A stretch of 64,000 nucleotides of DNA from Anadara kagoshimensis (lineage: Eukaryota; Mollusca; Bivalvia; Arcoida; Arcidae), in NCBI GenBank assembly GCA_021292105.1, contig CM037861.1, positions 28,420,545 to 28,484,544 on the forward strand, written 5' to 3'. The translations under genes were made by a program, and so were the position numbers. Below the pieces are notes generated by a model. The model was not told where the DNA came from and made no database searches. It was given only the letters and a program-made list of their open reading frames with translations. Below are positions 1-64,000 of the stretch, in pieces. How positions within the stretch are numbered: the first letter of the stretch is position 1; every line of letters begins with the position of its first letter.

Positions 1-348
1 TTCTTTGAAGGATGACAAAAAATAAGTACATTTCACACATCTGTTTTAATGAAAATTGATATATGTTTAGATGGGTAAATTTAAAATAAATTCGATGAAA
101 TGGGGTTTGCCACTGTACCATGTAATACCCTGTAATGTTTTTGTGGAACTTGTATATCCATTTTAAATAGAATCGTATCAATTTCTGTTTTCCCGTAAAA
201 GCGATGTTATTCCGGGAATTTGCAGCGTAAACGTTTTGGAAAACGCCCCATACAAACACTAAAAGTGTTGATAAGATGGCACAGCGGCTGTCCCCTATAC
301 CTTTACATATGTTGTTGTCTAAAATGTCACATATTGTTTATTATTCAG
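1..348. other. Left edge, probable intron
   Basis: AT-rich sequence with no exon that I can support. It ends in a pyrimidine-rich stretch and the acceptor ATTATTCAG at 340-348, which opens the exon at 349. It is therefore most likely the intron before that exon. An open frame starts at an ATG at 220 and reads through the acceptor, but that ATG lies in intron-like sequence and I do not take it as a start. Confidence 0.5.
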
Positions 349-1544
349 GGTTTCACACCAGAGCAGTTAGCTATCTTTAGTATAAATCAGTTACGTGCAG
401 TCACCGAACAGCAATACAACGCTCTGAGTGATAATCAACGGAATGTTATGAAGACGACTCTTGGTTCCGATGTTCCGGTAGTCAGCTTTGGAACAAAACT
501 CGGTAGGTAATACCCTTCCAGCACCACTTATTAAAGGTACTTTACTGTAGGTTTGTGGCCGCAAATGATTCTGATGGTTCATGATGTCCCGGTTGTCATG
601 TTTTAGTTTCCCCTATACACTACAGGCATCGATGAAAGGTACTTTACTGTAGTTTTAGGATAATGCAATTTTCCTATGTTTGTTGTCCTAGTCATCAAGT
701 ATGAAACTAAACTCTGTAAGTATCTCCTACGTTGCTGGCATCGCTGAAAGGCACTTTACTGTTCCTGCAACTGTGCTTGTGTCAGTGATTTTTTTTTTCG
801 ATGTCCGACGCACGAAGTTAGCTTTGGAACAAAACTTGGTAAGTAGTACCCTACGCTACTGGCATCGTTGAAAAGTACTTACTGTATATTCGACTATGTG
901 GCAGTCAATTTTTCCCATAACCGACATCCGATGTCCCGTTAGTCGGTTTTGAAACAAAACTTGGCGAGTAGTACCCTACATTACTAACATCTGTGGAAGG
1001 TCCTTTACTGCATGTGCTGATATTTGTGGAAACTAAGTAAGTCAATTTTGTAGCAAATCTAGTGAATTTAAATGAATGTAATAGAAGCCCACGTTAGTAA
1101 TACCTTTCCGGGTTTTTTCCTAAATGCTCACTGATTTTTGTTAGTTATATAATAAACATGATCAATTTTATGTTCTACTCCACTGGACATTGACGAATAT
1201 ACGGGTCGACCTTGATCTTTGTAAATTAAAGCATTAACAGAACTTTTTTGTTTCTATTTTAACCTTACAAAATGTCGATTGGAAATTTGTTATACAATAG
1301 CGTCCTAACCATTCCAAATGTATTGCCACAACAATACTAGTATGTATGGAATCCAAATGGGTTTGCTTTATTAGCTTTCGTGGTTTTACACTTACGATAG
1401 ATTTGTTGTCATTTACAAACAATTGATGTATGCCTTTTATGATTTTGTTATTTTAATGATATATTTATTTATTTCGTTGTAGATCCTACGAAGACGCTGC
1501 TGTCGGTGTTGTTACTTCTGTCTTTTAGTCTTCTATTAGGATGA
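349..1544 (+). CDS. 3' end of a mesothelin/stereocilin-like, probably GPI-anchored protein (two exons)
   Basis: Two exons: 349-502 and 1483-1544. The first begins after an acceptor at 347-348 in phase 0 and ends in phase 1 at the donor GTAGGT (503). The second begins after TTGTAG (1477-1482), completes a GAT codon and stops at TGA 1542-1544. Together they give 71 residues. The first part reads GFTPEQLAIFSINQLRAV and resembles the helical repeats of the mesothelin/stereocilin/otoancorin superfamily (pattern TPEQL..hs..QL..l). The last 20 residues contain TKTLLSVLLLLSFSLLLG and then stop. A short hydrophobic C-terminus after a small-residue region (SFGTK) is the usual layout of a GPI-attachment signal. 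If correct, this is the tail of an extracellular surface protein whose other exons lie left of the window. An alternative donor at 508 would give an unremarkable 16-residue end, but the neighbouring duplicated copies support GT at 503. Family assignment is by pattern only. Confidence 0.55.
455..1015 (+). repeat. Five degenerate tandem copies of an exon end with its splice donor
   Basis: The last ~45 bases of the 349-502 exon, its donor and ~50 bases of intron recur downstream at roughly 575-655, 690-770, 805-885 and 915-1015. Shared landmarks are the words around GGAACAAAACTTGG, a GTAAGT-like donor, TACCCTACG, a GGCATCG(A/T)TGAAAGG stretch and CTTTACTGTA. The copies at 690 and 805 keep stronger donors (GTAAGT) than the true exon (GTAGGT). 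The copies carry substitutions and lack their own acceptors, so they read as decayed local duplications rather than extra exons. Confidence 0.6.
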
Positions 1545-2643
1545 GAAATTGCATATAATTAAAAAATACTATTCATATTATGTTGTTGGTATGCTTGTTA
1601 AAACTCTGATATGGTATCATCATAAACTTATATACTAATCCATGTCCAAATCAAAAATACAGAAGCAAAGTAAAAACTTTGAAATGAAAAATTCATTTGG
1701 TTGAAAACGTAAACTTTCACCAGGGAAGTGAGACCGGGTGCTTCGAAAGTGTACGCACCTTTTGTTTTAGCAATATAGCTAGCTACACCTACCATGTGTG
1801 TAATCAAAATTGAGTGAAAGGAACATAGAACGTCAAATTTATTTAGGATAATCCTGGACAGAGAGATATCATATAATACAATATTACTGTTTTTTTAAAT
1901 AGGTATATTATTTAATAGAATTTGTTTGGTGTTTTTTTTCTTAAATCAGAATCACCTAGATCCAAGTTTCAGAATATCCGCTAAATGCACTCGGCAATTT
2001 TATAATCAGACCATCAAAAAGCTGAAACTCAGCAACAGATCGAAATAAGACAGCAATATAAATGATAGTATGAGCGCACCTAGACGAAGCAAGATACATC
2101 AGTTTACATTTTTCCATTAAACGGTTGGTAAATACCGCAAAGGTGACAAGGTAAAAAGTAGCATAAACTATTGAGTAGAAGCATGTAAAATTGGAAACAA
2201 ACTCTTAGGATCTAGTCTATAATATGTTCCGTTGTTTATAGTGATTTCTTTGAAGTACTTTTGTAAACAGTAATTCTGAAACGGCATCTCATTTAATTTG
2301 GAAGAGCGTCTAGCTTCAGAGCAGGGATTGAAATATAGGTTTTTCATTCACAAGACTTAGAATTTCAAAATGTACCTTGCCTGGCTTTTGATATTAAGAG
2401 AAAAATATTGACTGGTTCACCTGATGTGATTATAATGTGACTGGGGAGTGTTATGTTTGTTACGTATTGACTCCGTGAGCTAGTCTCTTATAACCGGCCA
2501 GATTGCGCGCTAATGCTAGACAGTCCACAATATCAAACACAGACAGTCCACAATATCAAACACAAACATATCAGTCTAGTTCAAAATTACGAGAGCAAAT
2601 TAGAAACCTTGGTTCTCTTGGAGGATCATCATTTTCTGTCTGG
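1545..2643. other. Non-coding stretch, 3' flank of the first gene
   Basis: No exon, RNA gene or transposon end is recognised. The only structure is a small tandem duplication at about 2518-2565, where a 25-base word containing CAGTCCACAATATCAAACAC occurs twice. The first few hundred bases should be the 3' untranslated region of the gene ending at 1544. No convincing AATAAA lies close to that stop. Confidence 0.4.
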
Positions 2644-2862
2644 CTAGCTTAACCCGTCAGATCTGAGGAAAGAGCATGGCAAATATATCCGGAATAATGA
2701 TGGATACAGAGTCATAATATTATCAACAAAGTTGCGATGGTCATAGCACTTTTTAAAGGCATTGATAAGTCTACGTTTGCAATGTCTTTGATTCAGCAAT
2801 TTATTTGTAAGCATTTGCTTCGTCGTATAATACGTAATAGGAATAAAAGTAAGCTGTAACAT
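2644..2862 (-). pseudogene. Possible retroelement ORF fragment
   Basis: A 72-codon open frame whose middle part, around residues 20-45, reads LLNQRHCKRRLINAFKKCYD. This resembles, from memory, a short basic helix-rich segment found in reverse-transcriptase-bearing mobile ORFs of molluscs (pattern LL.QG..K.RL...F.KFY.R). It is isolated, short, has no neighbouring domain and is followed by a stop, so at best it is a relic. A chance open frame in AT-rich DNA is the main alternative. Confidence 0.22.
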
Positions 2863-2884
2863 AACGTATTAACTGTGAAACATA

Positions 2885-3132
2885 TTTTGTCACCCTTCAA
2901 ATAAATTTCTCGCATACCGATTGGTTAACTTGCCGGGGTACATGGAACGATGTTCGGAAATCTGGCGGGGTACATGAAAGCACGCGACGTTTAGCGGTAA
3001 AAGGGAAGTAACTCGTACATCTCTGACGTCTAGTTACGGTAAACAAACATGGCGACAACGCACGCAAGTCACGGAAAATACGAAATGGAAGTTAAAAAGA
3101 TCCAACTGGTAACGCTTTAAAGGGTGACAAAA
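2885..3132. mobile_element. MITE with TTTTGTCACCCTT termini (copy 1)
   Basis: Ends in inverted repeats: TTTTGTCACCCTTCAAA at 2885-2901 and TTTAAAGGGTGACAAAA at 3116-3132, 17 bp with one mismatch. A second, more decayed copy lies at 54481-54720 in the same orientation. There is no coding capacity, so it would be non-autonomous. No clear target-site duplication could be read. The homology between the two copies continues past the right terminus (3133-3205 versus 54721-54808), so the true mobile unit may be larger. Confidence 0.65.
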
Positions 3133-3471
3133 ACGGCTCAGGGTACATAAATCTTTGACGGGGTACATGGGACCGTGTAACCTGCCAAAGCCCTGTATAA
3201 CTTATAATATACGTGTACATCGTTACCAGGAGAAACAGGTACATGTTGGTATTTTAAGTTCAAGTATTAATCCTGTTTGTGTCTACCTATCCAGCTGTTA
3301 ACAACATTTCTCAATCCATTTAAATTAAACTTCCCACGATTCTTATTTTTTTTTACTGATGGGTTAAGCTCTTCAAAATTCAACTTACAATTCCAGATGA
3401 ACCGACTGGCTTTCCAGGTTAATATACACGTGTTAAAATTAATTTCCTAATTTTAAAAAAATTCTCCTTTG
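3133..3471. other. Repeat-associated flank, otherwise empty
   Basis: Bases 3133-3205 are shared with 54721-54808, including GTACATGGGACCGTGTAACC starting at 3163, which appears as its reverse complement in the other copy. The remainder to 3471 holds no recognisable feature. Confidence 0.4.
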
Positions 3472-4800
3472 CTTTTTGATTGTGATTGGGACATGGACCG
3501 GTATGTTTGTGTTTGACATTTGGGATTGTGATTGAGACATGGGCCAGAATGATTGTCTAAAATTTGGGATTGTGAATGGGACATGGACTGGTATGTTTGT
3601 GTTTGACATATGGTTTTGTGTTAGTGACATAGACCGGTATGTTTGTGTTTGACATTTGGGGTTGTGCTTGAGACATGGGCCAGAATGCTTGTCTAAAATT
3701 TTGGATTGTGAATGGGACATGGACAGGTATGTTTGTGTTTGACATATGGTTTTGTGTTAGTGACATAGACCGGTATTTTTTGTGATTTTTGTGACATTTA
3801 GGATTGTGATTGGGACATAGATCGGTATATTTGTTTCACATTTGGCATTGTGCTTGAAACATAGACCGGTGTGTTTGTGTTTATCATTTAGGATTGTGAT
3901 TGGGGCATAGGCCGGTATGTTTGTGTTTGACGTTTGGGATTGTGATTGGGACATGGAACGTTATGTTTTTTGTTGTTTTTTTATTTATTTTTATTTTCTT
4001 GACATTTGGCATTGTGATTGAATCATAGACCGGTGTATTTTGTGTTTATCATATAGGATTGTGATTGGGACATAGACCGGTGTGTTTGTATTTGACATTT
4101 GGGATTATGAATTGGACATGAACCGGTATGTTTGTGTTTGACATTTGGGATTGTGGTTTGGACATAGGCCGGTATGTTTGTTTTTGACATTTGGGATTAT
4201 GATTGGGACATAGGCCGGTATGTTTGTATTTGACATTTGGGATTATGATTGGGACATGGACTGGTATGTTTCTGTTTGACATTAGGAATTGTGATTGAGA
4301 CATGGACCAGAATGTTGGTTTTTTGACATTTGGGATTGTGGTTGGAACATAGGCCAGTATGTTTGTGTTTGACATTTGGGATTATGAATTGGACATGAAC
4401 CGGTATGTTTGTGTTTGACATTTGGGATTGTGGTTTGGACATAGGCCGGTATGTTTGTGTTTGACATTTGGGATTGTGATTGAGACATGGACCGTAATGT
4501 TTGTTTTTGACATTTTGGGTTATGATTGGGACATAGGCCGGTATGTTTGTATTTGGCATGTTGGATTATGATTGGGACATGGACTGGTATGTTTGTGTTT
4601 GACATTAAGAATTGTGATTGAGACATGGACCAGAATGTTGGTTTTTAGGCATTTGGGATTGTGGTTGGGACATAGGCCGGTATGTTTGTGTTTGACATTT
4701 GGGATTATGATTGGGACATGGACTGGTATGTTTGTGTTTATCATTTGGGATTGTGATTGAGACATGGACCAGAATGTTGGTTTTTGACATTTTGGAATAT
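3472..4800. repeat. 46-bp minisatellite, block 1
   Basis: About 29 tandem units of ~46 bp, each carrying GACATTTGGGATTGTGATTG, then GGACATGGACCGGTATG and TTTGTGTTT. Two main variants intermix: one with ACCGGTATGTTTGTG and one with ACCAGAATGTTGGTTTTT. Because 46 is not a multiple of three, the three minus-strand frames cycle through the same translation and all stay open for long runs (peptides rich in NHNPK and TNIPVHV words). That is a property of the repeat unit and not evidence for a protein. Confidence 0.9.
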
Positions 4801-5270
4801 TTACAATACCTTTTGAATGCCTATGATGAACTCATTGTAGAACAGTTGGGACATTCGGCAATGACCCACGCTTTTTCACATAATTTTGCGTATTAATACA
4901 CCTATGCACTACTCAGTCCAACAAAACGTCGCGCATTGATGTTTCGAATAACCTGTCATCTATACAATCGGGATTTTTGACAAATTCAACATTTAACAGT
5001 TTTAATTTGACAATCAATATGAATTTGTAACTTTGTTTGCCAATTCGAATAAAATTTTATGAAATGTTCTTTTGTTTTCAGCGTACTATTTTTTAAGCCG
5101 CCTATTACGTCAAATCAATGAGTTGGCGGGAATTATCTTGATTGACATATTGGCTGTTCCCAGAATGTTTACATTGCCGACAGATTCCATATTTACCGGT
5201 TTTTTTCCTTAAATGTATGATGCAATCGAGAAGTTTGTGAAAAGAATACAAGGAAAAATATTGTTGTATT
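4801..5270. other. Unique spacer between the two minisatellite blocks
   Basis: Non-repetitive AT-rich DNA. A plus-strand frame reads EYLQYLLNAYDELIVEQLGH just after the array and stops at about 4896. It has protein-like composition but no start and no splice sites, so I do not call it. Nothing else is recognised. Confidence 0.4.
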
Positions 5271-5640
5271 ATGAATTGGACATGGACCGGTATGTTGGTG
5301 TTTAACATTTGGGATTATGATTTGGACAAGGACTGGTGTGTTTGTGTTTGACATTTGGGATTGAGATTGAGACATGGACCAGAATGTTGGTTTTTAAACA
5401 TTTAGGGTTGTGATTGGGATATAGACCGGTATGTTTGTGTTTAACATTTGGGATTATGATTTGGACATGGACCGGTATGTTTGTTTTTGACATTTGGGAT
5501 TGTGATTGAAACATAGACCGGTGTGTTTGTGTTTAGATTTAGACATAAACCGGTATGTTTGTATTTGACATTTAGGATATTGTGATTGGGACATGGACTG
5601 GTGTGTTTGTGTTTGAAATTTGAGATTGTGATTAGGAACA
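5271..5640. repeat. 46-bp minisatellite, block 2
   Basis: About eight more units of the same 46-bp sequence and in the same orientation as block 1, with one shortened unit near 5530. The array ends in a degraded unit at about 5635. The two blocks were probably continuous before the 470-bp spacer arose or was inserted. Confidence 0.85.
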
Positions 5641-6139
5641 TTGACCGTTTCCTGTTTTTCCTCAGTCTACTCCATTTATTACTTCCGCCCCCGTCTTTTT
5701 TGTCATTGCTGTTACTTACGTTGCTCTTTCTATCAGGTGATCTAGGGTGCGTGCTTACGCGCCTCTTCCTGTCTAGGTTCCGGAAACCTACTCGCGACAG
5801 ATACCACAACACCAGCAGTGTCACCAGCATGCTGATTATCTCCGAGTTGGAGACGGACCCGAGTTCAACTTTGTACTCTCTACATAATATCACAAGCTTG
5901 TATACATCATCATTCGGGGCAGATACCACAACCACAGCATGCTGATTAACTTTAAAAACAAGAAGGACCCTAGTCTAACTTTGTATTCTCTACAAAATAT
6001 CTAACAACATTTGTATACATGAACATTGATAATATTTCATTATTTAAGGACAGTAGATGTTGTTTTGGTGGACATCCTTACCCACGAATTTACATGGCAA
6101 CGAAATAAAATAATTCAACTTCAAGTTAAGATTACAAAT
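5641..6139. other. Unassigned segment with an imperfect ~120-bp duplication
   Basis: Both strands stay open across about 5650-5940. The minus frame contains a hydrophobic run (ISMLVTLLVLWYLSRVGF) followed by a basic stretch; the plus frame is Leu/Ser-rich. The two frames overlap and neither has a defensible start. A segment with CAGCATGCTGATTA, TTTGTACTCTCTACA and TTGTATACAT occurs twice, at about 5810-5910 and 5930-6025. Bases 6026-6139 are simple flank of the macrosatellite. A short membrane-protein exon on the minus strand is possible but unproven. Confidence 0.3.
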
Positions 6140-7252
6140 CAATATCTCGGCCCGTCGTTAGCTACATTTCTACAACTTTTTGGCAGCTGTTATCTATCTC
6201 TCGACAGTTTTTCGGTCAATAAAGATCCATATCTCGGCCACTCGGTTGCCGATTTTCACTACTTTTTCTTAGCTTATTTAAGTATTAAACTTAGGTCTGT
6301 CGAAAGTTTAATATTTAGATAACGAAATTGTACCGTTTATCTCGGCCCGTCGTTAGATACATTTCTACAACTTTTTGGCAGCTGTTATCTATCTCTCGAC
6401 AGTTTTTCGGTCAATAAAGATCCATATCTCGGCCACTCGGTTGCCGATTTTCACTACTTTTTCTTAGCTTATTTAAGTATTAAACTTTCGACAGGTCTGT
6501 ACTTTACATGCGGACGGGACATTTTGCGTAATTTTGAAAACGCTAAAACGGACATTCACTGATGCCAGGAATACTTTTTTGCGATATTGACTGTGACGTC
6601 ATAGATCTAGAGAGGATGCTCTTCTCTATGACGTCACAATAAGTTCTTTCTATGACGCCACAATCGATTCTTAGTAACGGGATCGAACCCAAAATTCTTA
6701 TGTTTTTCTACCTCTGTTCATGCATTCAGCGCAATCAGCAAAGTGTGAATAAAACAAAATGTAACTAAACAATCGCTAAAAGGAGTTGAGTTGAGTTGAG
6801 TAATGGTGTTTATTGACCCAGTCAAGAATATTTCACTTATATCGAGACGTCGCCAGCTATAGGCGAAGGTGCAGAAAACTTGCTTGTACGTTGCGCTGAT
6901 GGCATTATACAGCAGGGTTCTTTGGGGTGCAAAGGAGGAAATGTGTAAAAAGTTGGAAATTGAAGAAAAAAGAACAAAATGTTGTTGATAATAAAAAATG
7001 TACATTTTCGGTAAAGTTGTAGACAATCGGAAAAATTGTATTTATATGAAAATGCATGATGTTGAAGTTGGTATGTGCAGTGTGTTTTCTTTTCATATAA
7101 GTGAGTGGGGGCGTTAATTGCTCTTTGCAAGCAATCCTAACTGTACTACAACTGTTAAGCCTATACTCCCACTTGTGATCGAGTACTCATCAATCACCCT
7201 ATTCCACTAACGGGAAAAGCGGCTCGCTTTTTTCTTTTCTCATGTTTGACTT
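6140..7252 (+). repeat. Left-edge, partly rearranged macrosatellite monomer
   Basis: The array begins with a partial copy of the inverted-repeat segment (6140-6300), repeats it (6300-6495) and then runs through the rest of a monomer. It differs from all inner monomers in three ways. Only one copy of the ~61-bp SINE-like piece is present at 6795-6858. About 48 bp around the CpG-rich GCACGCTCGCGTACG word is missing near 7112. The hairpin at 6592-6638 is a perfect inverted repeat. These features fit an older or less homogenised edge unit. Confidence 0.8.
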
Positions 7253-9132
7253 ATGTTTTCTCAAACAAACAATAAAACTGTGTGTTGTGTGAAACGACAC
7301 TATTTCTATCAAACTCTAAGAGACAAAACAAATCAGAAGTTGCAATACACGTTTTTCAATTATTATTGTAATTTTGGTAATTTCGGAAAACTGCTTTGTT
7401 ACTGTTTTGTTGCCAAAACACTTAAAAATACACTCAAAAATTCCTTAAATCACTTTTACACGCTTCGTCGGACTTACGTTTTTGATAACATACATTGCGG
7501 GTCATGCACAGTACAGGCCTGTCGAAAGTTTAACATTAAGATAACGAAATTGTACCGTTTATCTCGGCCCCTCGTTAGCTACATTTCCACAGCTTTTTGG
7601 CAGCTTGGCAGTTGTTATCTATCTCTCTCGTCGGAATTACGTTTTGATACCATATATTACAGGGCATGTACAGTACAGGTCTGTCGAAAGTTTAACATTT
7701 AAGAAATTGTACCGTTTCTCTCGGTCTCTCGTTAGTTACATTTCCACAGCTTTTTTGGCAGCTTGGAAGCTGTTATCCATCTCTCTCGCCGGACTTACGT
7801 TTTTATAACATATTTATAACATATTTTACGGGTCAAGTAAAGTACAGGTCTGTCGAAAGTTTAATATTAAGATAACGAAATTGTACCGTTTATCTCGGCC
7901 CGTCGTTAGCTACATTTCTACAACTTTTTGGCAGCAGTTATCTATCTCTTGACAGTTTTTCGGTCAATAAAAATCCATATCTCGGCCACTCGGTTGCCGA
8001 TTTTCACTACTTTTTCTTAGCTTATTTAAGTATTAAACTTTCGACAGGTCTGTACTTTACATGCGGACGGGACATTTTGCGTAATTTTGAAAACGCTTAA
8101 AACGGACATTCACTGATGCCCGGAATAATTTTTTGCGATATTGACTGTGACGTCATAGATCTAGAGAGGATGCTCTTCTCTATGACGCCACAATAAGTTC
8201 TTTCTATGACGCCACAATCGATTCTTAGTAACGGGATCGAACCCGAAATTCTTATGTTTTTCTACCTCTGTTCATGCATTCAGCGCAATCAGCAAAGTGT
8301 GAATAAAACAAAATGTAACTTAACAATCGCTAAAAGGAGTTGAGTTGAGTTGAGTAATGGTGTTTATTAACCAAGTCAAGAATATTTCACTTATATCGAG
8401 ACGTCGCCAGTTGAGTAATGGTGTTTATTGACCCAGTCAAGAATATTTCACGTATATCGAGACGTCGCCAGCTATAGGCGAAGGTGCAGAAAACTTGCTT
8501 GTACGTTGCGCTGATGGCATTATACAGCAGGGTTCTTTGGGGTGCAAAGGAGGAAATGTGTAAAAAGTTGGAAATTGAAGAAAAAAGAACAAAATGTTGT
8601 TGATAATAAAAAATGTACATTTTCGGTAAAGTTGTAGACAATCGGAAAAATTGTATTTATATGAAAATGCATGATGTTGAAGTTGGTATGTGCAGTGTGT
8701 TTTCTTTTCATATAAGTGAGTGGGGGCGTGCACATAAAGGCACGCTCGCGTACGCACATAGCGACGAATTGTGTATTGGGTTATTTGCTCTTTGCAAGCA
8801 ATCCTAACTGTACTACAACTGTTAAGCCTATACTCCCACTTGTGATCGAGTACTCATCAATCACCCTATTCCACTAACGGGAAAAGCGGCTCGCTTTTTT
8901 CTTTTCTCATGTTTGACTTATGTTTTCTCAAACAAACAATAAAACTGTGTGTTGTGTGAAACGACACTATTTCTATCAAACTCTAAGAGACAAAACAAAT
9001 CAGAAGTTGCAATACACGTTTTTCAATTATTATTGTAATTTTGGTAATTTCGGAAAACTGCTTTGTTACTGTTTTGTTGCCAAAACACTTAAAAATACAC
9101 TCAAAAATTCCTTAAATCACTTTTACACGCTT

Positions 9133-9614
9133 CGTCGGACTTACGTTTTTGATAACATACATTGCGGGTCATGCACAGTACAGGCCTGTCGAAAGTTTAA
9201 CATTAAGATAACGAAATTGTACCGTTTATCTCGGCCCCTCGTTAGCTACATTTCCACAGCTTTTTGGCAGCTTGGCAGTTGTTATCTATCTCTCTCGTCG
9301 GAATTACGTTTTGATACCATATATTACAGGGCATGTACAGTACAGGTCTGTCGAAAGTTTAACATTTAAGAAATTGTACCGTTTCTCTCGGTCTCTCGTT
9401 AGTTACATTTCCACAGCTTTTTTGGCAGCTTGGAAGCTGTTATCCATCTCTCTCGCCGGACTTACGTTTTTATAACATATTTATAACATATTTTACGGGT
9501 CAAGTAAAGTACAGGTCTGTCGAAAGTTTAATATTAAGATAACGAAATTGTACCGTTTATCTCGGCCCGTCGTTAGCTACATTTCTACAACTTTTTGGCA
9601 GCAGTTATCTATCT
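9133..9614 (+). repeat. Three ~160-bp sub-repeats inside the monomer
   Basis: Units start at 9133 (CGTCGGACTTACG), 9296 (CGTCGGAATTACG) and 9454 (CGCCGGACTTACG). Each continues through GTACAGG(C/T)CTGTCGAAAG, GAAATTGTACCGTTT, TCTCGG, CGTTAG(C/T)TACATTTC and TTTTTGGCAGC to TATC(T/C)ATCTC. Periods are about 163, 158 and 161. The three differ from each other far more than monomers differ, so the sub-repeats predate amplification of the 1.66-kb unit. The same arrangement is present in every monomer. Confidence 0.85.
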
Positions 9615-9721
9615 CTTGACAGTTTTTCGGTCAATAAAAATCCATATCTCGGCCACTCGGTTGCCGATTTTCACTACTTTTTCTTAGCTTATTTAAGTAT
9701 TAAACTTTCGACAGGTCTGTA
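9510..9721. repeat. Inverted-repeat-bounded 212-bp segment of the monomer
   Basis: Left arm TACAGGTCTGTCGAAAGTTT (from 9510) and right arm ending AAACTTTCGACAGGTCTGTA (to 9721) are near-perfect inverse copies. The inner sequence contains TATCTCGG twice. A diverged copy sits inside the transposon at 20474-20670, and a partial second copy is at the left array edge. This suggests an old MITE-like element that became part of the monomer. No target duplication is preserved. Confidence 0.6.
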
Positions 9722-9811
9722 CTTTACATGCGGACGGGACATTTTGCGTAATTTTGAAAACGCTTAAACGGACATTCACTGATGCCCGGAATAATTTTTT
9801 GCGATATTGAC

Positions 9812-9857
9812 TGTGACGTCATAGATCTAGAGAGGATGCTCTTCTCTATGACGCCAC
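9812..9857. other. Hairpin with CRE-like palindrome TGACGTCA, one per monomer
   Basis: TGTGACGTCATAGA on the left and CTATGACGCCACA on the right can pair around a ~20-base middle. A third CTATGACGCCACA follows about 20 bases later. TGACGTCA is the consensus cAMP-response/ATF site, but a site inside a satellite need not be functional. In the edge monomer (6592-6638) both arms carry GACGTC and the pairing is perfect. In all inner monomers the right arm is GACGCC. Confidence 0.6.
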
Positions 9858-10015
9858 AATAAGTTCTTTCTATGACGCCACAATCGATTCTTAGTAACGG
9901 GATCGAACCCGAAATTCTTATGTTTTTCTACCTCTGTTCATGCATTCAGCGCAATCAGCAAAGTGTGAATAAAACAAAATGTAACTTAACAATCGCTAAA
10001 AGGAGTTGAGTTGAG

Positions 10016-10138
10016 TTGAGTAATGGTGTTTATTAACCAAGTCAAGAATATTTCACTTATATCGAGACGTCGCCAGTTGAGTAATGGTGTTTATTGACCC
10101 AGTCAAGAATATTTCACGTATATCGAGACGTCGCCAGC
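10016..10138 (+). repeat. Duplicated SINE-like piece inside the monomer
   Basis: Two ~61-bp copies in tandem (10016-10076, 10077-10138), each TTGAGTAATGGTGTTTATT, then TCAAGAATATTTCAC, then ATCGAGACGTCGCCAG. The words AAGAATATTTCACTTATAT and a following CCAGCT...GGTGAA also open the dispersed SINE-like relics at 39670 and 55945. The left-edge monomer has only one copy, so the duplication came before amplification of the inner array. Confidence 0.7.
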
Positions 10139-13100
10139 TATAGGCGAAGGTGCAGAAAACTTGCTTGTACGTTGCGCTGATGGCATTATACAGCAGGGTT
10201 CTTTGGGGTGCAAAGGAGGAAATGTGTAAAAAGTTGGAAATTGAAGAAAAAAGAACAAAATGTTGTTGATAATAAAAAATGTACATTTTCGGTAAAGTTG
10301 TAGACAATCGGAAAAATTGTATTTATATGAAAATGCATGATGTTGAAGTTGGTATGTGCAGTGTGTTTTCTTTTCATATAAGTGAGTGGGGGCGTGCACA
10401 TAAAGGCACGCTCGCGTACGCACATAGCGACGAATTGTGTATTGGGTTAATTGCTCTTTGCAAGCAATCCTAACTGTACTACAACTGTTAAGCCTATACT
10501 CCCACTTGTGATCGAGTACTCATCAATCACCCTATTCTACTAACCTGAAAAGCGGCTCGCTTTTTTCTTTTCTCATGTTTGACTTATGTTTTCTCAAACA
10601 AACAATAAAACTGTGTGTTGTGTGAAACGACACTATTTCTATCAAACTCTAAGAGACAAAACAAATCAGAAGTTGCAATACACGTTTTTCAATTATTATT
10701 GTAATTTTGGTAATTTCGGAAAACTGCTTTGTTACTGTTTTGTTGCCAAAACACTTAAAAATACACTCAAAAATTCCTTAAATCACTTTTACACGCTTCG
10801 TCGGACTTACGTTTTTGATAACATACATTGCGGGTCATGCACAGTACAGGCCTGTCGAAAGTTTAACATTAAGATAACGAAATTGTACCGTTTATCTCGG
10901 CCCCTCGTTAGCTACATTTCCACAGCTTTTTGGCAGCTTGGCAGTTGTTATCTATCTCTCTCGTCGGAATTACGTTTTGATACCATATATTACAGGGCAT
11001 GTACAGTACAGGTCTGTCGAAAGTTTAACATTTAAGAAATTGTACCGTTTCTCTCGGTCTCTCGTTAGTTACATTTCCACAGCTTTTTTGGCAGCTTGGA
11101 AGCTGTTATCCATCTCTCTCGCCGGACTTACGTTTTTATAACATATTTATAACATATTTTACGGGTCAAGTAAAGTACAGGTCTGTCGAAAGTTTAATAT
11201 TAAGATAACGAAATTGTACCGTTTATCTCGGCCCGTCGTTAGCTACATTTCTACAACTTTTTGGCAGCAGTTATCTATCTTGACAGTTTTTCGGTCAATA
11301 AAAATCCATATCTCGGCCACTCGGTTGCCGATTTTCACTACTTTTTCTTAGCTTATTTAAGTATTAAACTTTCGACAGGTCTGTACTTTACATGCGGACG
11401 GGACATTTTGCGTAATTTTGAAAACGCTAAACGGACATTCACTGATGCCCGGAATAATTTTTTGCGATATTGACTGTGACGTCATAGATCTAGAGAGGAT
11501 GCTCTTCTCTATGACGCCACAATAAGTTCTTTCTATGACGCCACAATCGATTCTTAGTAACGGGATCGAACCCGAAATTCTTATGTTTTTCTACCTCTGT
11601 TCATGCATTCAGCGCAATCAGCAAAGTGTGAATAAAACAAAATGTAACTTAACAATCGCTAAAAGGAGTTGAGTTGAGTTGAGTAATGGTGTTTATTAAC
11701 CAAGTCAAGAATATTTCACTTATATCGAGACGTCGCCAGTTGAGTAATGGTGTTTATTGACCCAGTCAAGAATATTTCACGTATATCGAGACGTCGCCAG
11801 CTATAGGCGAAGGTGCAGAAAACTTGCTTGTACGTTGCGCTGATGGCATTATACAGCAGGGTTCTTTGGGGTGCAAAGGAGGAAATGTGTAAAAAGTTGG
11901 AAATTGAAGAAAAAAGAACAAAATGTTGTTGATAATAAAAAATGTACATTTTCGGTAAAGTTGTAGACAATCGGAAAAATTGTATTTATATGAAAATGCA
12001 TGATGTTGAAGTTGGTATGTGCAGTGTGTTTTCTTTTCATATAAGTGAGTGGGGGCGTGCACATAAAGGCACGCTCGCGTACGCACATAGCCACGAATTG
12101 TGTATTGGGTTAATTGCTCTTTGCAAGCAATCCTAACTGTACTACAACTGTTAAGCCTATACTCCCACTTGTGATCGAGTACTCATCAATCACCCTATTC
12201 CACTAACGAAAAGCGGCTCGCTTTTTTCTTTTCTCATGTTTGACTTATGTTTTTCAAACAAACAATAAAACTGTGTGTTGTGTGAAACGACACTATTTCT
12301 ATCAAACTCTAAGAGACAAAACAAATCAGAAGTTGCAATACACGTTTTTCAATTATTATTGTAATTTTGGTAATTTCGGAAAACTGCTTTGTTACTGTTT
12401 TGTTGCCAAAACACTTAAAAATACACTCAAAAATTCCTTAAATCACTTTTACACGCTTCGTCGGACTTACGTTTTTGATAACATACATTGCGGGTCATGC
12501 ACAGTACAGGCCTGTCGAAAGTTTAACATTAAGATAACGAAATTGTACCGTTTATCTCGGCCCCTCGTTAGCTACATTTCCACAGCTTTTTGGCAGCTTG
12601 GCAGTTGTTATCTATCTCTCTCGTCGGAATTACGTTTTGATACCATATATTACAGGGCATGTACAGTACAGGTCTGTCGAAAGTTTAACATTTAAGAAAT
12701 TGTACCGTTTCTCTCGGTCTCTCGTTAGTTACATTTCCACAGCTTTTTTGGCAGCTTGGAAGCTGTTATCCATCTCTCTCGCCGGACTTACGTTTTTATA
12801 ACATATTTATAACATATTTTACGGGTCAAGTAAAGTACAGGTCTGTCGAAAGTTTAATATTAAGATAACGAAATTGTACCGTTTATCTCGGCCCGTCGTT
12901 AGCTACATTTCTACAACTTTTTGGCAGCAGTTATCTATCTCTTGACAGTTTTTCGGTCAATAAAAATCCATATCTCGGCCACTCGGTTGCCGATTTTCAC
13001 TACTTTTTCTTAGCTTATTTAAGTATTAAACTTTCGACAGGTCTGTACTTTACATGCGGACGGGACATTTTGCGTAATTTTGAAAACGCTAAAACGGACA

Positions 13101-16100
13101 TTCACTGATGCCCGGAATAATTTTTTGCGATATTGACTGTGACGTCATAGATCTAGAGAGGATGCTCTTCTCTATGACGCCACAATAAGTTCTTTCTATG
13201 ACGCCACAATCGATTCTTAGTAACGGGATCGAACCCGAAATTCTTATGTTTTTCTACCTCTGTTCATGCATTCAGCGCAATCAGCAAAGTGTGAATAAAA
13301 CAAAATGTAACTTAACAATCGCTAAAAGGAGTTGAGTTGAGTTGAGTAATGGTGTTTATTAACCAAGTCAAGAATATTTCACTTATATCGAGACGTCGCC
13401 AGTTGAGTAATGGTGTTTATTGACCCAGTCAAGAATATTTCACGTATATCGAGACGTCGCCAGCTATAGGCGAAGGTGCAGAAAACTTGCTTGTACGTTG
13501 CGCTGATGGCATTATACAGCAGGGTTCTTTGGGGTGCAAAGGAGGAAATGTGTAAAAAGTTGGAAATTGAAGAAAAAAGAACAAAATGTTGTTGATAATA
13601 AAAAATGTACATTTTCGGTAAAGTTGTAGACAATCGGAAAAATTGTATTTATATGAAAATGCATGATGTTGAAGTTGGTATGTGCAGTGTGTTTTCTTTT
13701 CATATAAGTGAGTGGGGGCGTGCACATAAAGGCACGCTCGCGTACGCACATAGCGACGAATTGTGTATTGGGTTAATTGCTCTTTGCAAGCAATCCTAAC
13801 TGTACTACAACTGTTAAGCCTATACTCCCACTTGTGATCGAGTACTCATCAATCACCCTATTCCACTAACGGGAAAAGCGGCTCGCTTTTTTCTTTTCTC
13901 ATGTTTGACTTATGTTTTCTCAAACAAACAATAAAACTGTGTGTTGTGTGAAACGACACTATTTCTATCAAACTCTAAGAGACAAAACAAATCAGAAGTT
14001 GCAATACACGTTTTTCAATTATTATTGTAATTTTGGTAATTTCGGAAAACTGCTTTGTTACTGTTTTGTTGCCAAAACACTTAAAAATACACTCAAAAAT
14101 TCCTTAAATCACTTTTACACGCTTCGTCGGACTTACGTTTTTGATAACATACATTGCGGGTCATGCACAGTACAGGCCTGTCGAAAGTTTAACATTAAGA
14201 TAACGAAATTGTACCGTTTATCTCGGCCCCTCGTTAGCTACATTTCCACAGCTTTTTGGCAGCTTGGCAGTTGTTATCTATCTCTCTCGTCGGAATTACG
14301 TTTTGATACCATATATTACAGGGCATGTACAGTACAGGTCTGTCGAAAGTTTAACATTTAAGAAATTGTACCGTTTCTCTCGGTCTCTCGTTAGTTACAT
14401 TTCCACAGCTTTTTTGGCAGCTTGGAAGCTGTTATCCATCTCTCTCGCCGGACTTACGTTTTTATAACATATTTATAACATATTTTACGGGTCAAGTAAA
14501 GTACAGGTCTGTCGAAAGTTTAATATTAAGATAACGAAATTGTACCGTTTATCTCGGCCCGTCGTTAGCTACATTTCTACAACTTTTTGGCAGCAGTTAT
14601 CTATCTCTTGACAGTTTTTCGGTCAATAAAAATCCATATCTCGGCCACTCGGTTGCCGATTTTCACTACTTTTTCTTAGCTTATTTAAGTATTAAACTTT
14701 CGACAGGTCTGTACTTTACATGCGGACGGGACATTTTGCGTAATTTTGAAAACGCTAAAACGGACATTCACTGATGCCCGGAATAATTTTTTGCGATATT
14801 GACTGTGACGTCATAGATCTAGAGAGGATGCTCTTCTCTATGACGCCACAATAAGTTCTTTCTATGACGCCACAATCGATTCTTAGTAACGGGATCGAAC
14901 CCGAAATTCTTATGTTTTTCTACCTCTGTTCATGCATTCAGCGCAATCAGCAAAGTGTGAATAAAACAAAATGTAACTTAACAATCGCTAAAAGGAGTTG
15001 AGTTGAGTTGAGTAATGGTGTTTATTAACCAAGTCAAGAATATTTCACTTATATCGAGACGTCGCCAGTTGAGTAATGGTGTTTATTGACCCAGTCAAGA
15101 ATATTTCACGTATATCGAGACGTCGCCAGCTATAGGCGAAGGTGCAGAAAACTTGCTTGTACGTTGCGCTGATGGCATTATACAGCAGGGTTCTTTGGGG
15201 TGCAAAGGAGGAAATGTGTAAAAAGTTGGAAATTGAAGAAAAAAGAACAAAATGTTGTTGATAATAAAAAATGTACATTTTCGGTAAAGTTGTAGACAAT
15301 CGGAAAAATTGTATTTATATGAAAATGCATGATGTTGAAGTTGGTATGTGCAGTGTGTTTTCTTTTCATATAAGTGAGTGGGGGCGTGCACATAAAGGCA
15401 CGCTCGCGTACGCACATAGCGACGAATTGTGTATTGGGTTAATTGCTCTTTGCAAGCAATCCTAACTATACTACAACTGTTAAGCCTATACTCCCACTTG
15501 TGATCGAGTACTCATCAATCACCCTATTCCACTAACGGGAAAAGCGGCTCGCCTTTTTTATTTTCTCATGTTTGACTTATGTTTTCTCAAACAAACAATA
15601 AAACTGTGTGTTGTGTGAAACGACACTATTTCTATCAAACTCTAAGAGACAAAACAAATCAGAAGTTGCAATACACGTTTTTCAATTATTATTGTAATTT
15701 TGGTAATTTCGGAAAACTGCTTTGTTACTGTTTTGTTGCCAAAACACTTAAAAATACACTCAAAAATTCCTTAAATCAATTTTACACGCTTCGTCGGACT
15801 TACGTTTTTGATAACATACATTGCGGGTCATGCACAGTACAGGCCTGTCGAAAGTTTAACATTAAGATAACGAAATTGTACCGTTTATCTCGGCCCCTCG
15901 TTAGCTACATTTCCACAGCTTTTTGGCAGCTTGGCAGTTGTTATCTATCTCTCTCGTCGGAATTACGTTTTGATACCATATATTACAGGGCATGTACAGT
16001 ACAGGTCTGTCGAAAGTTTAACATTTAAGAAATTGTACCGTTTCTCTCGGTCTCTCGTTAGTTACATTTCCACAGCTTTTTTTGGCAGCTTGGAAGCTGT

Positions 16101-18610
16101 TATCCATCTCTCTCGCCGGACTTACGTTTTTATAACATATTTATAACATATTTTACGGGTCAAGTAAAGTACAGGTCTGTCGAAAGTTTAATATTAAGAT
16201 AACGAAATTGTACCGTTTATCTCGGCCCGTCGTTAGCTACATTTCTACAACTTTTTGGCAGCAGTTATCTATCTCTTGACAGTTTTTCGGTCAATAAAAA
16301 TCCATATCTCGGCCACTCGGTTGCCGATTTTCACTACTTTTTCTTAGCTTATTTAAGTATTAAACTTTCGACAGGTCTGTACTTTACATGCGGACGGGAC
16401 ATTTTGCGTAATTTTGAAAACGCTAAAACGGACATTCACTGATGCCCGGAATAATTTTTTGCGATATTGACTGTGACGTCATAGATCTAGAGAGGATGCT
16501 CTTCTCTATGACGCCACAATAAGTTCTTTCTATGACGCCACAATCGATTCTTAGTAACGGGATCGAACCCGAAATTCTTATGTTTTTCTACCTCTGTTCA
16601 TGCATTCAGCGCAATCAGCAAAGTGTGAATAAAACAAAATGTAACTTAACAATCGCTAAAAGGAGTTGAGTTGAGTTGAGTAATGGTGTTTATTAACCAA
16701 GTCAAGAATATTTCACTTATATCGAGACGTCGCCAGTTGAGTAATGGTGTTTATTGACCCAGTCAAGAATATTTCACGTATATCGAGACGTCGCCAGCTA
16801 TAGGCGAAGGTGCAGAAAACTTGCTTGTACGTTGCGCTGATGGCATTATACAGCAGGGTTCTTTGGGGTGCAAAGGAGGAAATGTGTAAAAAGTTGGAAA
16901 TTGAAGAAAAAAGAACAAAATGTTGTTGATAATAAAAAATGTACATTTTCCAGTAGGATAGCCAACCCGGCCAGCGCATTGATTCATCAAACAAAATTTC
17001 ACGCGCAGACAAAGTGAAAAAATTGTCAAAAATTTGAATTCACTCGAGGCGGTAAAATTACATAATATTTATTTCACTGCGAGTTTTTAATACTATTTGT
17101 AGTATTTTATCGTCTTTTGAGGACAAAAGTAAGTCATTAAAGACGATTTTTATCAAAGTCGGTGAGAATTTAACAATTTAAATCGTAATTGAATGTGAGG
17201 CACCGGCGAAAAATTGAAAATTGAAACTTTAAAAAATATCATTCTGTGTACACAGTTCCTCATGCACCAAAAATGTTTTTACGTGAACGGAAAGAACTTT
17301 TTCTCACGGTTATTTTGATGTATAATTTGTCAAATAATTTTCTTTACACAAAAAACGTACCAGTTTCAAATGTCGAAAAAATCGATGACATTGCCGGATT
17401 CTCGATCATGGGCCGCCCCCTTTCCGGCTAATTTGACACAGAAAAAATGCTAAGACAACTTCCTTATTGTATGTAATGTATAAATTTGATAATCGAGAGA
17501 CGCTGTGGAGATATTTTTGTTGAAATAAAGTAAGTTTTTCCTTAAAAATATTGTATTTTCGCTCCATTTCTCGTCTAATCTGCCGATTTTTTGGAACTAC
17601 TTCCAGTCGGACATATTTGATTAGCCTTCGTCCCGCTTCGATCACAATTTTAGCATACAGAAAATGTCATTGTGTATTTTGGACAAAATAGTCAAGCTTT
17701 TTTGCCTTATTTGTCATGTATGATCGATCTGCATGGCTGTCGAACACATTAGATACGCATGTGTTCTAATTTTACCCATATGGACTCGGGATCTGTGCCA
17801 ATACAGTGTACAGTGCAACCTGCTCATGTAGGGCTAGTTAGGGACTCAGAATTACTGAAAATTACCAACTGATTTTGCTTTGCTGGCAAAATATAAACAG
17901 GACCTGTCTGTCATATCAGTACATATCATTGGATAAATAAGCTAACATCCGAAAAAAGGGTTAGACTGGATTTTTCTTTATGAAATATTTCCCAAAATGA
18001 GGAAACATCTCCCATGTTAGTTTAGCCAGAGTCAACACAACATTGGTCTTTATTATTTAAATTTTTGTTTCTGTTCTGATGCCAATAACCCCGGCATTAT
18101 TATTTTGGTACAATTTAGACATGAAAAATTGATTATATTGCTTCATTAAAAGTTTAAGTCAACTTGACATAGCACAAATAACATTTAAAATAGACTATGT
18201 GGAAGTAGGGAATAGGAAAAGTTAATACTAATCATGACTTGGTTAAAAATTTAACTCCTTATTATAATTATTAAATACAGATCTGTAAAATATTTAGGAA
18301 TTTCAGTAATTTCTGTAAAATTGTAAAATTCTGATAAATAAATACCACCTTCTTTCAGGAAAATTCATGGGAACTGGTTTGATAATAACATTAAGAAATA
18401 AGTTGATGCAAATGCAGTGAAATCCATGACACAGTGGATCCAAATGGGCATTATTAGTTTGAACGAATTCAAAATAATTGTAACACACGGGCCTATTCCA
18501 GATTTATTGATTTATCAGTTAAATTTAGAATTGATTGGTTGGTATACACACTCCATTCAAGATTATTTCACTTATAATCAGGTAAATGAGATTAAGGGGG
18601 AAACTAAGTA

Positions 18611-18765
18611 CAGGGATGAAGATTTGCAGGGGCCCAGTAGCCAATGGCTTCTAAAATCCAGTGTGGGTCACTTAATGTTTACACATTTAAGCCATTTATT
18701 ACTGTTACAAATTCTTTTATGAAGTGAGCTGGCCCCAAACTCAAAATAGTTAGGCTTCATCCCTG
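18611..18765 (-). mobile_element. MITE with CAGGGATGAAG termini (copy 1, nested)
   Basis: Begins CAGGGATGAAG and ends CTTCATCCCTG, about 155 bp, nested in the 4.3-kb element. Two further copies lie at 52303-52456 and 61614-61772; this one is in the opposite orientation. All share an internal GGGGCCCAG word. CAGGG-type ends are common in hAT elements, but no 8-bp target duplication is visible here. Confidence 0.7.
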
Positions 18766-19977
18766 AGGTAAAACACCCCTCAACAAGAGAACTGGCAAAC
18801 TTTCTGACATAGTAAGATTTTAACCTATGCTGTTACCTTTATGCCACACTTTAGACAAGGGTGCATGAAAAGCATTTCATGTGGTAAAAAAAGAGGTATT
18901 CAGTATCAAGAGAAGCATTCAATTCATAAATGTGTAATGGTATATAATTCCAAGTATGTTAAGGATATTGCTATGTGTTGATTTTTTAATTCTATATAAA
19001 ATGAAACATTCATAAATGTCTGATGATATCTAGTTCCTAGTGTATTAAAGATATTGTTATGTTTTAATTTTACATGAAATGAGACATTCAACATTATTAC
19101 AATTTACAAAGTTGATTTAGTCACACATAATACATTTTTCTTTGTAAAATGTTCCATTATGTGTAAACAGTAATAACCATGAGTGTTCATTCTAGGATTT
19201 TTTCAGATGGGTTCATTTCTAATAAATTTCCTCTAATAACAAGTTTAATAACATCAATAAATTTGCATACATCTAATGTTTGATGTGACTTGTAGTCTTT
19301 TAGGCTGATGTAAAAGCTTTTGTAATGAAGTATTTAAAAGTTTCATATAATGTAGCTTTTATATATGACAATGCTATCAAATATTTTGAACTTGCATTTG
19401 AAATCTAATTTCAAATGTGGCCCACTATGGCCTTTACAATGGTGACATTTGGCAAAATAAAGGATCAACAGCCCCTTTCTAGAATGAACACTGCCATATG
19501 ATCCCATAGTTTTTGATTTATTTGTAAATGATTTATCTATTTATCACAGCCAGAACAACTAGAAAGTACCTGTTCCCCATAAAATCACCTATTTGTGTAG
19601 TTTCTAAATTATATTTGATAATTTAGACTATTTTAGTCCTTTTAAATGCTATTATGGCCCACTTGTCATTCATTTAACAAACAACAATATGACAAAAACT
19701 ATCTGCCTGTTCATAATTTTTTTTAACTTTTTAGTAATTCAATATCTTTTATTTTTTAAATGTTAATGTTGTTCATATAAAAATATTTGTTTTATTTTTC
19801 CAAAAAATATCTGAGGTTGCTTTCCATGGTACCCATGCCACATTTCATGTTAGTACCTTGAGGAAAGACAAAATGAAACTTATTTTGATCTCTTTTTATG
19901 TATTTACCCTATTTATCATCACTAACCTGCTCAACATACTGTGTCCCAGCTCTAATTTATTTCTCTGTAGAATGTCT

Positions 19978-20080
19978 GGTTATTTATTTATTTATTTATT
20001 TATTTATTAACTGCTGACATATTGTGTCCCAGCTCTAACTTATTTCTCTGTAGAATTTCTTATTTATTTATTTATTTATT

Positions 20081-20150
<70 letters not shown>

Positions 20151-20398
20151 TTAACTGCTGACATATTGTGTCCCAGTTCTAACTTATTTCTCTGAACAAT
20201 TTCTGATTTATTTATTTATTTATTTATTAACTGCTGACATATTGTGTCCCAGCTCTAACTTATTTCTCTGTAGAATTTATTTATTTATTTATTTATTAAC
20301 TGCTGACATATTGTGTCCCAGTTCTAACTTATTTCTCTGAACAATTTCTGATTTATTTATTTATTTATTTATCTAATAATTAATTTATTTATTTATCA
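19978..20398. repeat. Compound TTTA microsatellite / ~75-bp minisatellite
   Basis: Runs of ATTT alternate with a conserved ~50-base word containing AACTGCTGACATATTGTGTC, CCAG(C/T)TCTAACTTATT and TCTCTG(T/A). The word occurs at about 20008, 20152, 20229 and 20298, with a related form at 19930. The length of each TTTA run varies, which suggests slippage combined with unit duplication. Confidence 0.85.
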
Positions 20399-20473
20399 TC
20401 TCTAACCTGCTCATGCTGCTAGACATTTTGTAACCTGCCAGATGAGGATGCCTGTTGAAAAAAAATCGATAAA

Positions 20474-20670
20474 TACAGTACAGACATGTACAAAGTTTAG
20501 CACCCAGCTAACGCAGACAGCCTCGTTTGGTGTTTATATCGACAGCAGTTGCCATCTATCTCTCAGCAGCTTTTCGACCGCTACCTTTCCATACCTTGGG
20601 CACTCGGCAGTCGAGCTTTGACTTCTTTTGGTTTGCTTAGTGTTAAACTTTCGACAGGTCTGTACTGTAC
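20474..20670 (+). repeat. Diverged copy of the macrosatellite inverted-repeat segment inside the transposon
   Basis: Matches the order of the 212-bp monomer segment: an AGTACAGACATG...AAAGTTTA left arm, then GCAGTTGCCATCTATCTCTC, GGGCACTCGGCAGTCGA, and TTAAACTTTCGACAGGTCTG on the right. Divergence is far greater than between monomers, so this is an independent genomic copy carried in by the transposon. Confidence 0.6.
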
Positions 20671-21262
20671 ATTGCGTGTACTGTGTATACAGTAGACAGT
20701 TGACCTATATATTTGACACGGGGAACGTTGTTTACGTCATTACGTTGGAACAATGTTTATCAAGGTCGCAGCCATATTTGTTTTCATTGACAACAAGACG
20801 TACTGAAATCATGCTGTTGGATTTTTGCGATTTTCGCATATTTAACCCTCATGCACCAGGTACGATAATTTACTGGCGTATAATACAATAATTTTCTGAC
20901 ATTGTATTAAAATTTCTTGGAAAAGTATTCTTTACACAAAAAACGTACCAGTTTCAAAAATGGAGAAGAAATTTCTGTTGATTTCCAAAAGAAATCGGTT
21001 ATCGTCGGGATATCAGTAATTTTAAGTAAATGTGGCGTTTTATCTCGGACTTTTTGATACATGTAGAAAGTTTAGTTAATTCCTCACACGCTTGCATCAT
21101 ATTCGTAGCTAGAAATGTTAATTTTATGGTATAAAAACGATTCTGAAAATGGCGAATTTTTTTCGGGTTCAGACACTTGCCAAAAAGTAATCCCTTTTTA
21201 TTTACCGCGGAAGGTCTCAAATTTTAAAACCAACGCACAATTTGGACTTGGCTATCCTACTG

Positions 21263-24200
21263 TTCGGTAAAGTTGTAGACAATCGGAAAAATTGTATTTA
21301 TATGAAAATGCATGATGTTGAAGTTGGTATGTGCAGTGTGTTTTCTTTTCATATAAGTGAGTGGGGGCGTGCACATAAAGGCACGCTCGCGTACGCACAT
21401 AGCGACGAATTGTGTATTGGGTTAATTGCTCTTTGCAAGCAATCCTAACTGTACTACAACTGTTAAGCCTATACTCCCACTTGTGATCGAGTACTCATCA
21501 ATCACCCTATTCCACTAACGGGAAAAGCGGCTCGCTTTTTTCTTTTCTCATGTTTGACTTATGTTTTCTCAAACAAACAATAAAACTGTGTGTTGTGTGA
21601 AACGACACTATTTCTATCAAACTCTAAGAGACAAAACAAATCAGAAGTTGCAATACACGTTTTTCAATTATTATTGTAATTTTGGTAATTTCGGAAAACT
21701 GCTTTGTTACTGTTTTGTTGCCAAAACACTTAAAAATACACTCAAAAATTCCTTAAATCACTTTTACACGCTTCGTCGGACTTACGTTTTTGATAACATA
21801 CATTGCGGGTCATGCACAGTACAGGCCTGTCGAAAGTTTAACATTAAGATAACGAAATTGTACCGTTTATCTCGGCCCCTCGTTAGCTACATTTCCACAG
21901 CTTTTTGGCAGCTTGGCAGTTGTTATCTATCTCTCTCGTCGGAATTACGTTTTGATACCATATATTACAGGGCATGAACAGTACAGGTCTGTCGAAAGTT
22001 TAACATTTAAGAAATTGTACCGTTTCTCTCGGTCTCTCGTTAGTTACATTTCCACAGCTTTTTTGGCAGCTTGGAAGCTGTTATCCATCTCTCTCGCCGG
22101 ACTTACGTTTTTATAACATATTTATAACATATTTTACGGGTCAAGTAAAGTACAGGTCTGTCGAAAGTTTAATATTAAGATAACGAAATTGTACCGTTTA
22201 TCTCGGCCCGTCGTTAGCTACATTTCTACAACTTTTTGGCAGCAGTTATCTATCTCTTGACAGTTTTTCGGTCAATAAAAATCCATATCTCGGCCACTCG
22301 GTTGCCGATTTTCACTACTTTTTCTTAGCTTATTTAAGTATTAAACTTTCGACAGGTCTGTACTTTACATGCGGACGGGACATTTTGCGTAATTTTGAAA
22401 ACGCTAAAACGGACATTCACTGATGCCCGGAATAATTTTTTGCGATATTGACTGTGACGTCATAGATCTAGAGAGGATGCTCTTCTCTATGACGCCACAA
22501 TAAGTTCTTTCTATGACGCCACAATCGATTCTTAGTAACGGGATCGAACCCGAAATTCTTATGTTTTTCTACCTCTGTTCATGCATTCAGCGCAATCAGC
22601 AAAGTGTGAATAAAACAAAATGTAACTTAACAATCGCTAAAAGGAGTTGAGTTGAGTTGAGTAATGGTGTTTATTAACCAAGTCAAGAATATTTCACTTA
22701 TATCGAGACGTCGCCAGTTGAGTAATGGTGTTTATTGACCCAGTCAAGAATATTTCACGTATATCGAGACGTCGCCAGCTATAGGCGAAGGTGCAGAAAA
22801 CTTGCTTGTACGTTGCGCTGATGGCATTATACAGCAGGGTTCTTTGGGGTGCAAAGGAGGAAATGTGTAAAAAGTTGGAAATTGAAGAAAAAAGAACAAA
22901 ATGTTGTTGATAATAAAAAATGTACATTTTCGGTAAAGTTGTAGACAATCGGAAAAATTGTATTTATATGAAAATGCATGATGTTGAAGTTGGTATGTGC
23001 AGTGTGTTTTCTTTTCATATAAGTGAGTGGGGGCGTGCACATAAAGGCACGCTCGCGTACGCACATAGCGACGAATTGTGTATTGGGTTAATTGCTCTTT
23101 GCAAGCAATCCTAACTGTACTACAACTGTTAAGCCTATACTCCCACTTGTGATCGAGTACTCATCAATCACCCTATTCCACTAACGGGAAAAGCGGCTCG
23201 CTTTTTTCTTTTCTCATGTTTGACTTATGTTTTCTCAAACAAACAATAAAACTGTGTGTTGTGTGAAACGACACTATTTCTATCAAACTCTAAGAGACAA
23301 AACAAATCAGAAGTTGCAATACACGTTTTTCAATTATTATTGTAATTTTGGTAATTTCGGAAAACTGCTTTGTTACTGTTTTGTTGCCAAAACACTTAAA
23401 AATACACTCAAAAATTCCTTAAATCACTTTTACACGCTTCGTCGGACTTACGTTTTTGATAACATACATTGCGGGTCATGCACAGTACAGGCCTGTCGAA
23501 AGTTTAACATTAAGATAACGAAATTGTACCGTTTATCTCGGCCCCTCGTTAGCTACATTTCCACAGCTTTTTGGCAGCTTGGCAGTTGTTATCTATCTCT
23601 CTCGTCGGAATTACGTTTTGATACCATATATTACAGGGCATGTACAGTACAGGTCTGTCGAAAGTTTAACATTTAAGAAATTGTACCGTTTCTCTCGGTC
23701 TCTCGTTAGTTACATTTCCACAGCTTTTTTGGCAGCTTGGAAGCTGTTATCCATCTCTCTCGCCGGACTTACGTTTTTATAACATATTTATAACATATTT
23801 TACGGGTCAAGTAAAGTACAGGTCTGTCGAAAGTTTAATATTAAGATAACGAAATTGTACCGTTTATCTCGGCCCGTCGTTAGCTACATTTCTACAACTT
23901 TTTGGCAGCAGTTATCTATCTCTTGACAGTTTTTCGGTCAATAAAAATCCATATCTCGGCCACTCGGTTGCCGATTTTCACTACTTTTTCTTAGCTTATT
24001 TAAGTATTAAACTTTCGACAGGTCTGTACTTTACATGCGGACGGGACATTTTGCGTAATTTTGAAAACGCTAAAACGGACATTCACTGATGCCCGGAATA
24101 ATTTTTTGCGATATTGACTGTGACGTCATAGATCTAGAGAGGATGCTCTTCTCTATGACGCCACAATAAGTTCTTTCTATGACGCCACAATCGATTCTTA

Positions 24201-27200
24201 GTAACGGGATCGAACCCGAAATTCTTATGTTTTTCTACCTCTGTTCATGCATTCAGCGCAATCAGCAAAGTGTGAATAAAACAAAATGTAACTTAACAAT
24301 CGCTAAAAGGAGTTGAGTTGAGTTGAGTAATGGTGTTTATTAACCAAGTCAAGAATATTTCACTTATATCGAGACGTCGCCAGTTGAGTAATGGTGTTTA
24401 TTGACCCAGTCAAGAATATTTCACGTATATCGAGACGTCGCCAGCTATAGGCGAAGGTGCAGAAAACTTGCTTGTACGTTGCGCTGATGGCATTATACAG
24501 CAGGGTTCTTTGGGGTGCAAAGGAGGAAATGTGTAAAAAGTTGGAAATTGAAGAAAAAAGAACAAAATGTTGTTGATAATAAAAAATGTACATTTTCGGT
24601 AAAGTTGTAGACAATCGGAAAAATTGTATTTATATGAAAATGCATGATGTTGAAGTTGGTATGTGCAGTGTGTTTTCTTTTCATATAAGTGAGTGGGGGC
24701 GTGCACATAAAGGCACGCTCGCGTACGCACATAGCGACGAATTGTGTATTGGGTTAATTGCTCTTTGCAAGCAATCCTAACTGTACTACAACTGTTAAGC
24801 CTATACTCCCACTTGTGATCGAGTACTCATCAATCACCCTATTCCACTAACGGGAAAAGCGGCTCGCTTTTTTCTTTTCTCATGTTTGACTTATGTTTTC
24901 TCAAACAAACAATAAAGCTGTGTGTTGTGTGAAACGACACTATTTCTATCAAACTCTAAGAGACAAAACAAATCAGAAGTTGCAATACACGTTTTTCAAT
25001 TATTATTGTAATTTTGGTAATTTCGGAAAACTGCTTTGTTACTGTTTTTGTTGCCAAAACACTTAAAAATACACTCAAAAATTCCTTAAATCACTTTTAC
25101 ACGCTTCGTCGGACTTACGTTTTTGATAACATACATTGCGGGTCATGCACAGTACAGGCCTGTCGAAAGTTTAACATTAAGATAACGAAATTGTACCGTT
25201 TATCTCGGCCCCTCGTTAGCTACATTTCCACAGCTTTTTGGCAGCTTGGCAGTTGTTATCTATCTCTCTCGTCGGAATTACGTTTTGATACCATATATTA
25301 CAGGGCATGTACAGTACAGGTCTGTCGAAAGTTTAACATTTAAGAAATTGTACCGTTTCTCTCGGTCTCTCGTTAGTTACATTTCCACAGCTTTTTTGGC
25401 AGCTTGGAAGCTGTTATCCATCTCTCTCGCCGGACTTACGTTTTTATAACATATTATAACATATTTTACGGGTCAAGTAAAGTACAGGTCTGTCGAAAGT
25501 TTAATATAAAGATAACGAAATTGTACCGTTTATCTCGGCCCGTCGTTAGCTACATTTCTACAACTTTTTGGCAGCAGTTATCTATCTCTTGACAGTTTTT
25601 CGGTCAATAAAAATCCATATCTCGGCCACTCGGTTGCCGATTTTCACTACTTTTTCTTAGCTTATTTAAGTATTAAACTTTCGACAGGTCTGTACTTTAC
25701 ATGCGGACGGGACATTTTGCGTAATTTTGAAAACGCTAAAACGGACATTCACTGATGCCCGGAATAATTTTTTGCGATATTGACTGTGACGTCATAGATC
25801 TAGAGAGGATGCTCTTCTCTATGACGCCACAATAAGTTCTTTCTATGACGCCACAATCGATTCTTAGTAACGGGATCGAACCCGAAATTCTTATGTTTTT
25901 CTACCTCTGTTCATGCATTCAGCGCAATCAGCAAAGTGTGAATAAAACAAAATGTAACTTAACAATCGCTAAAAGGAGTTGAGTTGAGTTGAGTAATGGT
26001 GTTTATTAACCAAGTCAAGAATATTTCACTTATATCGAGACGTCGCCAGTTGAGTAATGGTGTTTATTGACCCAGTCAAGAATATTTCACGTATATCGAG
26101 ACGTCGCCAGCTATAGGCGAAGGTGCAGAAAACTTGCTTGTACGTTGCGCTGATGGCATTATACAGCAGGGTTCTTTGGGGTGCAAAGGAGGAAATGTGT
26201 AAAAAGTTGGAAATTGAAGAAAAAAGAACAAAATGTTGTTGATAATAAAAAATGTACATTTTCGGTAAAGTTGTAGACAATCGGAAAAATTGTATTTATA
26301 TGAAAATGCATGATGTTGAAGTTGGTATGTGCAGTGTGTTTTCTTTTCATATAAGTGAGTGGGGGCGTGCACATAAAGGCACGCTCGCGTACGCACATAG
26401 CGACGAATTGTGTATTGGGTTAATTGCTCTTTGCAAGCAATCCTAACTGTACTACAACTGTTAAGCCTATACTCCCACTTGTGATCGAGTACTCATCAAT
26501 CACCCTATTCCACTAACGGGAAAAGCGGCTCGCTTTTTTCTTTTCTCATGTTTGACTTATGTTTTCTCAAACAAACAATAAAGCTGTGTGTGTGAAACGA
26601 CACTATTTCTATCAAACTCTAAGAGACAAAACAAATCAGAAGTTGCAATACACGTTTTTCAATTATTATTGTAATTTTGGTAATTTCGGAAAACTGCTTT
26701 GTTACTGTTTTGTTGCCAAAACACTTAAAAATACACTCAAAAATTCCTTAAATCACTTTTACACGCTTCGTCGGACTTACGTTTTTGATAACATACATTG
26801 CGGGTCATGCACAGTACAGGCCTGTCGAAAGTTTAACATTAAGATAACGAAATTGTACCGTTTATCTCGGCCCCTCGTTAGCTACATTTCCACAGCTTTT
26901 TGGCAGCTTGGCAGTTGTTATCTATCTCTCTCGTCGGAATTACGTTTTGATACCATATATTACAGGGCATGTACAGTACAGGTCTGTCGAAAGTTTAACA
27001 TTTAAGAAATTGTACCGTTTCTCTCGGTCTCTCGTTAGTTACATTTCCACAGCTTTTTTGGCAGCTTGGAAGCTGTTATCCATCTCTCTCGCCGGACTTA
27101 CGTTTTTATAACATATTTATAACATATTTTACGGGTCAAGTAAAGTACAGGTCTGTCGAAAGTTTAATATTAAGATAACGAAATTGTACCGTTTATCTCG

Positions 27201-30200
27201 GCCCGTCGTTAGCTACATTTCTACAACTTTTTGGCAGCAGTTATCTATCTCTTGACAGTTTTTCGGTCAATAAAAATCCATATCTCGGCCACTCGGTTGC
27301 CGATTTTCACTACTTTTTCTTAGCTTATTTAAGTATTAAACTTTCGACAGGTCTGTACTTTACATGCGGACGGGACATTTTGCGTAATTTTGAAAACGCT
27401 AAAACGGACATTCACTGATGCCCGGAATAATTTTTTGCGATATTGACTGTGACGTCATAGATCTAGAGAGGATGCTCTTCTCTATGACGCCACAATAAGT
27501 TCTTTCTATGACGCCACAATCGATTCTTAGTAACGGGATCGAACCCGAAATTCTTATGTTTTTCTACCTCTGTTCATGCATTCAGCGCAATCAGCAAAGT
27601 GTGAATAAAACAAAATGTAACTTAACAATCGCTAAAAGGAGTTGAGTTGAGTTGAGTAATGGTGTTTATTAACCAAGTCAAGAATATTTCACTTATATCG
27701 AGACGTCGCCAGTTGAGTAATGGTGTTTATTGACCCAGTCAAGAATATTTCACGTATATCGAGACGTCGCCAGCTATAGGCGAAGGTGCAGAAAACTTGC
27801 TTGTACGTTGCGCTGATGGCATTATACAGCAGGGTTCTTTGGGGTGCAAAGGAGGAAATGTGTAAAAAGTTGGAAATTGAAGAAAAAAGAACAAAATGTT
27901 GTTGATAATAAAAAATGTACATTTTCGGTAAAGTTGTAGACAATCGGAAAAATTGTATTTATATGAAAATGCATGATGTTGAAGTTGGTATGTGCAGTGT
28001 GTTTTCTTTTCATATAAGTGAGTGGGGGCGTGCACATAAAGGCACGCTCGCGTACGCACATAGCGACGAATTGTGTATTGGGTTAATTGCTCTTTGCAAG
28101 CAATCCTAACTGTACTACAACTGTTAAGCCTATACTCCCACTTGTGATCGAGTACTCATCAATCACCCTATTCCACTAACGGGAAAAGCGGCTCGCTTTT
28201 TTCTTTTCTCATGTTTGACTTATGTTTTCTCAAACAAACAATAAAGCTGTGTGTTGTGTGAAACGACACTATTTCTATCAAACTCTAAGAGACAAAACAA
28301 ATCAGAAGTTGCAATACACGTTTTTCAATTATTATTGTAATTTTGGTAATTTCGGAAAACTGCTTTGTTACTGTTTTGTTGCCAAAACACTTAAAAATAC
28401 ACTCAAAAATTCCTTAAATCACTTTTACACGCTTCGTCGGACTTACGTTTTTGATAACATACATTGCGGGTCATGCACAGTACAGGCCTGTCGAAAGTTT
28501 AACATTAAGATAACGAAATTGTACCGTTTATCTCGGCCCCTCGTTAGCTACATTTCCACAGCTTTTTGGCAGCTTGGCAGTTGTTATCTATCTCTCTCGT
28601 CGGAATTACGTTTTGATACCATATATTACAGGGCATGTACAGTACAGGTCTGTCGAAAGTTTAACATTTAAGAAATTGTACCGTTTCTCTCGGTCTCTCG
28701 TTAGTTACATTTCCACAGCTTTTTTGGCAGCTTGGAAGCTGTTATCCATCTCTCTCGCCGGACTTACGTTTTTATAACATATTTTAACATATTTTACGGG
28801 TCAAGTAAAGTACAGGTCTGTCGAAAGTTTAATATTAAGATAACGAAATTGTACCGTTTATCTCGGCCCGTCGTTAGCTACATTTCTACAACTTTTTGGC
28901 AGCAGTTATCTATCTCTTGACAGTTTTTCGGTCAATAAAAATCCATATCTCGGCCACTCGGTTGCCGATTTTCACTACTTTTTCTTAGCTTATTTAAGTA
29001 TTAAACTTTCGACAGGTCTGTACTTTACATGCGGACGGGACATTTTGCGTAATTTTGAAAACGCTAAAACGGACATTCACTGATGCCCGGAATAATTTTT
29101 TGCGATATTGACTGTGACGTCATAGATCTAGAGAGGATGCTCTTCTCTATGACGCCACAATAAGTTCTTTCTATGACGCCACAATCGATTCTTAGTAACG
29201 GGATCGAACCCGAAATTCTTATGTTTTTCTACCTCTGTTCATGCATTCAGCGCAATCAGCAAAGTGTGAATAAAACAAAATGTAACTTAACAATCGCTAA
29301 AAGGAGTTGAGTTGAGTTGAGTAATGGTGTTTATTAACCAAGTCAAGAATATTTCACTTATATCGAGACGTCGCCAGTTGAGTAATGGTGTTTATTGACC
29401 CAGTCAAGAATATTTCACGTATATCGAGACGTCGCCAGCTATAGGCGAAGGTGCAGAAAACTTGCTTGTACGTTGCGCTGATGGCATTATACAGCAGGGT
29501 TCTTTGGGGTGCAAAGGAGGAAATGTGTAAAAAGTTGGAAATTGAAGAAAAAAGAACAAAATGTTGTTGATAATAAAAAATGTACATTTTCGGTAAAGTT
29601 GTAGACAATCGGAAAAATTGTATTTATATGAAAATGCATGATGTTGAAGTTGGTATGTGCAGTGTGTTTTCTTTCATATAAGTGAGTGGGGGCGTGCACA
29701 TAAAGGCACGCTCGCGTACGCACATAGCGACGAATTGTGTATTGGGTTAATTGCTCTTTGCAAGCAATCCTAACTGTACTACAACTGTTAAGCCTATACT
29801 CCCACTTGTGATCGAGTACTCATCAATCACCCTATTCCACTAACGGGAAAAGCGGCTCGCTTTTTTCTTTTCTCATGTTTGACTTATGTTTTCTCAAACA
29901 AACAATAAAGCTGTGTGTTGTGTGAAACGACACTATTTCTATCAAACTCTAAGAGACAAAACAAATCAGAAGTTGCAATACACGTTTTTCAATTATTATT
30001 GTAATTTTGGTAATTTCGGAAAACTGCTTTGTTACTGTTTTGTTGCCAAAACACTTAAAAATACACTCAAAAATTCCTTAAATCACTTTTACACGCTTCG
30101 TCGGACTTACGTTTTTGATAACATACATTGCGGGTCATGCACAGTACAGGCCTGTCGAAAGTTTAACATTAAGATAACGAAATTGTACCGTTTATCTCGG

Positions 30201-33200
30201 CCCCTCGTTAGCTACATTTCCACAGCTTTTTGGCAGCTTGGCAGTTGTTATCTATCTCTCTCGTCGGAATTACGTTTTGATACCATATATTACAGGGCAT
30301 GTACAGTACAGGTCTGTCGAAAGTTTAACATTTAAGAAATTGTACCGTTTCTCTCGGTCTCTCGTTAGTTACATTTCCACAGCTTTTTTGGCAGCTTGGA
30401 AGCTGTTATCCATCTCTCTCGCCGGACTTACGTTTTTATAACATATTTATAACATATTTTACGGGTCAAGTAAAGTACAGGTCTGTCGAAAGTTTAATAT
30501 TAAGATAACGAAATTGTACCGTTTATCTCGGCCCGTCGTTAGCTACATTTCTACAACTTTTTGGCAGCAGTTATCTATCTCTTGACAGTTTTTCGGTCAA
30601 TAAAAATCCATATCTCGGCCACTCGGTTGCCGATTTTCACTACTTTTTCTTAGCTTATTTAAGTATTAAACTTTCGACAGGTCTGTACTTTACATGCGGA
30701 CGGGACATTTTGCGTAATTTTGAAAACGCTAAAACGGACATTCACTGATGCCCGGAATATTTTTTTGCGATATTGACTGTGACGTCATAGATCTAGAGAG
30801 GATGCTCTTCTCTATGACGCCACAATAAGTTCTTTCTATGACGCCACAATCGATTCTTAGTAACGGGATCGAACCCGAAATTCTTATGTTTTTCTACCTC
30901 TGTTCATGCATTCAGCGCAATCAGCAAAGTGTGAATAAAACAAAATGTAACTTAACAATCGCTAAAAGGAGTTGAGTTGAGTTGAGTAATGGTGTTTATT
31001 AACCAAGTCAAGAATATTTCACTTATATCGAGACGTCGCCAGTTGAGTAATGGTGTTTATTGACCCAGTCAAGAATATTTCACGTATATCGAGACGTCGC
31101 CAGCTATAGGCGAAGGTGCAGAAAACTTGCTTGTACGTTGCGCTGATGGCATTATACAGCAGGGTTCTTTGGGGTGCAAAGGAGGAAATGTGTAAAAAGT
31201 TGGAAATTGAAGAAAAAAGAACAAAATGTTGTTGATAATAAAAAATGTACATTTTCGGTAAAGTTGTAGACAATCGGATGTTGAAGTTGGTATGTGCAGT
31301 GTGTTTTCTTTTCATATAAGTGAGTGGGGGCGTGCACATAAAGGCACGCTCGCGTACGCACATAGCGACGAATTGTGTATTGGGTTAATTGCTCTTTGCA
31401 AGCAATCCTAACTGTACTACAACTGTTAAGCCTATACTCCCACTTGTGATCGAGTACTCATCAATCACCCTATTCCACTAACGGGAAAAGCGGCTCGCTT
31501 TTTTCTTTTCTCATGTTTGACTTATGTTTTCTCAAACAAACAATAAAGCTGTGTGTTGTGTGAAACGACACTATTTCTATCAAACTCTAAGAGACAAAAC
31601 AAATCAGAAGTTGCAATACACGTTTTTCAATTATTATTGTAATTTTGGTAATTTCGGAAAACTGCTTTGTTACTGTTTTGTTGCCAAAACACTTAAAAAT
31701 ACACTCAAAAATTCCTTAAATCACTTTTACACGCTTCGTCGGACTTACGTTTTTGATAACATACATTGCGGGTCATGCACAGTACAGGCCTGTCGAAAGT
31801 TTAACATTAAGATAACGAAATTGTACCGTTTATCTCGGCCCCTCGTTAGCTACATTTCCACAGCTTTTTGGCAGCTTGGCAGTTGTTATCTATCTCTCTC
31901 GTCGGAATTACGTTTTGATACCATATATTACAGGGCATGTACAGTACAGGTCTGTCGAAAGTTTAACATTTAAGAAATTGTACCGTTTCTCTCGGTCTCT
32001 CGTTAGTTACATTTCCACAGCTTTTTTGGCAGCTTGGAAGCTGTTATCCATCTCTCTCGCCGGACTTACGTTTTTATAACATATTTATAACATATTTTAC
32101 GGGTCAAGTAAAGTACAGGTCTGTCGAAAGTTTAATATAAAGATAACGAAATTGTACCGTTTATCTCGGCCCGTCGTTAGCTACATTTCTACAACTTTTT
32201 GGCAGCAGTTATCTATCTCTTGACAGTTTTTCGGTCAATAAAAATCCATATCTCGGCCACTCGGTTGCCGATTTTCACTACTTTTTCTTAGCTTATTTAA
32301 CTTTCGACAGGTCTGTACTTTACATGCGGACGGGACATTTTGCGTAATTTTGAAAACGCTAAAACGGACATTCACTGATGCCCGGAATATTTTTTTGCGA
32401 TATTGACTGTGACGTCATAGATCTAGAGAGGATGCTCTTCTCTATGACGCCACAATAAGTTCTTTCTATGACGCCACAATCGATTCTTAGTAACGGGATC
32501 GAACCCGAAATTCTTATGTTTTTCTACCTCTGTTCATGCATTCAGCGCAATCAGCAAAGTGTGAATAAAACAAAATGTAACTTAACAATCGCTAAAAGGA
32601 GTTGAGTTGAGTTGAGTAATGGTGTTTATTAACCAAGTCAAGAATATTTCACTTATATCGAGACGTCGCCAGTTGAGTAATGGTGTTTATTGACCCAGTC
32701 AAGAATATTTCACGTATATCGAGACGTCGCCAGCTATAGGCGAAGGTGCAGAAAACTTGCTTGTACGTTGCGCTGATGGCATTATACAGCAGGGTTCTTT
32801 GGGGTGCAAAGGAGGAAATGTGTAAAAAGTTGGAAATTGAAGAAAAAAGAACAAAATGTTGTTGATAATAAAAATGTACATTTTCGGTAAAGTTGTAGAC
32901 AATCGGAAAAATTGTATTTATATGAAAATGCATGATGTTGAAGTTGGTATGTGCAGTGTGTTTTCTTTTCATATAAGTGAGTGGGGGCGTGCACATAAAG
33001 GCACGCTCGCGTACGCACATAGCGACGAATTGTGTATTGGGTTAATTGCTCTTTGCAAGCAATCCTAACTGTACTACAACTGTTAAGCCTATACTCCCAC
33101 TTGTGATCGAGTACTCATCAATCACCCTATTCCACTAACGGGAAAAGCGGCTCGCTTTTTTCTTTTCTCATGTTTGACTTATGTTTTCTCAAACAAACAA

Positions 33201-33664
33201 TAAAACTGTGTGTTGTGTGAAACGACACTATTTCTATCAAACTCTAAGAGACAAAACAAATCAGAAGTTGCAATACACGTTTTTCAATTATTATTGTAAT
33301 TTTGGTAATTTCGGAAAACTGCTTTGTTACTGTTTTGTTGCCAAAACACTTAAAAATACACTCAAAAATTCCTTAAATCACTTTTACACGCTTCGTCGGA
33401 CTTACGTTTTTGATAACATACATTGCGGGTCATGCACAGTACAGGCCTGTCGAAAGTTTAACATTAAGATAACGAAATTGTACCGTTTATCTCGGCCCCT
33501 CGTTAGCTACATTTCCACAGCTTTTTGGCAGCTTGGCAGTTGTTATCTATCTCTCTCGTCGGAATTACGTTTTGATACCATATATTACAGGGCATGTACA
33601 GTACAGGTCTGTCGAAAGTTTAACATTTAAGAAATTGTACCGTTTCTCTCGGTCTCTCGTTAGT
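21263..33664 (+). repeat. Macrosatellite block 2
   Basis: The remainder of the split monomer, then seven complete monomers (21561 to 33180) and 484 bp of another. Monomers starting at 24893, 26559, 28222, 29886 and 31524 share AATAAAGCTG in place of AATAAAACTG. The monomers at 29886 and 31524 also share GGAATATTTTTTTGCG. The one at 29886 lacks about 28 bp around 31275, and the one at 31524 lacks GTATTAA near 32300. Sharing of variants by neighbours is the pattern expected from unequal exchange or local gene conversion. Confidence 0.85.
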
Positions 33665-36586
33665 AGTAAGTAAGTAAGTAAATATTTTATTAGTGTGTCA
33701 CATATCACAGTTCAATCATATTTAACAATATTTACAAATAAATACATTAAAATAAGTGTGACATCCTGCCTAAAAGACATATGAGACACAATTAAAACAA
33801 TAATTATCGATTTAAATACATTTACTAAAATAAGAGAAAAATTAAAAACTACACATCTTACGCCTTTTAAACATAAAATTGATTGTTTTTGCTAAAAGAG
33901 TCTGTACTTCATCATCTATCATAATTTTTAAAAACTTCTCATTGCTAGATAAAAAATTAAAAAACTCATATTTGTTCTGCATAAAAATAAAAAGATTATA
34001 TCTCAGATCACTATAAAACTCGCAGTCAATTAAAAAATGTTGTTCAGTTTCAATTTCATAAAAATTACAATATTTACAAAGTCTTTCATGTAGGGGGATT
34101 TTGGGCCTGGCGTATCGTCCGGTTTCTAGTTCAAGGGGGAGACAACCACATCTAAAGTTAGCAAGCACTCTTCTCTGGTCTCTATATTTCACTGTTCTGA
34201 CAAAGGAACTAACATTATTTGTAAATTTAAAGGTGCGAAAAGTTCTAAGTTTGTTACCATGTTCAAGATTTCTATCATTAAAAACACTGTTCATCCACTC
34301 TTCTTTGTCAATATTACATAATATATCTTTTATAACATTAATTTTGTGTTTGAGTGATAAACCATTAAAATCATTTACAACCTCTTGAACATTAAGCTTA
34401 TTAAACATACTCAAAACCCTCGAGTGCCAAGATTTTGCATAAAATTTACTAGAATTAAAAACTTTAAAAACAATTCTATTGCTTGGCAAGTTACATAGCT
34501 TAAAATATAACCTATAAACTTCAACCTTTTGTTTTACATTGAAAGAAGACCAGCCCATTTCACCACGCACTGCAACATTTGACGAGTGTTTAGGCGTTCC
34601 TAGAAAGTACTTGCATGCACGGTTTTGAATAACTTCGAGTTCCTTATTGGCATTCAGTCCCCAAATTCCTGCTCCGTATAATAAAACAGGCTGCACAAGC
34701 GATTCATACAGTTTTGTGTAGACATCATAATCCATCCCGCCACACAATCGAAATTTATTATATAATGACGATAACGCTCTGCCTGCTGATTTTTTCAGTT
34801 CTTGGATGCTAAATTTCCAATTTAAAGTGTCACATATCCACAGTCCAAGGTATCGATATTTTGTGTCATACTCCAACTTTGTAGTGCCACAGAAAAAATT
34901 AAATGTTGATCTGGGAGCGTTTTGATTTCTGAAGTGTAGAATCCTAGTTTTGTCGAAATTTATAGCGAGATGCCAACGGTTACACCAATTTCTAACGACA
35001 TTAATGATTCGTTGAAGAGACTCCTCGTCCGGCGCTAGCAAGACAATGTCGTCTGCATATAATAGAATAGACAATTTTTCACCCTCATTTATACTAACAC
35101 CGGCATTTAAATCATTAACTTCATTTACCAAGTCATTTATATACATAGAAAAAAGTGTAGGCGATAATTTACATCCTTGTTTAACTCCTTGGAATATATT
35201 AAATGAATCCGTTAAAAGTCCATTTATTTTAACTGAATAGTTCACATCATTATAAAGTGACCTGATACTGGATAAAAATTTTCCTTTCAATCCCAATGTT
35301 TTAAGTTTGTAAAATAACATATCATGATTAACACAGTCAAAAGCTTTCTTTAAGTCAATGAAACAGGTAAATGTTGAGTTACGTCTAATTTTCCTTTGGT
35401 TAATAACATCTACTAACGTGTAAATGTGCTCAATGCAACTTCTATCCTTGCGGAATCCGTTTTGTTCATCCGCGAGAAGTTGGTGTTCCTCTAACCAAGA
35501 GCTTAAACGTTTATTAAGAATTCCGGCATATATTTTACATGGTACTGACATAAGTGCAATCCCTCTATAGCCATGAGGGTCAATGGGATCTTTATCCGGT
35601 TTAAGAATAGGATTTATAATACTACTACACCACTGGGTCGGAACCTTTCCGGTATCAAAACAGTGTTTAATTATGATATATAGCAAGTTAACACAATAGT
35701 CATTTCTTATAAATTCAGCTGCTATTTCATCTAGTCCCGTAGCTTTGTTTAATTTGGCGTCATATACCGCTTCTCGCACTTCGCTAAACGTAATAGATTC
35801 GTTCAAACAGTCACTATTTATATTATTTAAAACGTCTATATTATTAGTGTTTACTTTATCTCTTACGAGATTAAGATTATCTCCGTCAAAATCGTCGGGG
35901 TTAATAATTTCATTGTAAAGTTTTTCATAAGACGACTTCCAATTGTTCATTATTTCATTAACGTCCGTTATTATATCGCCAGCCTCATTTTTCATTTTCC
36001 ACGGGATGTCATTTTTCCTTTCGTTTGCAATGCCAACGTTACCGATGTTTTTCCAGAACTCTCGAGTGTCATTTTGTTTACACATATTAGTTAAATTCTC
36101 TTGTTGACGAAGCTGAAACTTCCGTTTTTCTTTCCGAAGCCTCTTATCGAATTCTTTACGCGCACAACAAAATTGTTCTTTCAAAACTTTCCTTTTGGAA
36201 GCAACGCCGTTATATTTTAACCACACACGTTCTTTTTCACACGCTTTATCCCATAGTTCTTGTAGTTCTCTAGTCCAGTAAGGTTTTCTGCGACTTTTAG
36301 CATTATTATTTTTCGGAACGAACGGCTTTGATTCAGTTAACTTGGATTTTATTTCGCTTTGAACAAAATTTAAAAAACTATTATAGGCTGCATTTAGGTC
36401 ACTTTCAACAGTTAAACAGTGTTCGATACGTTTAATGGCTTCTTCGATGGATGCACGCACCTCTTCGTTACACATAAAATCATTCGGTAAATTTCGCAGC
36501 AAGTACTTTCTGGGCGCGCGTCTAAAACTACCACTTATTTGTTCAGTTGCTTTACCACCAACAATACTTGCACAGGATGAAATCAC
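33665..36586 (-). mobile_element. 5'-truncated non-LTR retrotransposon (LINE)
   Basis: Minus-strand element with its 3' end at about 33665. It ends in a short tandem tail (TTAC repeats on the minus strand, seen as TAAGTAAGTAAGTAA) with an AATAAA-type hexamer just before it (complement of 33686-33691). The coding part is the 918-codon frame described separately. The sequence is cut off at its 5' side at 36587, where the fold-back element begins, and no endonuclease domain is present. No target duplication is visible: the array stops at monomer offset ~483 on the left and resumes at about offset -2 beyond the fold-back element. Confidence 0.85.
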
Positions 36587-36598
36587 ATCTTTATGCAT
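33842..36598 (-). CDS. LINE reverse transcriptase ORF, endonuclease missing
   Basis: 918 uninterrupted codons. Residues 1-320 are the charged linker that normally follows the endonuclease (YWTRELQELWDKA at 107-119, EFWKNIG at 180-186). Reverse transcriptase spans about 325-590: FIDLKKAFD at 413-421 (motif A), QGVKQGCKLSP at 470-480 (motif B) and the catalytic YADD at 514-517 (motif C). A thumb-like region with YLGLWI (583-588) follows. Near the C-terminus C841, C844, H854 and C859 form a CCHC knuckle (CKYC...H....C). Full ORF2 proteins of this type are usually longer and start with an apurinic endonuclease of ~230 residues, which is absent. The ATG at 36598 and residues MHKD come from the fold-back repeat, not from the LINE. 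The intact frame suggests recent arrival. RNase H motifs are not seen. I do not assign the clade. Confidence 0.9.
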   Translation of the reverse strand: MHKDVISSCASIVGGKATEQISGSFRRAPRKYLLRNLPNDFMCNEEVRASIEEAIKRIEHCLTVESDLNAAYNSFLNFVQSEIKSKLTESKPFVPKNNNAKSRRKPYWTRELQELWDKACEKERVWLKYNGVASKRKVLKEQFCCARKEFDKRLRKEKRKFQLRQQENLTNMCKQNDTREFWKNIGNVGIANERKNDIPWKMKNEAGDIITDVNEIMNNWKSSYEKLYNEIINPDDFDGDNLNLVRDKVNTNNIDVLNNINSDCLNESITFSEVREAVYDAKLNKATGLDEIAAEFIRNDYCVNLLYIIIKHCFDTGKVPTQWCSSIINPILKPDKDPIDPHGYRGIALMSVPCKIYAGILNKRLSSWLEEHQLLADEQNGFRKDRSCIEHIYTLVDVINQRKIRRNSTFTCFIDLKKAFDCVNHDMLFYKLKTLGLKGKFLSSIRSLYNDVNYSVKINGLLTDSFNIFQGVKQGCKLSPTLFSMYINDLVNEVNDLNAGVSINEGEKLSILLYADDIVLLAPDEESLQRIINVVRNWCNRWHLAINFDKTRILHFRNQNAPRSTFNFFCGTTKLEYDTKYRYLGLWICDTLNWKFSIQELKKSAGRALSSLYNKFRLCGGMDYDVYTKLYESLVQPVLLYGAGIWGLNANKELEVIQNRACKYFLGTPKHSSNVAVRGEMGWSSFNVKQKVEVYRLYFKLCNLPSNRIVFKVFNSSKFYAKSWHSRVLSMFNKLNVQEVVNDFNGLSLKHKINVIKDILCNIDKEEWMNSVFNDRNLEHGNKLRTFRTFKFTNNVSSFVRTVKYRDQRRVLANFRCGCLPLELETGRYARPKIPLHERLCKYCNFYEIETEQHFLIDCEFYSDLRYNLFIFMQNKYEFFNFLSSNEKFLKIMIDDEVQTLLAKTINFMFKRRKMCSF

Positions 36599-36778
36599 TG
36601 CATAAAGATGGCATAAAGATGGTCTTTATGCCATCTTTAAGCATAGCGTAAAGATGCATAATGTCCAAAGTCCTTTATGCATCTTTAAACCATCTTTATG
36701 CATGAAAATATTATAAATTACAATTATAATTCATAAATTATAAATAAAAATATATAAATTGAAAATAAAAATTATGTT

Positions 36779-36890
36779 TTTTAAATAAATTTATTTATTT
36801 ATTATTTTTTTAATTAATTAATTAATTTATTTATCTATTTATTTCTTCATTAATTTATTTATTTCTTCATTTATTTATTTATTTCTTCAT

Positions 36891-36921
<31 letters not shown>

Positions 36922-36987
36922 TTCATTCATTTATTATTTATTCATTCATTTATTATTTATTCATTCATTTATTATTTATTCATTCAT

Positions 36988-37034
<47 letters not shown>

Positions 37035-37035
37035 T
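36779..37035. repeat. TTTA/TTCA microsatellite
   Basis: Long runs of TTTA with interspersed TTCA variants, including a repeated CATTCATTTATTATTTATT word. It lies in the fold-back element. Confidence 0.9.
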
Positions 37036-37318
37036 CTGGTAATAGGTATTTATAAATGTATCTTGGATTAAATATGTGACCAGGTAACAAGTGAAAACTA
37101 GAATTTTGTAATAAAATTTCATCAATTACATAAAATCTCTCTCTCTCTCATCAGGTCGATATTATGCATATGAAGTCTTACGGGAAATGTTTACGGGGTA
37201 GCTGTATAATTACTATAATTACCATTACAGGTGATTTTTCGTGTAAGCAAGAGATATATTTTCATCACATGTGTCGGGGATGGTTTAAATACATGATATC
37301 CTGAACATTTCGTATTTA

Positions 37319-37320
<2 letters not shown>

Positions 37321-37357
<37 letters not shown>

Positions 37358-37433
37358 TAAAATGTTTACAGTGTAGTCAACAAAAACCATTCCACTTTGT
37401 AAGATATTAAACATAGCTATTTATTTATTTATT

Positions 37434-37470
<37 letters not shown>

Positions 37471-37534
37471 TAAAATGTTTACAGTATAGTCAACAAAAAA
37501 CCATTCCACTTTGTAAGATATTAAACATAGCTAT

Positions 37535-37580
<46 letters not shown>
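37321..37580. repeat. Tandemly duplicated (GA)n unit with TTTA tail
   Basis: A ~115-bp unit, made of a ~34-base GA run, AAAATAAAATGTTTACAGT, AACCATTCCACTTTGTAAG and CATAGCTATTTATTTA, occurs twice in tandem (37321-37434 and 37435-37550) with almost no change. A further TTTA run follows to 37580. Confidence 0.85.
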
Positions 37581-37581
<1 letters not shown>

Positions 37582-37690
37582 CACGTCAGAAACACATTGA
37601 ACAAAGAATTTGTGTAGTGGTTTGTCAACCAGTGAAATAGCATGGATTGGCCAACCCCGGTGAAAAACTGTAACTGTTCATTTCACTACT

Positions 37691-37753
37691 CTTATTTATT
37701 TATTTATTTATTTATATTTATTTATATTTTTTTATTTATTTATTTATTTATAT

Positions 37754-37804
<51 letters not shown>

Positions 37805-37806
37805 TT
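37691..37806. repeat. TTTA microsatellite
   Basis: An almost pure TTTA run with a few TTTATA interruptions. A plus-strand frame across it encodes only IYLF words and is not a gene. Confidence 0.9.
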
Positions 37807-38449
37807 TTAATAATTCCTATACTGTATTAAATTTTATTGAGTCGTTTCCGGCAATTTTTTATGTATTTGGCAATAGTCTATCTATGTAAATAAAAATCAA
37901 ATCAAAATCTGAATAAAAATCCAAAAGTATTCACCGGTTCTTAACGGGTAACAGTACAGGTAAATAACTTATTTTGTAGTTAAGACATTTGTTAATTCTG
38001 TACCAGTATTGATGTAGCAGAGATAACAAATCAGAGATAGGGTAATGTACTGGCTGCTATTTTTAAAACTGCTGGACTAGTTGCATTTGAACAAAAATAA
38101 ATTTAAAACGGAAAAATATTAACCACCGTATTTACATGTGTGGATATTTTTATTTATTTGTGTCAACTAAAACATTCAGTATTAAAAACATACAGTATTT
38201 TGTAATTTATATTTTAATGTTTACAATTGTAAATTAAACTAATGCAAGTTATGTTATAGTAGAAAAGTGCTATATGAAAATTTAAAAACCAGAACTGTCT
38301 TGTGCTGCTTCTTAAAAGCATCATTATAAATAATAATAATAAAAAAAAAAAATAAATAAATAAATAAAATAATGTTGGTTTTTGTTATTATAATTCTCTA
38401 GTTACTCAGTTTCCTCCATTATCCCAGAACTCCCTGAGAGAGACGGGGA

Positions 38450-39244
38450 GAGAGAGAGAGAGAGATTATAACTTGAGATAATGTGTGGCCTAGGCAAGTC
38501 AAAAATACATTGAAGACATTCAAACGCATTATTCAATTCAATTCTTTAATTAACTGTGTTCCTTACTCCACATTAGCAAAATATATACAGTAGAGTTCGG
38601 CTATAGCTGAATTTAATAGGCACACTTTTTAGTCCCGGACCGTATATCGACATACATCGTACAACATAGTTTAGTGGAAGACTTACAGATTCTGTGGCAC
38701 TTGACTTTACATACGTCTCAAAATCCTGGATGAGACAATGGTCCTCGTTACCTCTGTAGTCTTTATGTCAATTGAGAGAGAGAGAGGGGGGAGGGGGACA
38801 TCAGATGCCGAGTGAACTAAAGCGTGCGTTGACGGATCAAGAGCACAGCACCTTTTACCGCTTAGATTTAAAGCCAAACCAGACTAATCCTTCAAGATGT
38901 GAAAATGTTTGCTTGTCGACTGTGAACTATCCTAGAACCGTCAGGTCCTCTCAACATAACTGACCGTGAAAATCTTGACATCCTCATTTTCTGTCCAGCG
39001 ATTATAGTGTCTCTGCTAAGGTTTGCATCAAACTAGATGGGACAGGTTCTAGTGTAAGACAATTTCTCAGTTCGCTTCGTTTTCACATTTATAAGTGAAA
39101 TAATATAGAGGAAACTATTACTCCGCTATCCTGATAATGTTAAAAAAAGCTATCCAGATACTGTTGATAAAAAGTTTTAATCCCCAAAAACATATTAATT
39201 TGTGTTCGTCAAACAAAAAAGTTAGCTTAGAATATCACTAGGTC

Positions 39245-39275
<31 letters not shown>
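38450..39275. other. Interior of the fold-back element with scattered GA runs
   Basis: Short (GA)n runs at about 38450-38466, 38776-38788 and 39246-39273. The flanks of the last run (GCTTAGAATATC, CCAGGTCT or TAGGTCT, then GATTTGGGTTTACAGTGCCGT) recur about 125 bases further on, an imperfect local duplication. Nothing coding is recognised here or between 37807 and 38449. Confidence 0.5.
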
Positions 39276-39278
<3 letters not shown>

Positions 39279-39669
39279 GTTAACAACTTTACAGTGCCGT
39301 TCTTTTTTTTTAACAAAAAAATATTATCAAATTATCAACTCGCGGCTTAGAATATCGCCAGGTCTAGGGGGCAAGGAGAGAGAGAGATAGATTTGGGTTT
39401 ACAGTGCCGTAAACTTTTTGAAATTATTATCAAATGTATTCAAGAAATAGTATATGGCAACAGTAACAAATATACAGATTTTGAAATAGTTCTATTGTGT
39501 TAATATCAGATTAAAGTGTCAACATTATGATGTTTAAACTCTCTATTGAGATTTATTTAATTTTGCAGAATGAAATCATTACTCTTCTGTTGTTTAAAAA
39601 TCATTACTTCACTTACTCTTTCTCTCATAAAACAGTTTAATGATGTGATTGATTAAATGAGGTTTTACA

Positions 39670-39905
39670 TCTCTGTTAAGAATATTTCACTTATATCGAG
39701 ATATCACCAGCTAAGGTGAAATAGTAGAAATTTTGACCTGACGGAGGGTACGCCTGACACGGGACATTTGTTTTAAGATCTTTTCAAACGACCCATGGCT
39801 TTCAATCCCGAATGCCGAGTGCTTGGTGAAAGACGTCACTACCCACAGGCTATTTTTAAGTCTTGGTCAGACCCGATCGCGTTTTGGACCCACGACTTCC
39901 AAAAT
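39670..39905 (+). repeat. SINE-like relic (copy in the fold-back element)
   Basis: Starts GTTAAGAATATTTCACTTAT, followed by ATCACCAGCTAAGGTGAAAT. It ends with GAATGCCGAGTGCTTGGTGA, then CTATTTTTAAGTCTTGGTCA and GGACCCACGACTTCC. The 5' part matches the macrosatellite piece and the relic at 55945. The 3' part resembles, from memory, the tRNA-derived SINE family spread through bivalve genomes, whose far end holds a GGTTCGAACCC-like box. It is too diverged to be active. Confidence 0.55.
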
Positions 39906-40314
39906 ACAAAGCATCGTATAGAGATACCATAGTGGCAGTTTTAAACGTGAAATGTAAAACCATAACATCAAGTGGATCTGTGTCATTCATTCATTTTTCA
40001 CTTTCAATGTTACAAGGATTACAAAATATCATTGTAACTGTTCCTCTATCTTTAATTTGTACAATACGAATGTATTTTCTTTTGAAAATTATTCATGCAT
40101 TAATAAACAAAGTAGTTTGCGGTATTTCAATAATAAGAAAAATAGTTATTATGGACAATTTAAAATAAAAATTATTTAAAAGTACAGTTTTAAGAATAAT
40201 TGTAATTTATTGTATATAAAATGTCGAATTAAAATTTAATTGTTTTATCATTTTATCATTTTTAACAATTTATTATTTTTGTCATTTTTATTTTTAATTT
40301 ATCACTTTTATTTT

Positions 40315-40317
<3 letters not shown>

Positions 40318-40349
<32 letters not shown>
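40318..40349. repeat. (CA)n microsatellite
   Basis: A clean CA dinucleotide run of about 15 units in very AT-rich DNA. Positions 39906-41124 otherwise contain no gene or RNA that I recognise. Confidence 0.9.
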
Positions 40350-40350
<1 letters not shown>

Positions 40351-41124
40351 TTTTTGCTGTAAAATGTATATAGAGTGGTACAATATATATTCTGACACTG
40401 AAAAATCCCATATATTTTTTAATAATTCTCAAAAATTTATTTTTCGGTCATTTTCCATGAATATTTCACTGTAAAATGTAAAATTTGTTGAAGTTTTTCT
40501 TAAAAATAATTAGAAAAGAAAATTTCACTGTTTTTAATAGATAAACATTTCAAATTCAACGAAAAATTTATAAAAATGAAATCTACAATATAATCATGCT
40601 TAACATGGTTGTTAAAAATTTACAATGCTGTTCAGCTTTTTTTTTTACTGTTATAAGATGGACAATATTTTGGATATTATTGGAATAAACTACAATAACT
40701 GAATTCACACAAATTCAGTGCACATGGAAAAATGCAAGAAATAAAATCGTTTTTTCCAGCAAACTCACAAAAACCTACCCACAAAAATGTCAAAACTTGG
40801 GTGGTTTCTACCAAGGGATATGAATAACTGATTGATATTAATGTTTGCTGGTCAGATATATAAGTGTATTACAGGTGAGGTTTTAAATTCCTTTGACATC
40901 TTGGGTCAGTTAACCTATAAATTATTCCACTTCAGAATGAAAGACAAAATAATAATAATTTATTATTATTATTATTTAAATTAAAATATTTTACATAAGG
41001 AGTAAAATGACATATAGGTATATATTTTTTATATAATTATTTAATATCTGAAAGTTTTAGAGCTGGTCACGTGATCACATGGCCTAAATTTACTTGTATA
41101 TAAATTATGAAGTATTAGATCATC

Positions 41125-41215
41125 TCCTCCGTGGCCTAATGGATAAGGATGCAGAGTCAGATAAGATTGTATATTCTGGGAACCCAAGGGTCGTGAGTTC
41201 CAGTCCTGCAGAGGA
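41125..41215 (+). tRNA. tRNA-like sequence, probable pseudogene or SINE head
   Basis: TCCTCCG (41125-41131) can pair with CAGAGGA (41209-41215) in six of seven positions, like an acceptor stem. The D-arm region GTGGCCTAATGGATAAGG is typical of tRNA genes (seen in tRNA-Arg) and fits the A-box. A CAGA...TCTG pair encloses a 19-base loop, too long unless it holds an intron. The T-arm is poor (GAGTTCCAGTC in place of GGTTCRANTCC). It is followed by AGATAAGTAAGTAAG and A-rich DNA. A decayed tRNA gene or the head of a tRNA-derived SINE fits better than a working tRNA. Confidence 0.45.
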
Positions 41216-41725
41216 CAGATAAGTAAGTAAGTTAAAAATGAATTAAAGGAAAAGCAAATAAAATATTAATAATAATAAATAAAAATATTAATAAACTAAA
41301 ATGAAATAAATAAAAAATAAAATAAAAATTAAAAAAAAAAAAAAAAACAATGACTAAATAAAAAAATCAAAGATAAAAACAAAATTATTTATGTGAAACA
41401 GTGCAATAATAGTTTTGAAATAAATTAAAAATTATTTTTAGCTTCATATTTATATAATTTAACATTAAATAAACAAATTGAAATTTAAAACTGAATTATA
41501 TTAAATCGTATATAAAAAGTGAACTAAAACTGAATTTAACATAAAGATGGCGTAAAGATGGCATAAAGGACTTTGGACATTATGCATCTTTACGCATATG
41601 CATAAAGATGGCATAAAGAATGCATAAAGAAGGCATAAAGACTGCATAAAGGACATCTTTATGCCACCATTATGCCATCTTTACACAATCTTTATGCATG
41701 CATAAAGACATGTTTTCGTGCTGTG

Positions 41726-44700
41726 TTATGTTTTCTCAAACAAACAATAAAACTGTGTGTTGTGTGAAACGACACTATTTCTATCAAACTCTAAGAGACA
41801 AAACAAATCAGAAGTTGCAATACACGTTTTTCAATTATTATTGTAATTTTGGTAATTTCGGAAAACTGCTTTGTTACTGTTTTGTTGCCAAAACACTTAA
41901 AAATACACTCAAAAATTCCTTAAATCACTTTTACACGCTTCGTCGGACTTACGTTTTTGATAACATACATTGCGGGTCATGCACAGTACAGGCCTGTCGA
42001 AAGTTTAACATTAAGATAACGAAATTGTACCGTTTATCTCGGCCCCTCGTTAGCTACATTTCCACAGCTTTTTGGCAGCTTGGCAGTTGTTATCTATCTC
42101 TCTCGTCGGAATTACGTTTTGATACCATATATTACAGGGCATGTACAGTACAGGTCTGTCGAAAGTTTAACATTTAAGAAATTGTACCGTTTCTCTCGGT
42201 CTCTCGTTAGTTACATTTCCACAGCTTTTTTGGCAGCTTGGAAGCTGTTATCCATCTCTCTCGCCGGACTTACGTTTTTATAACATATTTATAACATATT
42301 TTACGGGTCAAGTAAAGTACAGGTCTGTCGAAAGTTTAATATTAAGATAACGAAATTGTACCGTTTATCTCGGCCCGTCGTTAGCTACATTTCTACAACT
42401 TTTTGGCAGCTGTTATCTATCTCTCGACAGTTTTTCGGTCAATAAAAATCCATATCTCGGCCACTCGGTTGCCGATTTTCACTACTTTTTCTTAGCTTAT
42501 TTAAGTATTAAACTTTCGACAGGTCTGTACTTTACATGCGGACGGGACATTTTGCGTAATTTTGAAAACGCTAAAACGGACATTCACTGATGCCAGGAAT
42601 AATTTTTTGCGATATTGACTGTGACGTCATAGATCTAGAGAGGATGCTCTTCTCTATGACGCCACAATAAGTTCTTTCTATGACGCCACAATCGATTCTT
42701 AGTAACGGGATCGAACCCGAAATTCTTATGTTTTTCTACCTCTGTTCATGCATTCAGCGCAATCAGCAAAGTGTGAATAAAACAAAATGTAACTTAACAA
42801 TCGCTAAAAGGAGTTGAGTTGAGTTGAGTAATGGTGTTTATTAACCAAGTCAAGAATATTTCACTTATATCGAGACGTCGCCAGTTGAGTAATGGTGTTT
42901 ATTGACCCAGTCAAGAATATTTCACGTATATCGAGACGTCGCCAGCTATAGGCGAAGGTGCAGAAAACTTGCTTGTACGTTGCGCTGATGGCATTATACA
43001 GCAGGGTTCTTTGGGGTGCAAAGGAGGAAATGTGTAAAAAGTTGGAAATTGAAGAAAAAAGAACAAAATGTTGTTGATAATAAAAAATGTACATTTTCGG
43101 TAAAGTTGTAGACAATCGGAAAAATTGTATTTATATGAAAATGCATGATGTTGAAGTTGGTATGTGCAGTGTGTTTTCTTTTCATATAAGTGAGTGGGGG
43201 CGTGCACATAAAGGCACGCTCGCGTACGCACATAGCGACGAATTGTGTATTGGGTTAATTGCTCTTTGCAAGCAATCCTAACTGTACTACAACTGTTAAG
43301 CCTATACTCCCACTTGTGATCGAGTACTCATCAATCACCCTATTCCACTAACGGGAAAAGCGGCTCGCTTTTTTCTTTTCTCATGTTTGACTTATGTTTT
43401 CTCAAACAAACAATAAAACTGTGTGTGTGTGAAACGACACTATTTCTATCAAACTCTAAGAGACAAAACAAATCAGAAGTTGCAATACACGTTTTTCAAT
43501 TATTATTGTAATTTTGGTAATTTCGGAAAACTGCTTTGTTACTGTTTTGTTGCCAAAACACTTAAAAATACACTCAAAAATTCCTTAAATCACTTTTACA
43601 CGCTTCGTCGGACTTACGTTTTTGATAACATACATTGCGGGTCATGCACAGTACAGGCCTGTCGAAAGTTTAACATTAAGATAACGAAATTGTACCGTTT
43701 ATCTCGGCCCCTCGTTAGCTACATTTCCACAGCTTTTTGGCAGCTTGGCAGTTGTTATCTATCTCTCTCGTCGGAATTACGTTTTGATACCATATATTAC
43801 AGGGCATGTACAGTACAGGTCTGTCGAAAGTTTAACATTTAAGAAATTGTACCGTTTCTCTCGGTCTCTCGTTAGTTACATTTCCACAGCTTTTTTGGCA
43901 GCTTGGAAGCTGTTATCCATCTCTCTCGCCGGACTTACGTTTTTATAACATATTTATAACATATTTTACGGGTCAAGTAAAGTACAGGTCTGTCGAAAGT
44001 TTAATATTAAGATAACGAAATTGTACCGTTTATCTCGGCCCGTCGTTAGCTACATTTCTACAACTTTTTGGCAGCTGTTATCTATCTCTCGACAGTTTTT
44101 CGGTCAATAAAAATCCATATCTCGGCCACTCGGTTGCCGATTTTCACTACTTTTTCTTAGCTTATTTAAGTATTAAACTTTCGACAGGTCTGTACTTTAC
44201 ATGCGGACGGGACATTTTGCGTAATTTTGAAAACGCTAAAACGGACATTCACTGATGCCCGGAATAATTTTTTGCGATATTGACTGTGACGTCATAGATC
44301 TAGAGAGGATGCTCTTCTCTATGACGCCACAATAAGTTCTTTCTATGACGCCACAATCGATTCTTAGTAACGGGATCGAACCCGAAATTCTTATGTTTTT
44401 CTACCTCTGTTCATGCATTCAGCGCAATCAGCAAAGTGTGAATAAAACAAAATGTAACTTAACAATCGCTAAAAGGAGTTGAGTTGAGTTGAGTAATGGT
44501 GTTTATTAACCAAGTCAAGAATATTTCACTTATATCGAGACGTCGCCAGTTGAGTAATGGTGTTTATTGACCCAGTCAAGAATATTTCACGTATATCGAG
44601 ACGTCGCCAGCTATAGGCGAAGGTGCAGAAAACTTGCTTGTACGTTGCGCTGATGGCATTATACAGCAGGGTTCTTTGGGGTGCAAAGGAGGAAATGTGT

Positions 44701-47700
44701 AAAAAGTTGGAAATTGAAGAAAAAAGAACAAAATGTTGTTGATAATAAAAAATGTACATTTTCGGTAAAGTTGTAGACAATCGGAAAAATTGTATTTATA
44801 TGAAAATGCATGATGTTGAAGTTGGTATGTGCAGTGTGTTTTCTTTTCATATAAGTGAGTGGGGGCGTGCACATAAAGGCACGCTCGCGTACGCACATAG
44901 CGACGAATTGTGTATTGGGTTAATTGCTCTTTGCAAGCAATCCTAACTGTACTACAACTGTTAAGCCTATACTCCCACTTGTGATCGAGTACTCATCAAT
45001 CACCCTATTCCACTAACGGGAAAAGCGGCTCGCTTTTTTCTTTTCTCATGTTTGACTTATGTTTTCTCAAACAAACAATAAAACTGTGTGTTGTGTGAAA
45101 CGACACTATTTCTATCAAACTCTAAGAGACAAAACAAATCAGAAGTTGCAATACACGTTTTTCAATTATTATTGTAATTTTGGTAATTTCGGAAAACTGC
45201 TTTGTTACTGTTTTGTTGCCAAAACACTTAAAAATACACTCAAAAATTCCTTAAATCACTTTTACACGCTTCGTCGGACTTACGTTTTTGATAACATACA
45301 TTGCGGGTCATGCACAGTACAGGCCTGTCGAAAGTTTAACATTAAGATAACGAAATTGTACCGTTTATCTCGGCCCCTCGTTAGCTACATTTCCACAGCT
45401 TTTTGGCAGCTTGGCAGTTGTTATCTATCTCTCTCGTCGGAATTACGTTTTGATACCATATATTACAGGGCATGTACAGTACAGGTCTGTCGAAAGTTTA
45501 ACATTTAAGAAATTGTACCGTTTCTCTCGGTCTCTCGTTAGTTACATTTCCACAGCTTTTTTGGCAGCTTGGAAGCTGTTATCCATCTCTCTCGCCGGAC
45601 TTACGTTTTTATAACATATTTATAACATATTTTACGGGTCAAGTAAAGTACAGGTCTGTCGAAAGTTTAATATTAAGATAACGAAATTGTACCGTTTATC
45701 TCGGCCCGTCGTTAGCTACATTTCTACAACTTTTTGGCAGCTGTTATCTATCTCTCGACAGTTTTTCGGTCAATAAAAATCCATATCTCGGCCACTCGGT
45801 TGCCGATTTTCACTACTTTTTCTTAGCTTATTTAAGTATTAAACTTTCGACAGGTCTGTACTTTACATGCGGACGGGACATTTTGCGTAATTTTGAAAAC
45901 GCTAAAACGGACATTCACTGATGCCCGGAATAATTTTTTGCGATATTGACTGTGACGTCATAGATCTAGAGAGGATGCTCTTCTCTATGACGCCACAATA
46001 AGTTCTTTCTATGACGCCACAATCGATTCTTAGTAACGGGATCGAACCCGAAATTCTTATGTTTTTCTACCTCTGTTCATGCATTCAGCGCAATCAGCAA
46101 AGTGTGAATAAAACAAAATGTAACTTAACAATCGCTAAAAGGAGTTGAGTTGAGTTGAGTAATGGTGTTTATTAACCAAGTCAAGAATATTTCACTTATA
46201 TCGAGACGTCGCCAGTTGAGTAATGGTGTTTATTGACCCAGTCAAGAATATTTCACGTATATCGAGACGTCGCCAGCTATAGGCGAAGGTGCAGAAAACT
46301 TGCTTGTACGTTGCGCTGATGGCATTATACAGCAGGGTTCTTTGGGGTGCAAAGGAGGAAATGTGTAAAAAGTTGGAAATTGAAGAAAAAAGAACAAAAT
46401 GTTGTTGATAATAAAAAATGTACATTTTCGGTAAAGTTGTAGACAATCGGAAAAATTGTATTTATATGAAAATGCATGATGTTGAAGTTGGTATGTGCAG
46501 TGTGTTTTCTTTTCATATAAGTGAGTGGGGGCGTGCACATAAAGGCACGCTCGCGTACGCACATACCGACGAATTGTGTATTGGGTTAATTGCTCTTTGC
46601 AAGCAATCCTAACTGTACTACAACTGTTAAGCCTATACTCCCACTTGTGATCGAGTACTCATCAATCACCCTATTCCACTAACGGGAAAAGCGGCTCGCT
46701 TTTTTCTTTTCTCATGTTTGACTTATGTTTTCTCAAACAAACAATAAAACTGTGTGTTGTGTGAAACGACACTATTTCTATCAAACTCTAAGAGACAAAA
46801 CAAATCAGAAGTTGCAATACACGTTTTTCAATTATTATTGTAATTTTGGTAATTTCGGAAAACTGCTTTGTTACTGTTTTGTTGCCAAAACACTTAAAAA
46901 TACACTCAAAAATTCCTTAAATCACTTTTACACGCTTCGTCGGACTTACGTTTTTGATAACATACATTGCGGGTCATGCACAGTACAGGCCTGTCGAAAG
47001 TTTAACATTAAGATAACGAAATTGTACCGTTTATCTCGGCCCCTCGTTAGCTACATTTCCACAGCTTTTTGGCAGCTTGGCAGTTGTTATCTATCTCTCT
47101 CGTCGGAATTACGTTTTGATACCATATATTACAGGGCATGTACAGTACAGGTCTGTCGAAAGTTTAACATTTAAGAAATTGTACCGTTTCTCTCGGTCTC
47201 TCGTTAGTTACATTTCCACAGCTTTTTTGGCAGCTTGGAAGCTGTTATCCATCTCTCTCGCCGGACTTACGTTTTTATAACATATTTATAACATATTTTA
47301 CGGGTCAAGTAAAGTACAGGTCTGTCGAAAGTTTAATATTAAGATAACGAAATTGTACCGTTTATCTCGGCCCGTCGTTAGCTACATTTCTACAACTTTT
47401 TGGCAGCTGTTATCTATCTCTCGACAGTTTTTCGGTCAATAAAAATCCATATCTCGGCCACTCGGTTGCCGATTTTCACTACTTTTTCTTAGCTTATTTA
47501 AGTATTAAACTTTCGACAGGTCTGTACTTTACATGCGGACGGGACATTTTGCGTAATTTTGAAAACGCTAAAACGGACATTCACTGATGCCCGGAATAAT
47601 TTTTTGCGATATTGACTGTGACGTCATAGATCTAGAGAGGATGCTCTTCTCTATGACGCCACAATAAGTTCTTTCTATGACGCCACAATCGATTCTTAGT

Positions 47701-50700
47701 AACGGGATCGAACCCGAAATTCTTATGTTTTTCTACCTCTGTTCATGCATTCAGCGCAATCAGCAAAGTGTGAATAAAACAAAATGTAACTTAACAATCG
47801 CTAAAGGAGTTGAGTTGAGTTGAGTAATGGTGTTTATTAACCAAGTCAAGAATATTTCACTTATATCGAGACGTCGCCAGTTGAGTAATGGTGTTTATTG
47901 ACCCAGTCAAGAATATTTCACGTATATCGAGACGTCGCCAGCTATAGGCGAAGGTGCAGAAAACTTGCTTGTACGTTGCGCTGATGGCATTATACAGCAG
48001 GGTTCTTTGGGGTGCAAAGGAGGAAATGTGTAAAAAGTTGGAAATTGAAGAAAAAAGAACAAATGTTGTTGATATAAAAAATGTACATTTTCGGTAAAGT
48101 TGTAGACAATCGGAAAAATTGTATTTATATGAACATGCATGATGTTGAAGTTGGTATGTGCAGTGTGTTTTCTTTCATATAAGTGAGTGGGGGCGTGCAC
48201 ATAAAGGCACGCTCGCGTACGCACATAGCGACGAATTGTGTATTGGGTTAATTGCTCTTTGCAAGCAATCCTAACTGTACTACAACTGTTAAGCCTATAC
48301 TCCCACTTGTGATCGAGTACTCATCAATCACCCTATTCCACTAACGGGAAAAGCGGCTCGCTTTTTTCTTTCTCATGTTTGACTTATGTTTTCTCAAACA
48401 AACAATAAAACTGTGTGTTGTGTGAAACGACACTATTTCTATCAAACTCTAAGAGACAAAACAAATCAGAAGTTGCAATACACGTTTTTCAATTATTATT
48501 GTAATTTTGGTAATTTCGGAAAACTGCTTTGTTACTGTTTTGTTGCCAAAACACTTAAAAATACACTCAAAAATTCCTTAAATCACTTTTACACGCTTCG
48601 TCGGACTTACGTTTTTGATAACATACATTGCGGGTCATGCACAGTACAGGCCTGTCGAAAGTTTAACATTAAGATAACGAAATTGTACCGTTTATCTCGG
48701 CCCCTCGTTAGCTACATTTCCACAGCTTTTTGGCAGCTTGGCAGTTGTTATCTATCTCTCTCGTCGGAATTACGTTTTGATACCATATATTACAGGGCAT
48801 GTACAGTACAGGTCTGTCGAAAGTTTAACATTTAAGAAATTGTACCGTTTCTCTCGGTCTCTCGTTAGTTACATTTCCACAGCTTTTTTGGCAGCTTGGA
48901 AGCTGTTATCCATCTCTCTCGCCGGACTTACGTTTTTATAACATATTTATAACATATTTTACGGGTCAAGTAAAGTACAGGTCTGTCGAAAGTTTAATAT
49001 TAAGAAAACGAAATTGTACCGTTTATCTCGGCCCGTCGTTAGCTACATTTCTACAACTTTTTGGCAGCTGTTATCTATCTCTCGACAGTTTTTCGGTCAA
49101 TAAAAATCCATATCTCGGCCACTCGGTTGCCGATTTTCACTACTTTTTCTTAGCTTATTTAAGTATTAAACTTTCGACAGGTCTGTACTTTACATGCGGA
49201 CGGGACATTTTGCGTAATTTTGAAAACGCTTAAACGGACATTCACTGATGCCCGGAATAATTTTTTGCGATATTGACTGTGACGTCATAGATCTAGAGAG
49301 GATGCTCTTCTCTATGACGCCACAATAAGTTCTTTCTATGACGCCACAATCGATTCTTAGTAACGGGATCGAACCCGAAATTCTTATGTTTTTTCTACCT
49401 CTGTTCATGCATCAGCGCAATCAGCAAAGTGTGAATAAAAACAAATGTAACTTAACAATCGCTAAAAGGAGTTGAGTTGAGTTGAGTAATGGTGTTTATT
49501 AACCAAGTCAAGAATATTTCACTTATATCGAGACGTCGCCAGTTGAGTAATGGTGTTTATTGACCAGTCAAGAATATTTCACGTATATCGAGACGTCGCC
49601 AGCTATAGGCGAAGGTGCAGAAAACTTGCTTGTACGTTGCGCTGATGGCATTATACAGCAGGGTTCTTTGGGGTGCAAAGGAGGAAATGTGTAAAAAGTT
49701 GGAAATTGAAGAAAAAAGAACAAAATGTTGTTGATAATAAAAAATGTACATTTTCGGTAAAGTTGTAGACAATCGGAAAAATTGTATTTATATGAACATG
49801 CATGATGTTGAAGTTGGTATGTGCAGTGTGTTTCTTTTCATATAAGTGAGTGGGGCGTGCACATAAAGGCACGCTCCGCGTACGCACATAGCGACGAATT
49901 GTGTATTGGGTTAATTGCTCTTTGCAAGCAATCCTAACTGTACTACAACTGTTAAGCTATACTCCCACTTGTGATCGAGTACTCATCAATCACCTATTCC
50001 ACTAACGGGAAAAGCGGCTCGCTTTTTTCTTTTCTCATGTTTGACTTATGTTTTCTCAAACAAACAATAAAACTGTGTGTTGTGTGAAACGACACTATTT
50101 CTATCAAACTCTAAGAGACAAAACAAATCAGAAGTTGCATACACGTTTTTCAATTATTATTGTAATTTTGGTAATTTCGGAAAACTGCTTTGTTACTGTT
50201 TTGTTGCCAAAACACTTAAAAATACACTCAAAAATTCCTTAAATCACTTTTACACGCTTCGTCGGACTTACGTTTTGATAACATACATTGCGGGTCATGC
50301 ACAGTACAGGCCTGTCGAAAGTTTAACATTAAGATAACGAAATTGTACCGTTTATCTCGGCCCCTCGTTAGCTACATTTCCACAGCTTTTTGGCAGCTTG
50401 GCAGTTGTTATCTATCTCTCTCGTCGGAATTACGTTTTGATACCATATATTACAGGGCATGTACAGTACAGGTCTGTCGAAAGTTTAACATTTAAGAAAT
50501 TGTACGTTTCTCTCGGTCTCTCGTTAGTTACATTTCCACAGCTTTTTTGGCAGCTTGGAAGCTGTTATCCATCTCTCTCGCCGGACTTACGTTTTTATAA
50601 CATATTTATCATATTTTACGGGTCAAGTAAAGTACAGGTCTGTCGAAAGTTTAATATTAAGATAACGAAATTGTACCGTTTATCTCGGCCCGTCGTTAGC

Positions 50701-51129
50701 TACATTTCTACAACTTTTTGGCAGCTGTTATCTATCTCTCGACAGTTTTTCGGTCAATAAAAATCCATATCTCGGCCACTCGGTTGCCGATTTTCACTAC
50801 TTTTTCTTAGCTTATTTAAGTATTAAACTTTCGACAGGTCTGTACTTACATGCGGACGGGACATTTTGCGTAATTTTGAAAACGCTAAAACGGACATTCA
50901 CTGATGCCCGGAATAATTTTTTGCGATATTGACTGTGACGTCATAGATCTAGAGAGGATGCTCTTCTCTATGACGCCACAATAAGTTCTTTCTATGACGC
51001 CACAATCGATTCTTAGTAACGGGATCGAACCCGAAATTCTTATGTTTTTCTACCTCTGTTCATGCATTCAGCGCAATCAGCAAAGTGTGAATAAAACAAA
51101 ATGTAACTTAACAATCGCTAAAAGGAGTT
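41726..51129 (+). repeat. Macrosatellite block 3, up to the assembly gap
   Basis: Five complete monomers (41728 to 50047) and 1082 bp of a sixth, joined to the fold-back element by about 12 unexplained bases (TTTTCGTGCTGTG region). All carry GGCAGCTGTTATC with TCTCTCGACAG, the form also found in the left-edge monomer and not in blocks 1-2. The last two monomers before the gap contain many single-base insertions and deletions that the others lack. Confidence 0.85.
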
Positions 51130-52129
51130 NNNNNNNNNNNNNNNNNNNNNNNNNNNNNNNNNNNNNNNNNNNNNNNNNNNNNNNNNNNNNNNNNNNNNNN
51201 NNNNNNNNNNNNNNNNNNNNNNNNNNNNNNNNNNNNNNNNNNNNNNNNNNNNNNNNNNNNNNNNNNNNNNNNNNNNNNNNNNNNNNNNNNNNNNNNNNNN
51301 NNNNNNNNNNNNNNNNNNNNNNNNNNNNNNNNNNNNNNNNNNNNNNNNNNNNNNNNNNNNNNNNNNNNNNNNNNNNNNNNNNNNNNNNNNNNNNNNNNNN
51401 NNNNNNNNNNNNNNNNNNNNNNNNNNNNNNNNNNNNNNNNNNNNNNNNNNNNNNNNNNNNNNNNNNNNNNNNNNNNNNNNNNNNNNNNNNNNNNNNNNNN
51501 NNNNNNNNNNNNNNNNNNNNNNNNNNNNNNNNNNNNNNNNNNNNNNNNNNNNNNNNNNNNNNNNNNNNNNNNNNNNNNNNNNNNNNNNNNNNNNNNNNNN
51601 NNNNNNNNNNNNNNNNNNNNNNNNNNNNNNNNNNNNNNNNNNNNNNNNNNNNNNNNNNNNNNNNNNNNNNNNNNNNNNNNNNNNNNNNNNNNNNNNNNNN
51701 NNNNNNNNNNNNNNNNNNNNNNNNNNNNNNNNNNNNNNNNNNNNNNNNNNNNNNNNNNNNNNNNNNNNNNNNNNNNNNNNNNNNNNNNNNNNNNNNNNNN
51801 NNNNNNNNNNNNNNNNNNNNNNNNNNNNNNNNNNNNNNNNNNNNNNNNNNNNNNNNNNNNNNNNNNNNNNNNNNNNNNNNNNNNNNNNNNNNNNNNNNNN
51901 NNNNNNNNNNNNNNNNNNNNNNNNNNNNNNNNNNNNNNNNNNNNNNNNNNNNNNNNNNNNNNNNNNNNNNNNNNNNNNNNNNNNNNNNNNNNNNNNNNNN
52001 NNNNNNNNNNNNNNNNNNNNNNNNNNNNNNNNNNNNNNNNNNNNNNNNNNNNNNNNNNNNNNNNNNNNNNNNNNNNNNNNNNNNNNNNNNNNNNNNNNNN
52101 NNNNNNNNNNNNNNNNNNNNNNNNNNNNN
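51130..52129. other. Assembly gap of exactly 1000 N
   Basis: A round-number run of N starting inside a monomer. The sequence to the right is not macrosatellite. The gap therefore hides the right end of the array, and its length is probably a placeholder. Confidence 0.98.
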
Positions 52130-52275
52130 AAAAGGACATGGAATGTTAACAGCACAGCTTGTACTAGTAGTAGTTCTGAGGACAGTTTGTTGACCTTGAC
52201 CTCTAATTATGTGTTAACTGTCTTTATCTGAGGATAAACAGAGTTTAACTCAGCATACAGCAGCTTTATCTTATA

Positions 52276-55200
52276 ATGTCAGTAGATACCAGGTGAGTAC
52301 TGCAGGGTAGAAGCTAAACTATTTGAGTTAGGGGCCCAGTTCACTTCAGAAAAGAAGTTATAATAGTAATAAATAGGTAAAATGTGTTAAAATTTAGGTG
52401 CCCAGACTGATTTTTAGGAGCCATGACTACTGGGCCTCTTCTAATCTTCATCCCTGTACTGGGCATAATGAATACTTAAAGTAGAAATAAATTTGTGCAT
52501 GCTTATTTAGGTGTTTGTATACAGTCAAATCTAATCTATAAAGGCCACCCACAGGACCATAAAAGTGGGAGGTGTTTCTTATGTAGATGTACCATTAAAT
52601 GGTATAAAATTTACTGACCTTCCAAAGCAGGTGGCTCTTGTATAGAGTCAGCCTTTCAGGCAGGTTCTGCTGAATATACAAGTACTATGTATTGCACAGT
52701 ATAAATCAGTGATAAAGACACTTTGCAACCCCAAACAGGATTAAAATCATAAAGTTTTGAGAATAAAGAAATTTTATTGATAATTTGCTAAAATAAAACT
52801 ACCGTTAAACTTTCTAGTAATGTCAGTAGATACTCGGAATAAAATTTGGCATAAAGAATATTTAATGGGTTATACAGTATTTTACACCACACACTAGAAT
52901 CTTTCCATTAATTACAATACATGGTGATAATATTTATGAAGCTTGACAATAATATCTTCAAATTTACTTTCTAAACAGCCTGGATAACACAATTTATTAT
53001 ACCAAAGAAAAATTCTTAAAGTCTTAATAAGTCAAGTTCTAACCACATTGTATAAAACAATTTACATTGTTGGACGCAGTGGCAGTCAACATTGCCATGG
53101 GATATTGAAATGTTAACCACTAGGCATGGAAACTAATGGAAACTACTTAGTAATTGGGTATATCCTCCATTATTAGGAGCACCTAAACATCCTAACCCGA
53201 ATTATCCTTAGTCAATTGTCCGTGTTGTCATTATAGAAAGTGAAAGGGTAAACATTTTCAATTTTATAAAGTAGCTGTAAATATTGTCCTGTGGGTTAAA
53301 TATGGAGGACTCTCTCACCTGTAGGCTCTGGAGGTAATGCTCCGTCGGGAGACACTTACTACTTACTTATTCCACTTTGCTGGGAGCACATAAGGCCTTG
53401 ACCCATGACTTCCATCTCTGCCTGTCTGCTGACATTTTCTGTATCGTGCCACGTCCATCCTTGTTCTTTCAGCTCCTTTTTGACTGATCTTCTCCAAGTC
53501 TCCTTCGGTCGTCCTCTGCTTCTTTTACCAGGTGGTGTCCATCTAATTGCAAACTTTTGGTATATCTGATGTTCCCATCCTTAAAACATGACAATCCACC
53601 TCCGTCTTCTCTCTCTGATTTGTTCTGAGACTGGGACTGTTTAAGTTCTTCATAAAGTTCTTCATTTGTTATCTCCCTCAGGGAGACAATCCTCCATATT
53701 TCCCTAAACCAAGGACATTATTGAAACAATATATCACTCTCAGTTTGGCACACTCAATTACCAAACAGAGACTATGCTGTTTTTTTTCTACCATTGTATG
53801 ATTTTATTTTCCATTTCAAAAAATAGCAATTTATTTTAAAACATCAATTACATGTATTATCATGATAAAAAAATTAAAGTTTATATTTTGAAATTGTGCC
53901 ATTTGTACGGTAACATGTTCTGACACTTAATAGGCTGTCATCTTTACATTGTCTGTATAGTGTTATCATGTGTGCATTTCTAAATACTTTTTTGCCTGGG
54001 GATTCACATTTAAGAAATGACATTCTGCTCATGGTATTTCAAGAGGTAATGGAAGATAGTGGGTGGTGTCAAATTCAAAATGAAGGGCTTTGCTTTCAAT
54101 AAATATTCTGTACCATATTTGCTCAACTCATGACAACATCCTAGCAAATTGATAATAATGAAAAATCAAGTCGGGATGAATAACAGATTGAGTAGAAATA
54201 ATTTGTTCTAACAATGAAAAAAAGTTTTATATCATACACATCAAGGGTCTGACCTCAATTGTCTATCAACAGGAATTGCAAAAAATTGCATTGAAGAGAG
54301 ATACAGTGTATTGTACATGTTGTAGATATTTAAGATACAACATGTATATTTGCCAAATGTGTTTAAATAAAAAAAAATATATAAATTTATTTTAGATACC
54401 AGAAGACATCAGGTAGAAATAGGAAGTGCAATTTAGAATGTTTACAGAAAGAATCAAATGAACAAACAGGTATGTTACAATTTCTTACCCCTCAAAGAAA
54501 TTCTCGCATAGCGATGTGTTAACTTGCCGAAGTACATAGAACTATGATCGGAAATCTGCCAGAGTACTTAAACGCACATGACGGTTAGTGGCGATAGGGA
54601 AGTAACTCTTACATTGTGGCACTCTTGTTACAGTAAACAAACATGGCAAAATGTACTTAAGTCATACAAAAATATGAAATCTAAGTTAAACAGACTTAAC
54701 TGCTTTGAAGGGTGACAAAAGTGTTATATAATGTTTTGGCAGGTTACACGGTCCCATGTACTTGTCAAAGAGCCTGCCATGTAACCTGCAAAATCTCTGT
54801 ATAACTTATAAATAACTTGAACAAACAACTCCAATAAATCTTACGTAGTTATAAAGTTTTATCAAATGAATGAAAAGAGTATAGTATTCTATATAGTGTG
54901 AGTTTGTAATTTCAATTCAATTAGTTTACATGTATATACAGGCTTGTATTGCAGGTTATTTTATGGGCTGTGGTATGAGGTCTGCCAGGTTTTCTTCTTC
55001 CAGGTGGTGTCAAATGCAGAGCCCTTTTTGGCATTCTTCACTTGCCATTTCACTTGCCATACTCAAGAAGAAGTGTTAACTTTTCTGGAGCACCCAACCC
55101 CTGGAATACCTTTTCATATGAAGTATTGTTGTTAATCTCATCAATAATTTTGCCTTTATACATTTAACCATCTGCATAATTTACACATTTATTTTCTTTA

Positions 55201-56353
55201 TTATTTTGCAGTGTTTAACTTAATGAAGTGTTTAGTCAGATTTATGGATAGCAATGCAGAGGTTTGTATTATAATTTTTTCAATTAAAAAGAAACAGTAA
55301 GCAAAAGTAATTATGTTTTCTATCTCAGATTACTAGTAAAAAAAACTGACTGCTTCACATAAAAAATGTTCAAACTAAGAGTTTAAAATTACCTGTGGTC
55401 TCAGCACCCATCTTTGAAACTTCTCAAGAAGCACCCATCTTTGAACGCATTCAAGAAGATCCTTGTGTAAGGAAATGTTTTCATTAATATGTCCTGACCT
55501 TGATTAAATGTAAAATCTTGAAAATTCAAGTTGCAGTGTCTTTCATATTACTGCTTTGAAATTCTGCGAAACATGACTTAGATGCTCTCTGTAGTCAGTG
55601 TTGTTTATTTCACCAAGGTTATATCTTGAAGGGCAAAGTAATTGACGTTTTGCCGACCACGCCTTAAATGTTCTGACACTGGCCACCATCATGGTACTAA
55701 AGCGACATCAAGGCAACTAATGACAATAGTGTCAGTGACATCATTAAACGACACAATTCAGGCTGATTTTATATTCTTTTTGCATCTAATTCAAGCATGC
55801 CAGACCTCTGTCAGAACATTGTGGGCATGGCCAGTGATGCGTCAATTGAGAAGTGTGTGTCACCTGTAGGATTAAAATTTAATGAGAAAATAGTATATAC
55901 ATGTAATCCCTCTTGGAGATTAATTGATCAAAGGGGGTTTAAATCAAAATCAAGAATATTTCACTTATATTGGAAGTCGCCAGCTGTAGGTGAAATGAGA
56001 GAAATTTTTACCTTTGCATTGGGCTGAAGATATTTCATTTAGCAGCTGAAGATAGTTCTTTAGCATACCACACCTATGGTGAAAAGGCCCCCATGGTGTT
56101 TATTCTAAATGCAGATTGTGTGAAGAAAAAGCAGACACATATTTGTGAATCTTGGCCAGACCTAGCCAGGATTCAAACACTGACCCCTACATACAGTCTT
56201 TTATAGTGTTCTTGTTGATATAGACAGTGTTTATTTTTTTATTCAGGTTGTGATCTAGCCAGCATTGTTGGTATGAACTGTTCACAGAATTCCAAGATGT
56301 CCACCAGAGTCAGTAAATTATGTGAGAAGGCACAGCAGTTAACTTCATTATGA
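52276..56353 (+). CDS. Six-exon gene model, unknown helical protein (122 codons)
   Basis: Exons: 52276-52292 (start at ATG, or entered from an acceptor at about 52253), 54396-54469, 55212-55261, 55405-55466, 55796-55854 and 56247-56353. Donors are GTGAGT, GTATGT, GTTTGT, GTAAGG and GTGTGT; acceptors include TTTTAG, TTTTGCAG, GTCTCAG, ATTCAAG and TTTATTCAG. All five junction phases agree (2, 1, 0, 2, 1) and the joined frame ends at TGA 56351-56353, with AATAAA at 56369-56374. An in-frame TAA at 52246 lies upstream of the ATG. The product is Leu/Lys/Cys-rich and looks helical. It contains FNLMKCLVRFMDSNAE, an internal HPSL...KK duplication, and DLCQNIVGM followed later by DLASIVGM, so HEAT/ARM-like repeats are possible. 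I recognise no family. The weakest junction is the GTGTGT donor; GTAATC at 55900 is an alternative in the same phase. Earlier exons may lie in or beyond the gap. Confidence 0.45.
52303..52456 (+). mobile_element. MITE with CAGGG termini (copy 2)
   Basis: CAGGGTAGAAG to CTTCATCCCTG, 154 bp, in the first intron of the gene model. TACTG flanks it on both sides, a possible 5-bp target duplication. Internal GGGGCCCAG and GACTGATTTTTAG match copy 3 at 61614. Confidence 0.7.
52520..52676 (+). mobile_element. MITE of the TACAGTCAAACC family (degraded copy)
   Basis: Starts TACAGTCAAATCTAATCTAT and ends GCAGGTTCTGCTGAATA, a decayed version of the copies at 60594 and 62858. The internal words CTATAAAGGCCACCC, AAAGCAGGTGGCTCTTGTAT and CCTTTCAGGCAGGTT are shared. 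Intronic. Confidence 0.6.
52677..53351. other. Intron sequence, nothing recognised
   Basis: AT-rich sequence without repeats or candidate exons. The word AATGTCAGTAGATAC near 52814 repeats the sequence around the model's ATG (52275), without an obvious reason. Confidence 0.35.
53352..53640 (-). pseudogene. LINE 3'-end relic (different family from 33842-36598)
   Basis: The minus strand encodes fragments typical of the C-terminus of many animal LINE ORFs: GRPKETWRR-like residues (here DDRRRLGEDQ in one frame and RPKETWRRSVKKELKEQ in another) followed by WKSWVKALCAP and a TAA at 53367-53369. At least one frameshift lies between these parts, so the copy is dead. It ends in TAAGTAAGTAGTAAG, a short tandem tail. 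The reverse-transcriptase core is absent. Further 5' sequence to about 53700 is too degraded to read. Confidence 0.65.
53641..54395. other. Intron sequence, nothing recognised
   Basis: AT-rich intron between the LINE relic and the second exon of the model. I see no repeats, RNA genes or splice-flanked open frames. Confidence 0.35.
54481..54808. mobile_element. MITE copy 2 of the TTTTGTCACCCTT family, with inverted internal segment
   Basis: Positions 54481-54720 match 2885-3132 (CTCGCATA, GTTAACTTGCCG, GGGAAGTAACTC, AACAAACATGGC, GAAGGGTGACAAAA). The left terminus is degraded (TTTCTTACCCCTCAAA). Beyond the right terminus, GGCAGGTTACACGGTCCCAT from 54738 is the exact reverse complement of part of 3163-3186. 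It is followed by a second, direct GCCATGTAACCTGC word, so this copy carries a small hairpin that copy 1 lacks. Confidence 0.6.
55945..56190 (+). repeat. SINE-like relic in the last intron of the gene model
   Basis: Opens TCAAGAATATTTCACTTATA and GTCGCCAGCTGTAGGTGAAA, continues with CATACCACACCTATGGTGAA and ends near GGATTCAAACACTGACCCC, a decayed GGTTCGAACCC-type box. It has the same head as the relic at 39670 and the macrosatellite piece. Its presence after exon five is why open frames there read through into nonsense. Confidence 0.55.
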
Positions 56354-56450
56354 TGAAGAATCAGTATCAATAAACTCCATGATTTATTGTTAATGCAATG
56401 TCGTCCTTCAGTGTTCTCCAAACAGTGAGGGATTTGAATGTGTTGAATCT

Positions 56451-57060
56451 GTGCATGCAGGCCAGCTACACAATTTAGCATGCATAGGAATAAATTGAAA
56501 GTGAAAAGTTTCAGAATTTTCTATGATATAGACACAAGGTTTTAGCTTTACACATATTTAAGCTATATCCAGTTGGATTTATTGCATTCTCAACATTACT
56601 TTTTATCACCTGCCTTTTGAAGGAAAAGTGTACAGGTTAACTACACAGTTTAAAATAAAAAGGGATTTACTGAAAGTAGGAAGTTTCAGAAGTCTCCAAT
56701 GTTATAGGCACCCGTTATATTTTAGCTCTACACATATTAAACTATATCAGTTGGATTTAATGGATTCTTAAATATTTCTTTTTATCATCCACCTTTGAAG
56801 AAAAAGTGTGCAGGCTAGCTACACAATTTAAAATGAAAAGAAATATACTGAAAGCGAGAAGTTTTAAATTTCTCCTTGTTATTGGCACCTGTTATTTTAG
56901 CTCTACACATACTTAAGATATCCAGTTGGATTTATTCTGTTCTCAAATATACCCTTTTTGTCACCTGCCTTTTGAAGGGAAAGTGTGCAGGCTAGCTACA
57001 CAGTTTAAAATGAAAAGAAATATACTGAAAGCGAGAAGTTTAAGTCATGTTATAGTCACT
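56451..57060 (+). repeat. ~177-bp tandem repeat, 3.4 copies
   Basis: Units start at 56451, 56628, 56806 and 56983 with GTG(T/C)(A/G)(C/T)(A/G)CAGGC(T/C)AGCTACACA-like words. Each carries GAAAAGTTTCAGAA-type, GCTCTACACATA(T/C)TTAA and TCCAGTTGGATTTATT sequence. Copies 3 and 4 are more alike than 1 and 2. It lies just downstream of the gene model's stop. Confidence 0.85.
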
Positions 57061-57216
57061 GCTTTTAACACTACACACTAATGCTTCCAGTTTAATTTAT
57101 TGTATTCTGTTATATTTGTTTTTTCATTCCCTATTTTTCACAAAAAAGAGATTGATATTATGGTAAATTTCAAATGTTTGCCTGTACTTCCGTGCTTATG
57201 TTCCTAATTGTTCCAG

Positions 57217-57337
57217 ACACCTCTTGTCTGGAGCAATTCTCAAAATCTGTGAAGCACTATTTTATGAAACTTGGTGCAAAGCATCAACATGTGATTCCAT
57301 ATCTATTGAGAATAAGTGTTCTGCACAAAATAAGAGG
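57217..57337 (+). CDS. Candidate exon of an unidentified plus-strand gene
   Basis: Strong pyrimidine tract and acceptor (TTCCTAATTGTTCCAG, to 57216), 121 bases with one open frame (2 + 39 codons + 2) and donor GTATCA at 57338. The peptide includes SCLEQFSKSVKHYF and HVIPYLLRISVLHKIR, protein-like and helical. It would fit in phase after exon five of the 52276-56353 model, or after a shortened sixth exon ending at 56270. It could thus be an alternative continuation of that gene. Family unknown. Confidence 0.33.
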
Positions 57338-57783
57338 GTATCACGTGGTACAGCAGTGAACCCCATTGAAGCAAATAAAGTGTGACCCAACCTGATTATA
57401 CACAAACAGCAATATGCTACTTGCACCTATATGGCTTGTTTTTATAAGCACCCTGCTGTCAGATCATGGGTGACTTGTACATTTGTATTTTTGTGTTCAT
57501 TCATTTATCCCTTTATCATAATGGAGGCCTTAGGGAACTTTATTCTTTCACAATTTGTGTGGCTTGTTATTGTCAATAATTATACAAATTATGAAGTTTT
57601 GTTTTCAACTGTACATGTGATTTCCAAAGACAGAAGTTTATTTAAAATATGAACAAAAACCATTATAAATTCATGAAACAAGATTTAACCTGATTGACCT
57701 TGATCATATGGTATCCTTAGAATGTTTATTACACCATTTGCACAAACCTTGGCATTTGTCTTGCTATATAAAATTGTCAAAGT
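57338..57783. other. Non-coding, contains one half of a dispersed repeat pair
   Basis: About 57390-57455 (TGATTATAC, ATATGCTACTTGCACCTATA, TTTTTATAAGCACCC) is similar to about 60935-61020. The rest shows nothing. Confidence 0.4.
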
Positions 57784-58069
57784 TACTGTAAATGTATTTA
57801 TTTTCGCAGTATACTGATTTTTGCGGTTGCTTGTTTGCGCAAAATGTTAATACCAAGCGAAAATTGAGAATGTATTTATTTTCGCAGTATACTAATTTTC
57901 GCAGTCATTTGTTTTGCTAAAAAATTAATACCAAGCGAATATTATACTATGCTTATTGTGTTATAGATAAGTGCATATTTCAAAAATGCAAAAATTAAAG
58001 TGTCCGGATATGTCTAAATATCCTATACCTTGAAAATAAATACATGTGAAATTAAATACATTTACAGTA
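57784..58069. mobile_element. MITE with perfect CTGTAAATGTATTTA termini and TA flanks
   Basis: TACTGTAAATGTATTTA (57784-57800) and TAAATACATTTACAGTA (58053-58069) are exact inverse copies. TA at each outer end fits the Tc1/mariner target. Inside, TATTTATTTTCGCAGTATAC with TTAATACCAAGCGAA occurs twice (~95-bp tandem pair). No coding capacity. Confidence 0.75.
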
Positions 58070-59360
58070 TTGGAGTTCAATTTGACATGTTTTCAGGTGA
58101 GCGATAATGCTCCATGGGCCTCTTGTTTCAAAAAGAAACACTTAAGCTTTATATGCTTTAACAGTCTGTGATATTTTTGTGTATTTTGTTGTAAATTTCC
58201 ACTTTTAATGATAATTTTATCAATTTTTACTAGTTTAAATAAAATTCTGAAATAAAGAATCTGACTTTGATCTGACTTTTTTTATTTACGAGAGCAATTG
58301 ATTGTTTTATAACATAAGGAAAAAGTCAGGTTTTTTTTTTTTCGAAGTGATTATTGCCTGGTACCTGTCAATAACAAATGTGTTATTACCACATATTTTT
58401 TATACCCGTATTTTATAGTATACATGTACACACTGGTACATGGGGTTTATAACTTTATGATTGGCTATAAACAGATAAATACATCAATTTAAGGATAATT
58501 AAAGTATATTTTAAATTAATAAAAACTTGTCATATTTGGGTCAAATAAATAGACTAATTTGATTAAAAAAAAAAAAAAACGTACTGAATACGGTTTTAGA
58601 TCCGCCATTTTGTTTTGGTCATACGGTCGGATCGTTTTTTGCAGTTCATCACGATCAAAGATCGATCATCAATAATTTAGACAGCAACTTTTTGGAAAAA
58701 CATAAATAAACTTTTGTTTTAATTCAAAATTGGACTATTTGATTCTATTCAATCTGTACATGAAGTTACATGCGTACGGGTATAAAAAATACATGCTAAT
58801 AACATCGGCCTTTTTTTAATATTCCGGGAATAGTAATTTTAATAGTGTCGGGGAATTAAAAAAAGGATATATCAGGGAATTTTATGCGAGTTGTGTCCCT
58901 TTGAAAATTTAATCATGTTTTTTTATATCTGGTCTACTCCTCCAACACTACTGAACAGAACAGGACATAATTTTGACAAGATCCTTAGTTTTTGTTTCTA
59001 TTTTACATGATATTACTTGTACTTTTATGTCTTATTTCCTTTTGTAGTTAGCCATAAATGTTGTGATCCTTACCAACAGTTGCTAACTAATTGCAGTAAT
59101 TGTAAACAACATATCTTACTCTGCTTAGCAGCATTCTTGTTTTGAAGTGTGTAAGAATGTCAGGGAATTCTAAAACTCTGTCAGGAAAATGTCGAGAAAT
59201 TTTGAATTGGTGTAATGGGGATTATTTTCTGCGGGTGAAAATTACGCAATTTCTAAAAAACTGGCATGTCACGTGGGAGTAATATTAGCATAAACCAATA
59301 TAAGTGGATGTATATATATATATTCTACGATATTGACGATATATTAACCTGTATGGTGGT
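58070..59360. other. Non-coding stretch
   Basis: AT-rich with short poly-A and poly-T runs. No exon, RNA gene or element ends could be supported. Confidence 0.35.
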
Positions 59361-60325
59361 AGTTTTCGTGAAGGTAAAAGTTACCCGATAATTTTATTAG
59401 CGCTGTCATGTGCTACTTTTGAATTTTTATGAAATAATACAATTCAAAAGTAGCACATGACAAAAAAAATTAAAAAGTTAATAGTATATTTCTTTTAGTC
59501 CGTATTTTGTTGTTTTGGGGAATTAGCTGGTAGTCTGTAGTTGTAGTTAAATAAAACTAGAAGTCTAAGATAAAGTTCACTGTCTTGTATTGTAAATATT
59601 CGTTAACATAAAATATATATAACAAACTATATGGTGAATACAATAAATACGGTAATTCCGTATAATGTCCAAAATGCACACAAAGTTGCGAAATTATATA
59701 AAATATATATACGAAATAAACGGTTTTCCGTTTTAATTAAAAACTTCAGTCACTTAGCCGGGCTCCGACTAGACTGCCGAAGCAGTGCCAAAATTCACTT
59801 TACGTGAAATTCGAAAATAACTTTTAACCAATTAAATTACAGAAAAAAATGTGAACATCCAATGAAATTACGCGACTTAACAATATTGTCGCTAGGTATT
59901 ACCTAGGAGGATTGCCCTGAGAAAAAATAATTATTAAGTTAAGCTGATCGATATAAGTGTTAATTACGTCCTTTTTAGAGACCGAGATTATCCATTAGTT
60001 GTTTTAACAATATCCTTAATAATTAAGAAAATGCCGAAAATGTAGAATGAGTAATCTCGAGGTGTCACTCAATCTAAAGCCGACTTGTTACATAAAACGC
60101 TTATTGAATAAATCTTTATACAAATAATGCAATTAAAAAAAATTAATTGTAGAAAATAAGTTTTAAAGTAAAAGTAAAACTTTAGGTAACAATAAAATCA
60201 GAATATTCCTTATTTAATTAAAAATGTCAAATCAAAAGTTTTGAATTTTTATGAAATAATACAATTCAAAAGTAGCACATGACAGCGCCAAATTAGCGGA
60301 AATTTTACCCACGCGAAAAATTCCC
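59361..60325. mobile_element. ~965-bp element with long imperfect inverted ends and an extra hairpin
   Basis: The left end (TTTTCGTGAAGGTAAAAGTT onward, then GCGCTGTCATGTGCTACTTT) is inverse to the right end (AAAGTAGCACATGACAGCGC, then TTTTACCCACGCGAAAAATT). On the left side the inner part of the right end is copied again, giving a near-perfect hairpin at 59404-59462 (TGTCATGTGCTACTTTTGAA against TTCAAAAGTAGCACATGACA). No frame is worth calling. Superfamily and target duplication are undetermined. Confidence 0.6.
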
Positions 60326-60416
60326 TATTTACATTAAGTCTAGCATGGGATCCATGTTTATAAAATTATCACTTAACCAAATTGCTTCATATAAACATTT
60401 CCTAACTTTGCTTCAG

Positions 60417-60530
60417 TGTAGTGTCCAATTTGGAGTAAAATCAGCGGATTCAGATGGCCACAATGTTTTGCTTGTGTCAGAAGCACAAAGTTTTGAAGTT
60501 GCATGTGCCAGAATCACACAGTGGTGCTAG
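60417..60530 (+). CDS. Candidate terminal exon, unknown protein
   Basis: A textbook acceptor (TTTCCTAACTTTGCTTCAG, to 60416) opens a phase-0 frame of 37 codons ending at TAG 60528-60530. The peptide includes SVQFGVKSADSDGHNVLLVS and ends EVACARITQWC. Composition is protein-like; I do not recognise the family. An upstream exon ending in phase 0 is required and was not found in 57338-60416, so the link to the other plus-strand exons is open. Confidence 0.35.
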   Translation, partial: CSVQFGVKSADSDGHNVLLVSEAQSFEVACARITQWC

Positions 60531-60593
60531 TGTATCAATCCACAATCACTATTAAACTATGAAATCTTCATAAATTTTAAATGTACAGTCAAA

Positions 60594-60767
60594 CCTGCAT
60601 ATAAAGACTACCACAGGGAACCAGTATAAGTGACCTTGATGGACAGGTAGCCTTTATAAAAAGGTTCAAATAACATGAATAAAGAGCAATTTGGATAAAT
60701 TTTTACTTGCCTTTAAAAAGCAGGTGACCCTTATAAAGATGGGGCCTTTAAGGCAGGTTGGACTGTA
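60594..60767 (+). mobile_element. MITE of the TACAGTCAAACC family (simple form)
   Basis: TACAGTCAAACCTG (60594-60607) and CAGGTTGGACTGTA (60754-60767) form termini with one mismatch, with TA at both ends as in Tc1/mariner-type elements. At 174 bp it is the unexpanded form of the 62858-63604 element. It contains a single AGGTTCAAATAACATGAATA unit. Confidence 0.8.
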
Positions 60768-60857
60768 ATTTAATAAAATCTTAGGCTTAAAAAATCAATT
60801 AAAACAAAATATATACATGTGTTTATTTAAATATTAAATACTCTTGCATATTTACAG

Positions 60858-60917
60858 GTATAGGGACGTCCACGATATGATGGCAAAGTATACAAACATG
60901 ACTATTTTAATATTAGG
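60858..60917 (+). CDS. Weak candidate exon
   Basis: Acceptor GCATATTTACAG (to 60857), 60 bases open as 1 + 19 codons + 2 with the peptide YRDVHDMMAKYTNM, and donor GTAAAA at 60918. Its phase fits directly after the candidate exon at 57217-57337. It is short and the donor is weak, so chance is a serious alternative. Confidence 0.2.
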
Positions 60918-61613
60918 GTAAAAGCGTGAGCCAGCTTGATTATACGCTTATCATGCTTATGGCGATATGCTACTTACACCTATATGCATTTTTTAAACCC
61001 ATCCGTGTTTATAAACACTCTTCCATCACATTGTGGAAGGACTATATTAAAATTCAATCAAAAGAAAAACAATAAACTAGATAATCTCATTTTCAGTCAA
61101 AATATCAACAAAAACATTACAATATTAATTTACATGTAATTTCGTCTGTAATTATAGTTAGCATGGATCTGCTCCATTACATCCTGAACATAGTGACACG
61201 GAGCATTACCAGTACAGTGAAACCTCAATTCATTGTCACTTTTTACTGATAAATTGGTAATAACTATTCTTTCACTTGGCATTTAGAAACCCAGCACATG
61301 GTCCTTTGGAAGATACCTTAAAAACCAATAGTCCTTGTTATAGCAGACGTGGCACCTTAAAGATAGTCCGACTTATCAGCCCATTAATTCCCCTTTAATT
61401 TTTGACTTCAGTGTTTGGGTTTAACGGGGGTTAAGTGGGCTAATTAGTCGAACTTGTTAAAGACCCTCCCTGCAAATTGCCCTGAGTGTACTGCAAAGGT
61501 CAAAATTTCTGCCAGGTCACCAAACGCTGCTGTCGTCTCGGAATCAGCAAAATACTCTTAACTTGCAATTGATTGTGACATTAAACTCCGTTCAAAGAAC
61601 TAATCAATGCCCC
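60918..61613. other. Non-coding stretch with MITE-like fragments
   Basis: Contains the second half of the dispersed pair (about 60935-61020). At about 61214 a TACAGTGAAACCTC start is typical of TA-flanked MITEs, but its right end was not found. A short open stretch after TTAG at 61161 (MDLLHYILNIVTR) could follow the previous candidate exon in phase. Evidence is too thin to call it. Confidence 0.35.
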
Positions 61614-61772
61614 CAGGGATGAAGCTTAACTATTTTGAGTTAGGGGCCCAGCTGCTCACTTCAGAAAAGAAGATGTAAACGTAATAAATAGCTAAAATGT
61701 GTAAACATCAAGGGGCCCAGACTGATTTTTAGCAGCAATGGGCTACTGGGCCCCTGCTTATCTTCATCCCTG
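61614..61772 (+). mobile_element. MITE with CAGGGATGAAG termini (copy 3)
   Basis: CAGGGATGAAG to CTTCATCCCTG, 159 bp, the best preserved copy. AGGGGCCCAG near the right and TAGGGGCCCAG near the left suggest longer, imperfect inner inverted repeats. No target duplication could be read. Confidence 0.75.
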
Positions 61773-61892
61773 ATGTCACTATCAATGTCAAATGGTCCAT
61801 GATCTATGTCACTTGATCTTTGTAAACCCCATTGTCTTATATTAAATACATATTCTATGTCACATAATCTTTGTTATCCTCATTGTCCTAAC

Positions 61893-62788
61893 CTAATCAC
61901 ATGGTCCATGTAACGCAATCTTTGACCCAGTAACAGCAACTGTATGTGTACTTTCTTGTACCCCATTCACTGGAATGGAGACAATTGTCGGGTTAGTTGT
62001 TTTAGGCGCTGTCTCCGTTTGACTAGTAGCATCATTAACACCTATACATTCTGCAAATAAAAAAAAAAAACTCCATAATAATTTTTTATTTCGCGCAATT
62101 TTCACACTGGTTAGTTTTTTAAATCCAAAATTTGTTTACGTGCAAATAACTTTCGCGATTAAGTTTCGCGAGGACAAAATAATCGCGAAGTTAATCGTCG
62201 CGAGTTTGTTTCCAAAAATTGGTTTTATTAATACCACATATATTCAGCTAACTTTCTATCGCGAAAGTAAATAGTCGCGCAATGGTTTTAATAAGAGAAT
62301 AGCGAAAGTTAATATTCGAACTTCCGCCAGTCATTCCTTCGATCTGTTCTTCAAGACACCATTTGCCTGGCGTAATTTCTCCAAAACTATAAATGAAGCC
62401 CTATTTTAGGTAACTTTGTGTAAGCATCAACATTGATATAAGACGCGCTTATCATTGAAAAACTGACTCAGTTTTCCTTTTTTTCTTGGAGTTCACTTCT
62501 GTATGTTTAGAATACTTTACTCAGTTAGGGAATAATGCTGAAATTTCACTTCTTATAGATTGATAGGATCTCTGTGACCATGGTATAAACTATTAGTAGT
62601 TTTGAAAAAAAAGATTACAAAAAATTGCCAAAAATCTTAGTTAAGAAATGTTTGTGAAAATGGAGCCAGAATACTTACCCCTTTTTCTTGCTTGATTTGG
62701 AGAATTATTGCGACTATCATTTGATGTCTTGCTTTTTGTCGACACTTTTTTTAAACTAAATTTAAAAAAAAAATGAATTGTTGCTGAT

Positions 62789-62862
<74 letters not shown>

Positions 62863-64000
62863 TCAAACCCGTCTATAAAGGCAACCCAAGAGAACCAGTA
62901 AAAGTGGTCTCTACTCTTTATGGACAGGTGGCCTTTATATACAGGTTCAAATAATATGAATAAAGAACTATTGGGATACAATTCTACTTGCCTTTATAAG
63001 CAGGTGACCCTTATATAGAGGTGGCCTTTATATACAGGTTCAAATAATATGAATAAAGAACAATTGGGATACAATTCTACTTGTCTCTATAAGCAGGTTA
63101 CCCTTATATAGAGGTGGTCTTTATATACAGGTTCAAATAATATGAATAAAGAACAATTGGGATACAATTCTACTTGCCTTTATAAGCAGGTGACCCTTAT
63201 ATAGAGGTGGCCTTTATATACAGGTTCAAATAATATGAATAAAGAATAATTGGGATATAATTCTACTTGTCTCTATAAGCAAGTTACCCTTATATAGAGG
63301 TGGCCTTTATATACAGGTTCAAATAACATGAATAAAGAACAATTGGGATACAATTCTATTTGCCTTTATAAGCAGGTTACCCTTATATAGAGGTGGCCTT
63401 TATATACAGGTTCAAATAATATGAATAAAGAATAATTGGGATATAATTCTACTTGTCTCTATAAGCAGGTTACCCTTATATAGAGGTGGCCTTTATATAC
63501 AGGTTCAAATAATATGAATAAAAAACAATTGGGATACAATTCTACTTGCCTTTATAAGCAGGGGACACTTATATAGAGGTGCCTTTAAGGCAGGTTGGAC
63601 TATACCATTCTAATTCCGTGAAAGCATTTAATCGTGATGTCCAAATTTTCGCGGTATTCATGGACAATATATATGACCCACGAATTTACATGTCATCGAA
63701 CATTTTATATTACAAACTTACTTTAGATGGTTACCTCAAAACACGAATACTAGTATGTCATCTCAAGAAATTGAAAGACAAACTTTCTCACAATAGTATC
63801 TGCCCAGTTTTGGTGGTAAAAGTCTTTTTGAACACTTGTCCAATTATAGCTCCCGATTTGGCATCAGAAAAAAATTGAAAGAGAGAAAGAGATGTAGAAT
63901 TTAAATGAAAATAAGTGATTACCTTTCTTTTCCCATTTTTATTTGTTCTAGATCAGCTTTAGTCTTCTTGCCTTTTCGTTTGATACAACAAACTATTAGC
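61893..64000 (-). CDS. 3' end of a single-pass membrane protein gene (three exons, partial)
   Basis: Minus-strand exons in coding order: 64000-63923 (enters at the window edge), 62755-62679 and 62050-61893. Donors are GTAATC (63922) and GTAAGTAT (62678). Acceptors are a T-rich tract ending TTTAG (62756) and a long T-run ending ATTTGCAG (62051). Phases agree at both junctions (2, then 1). The first exon opens LIVCCIKRKGKKTKADLEQI: the end of a hydrophobic segment followed by a dense basic stop-transfer stretch. The rest is a ~100-residue hydrophilic tail rich in Ser, Thr, Asn and Lys (KSKTSNDSRNNSPNQARKR, then SQTETAPKTTNPT), stop TAG at 61893-61895. It would be a type I receptor-like or adhesion protein with its cytoplasmic side here. 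The ectodomain lies beyond 64000, so the family is unknown. Confidence 0.6.
62085..62320. repeat. CGCGA-rich repetitive segment in the minus-gene intron
   Basis: Repeated short words TTTCGCGA, ATCGCGAA and TCGCGAAAG in both orientations, with GTTTTATTAATACCAC. Style and vocabulary resemble the inside of the MITE at 57784 (TTTCGCAG, TTAATACCAAGCG), so it may be a relative, but I cannot define its ends. Confidence 0.35.
62793..62858. repeat. (AT)n microsatellite
   Basis: An uninterrupted AT dinucleotide run of about 33 units, directly abutting the left TIR of the next MITE. The element probably used a TA within the run as its target. Confidence 0.95.
62858..63604 (+). mobile_element. MITE of the TACAGTCAAACC family, internally expanded
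   Basis: Left end TACAGTCAAACCCG and right end CAGGTTGGACTATA (one base off the canonical GGACTGTA). The outer parts match the 174-bp copy at 60594, but the centre has expanded to about seven 93-bp units. It lies in the intron between the last-but-two and last-but-one exons of the minus-strand gene. Confidence 0.8.
62943..63590 (+). repeat. 93-bp tandem repeat with alternating A/B units
   Basis: AGGTTCAAATAA starts at 62943, 63036, 63129, 63222, 63315, 63408 and 63501, exactly 93 bp apart each time. Units alternate between CTTGCCTTTATAAGCAGGTG (A) and CTTGTCTCTATAAGCAGGTT (B) forms: A, B, A, B, A-like, B, A. The basic repeat is therefore a 186-bp dimer. Confidence 0.9.

Follow-up and report, generated by a model that had tools for sequence, protein, structure and literature searches.

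A window of 64,000 bp from the genome of the bivalve Anadara kagoshimensis, by which we mean the whole stretch of DNA analysed here, contains kilobase-long units that are almost indistinguishable from one another. Two questions follow: is the tandem array genuine, or was it produced by the assembler, and from what was such a unit put together? Our analysis indicates that the locus is a real, young, long-unit satellite array that is apparently non-coding. With a probability of about 0.7, we consider that its unit of 1,666 bp was assembled from several mobile-element remnants, became tandemised and was later interrupted. The module and variant comparisons behind this reading were all made within the one 64-kb window and hence concern a single locus.

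Extent and interruptions of the array

The distances between repeated 24-mers in the 64-kb window peak at 1,666 bp and neighbouring values, and tandem units, 1,638-1,667 bp long and most often of 1,666 bp, run head to tail on the plus strand from 6142 to a run of N beginning at 51130. A reference monomer of 1,666 bp (9400-11065, plus strand) served as the blastn query against the window and sets phase 1-1666 as used below. This search recovered 17 complete and five partial monomers, together with a 151-bp piece at the left edge. The earlier note on this DNA had described about 18 monomers of 1661-1667 bp in one array at 6140-51129; the tandem repetition and the outer coordinates stand, while the count and the length range are replaced by those given here, and the supposed continuity gives way to three blocks with two interruptions. 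Monomer DNA occupies 32,614 bp, or 19.6 unit-lengths, of the claimed span of 44,990 bp, and the two interruptions contribute 12,373 bp of non-monomer DNA, more than a quarter of that span.

The three blocks, whose limits come from the blastn search with one monomer and from alignment, all lie on the plus strand. Block A (6142-16950) opens with the left-edge piece and a shortened monomer (6293-7732); five complete copies follow, and then the left 892 bp of a sixth. Block B (21263-33664) begins with the right part of this split monomer, continues with seven complete copies and ends after 4 bp of the next, and block C (41726-51129) starts partway through a monomer, at phase 1185, and goes on with five complete copies and a last partial one. 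As the earlier note had it, the array runs into a gap: block C ends at 51129 and is directly followed by exactly 1,000 N (51130-52129). Beyond the gap, blastn within the window found no monomer sequence, so that the right edge of the array is unseen. In the left-edge piece (6142-6292, plus strand), phase ~158-321 is fused back to phase 114, and the junction sits in an inverted repeat, with the inverted arm joined to the direct arm. When 6266-6325 is folded, the junction forms a 19-bp stem in which 17 pairs are Watson-Crick and two are G-T/U, suggesting that inverted repeats promote rearrangement in the array.

Other tandem repeats occur in the window. Just left of the 1.67-kb array, units of 46 bp form another satellite-like array (3478-4796 and 5268-5647; TRF consensus TTGACATTTGGGATTGTGATTTGGACATGGACCGGTATGTTTGTGT), which is diverged, with 72-80% matches. 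A repeat of ~175 bp is present in 3.3 copies at 56456-57041 (79% matches), and one of 93 bp in about seven copies near the window's right end (62926-63587, 93% matches), with a relative at 60578-60759.

The first interruption is a DNA-transposon-like insertion of 4,312 bp (16951-21262), bounded by perfect terminal inverted repeats of 15 bp and a 3-bp target duplication, TTC; with up to two mismatches allowed, the window holds no match to these termini other than the two themselves. Joining the flanks after removal of TTC restores a 117-bp site of which the window contains 14 intact copies, whereas the sites joined on the assumption of other duplication lengths (0-2 and 4-7) occur 0 times. Because of these empty sites, we conclude that the element inserted into a pre-existing monomer. 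A dispersed repeat of ~160 bp, 81-84% alike among its copies and present in both orientations, was seen at 18607-18768, 52303-52460 and 61611-61772.

The second interruption (33665-41725, 8,061 bp) combines a LINE copy with A+T-rich DNA between inverted, hairpin-rich ends. Around it the monomer breaks off at phase 4 and picks up at phase 1185, and therefore phase 5-1184, about 1,180 bp of monomer sequence, is absent there. An open frame of 927 codons on the minus strand (33845-36625) encodes a non-LTR reverse transcriptase domain (Pfam RVT_1, E 3.1e-40); against the PDB its best hit is 'RNA-directed DNA polymerase' (E 4.9e-31), and LINE-1 ORF2p follows at E 1.1e-30. Read on the minus strand, the LINE copy is closed downstream of this frame by a TTAC-repeat tail at ~33665. 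No endonuclease domain was found with the reverse transcriptase frame, and the LINE copy is for this reason probably a 5'-truncated non-LTR element. The remainder of the interruption is A+T-rich, and its inverted ends (36623-37038 and 41216-41619) are 70% alike and partly of low complexity. By eye, 41120-41235 looks SINE-like: it contains A- and B-box words like those of a tRNA, and a TAAG-type tail comes after them. ARAGORN calls no tRNA there.

Homogeneity and variation among monomers

Among the 17 complete monomers, ungapped identity averages 99.77% over all 136 pairs (lowest 99.34%, highest 100%), corresponding to 0-11 mismatches per pair with a mean of 3.8. Divergence grows with distance along the array when all mismatches are considered (Mantel r 0.470, p 0.0001, 9,999 permutations) and does so more weakly when only the nine shared-variant columns are used (r 0.355, p 0.0025), an outcome that is partly due to the division of the array into blocks. 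The near identity reported earlier is borne out by these figures, which together with the distance-dependent divergence also lend support to the recent amplification or strong homogenisation proposed at the time. That the closest neighbours are the most alike fits local unequal exchange or gene conversion, two processes that are not separable here. With head-to-tail units of more than 1 kb and concerted evolution among them, the array takes its place among satellites.

Individual columns show how such variants are distributed. At column 1216, G is confined to five consecutive monomers. Columns 205/219 could be matched by fixed context at 20 places, a count that leaves out one interior monomer in which a deletion prevents the match: T/C is read at the two left-most places and throughout block C (six places), and the 12 matched places that lie between these have A/T. 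In alignment, the MITE-like relative inside the first insertion, described below, also reads T/C, and the interior A/T variant is on this account probably derived and locally spread. Most simply, A/T would have originated in the interior of the array and extended across blocks A and B, the left edge and block C having kept the older state. Local unequal exchange or conversion, in which the edges lag behind, would be expected to leave such a pattern.

Length variation bears on the quality of the assembly. Two monomers carry private deletions, one of 28 bp and one of 8 bp. Single-base indels number 11 in the complete monomer nearest the gap and five in the one preceding it, as against 0-4 indel events in each of the other 15 complete monomers. 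This excess suggests that the consensus is poor where the contig ends within a repeat, and given these indel-rich final monomers the array near the gap is more likely to have been collapsed than expanded. The same apparent lack of polishing, and the near identity of the monomers, are what one would cite if the whole array were an artefact in which the assembler had expanded one or two monomers. Yet a source of one or two units would not yield variants that are specific to position and lie in contiguous runs, variants peculiar to a block and the private deletions, nor a transposon-like insertion with its target duplication inside one monomer. We therefore regard an expansion artefact as very unlikely.

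Composition, possible function and origin of the unit

Self-comparison of the monomer by blast and alignment reveals about three subrepeats of ~160 bp per unit, 80-85% alike, at phase 54-217 (9453-9616 in the reference monomer, plus strand), at phase ~1399-1560 and at phase ~1562-1666 running into 1-53. An inverted arm at phase 290-331 (9689-9730, minus strand; self-blast and arm alignment) is the reverse complement of the arm that each subrepeat carries, over 39-42 bp and at 83-87% identity. Further along lies a dispersed-repeat-like module at phase 608-805 (10007-10204, plus strand), delimited by blastn against the masked window with a shuffle control and by TRF, which reports inside it a tandem duplication of 61 bp at phase 615-738. 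The unit also contains a short GAGTT repeat. For phase ~806-1398, some 590 bp, no source was recognised. Finally, a pattern search located on the minus strand the word GGTTCGATCCC (9899-9909), which resembles a Pol III B-box. It occurs 20 times in the window, once in each complete or partial monomer that covers it and nowhere else, and these 20 occurrences are copies of one word and not independent events.

Does the unit encode anything? The longest frames of the reference monomer, 150 and 138 codons from stop to stop, have no Pfam match at E values up to 1, and small indels alter the length of the longest frames in some copies, so that we rejected a coding unit. The Pfam set comprised these two frames and eight of the 21 non-array frames of at least 90 codons; a flank frame at 199-507 gave three hits at E 0.13-0.22, below the family cut-offs. 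Tandem RNA genes (rDNA, 5S, snRNA, tRNA) were likewise rejected: no Rfam family reached its gathering score anywhere in the window, ARAGORN found no tRNA in it, and a permissive cmscan of one unit returned two hits (E 1.3 and 4.6) far below gathering scores. A tRNA-derived SINE head, suspected from the B-box word, met with no tRNA model match, and no clear A box was seen by eye.

The base composition of the array invites a functional explanation all the same. CpG observed/expected ratios are 1.24, 1.24 and 1.27 in its three blocks, compared with 0.79 in the left flank, 0.69 in the first insertion, 0.91 in the second interruption and 0.49 in the right flank, and CpG transitions account for none of the 37 substitutions relative to the consensus (14 transitions, 23 transversions). 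The high ratio and the missing CpG transitions suggest, as far as composition can tell, an array that bears no sign of long germline methylation. The array might then be a centromere- or chromatin-boundary-type macrosatellite or the template of a non-coding RNA, an explanation for which the apparently low methylation and the B-box-like word in each of the 20 covering units could both be cited. Against it stand the absence of RNA family and tRNA matches, and the lack of any match to a CTCF-like core (searched with up to one mismatch) or of a run of three telomere repeats. Moreover, CpG richness may have been inherited from unmethylated parent elements and would be preserved by youth alone, either of which accounts for it as well as function does. 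We judge a functional array to be highly improbable, and a still longer shot is the specific version in which tandemised dead elements gained a Pol III-RNA or boundary role as a transcribed or chromatin-organising satellite free of CpG methylation. If it were true, high CpG and homogeneity would reflect selection and not youth alone. The heterochromatic or centromere-near location and the variable copy number that the earlier note thought possible likewise find no support in this window. We infer that the array is without function.

The origin of the unit was approached by a blastn search for its modules in the 64-kb window with the array masked, for which 20 dinucleotide shuffles served as control and yielded at best 35.4 bits. 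The best non-monomer match (86.8 bits, 74% identical) joins phase 200-330 to 20543-20672 within the first insertion. Here, sequence and alignment delimit a MITE-like unit (20474-20669) with inverted arms at both ends, reading TA-CAGTACAGAC ... GTCTGTACTG-TA. Its TA-flanked ends are of the form of Tc1/mariner-type MITEs, and the MITE/Tc1-mariner label is a putative one; the unit is present in a single copy in the window, located in an insertion within the same array. Parts of the module at phase 608-805 match 39641-39735 (54.0 bits), 55916-56045 (55.4 bits) and 61459-61563 (41.1 bits), taking the best stretch at each place. Matched at three places outside the monomers, this module is a candidate mobile element, and it may resemble a bivalve-wide repeat (RUDI-like). 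Two modules are accordingly matched outside the monomers, at 41-87 bits, one of them in a single-copy MITE-like unit, and a satellite composed of transposable elements is a reading of these matches and not a settled membership.

On this basis, the following course of events seems the most plausible. Part of a MITE-like inverted-repeat element would have been tandemly duplicated about three times, giving rise to the 160-bp subrepeats and leaving an inverted arm in place, and a fragment of a dispersed repeat and the B-box-bearing piece would have come to adjoin this MITE-derived part. The entire patchwork unit may then have been amplified head to tail, recently, its copies being kept alike by unequal exchange or gene conversion between near neighbours. 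Later insertions of the DNA transposon and of the LINE-bearing stretch would have split the array into three blocks. We infer this order from the modules, the variants and the interruptions of the one locus.

One uncharacterised element could hold all these parts, since the dispersed module copies are short and along most of the sequence just 64-75% alike, a single MITE-like copy is present and about 590 bp of the unit has no recognised source. The unit might accordingly be a complete non-autonomous element, either a pearl/HINE-like Helentron derivative or a foldback, that was tandemised whole, for example by rolling-circle amplification. The ~160-bp internal tandem repeats, the inverted arms and the GAGTT repeat recall the HINE elements of the Pacific oyster, in which central repeats are mostly 140-180 bp long; Helitron-type elements can also occur whole in tandem (PMC7492417). 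The roughly three subrepeats of our unit fall within the HINE size range. However, the 30 kb of non-array sequence gave no match to a single full-length copy of the unit, its parts match separate non-array places independently, and no HINE end modules or 3' palindrome were recognised on unsystematic inspection. A HINE element would be expected to have two end modules with subterminal inverted repeats, a 3' palindrome and an insertion at TT that duplicates no target. The BIV160 primers given in PMC5139131 fare no better on the unit than shuffled sequence: their best sites have 11 and 8 mismatches, where the medians of 100 shuffles are 10 and 8, a comparison that concerns the primers only. A whole element as the unit is consequently unlikely, and assembly from several remnants is the origin that we prefer.

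Comparison with known satellites and elements

Vertebrate macrosatellites such as D4Z4 and DXZ4 consist of nearly identical kilobase units in tandem at one locus, and the present array is like them in each of these respects. It differs in that no gene and no CTCF-like core were found in its 1.67-kb unit.

The unit itself was not met in text searches of the literature, which says little without repeat sequence databases. Primer sequences of named bivalve repeats give no support for BIV160 or for biv-TRIM, an element with a terminal direct repeat (PMC6934838), the latter with 6 and 8 mismatches at best where the best of 100 shuffles had 6 and 7. The same is true of the golden-mussel satellites LfoSat004 and LfoSat025, whose primers show 5-7 mismatches at best over both strands of the window, compared with 5-8 for five one-strand shuffles each. 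As in HINE/pearl and BIV160/Cg170, repeats of ~160 bp lie within a longer module (PMC7492417, PMC5139131), but here the BIV160 primers are unmatched, HINE ends are not recognised and the amplified unit is 1.67 kb long. Xstir and the Xenopus Tc1/mariner MITE miDNA4 likewise tie tandem repeats to parts of inverted-repeat elements, as outlined in a review (PMC12628747); in our array, in contrast, the MITE-like part makes up a minority of a longer unit, and this long unit, not a 160-bp repeat, was amplified. Foreign sequence inserted into a satellite monomer and flanked by direct repeats has also been described (PMC5139131).

The earlier note held that long-unit satellites are poorly described in invertebrates. 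For bivalves this is overstated: in six oyster satellitomes the monomer ranges reach 2,421 to 16,346 bp at their upper ends (PMC11136912), and golden mussel units span 22-2,891 bp, a 1,783-bp family having served as a FISH probe (PMC12818792). Kilobase-long and composite satellites are thus already on record in oysters, where 'Multiple TEs' satellites are listed in five of the six satellitomes (PMC11136912), and our unit, whose 1.67 kb falls within their reported kilobase range, is an ordinary example of a long-unit satellite. The oyster composites are made of short stretches resembling different repeats, with inverted and direct repeats, in tandem arrays (PMC11136912; PMC12628747), and our monomer appears to be of similar make; our case differs from them in being a single locus in one window, with modules that bear no Repbase element names. 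A review has proposed, in a section that also summarises MITE-based routes, that mixtures of degraded elements become tandemised into composite satellites, the TE-graveyard model (PMC12628747). The Anadara array adds a case to this proposal and leaves it unchanged. Its value lies in showing legibly how a satellite may come into being: candidate source modules, partial internal and whole-unit amplification, homogenisation that lags at an edge, and later break-up by mobile elements can all be seen in one locus.
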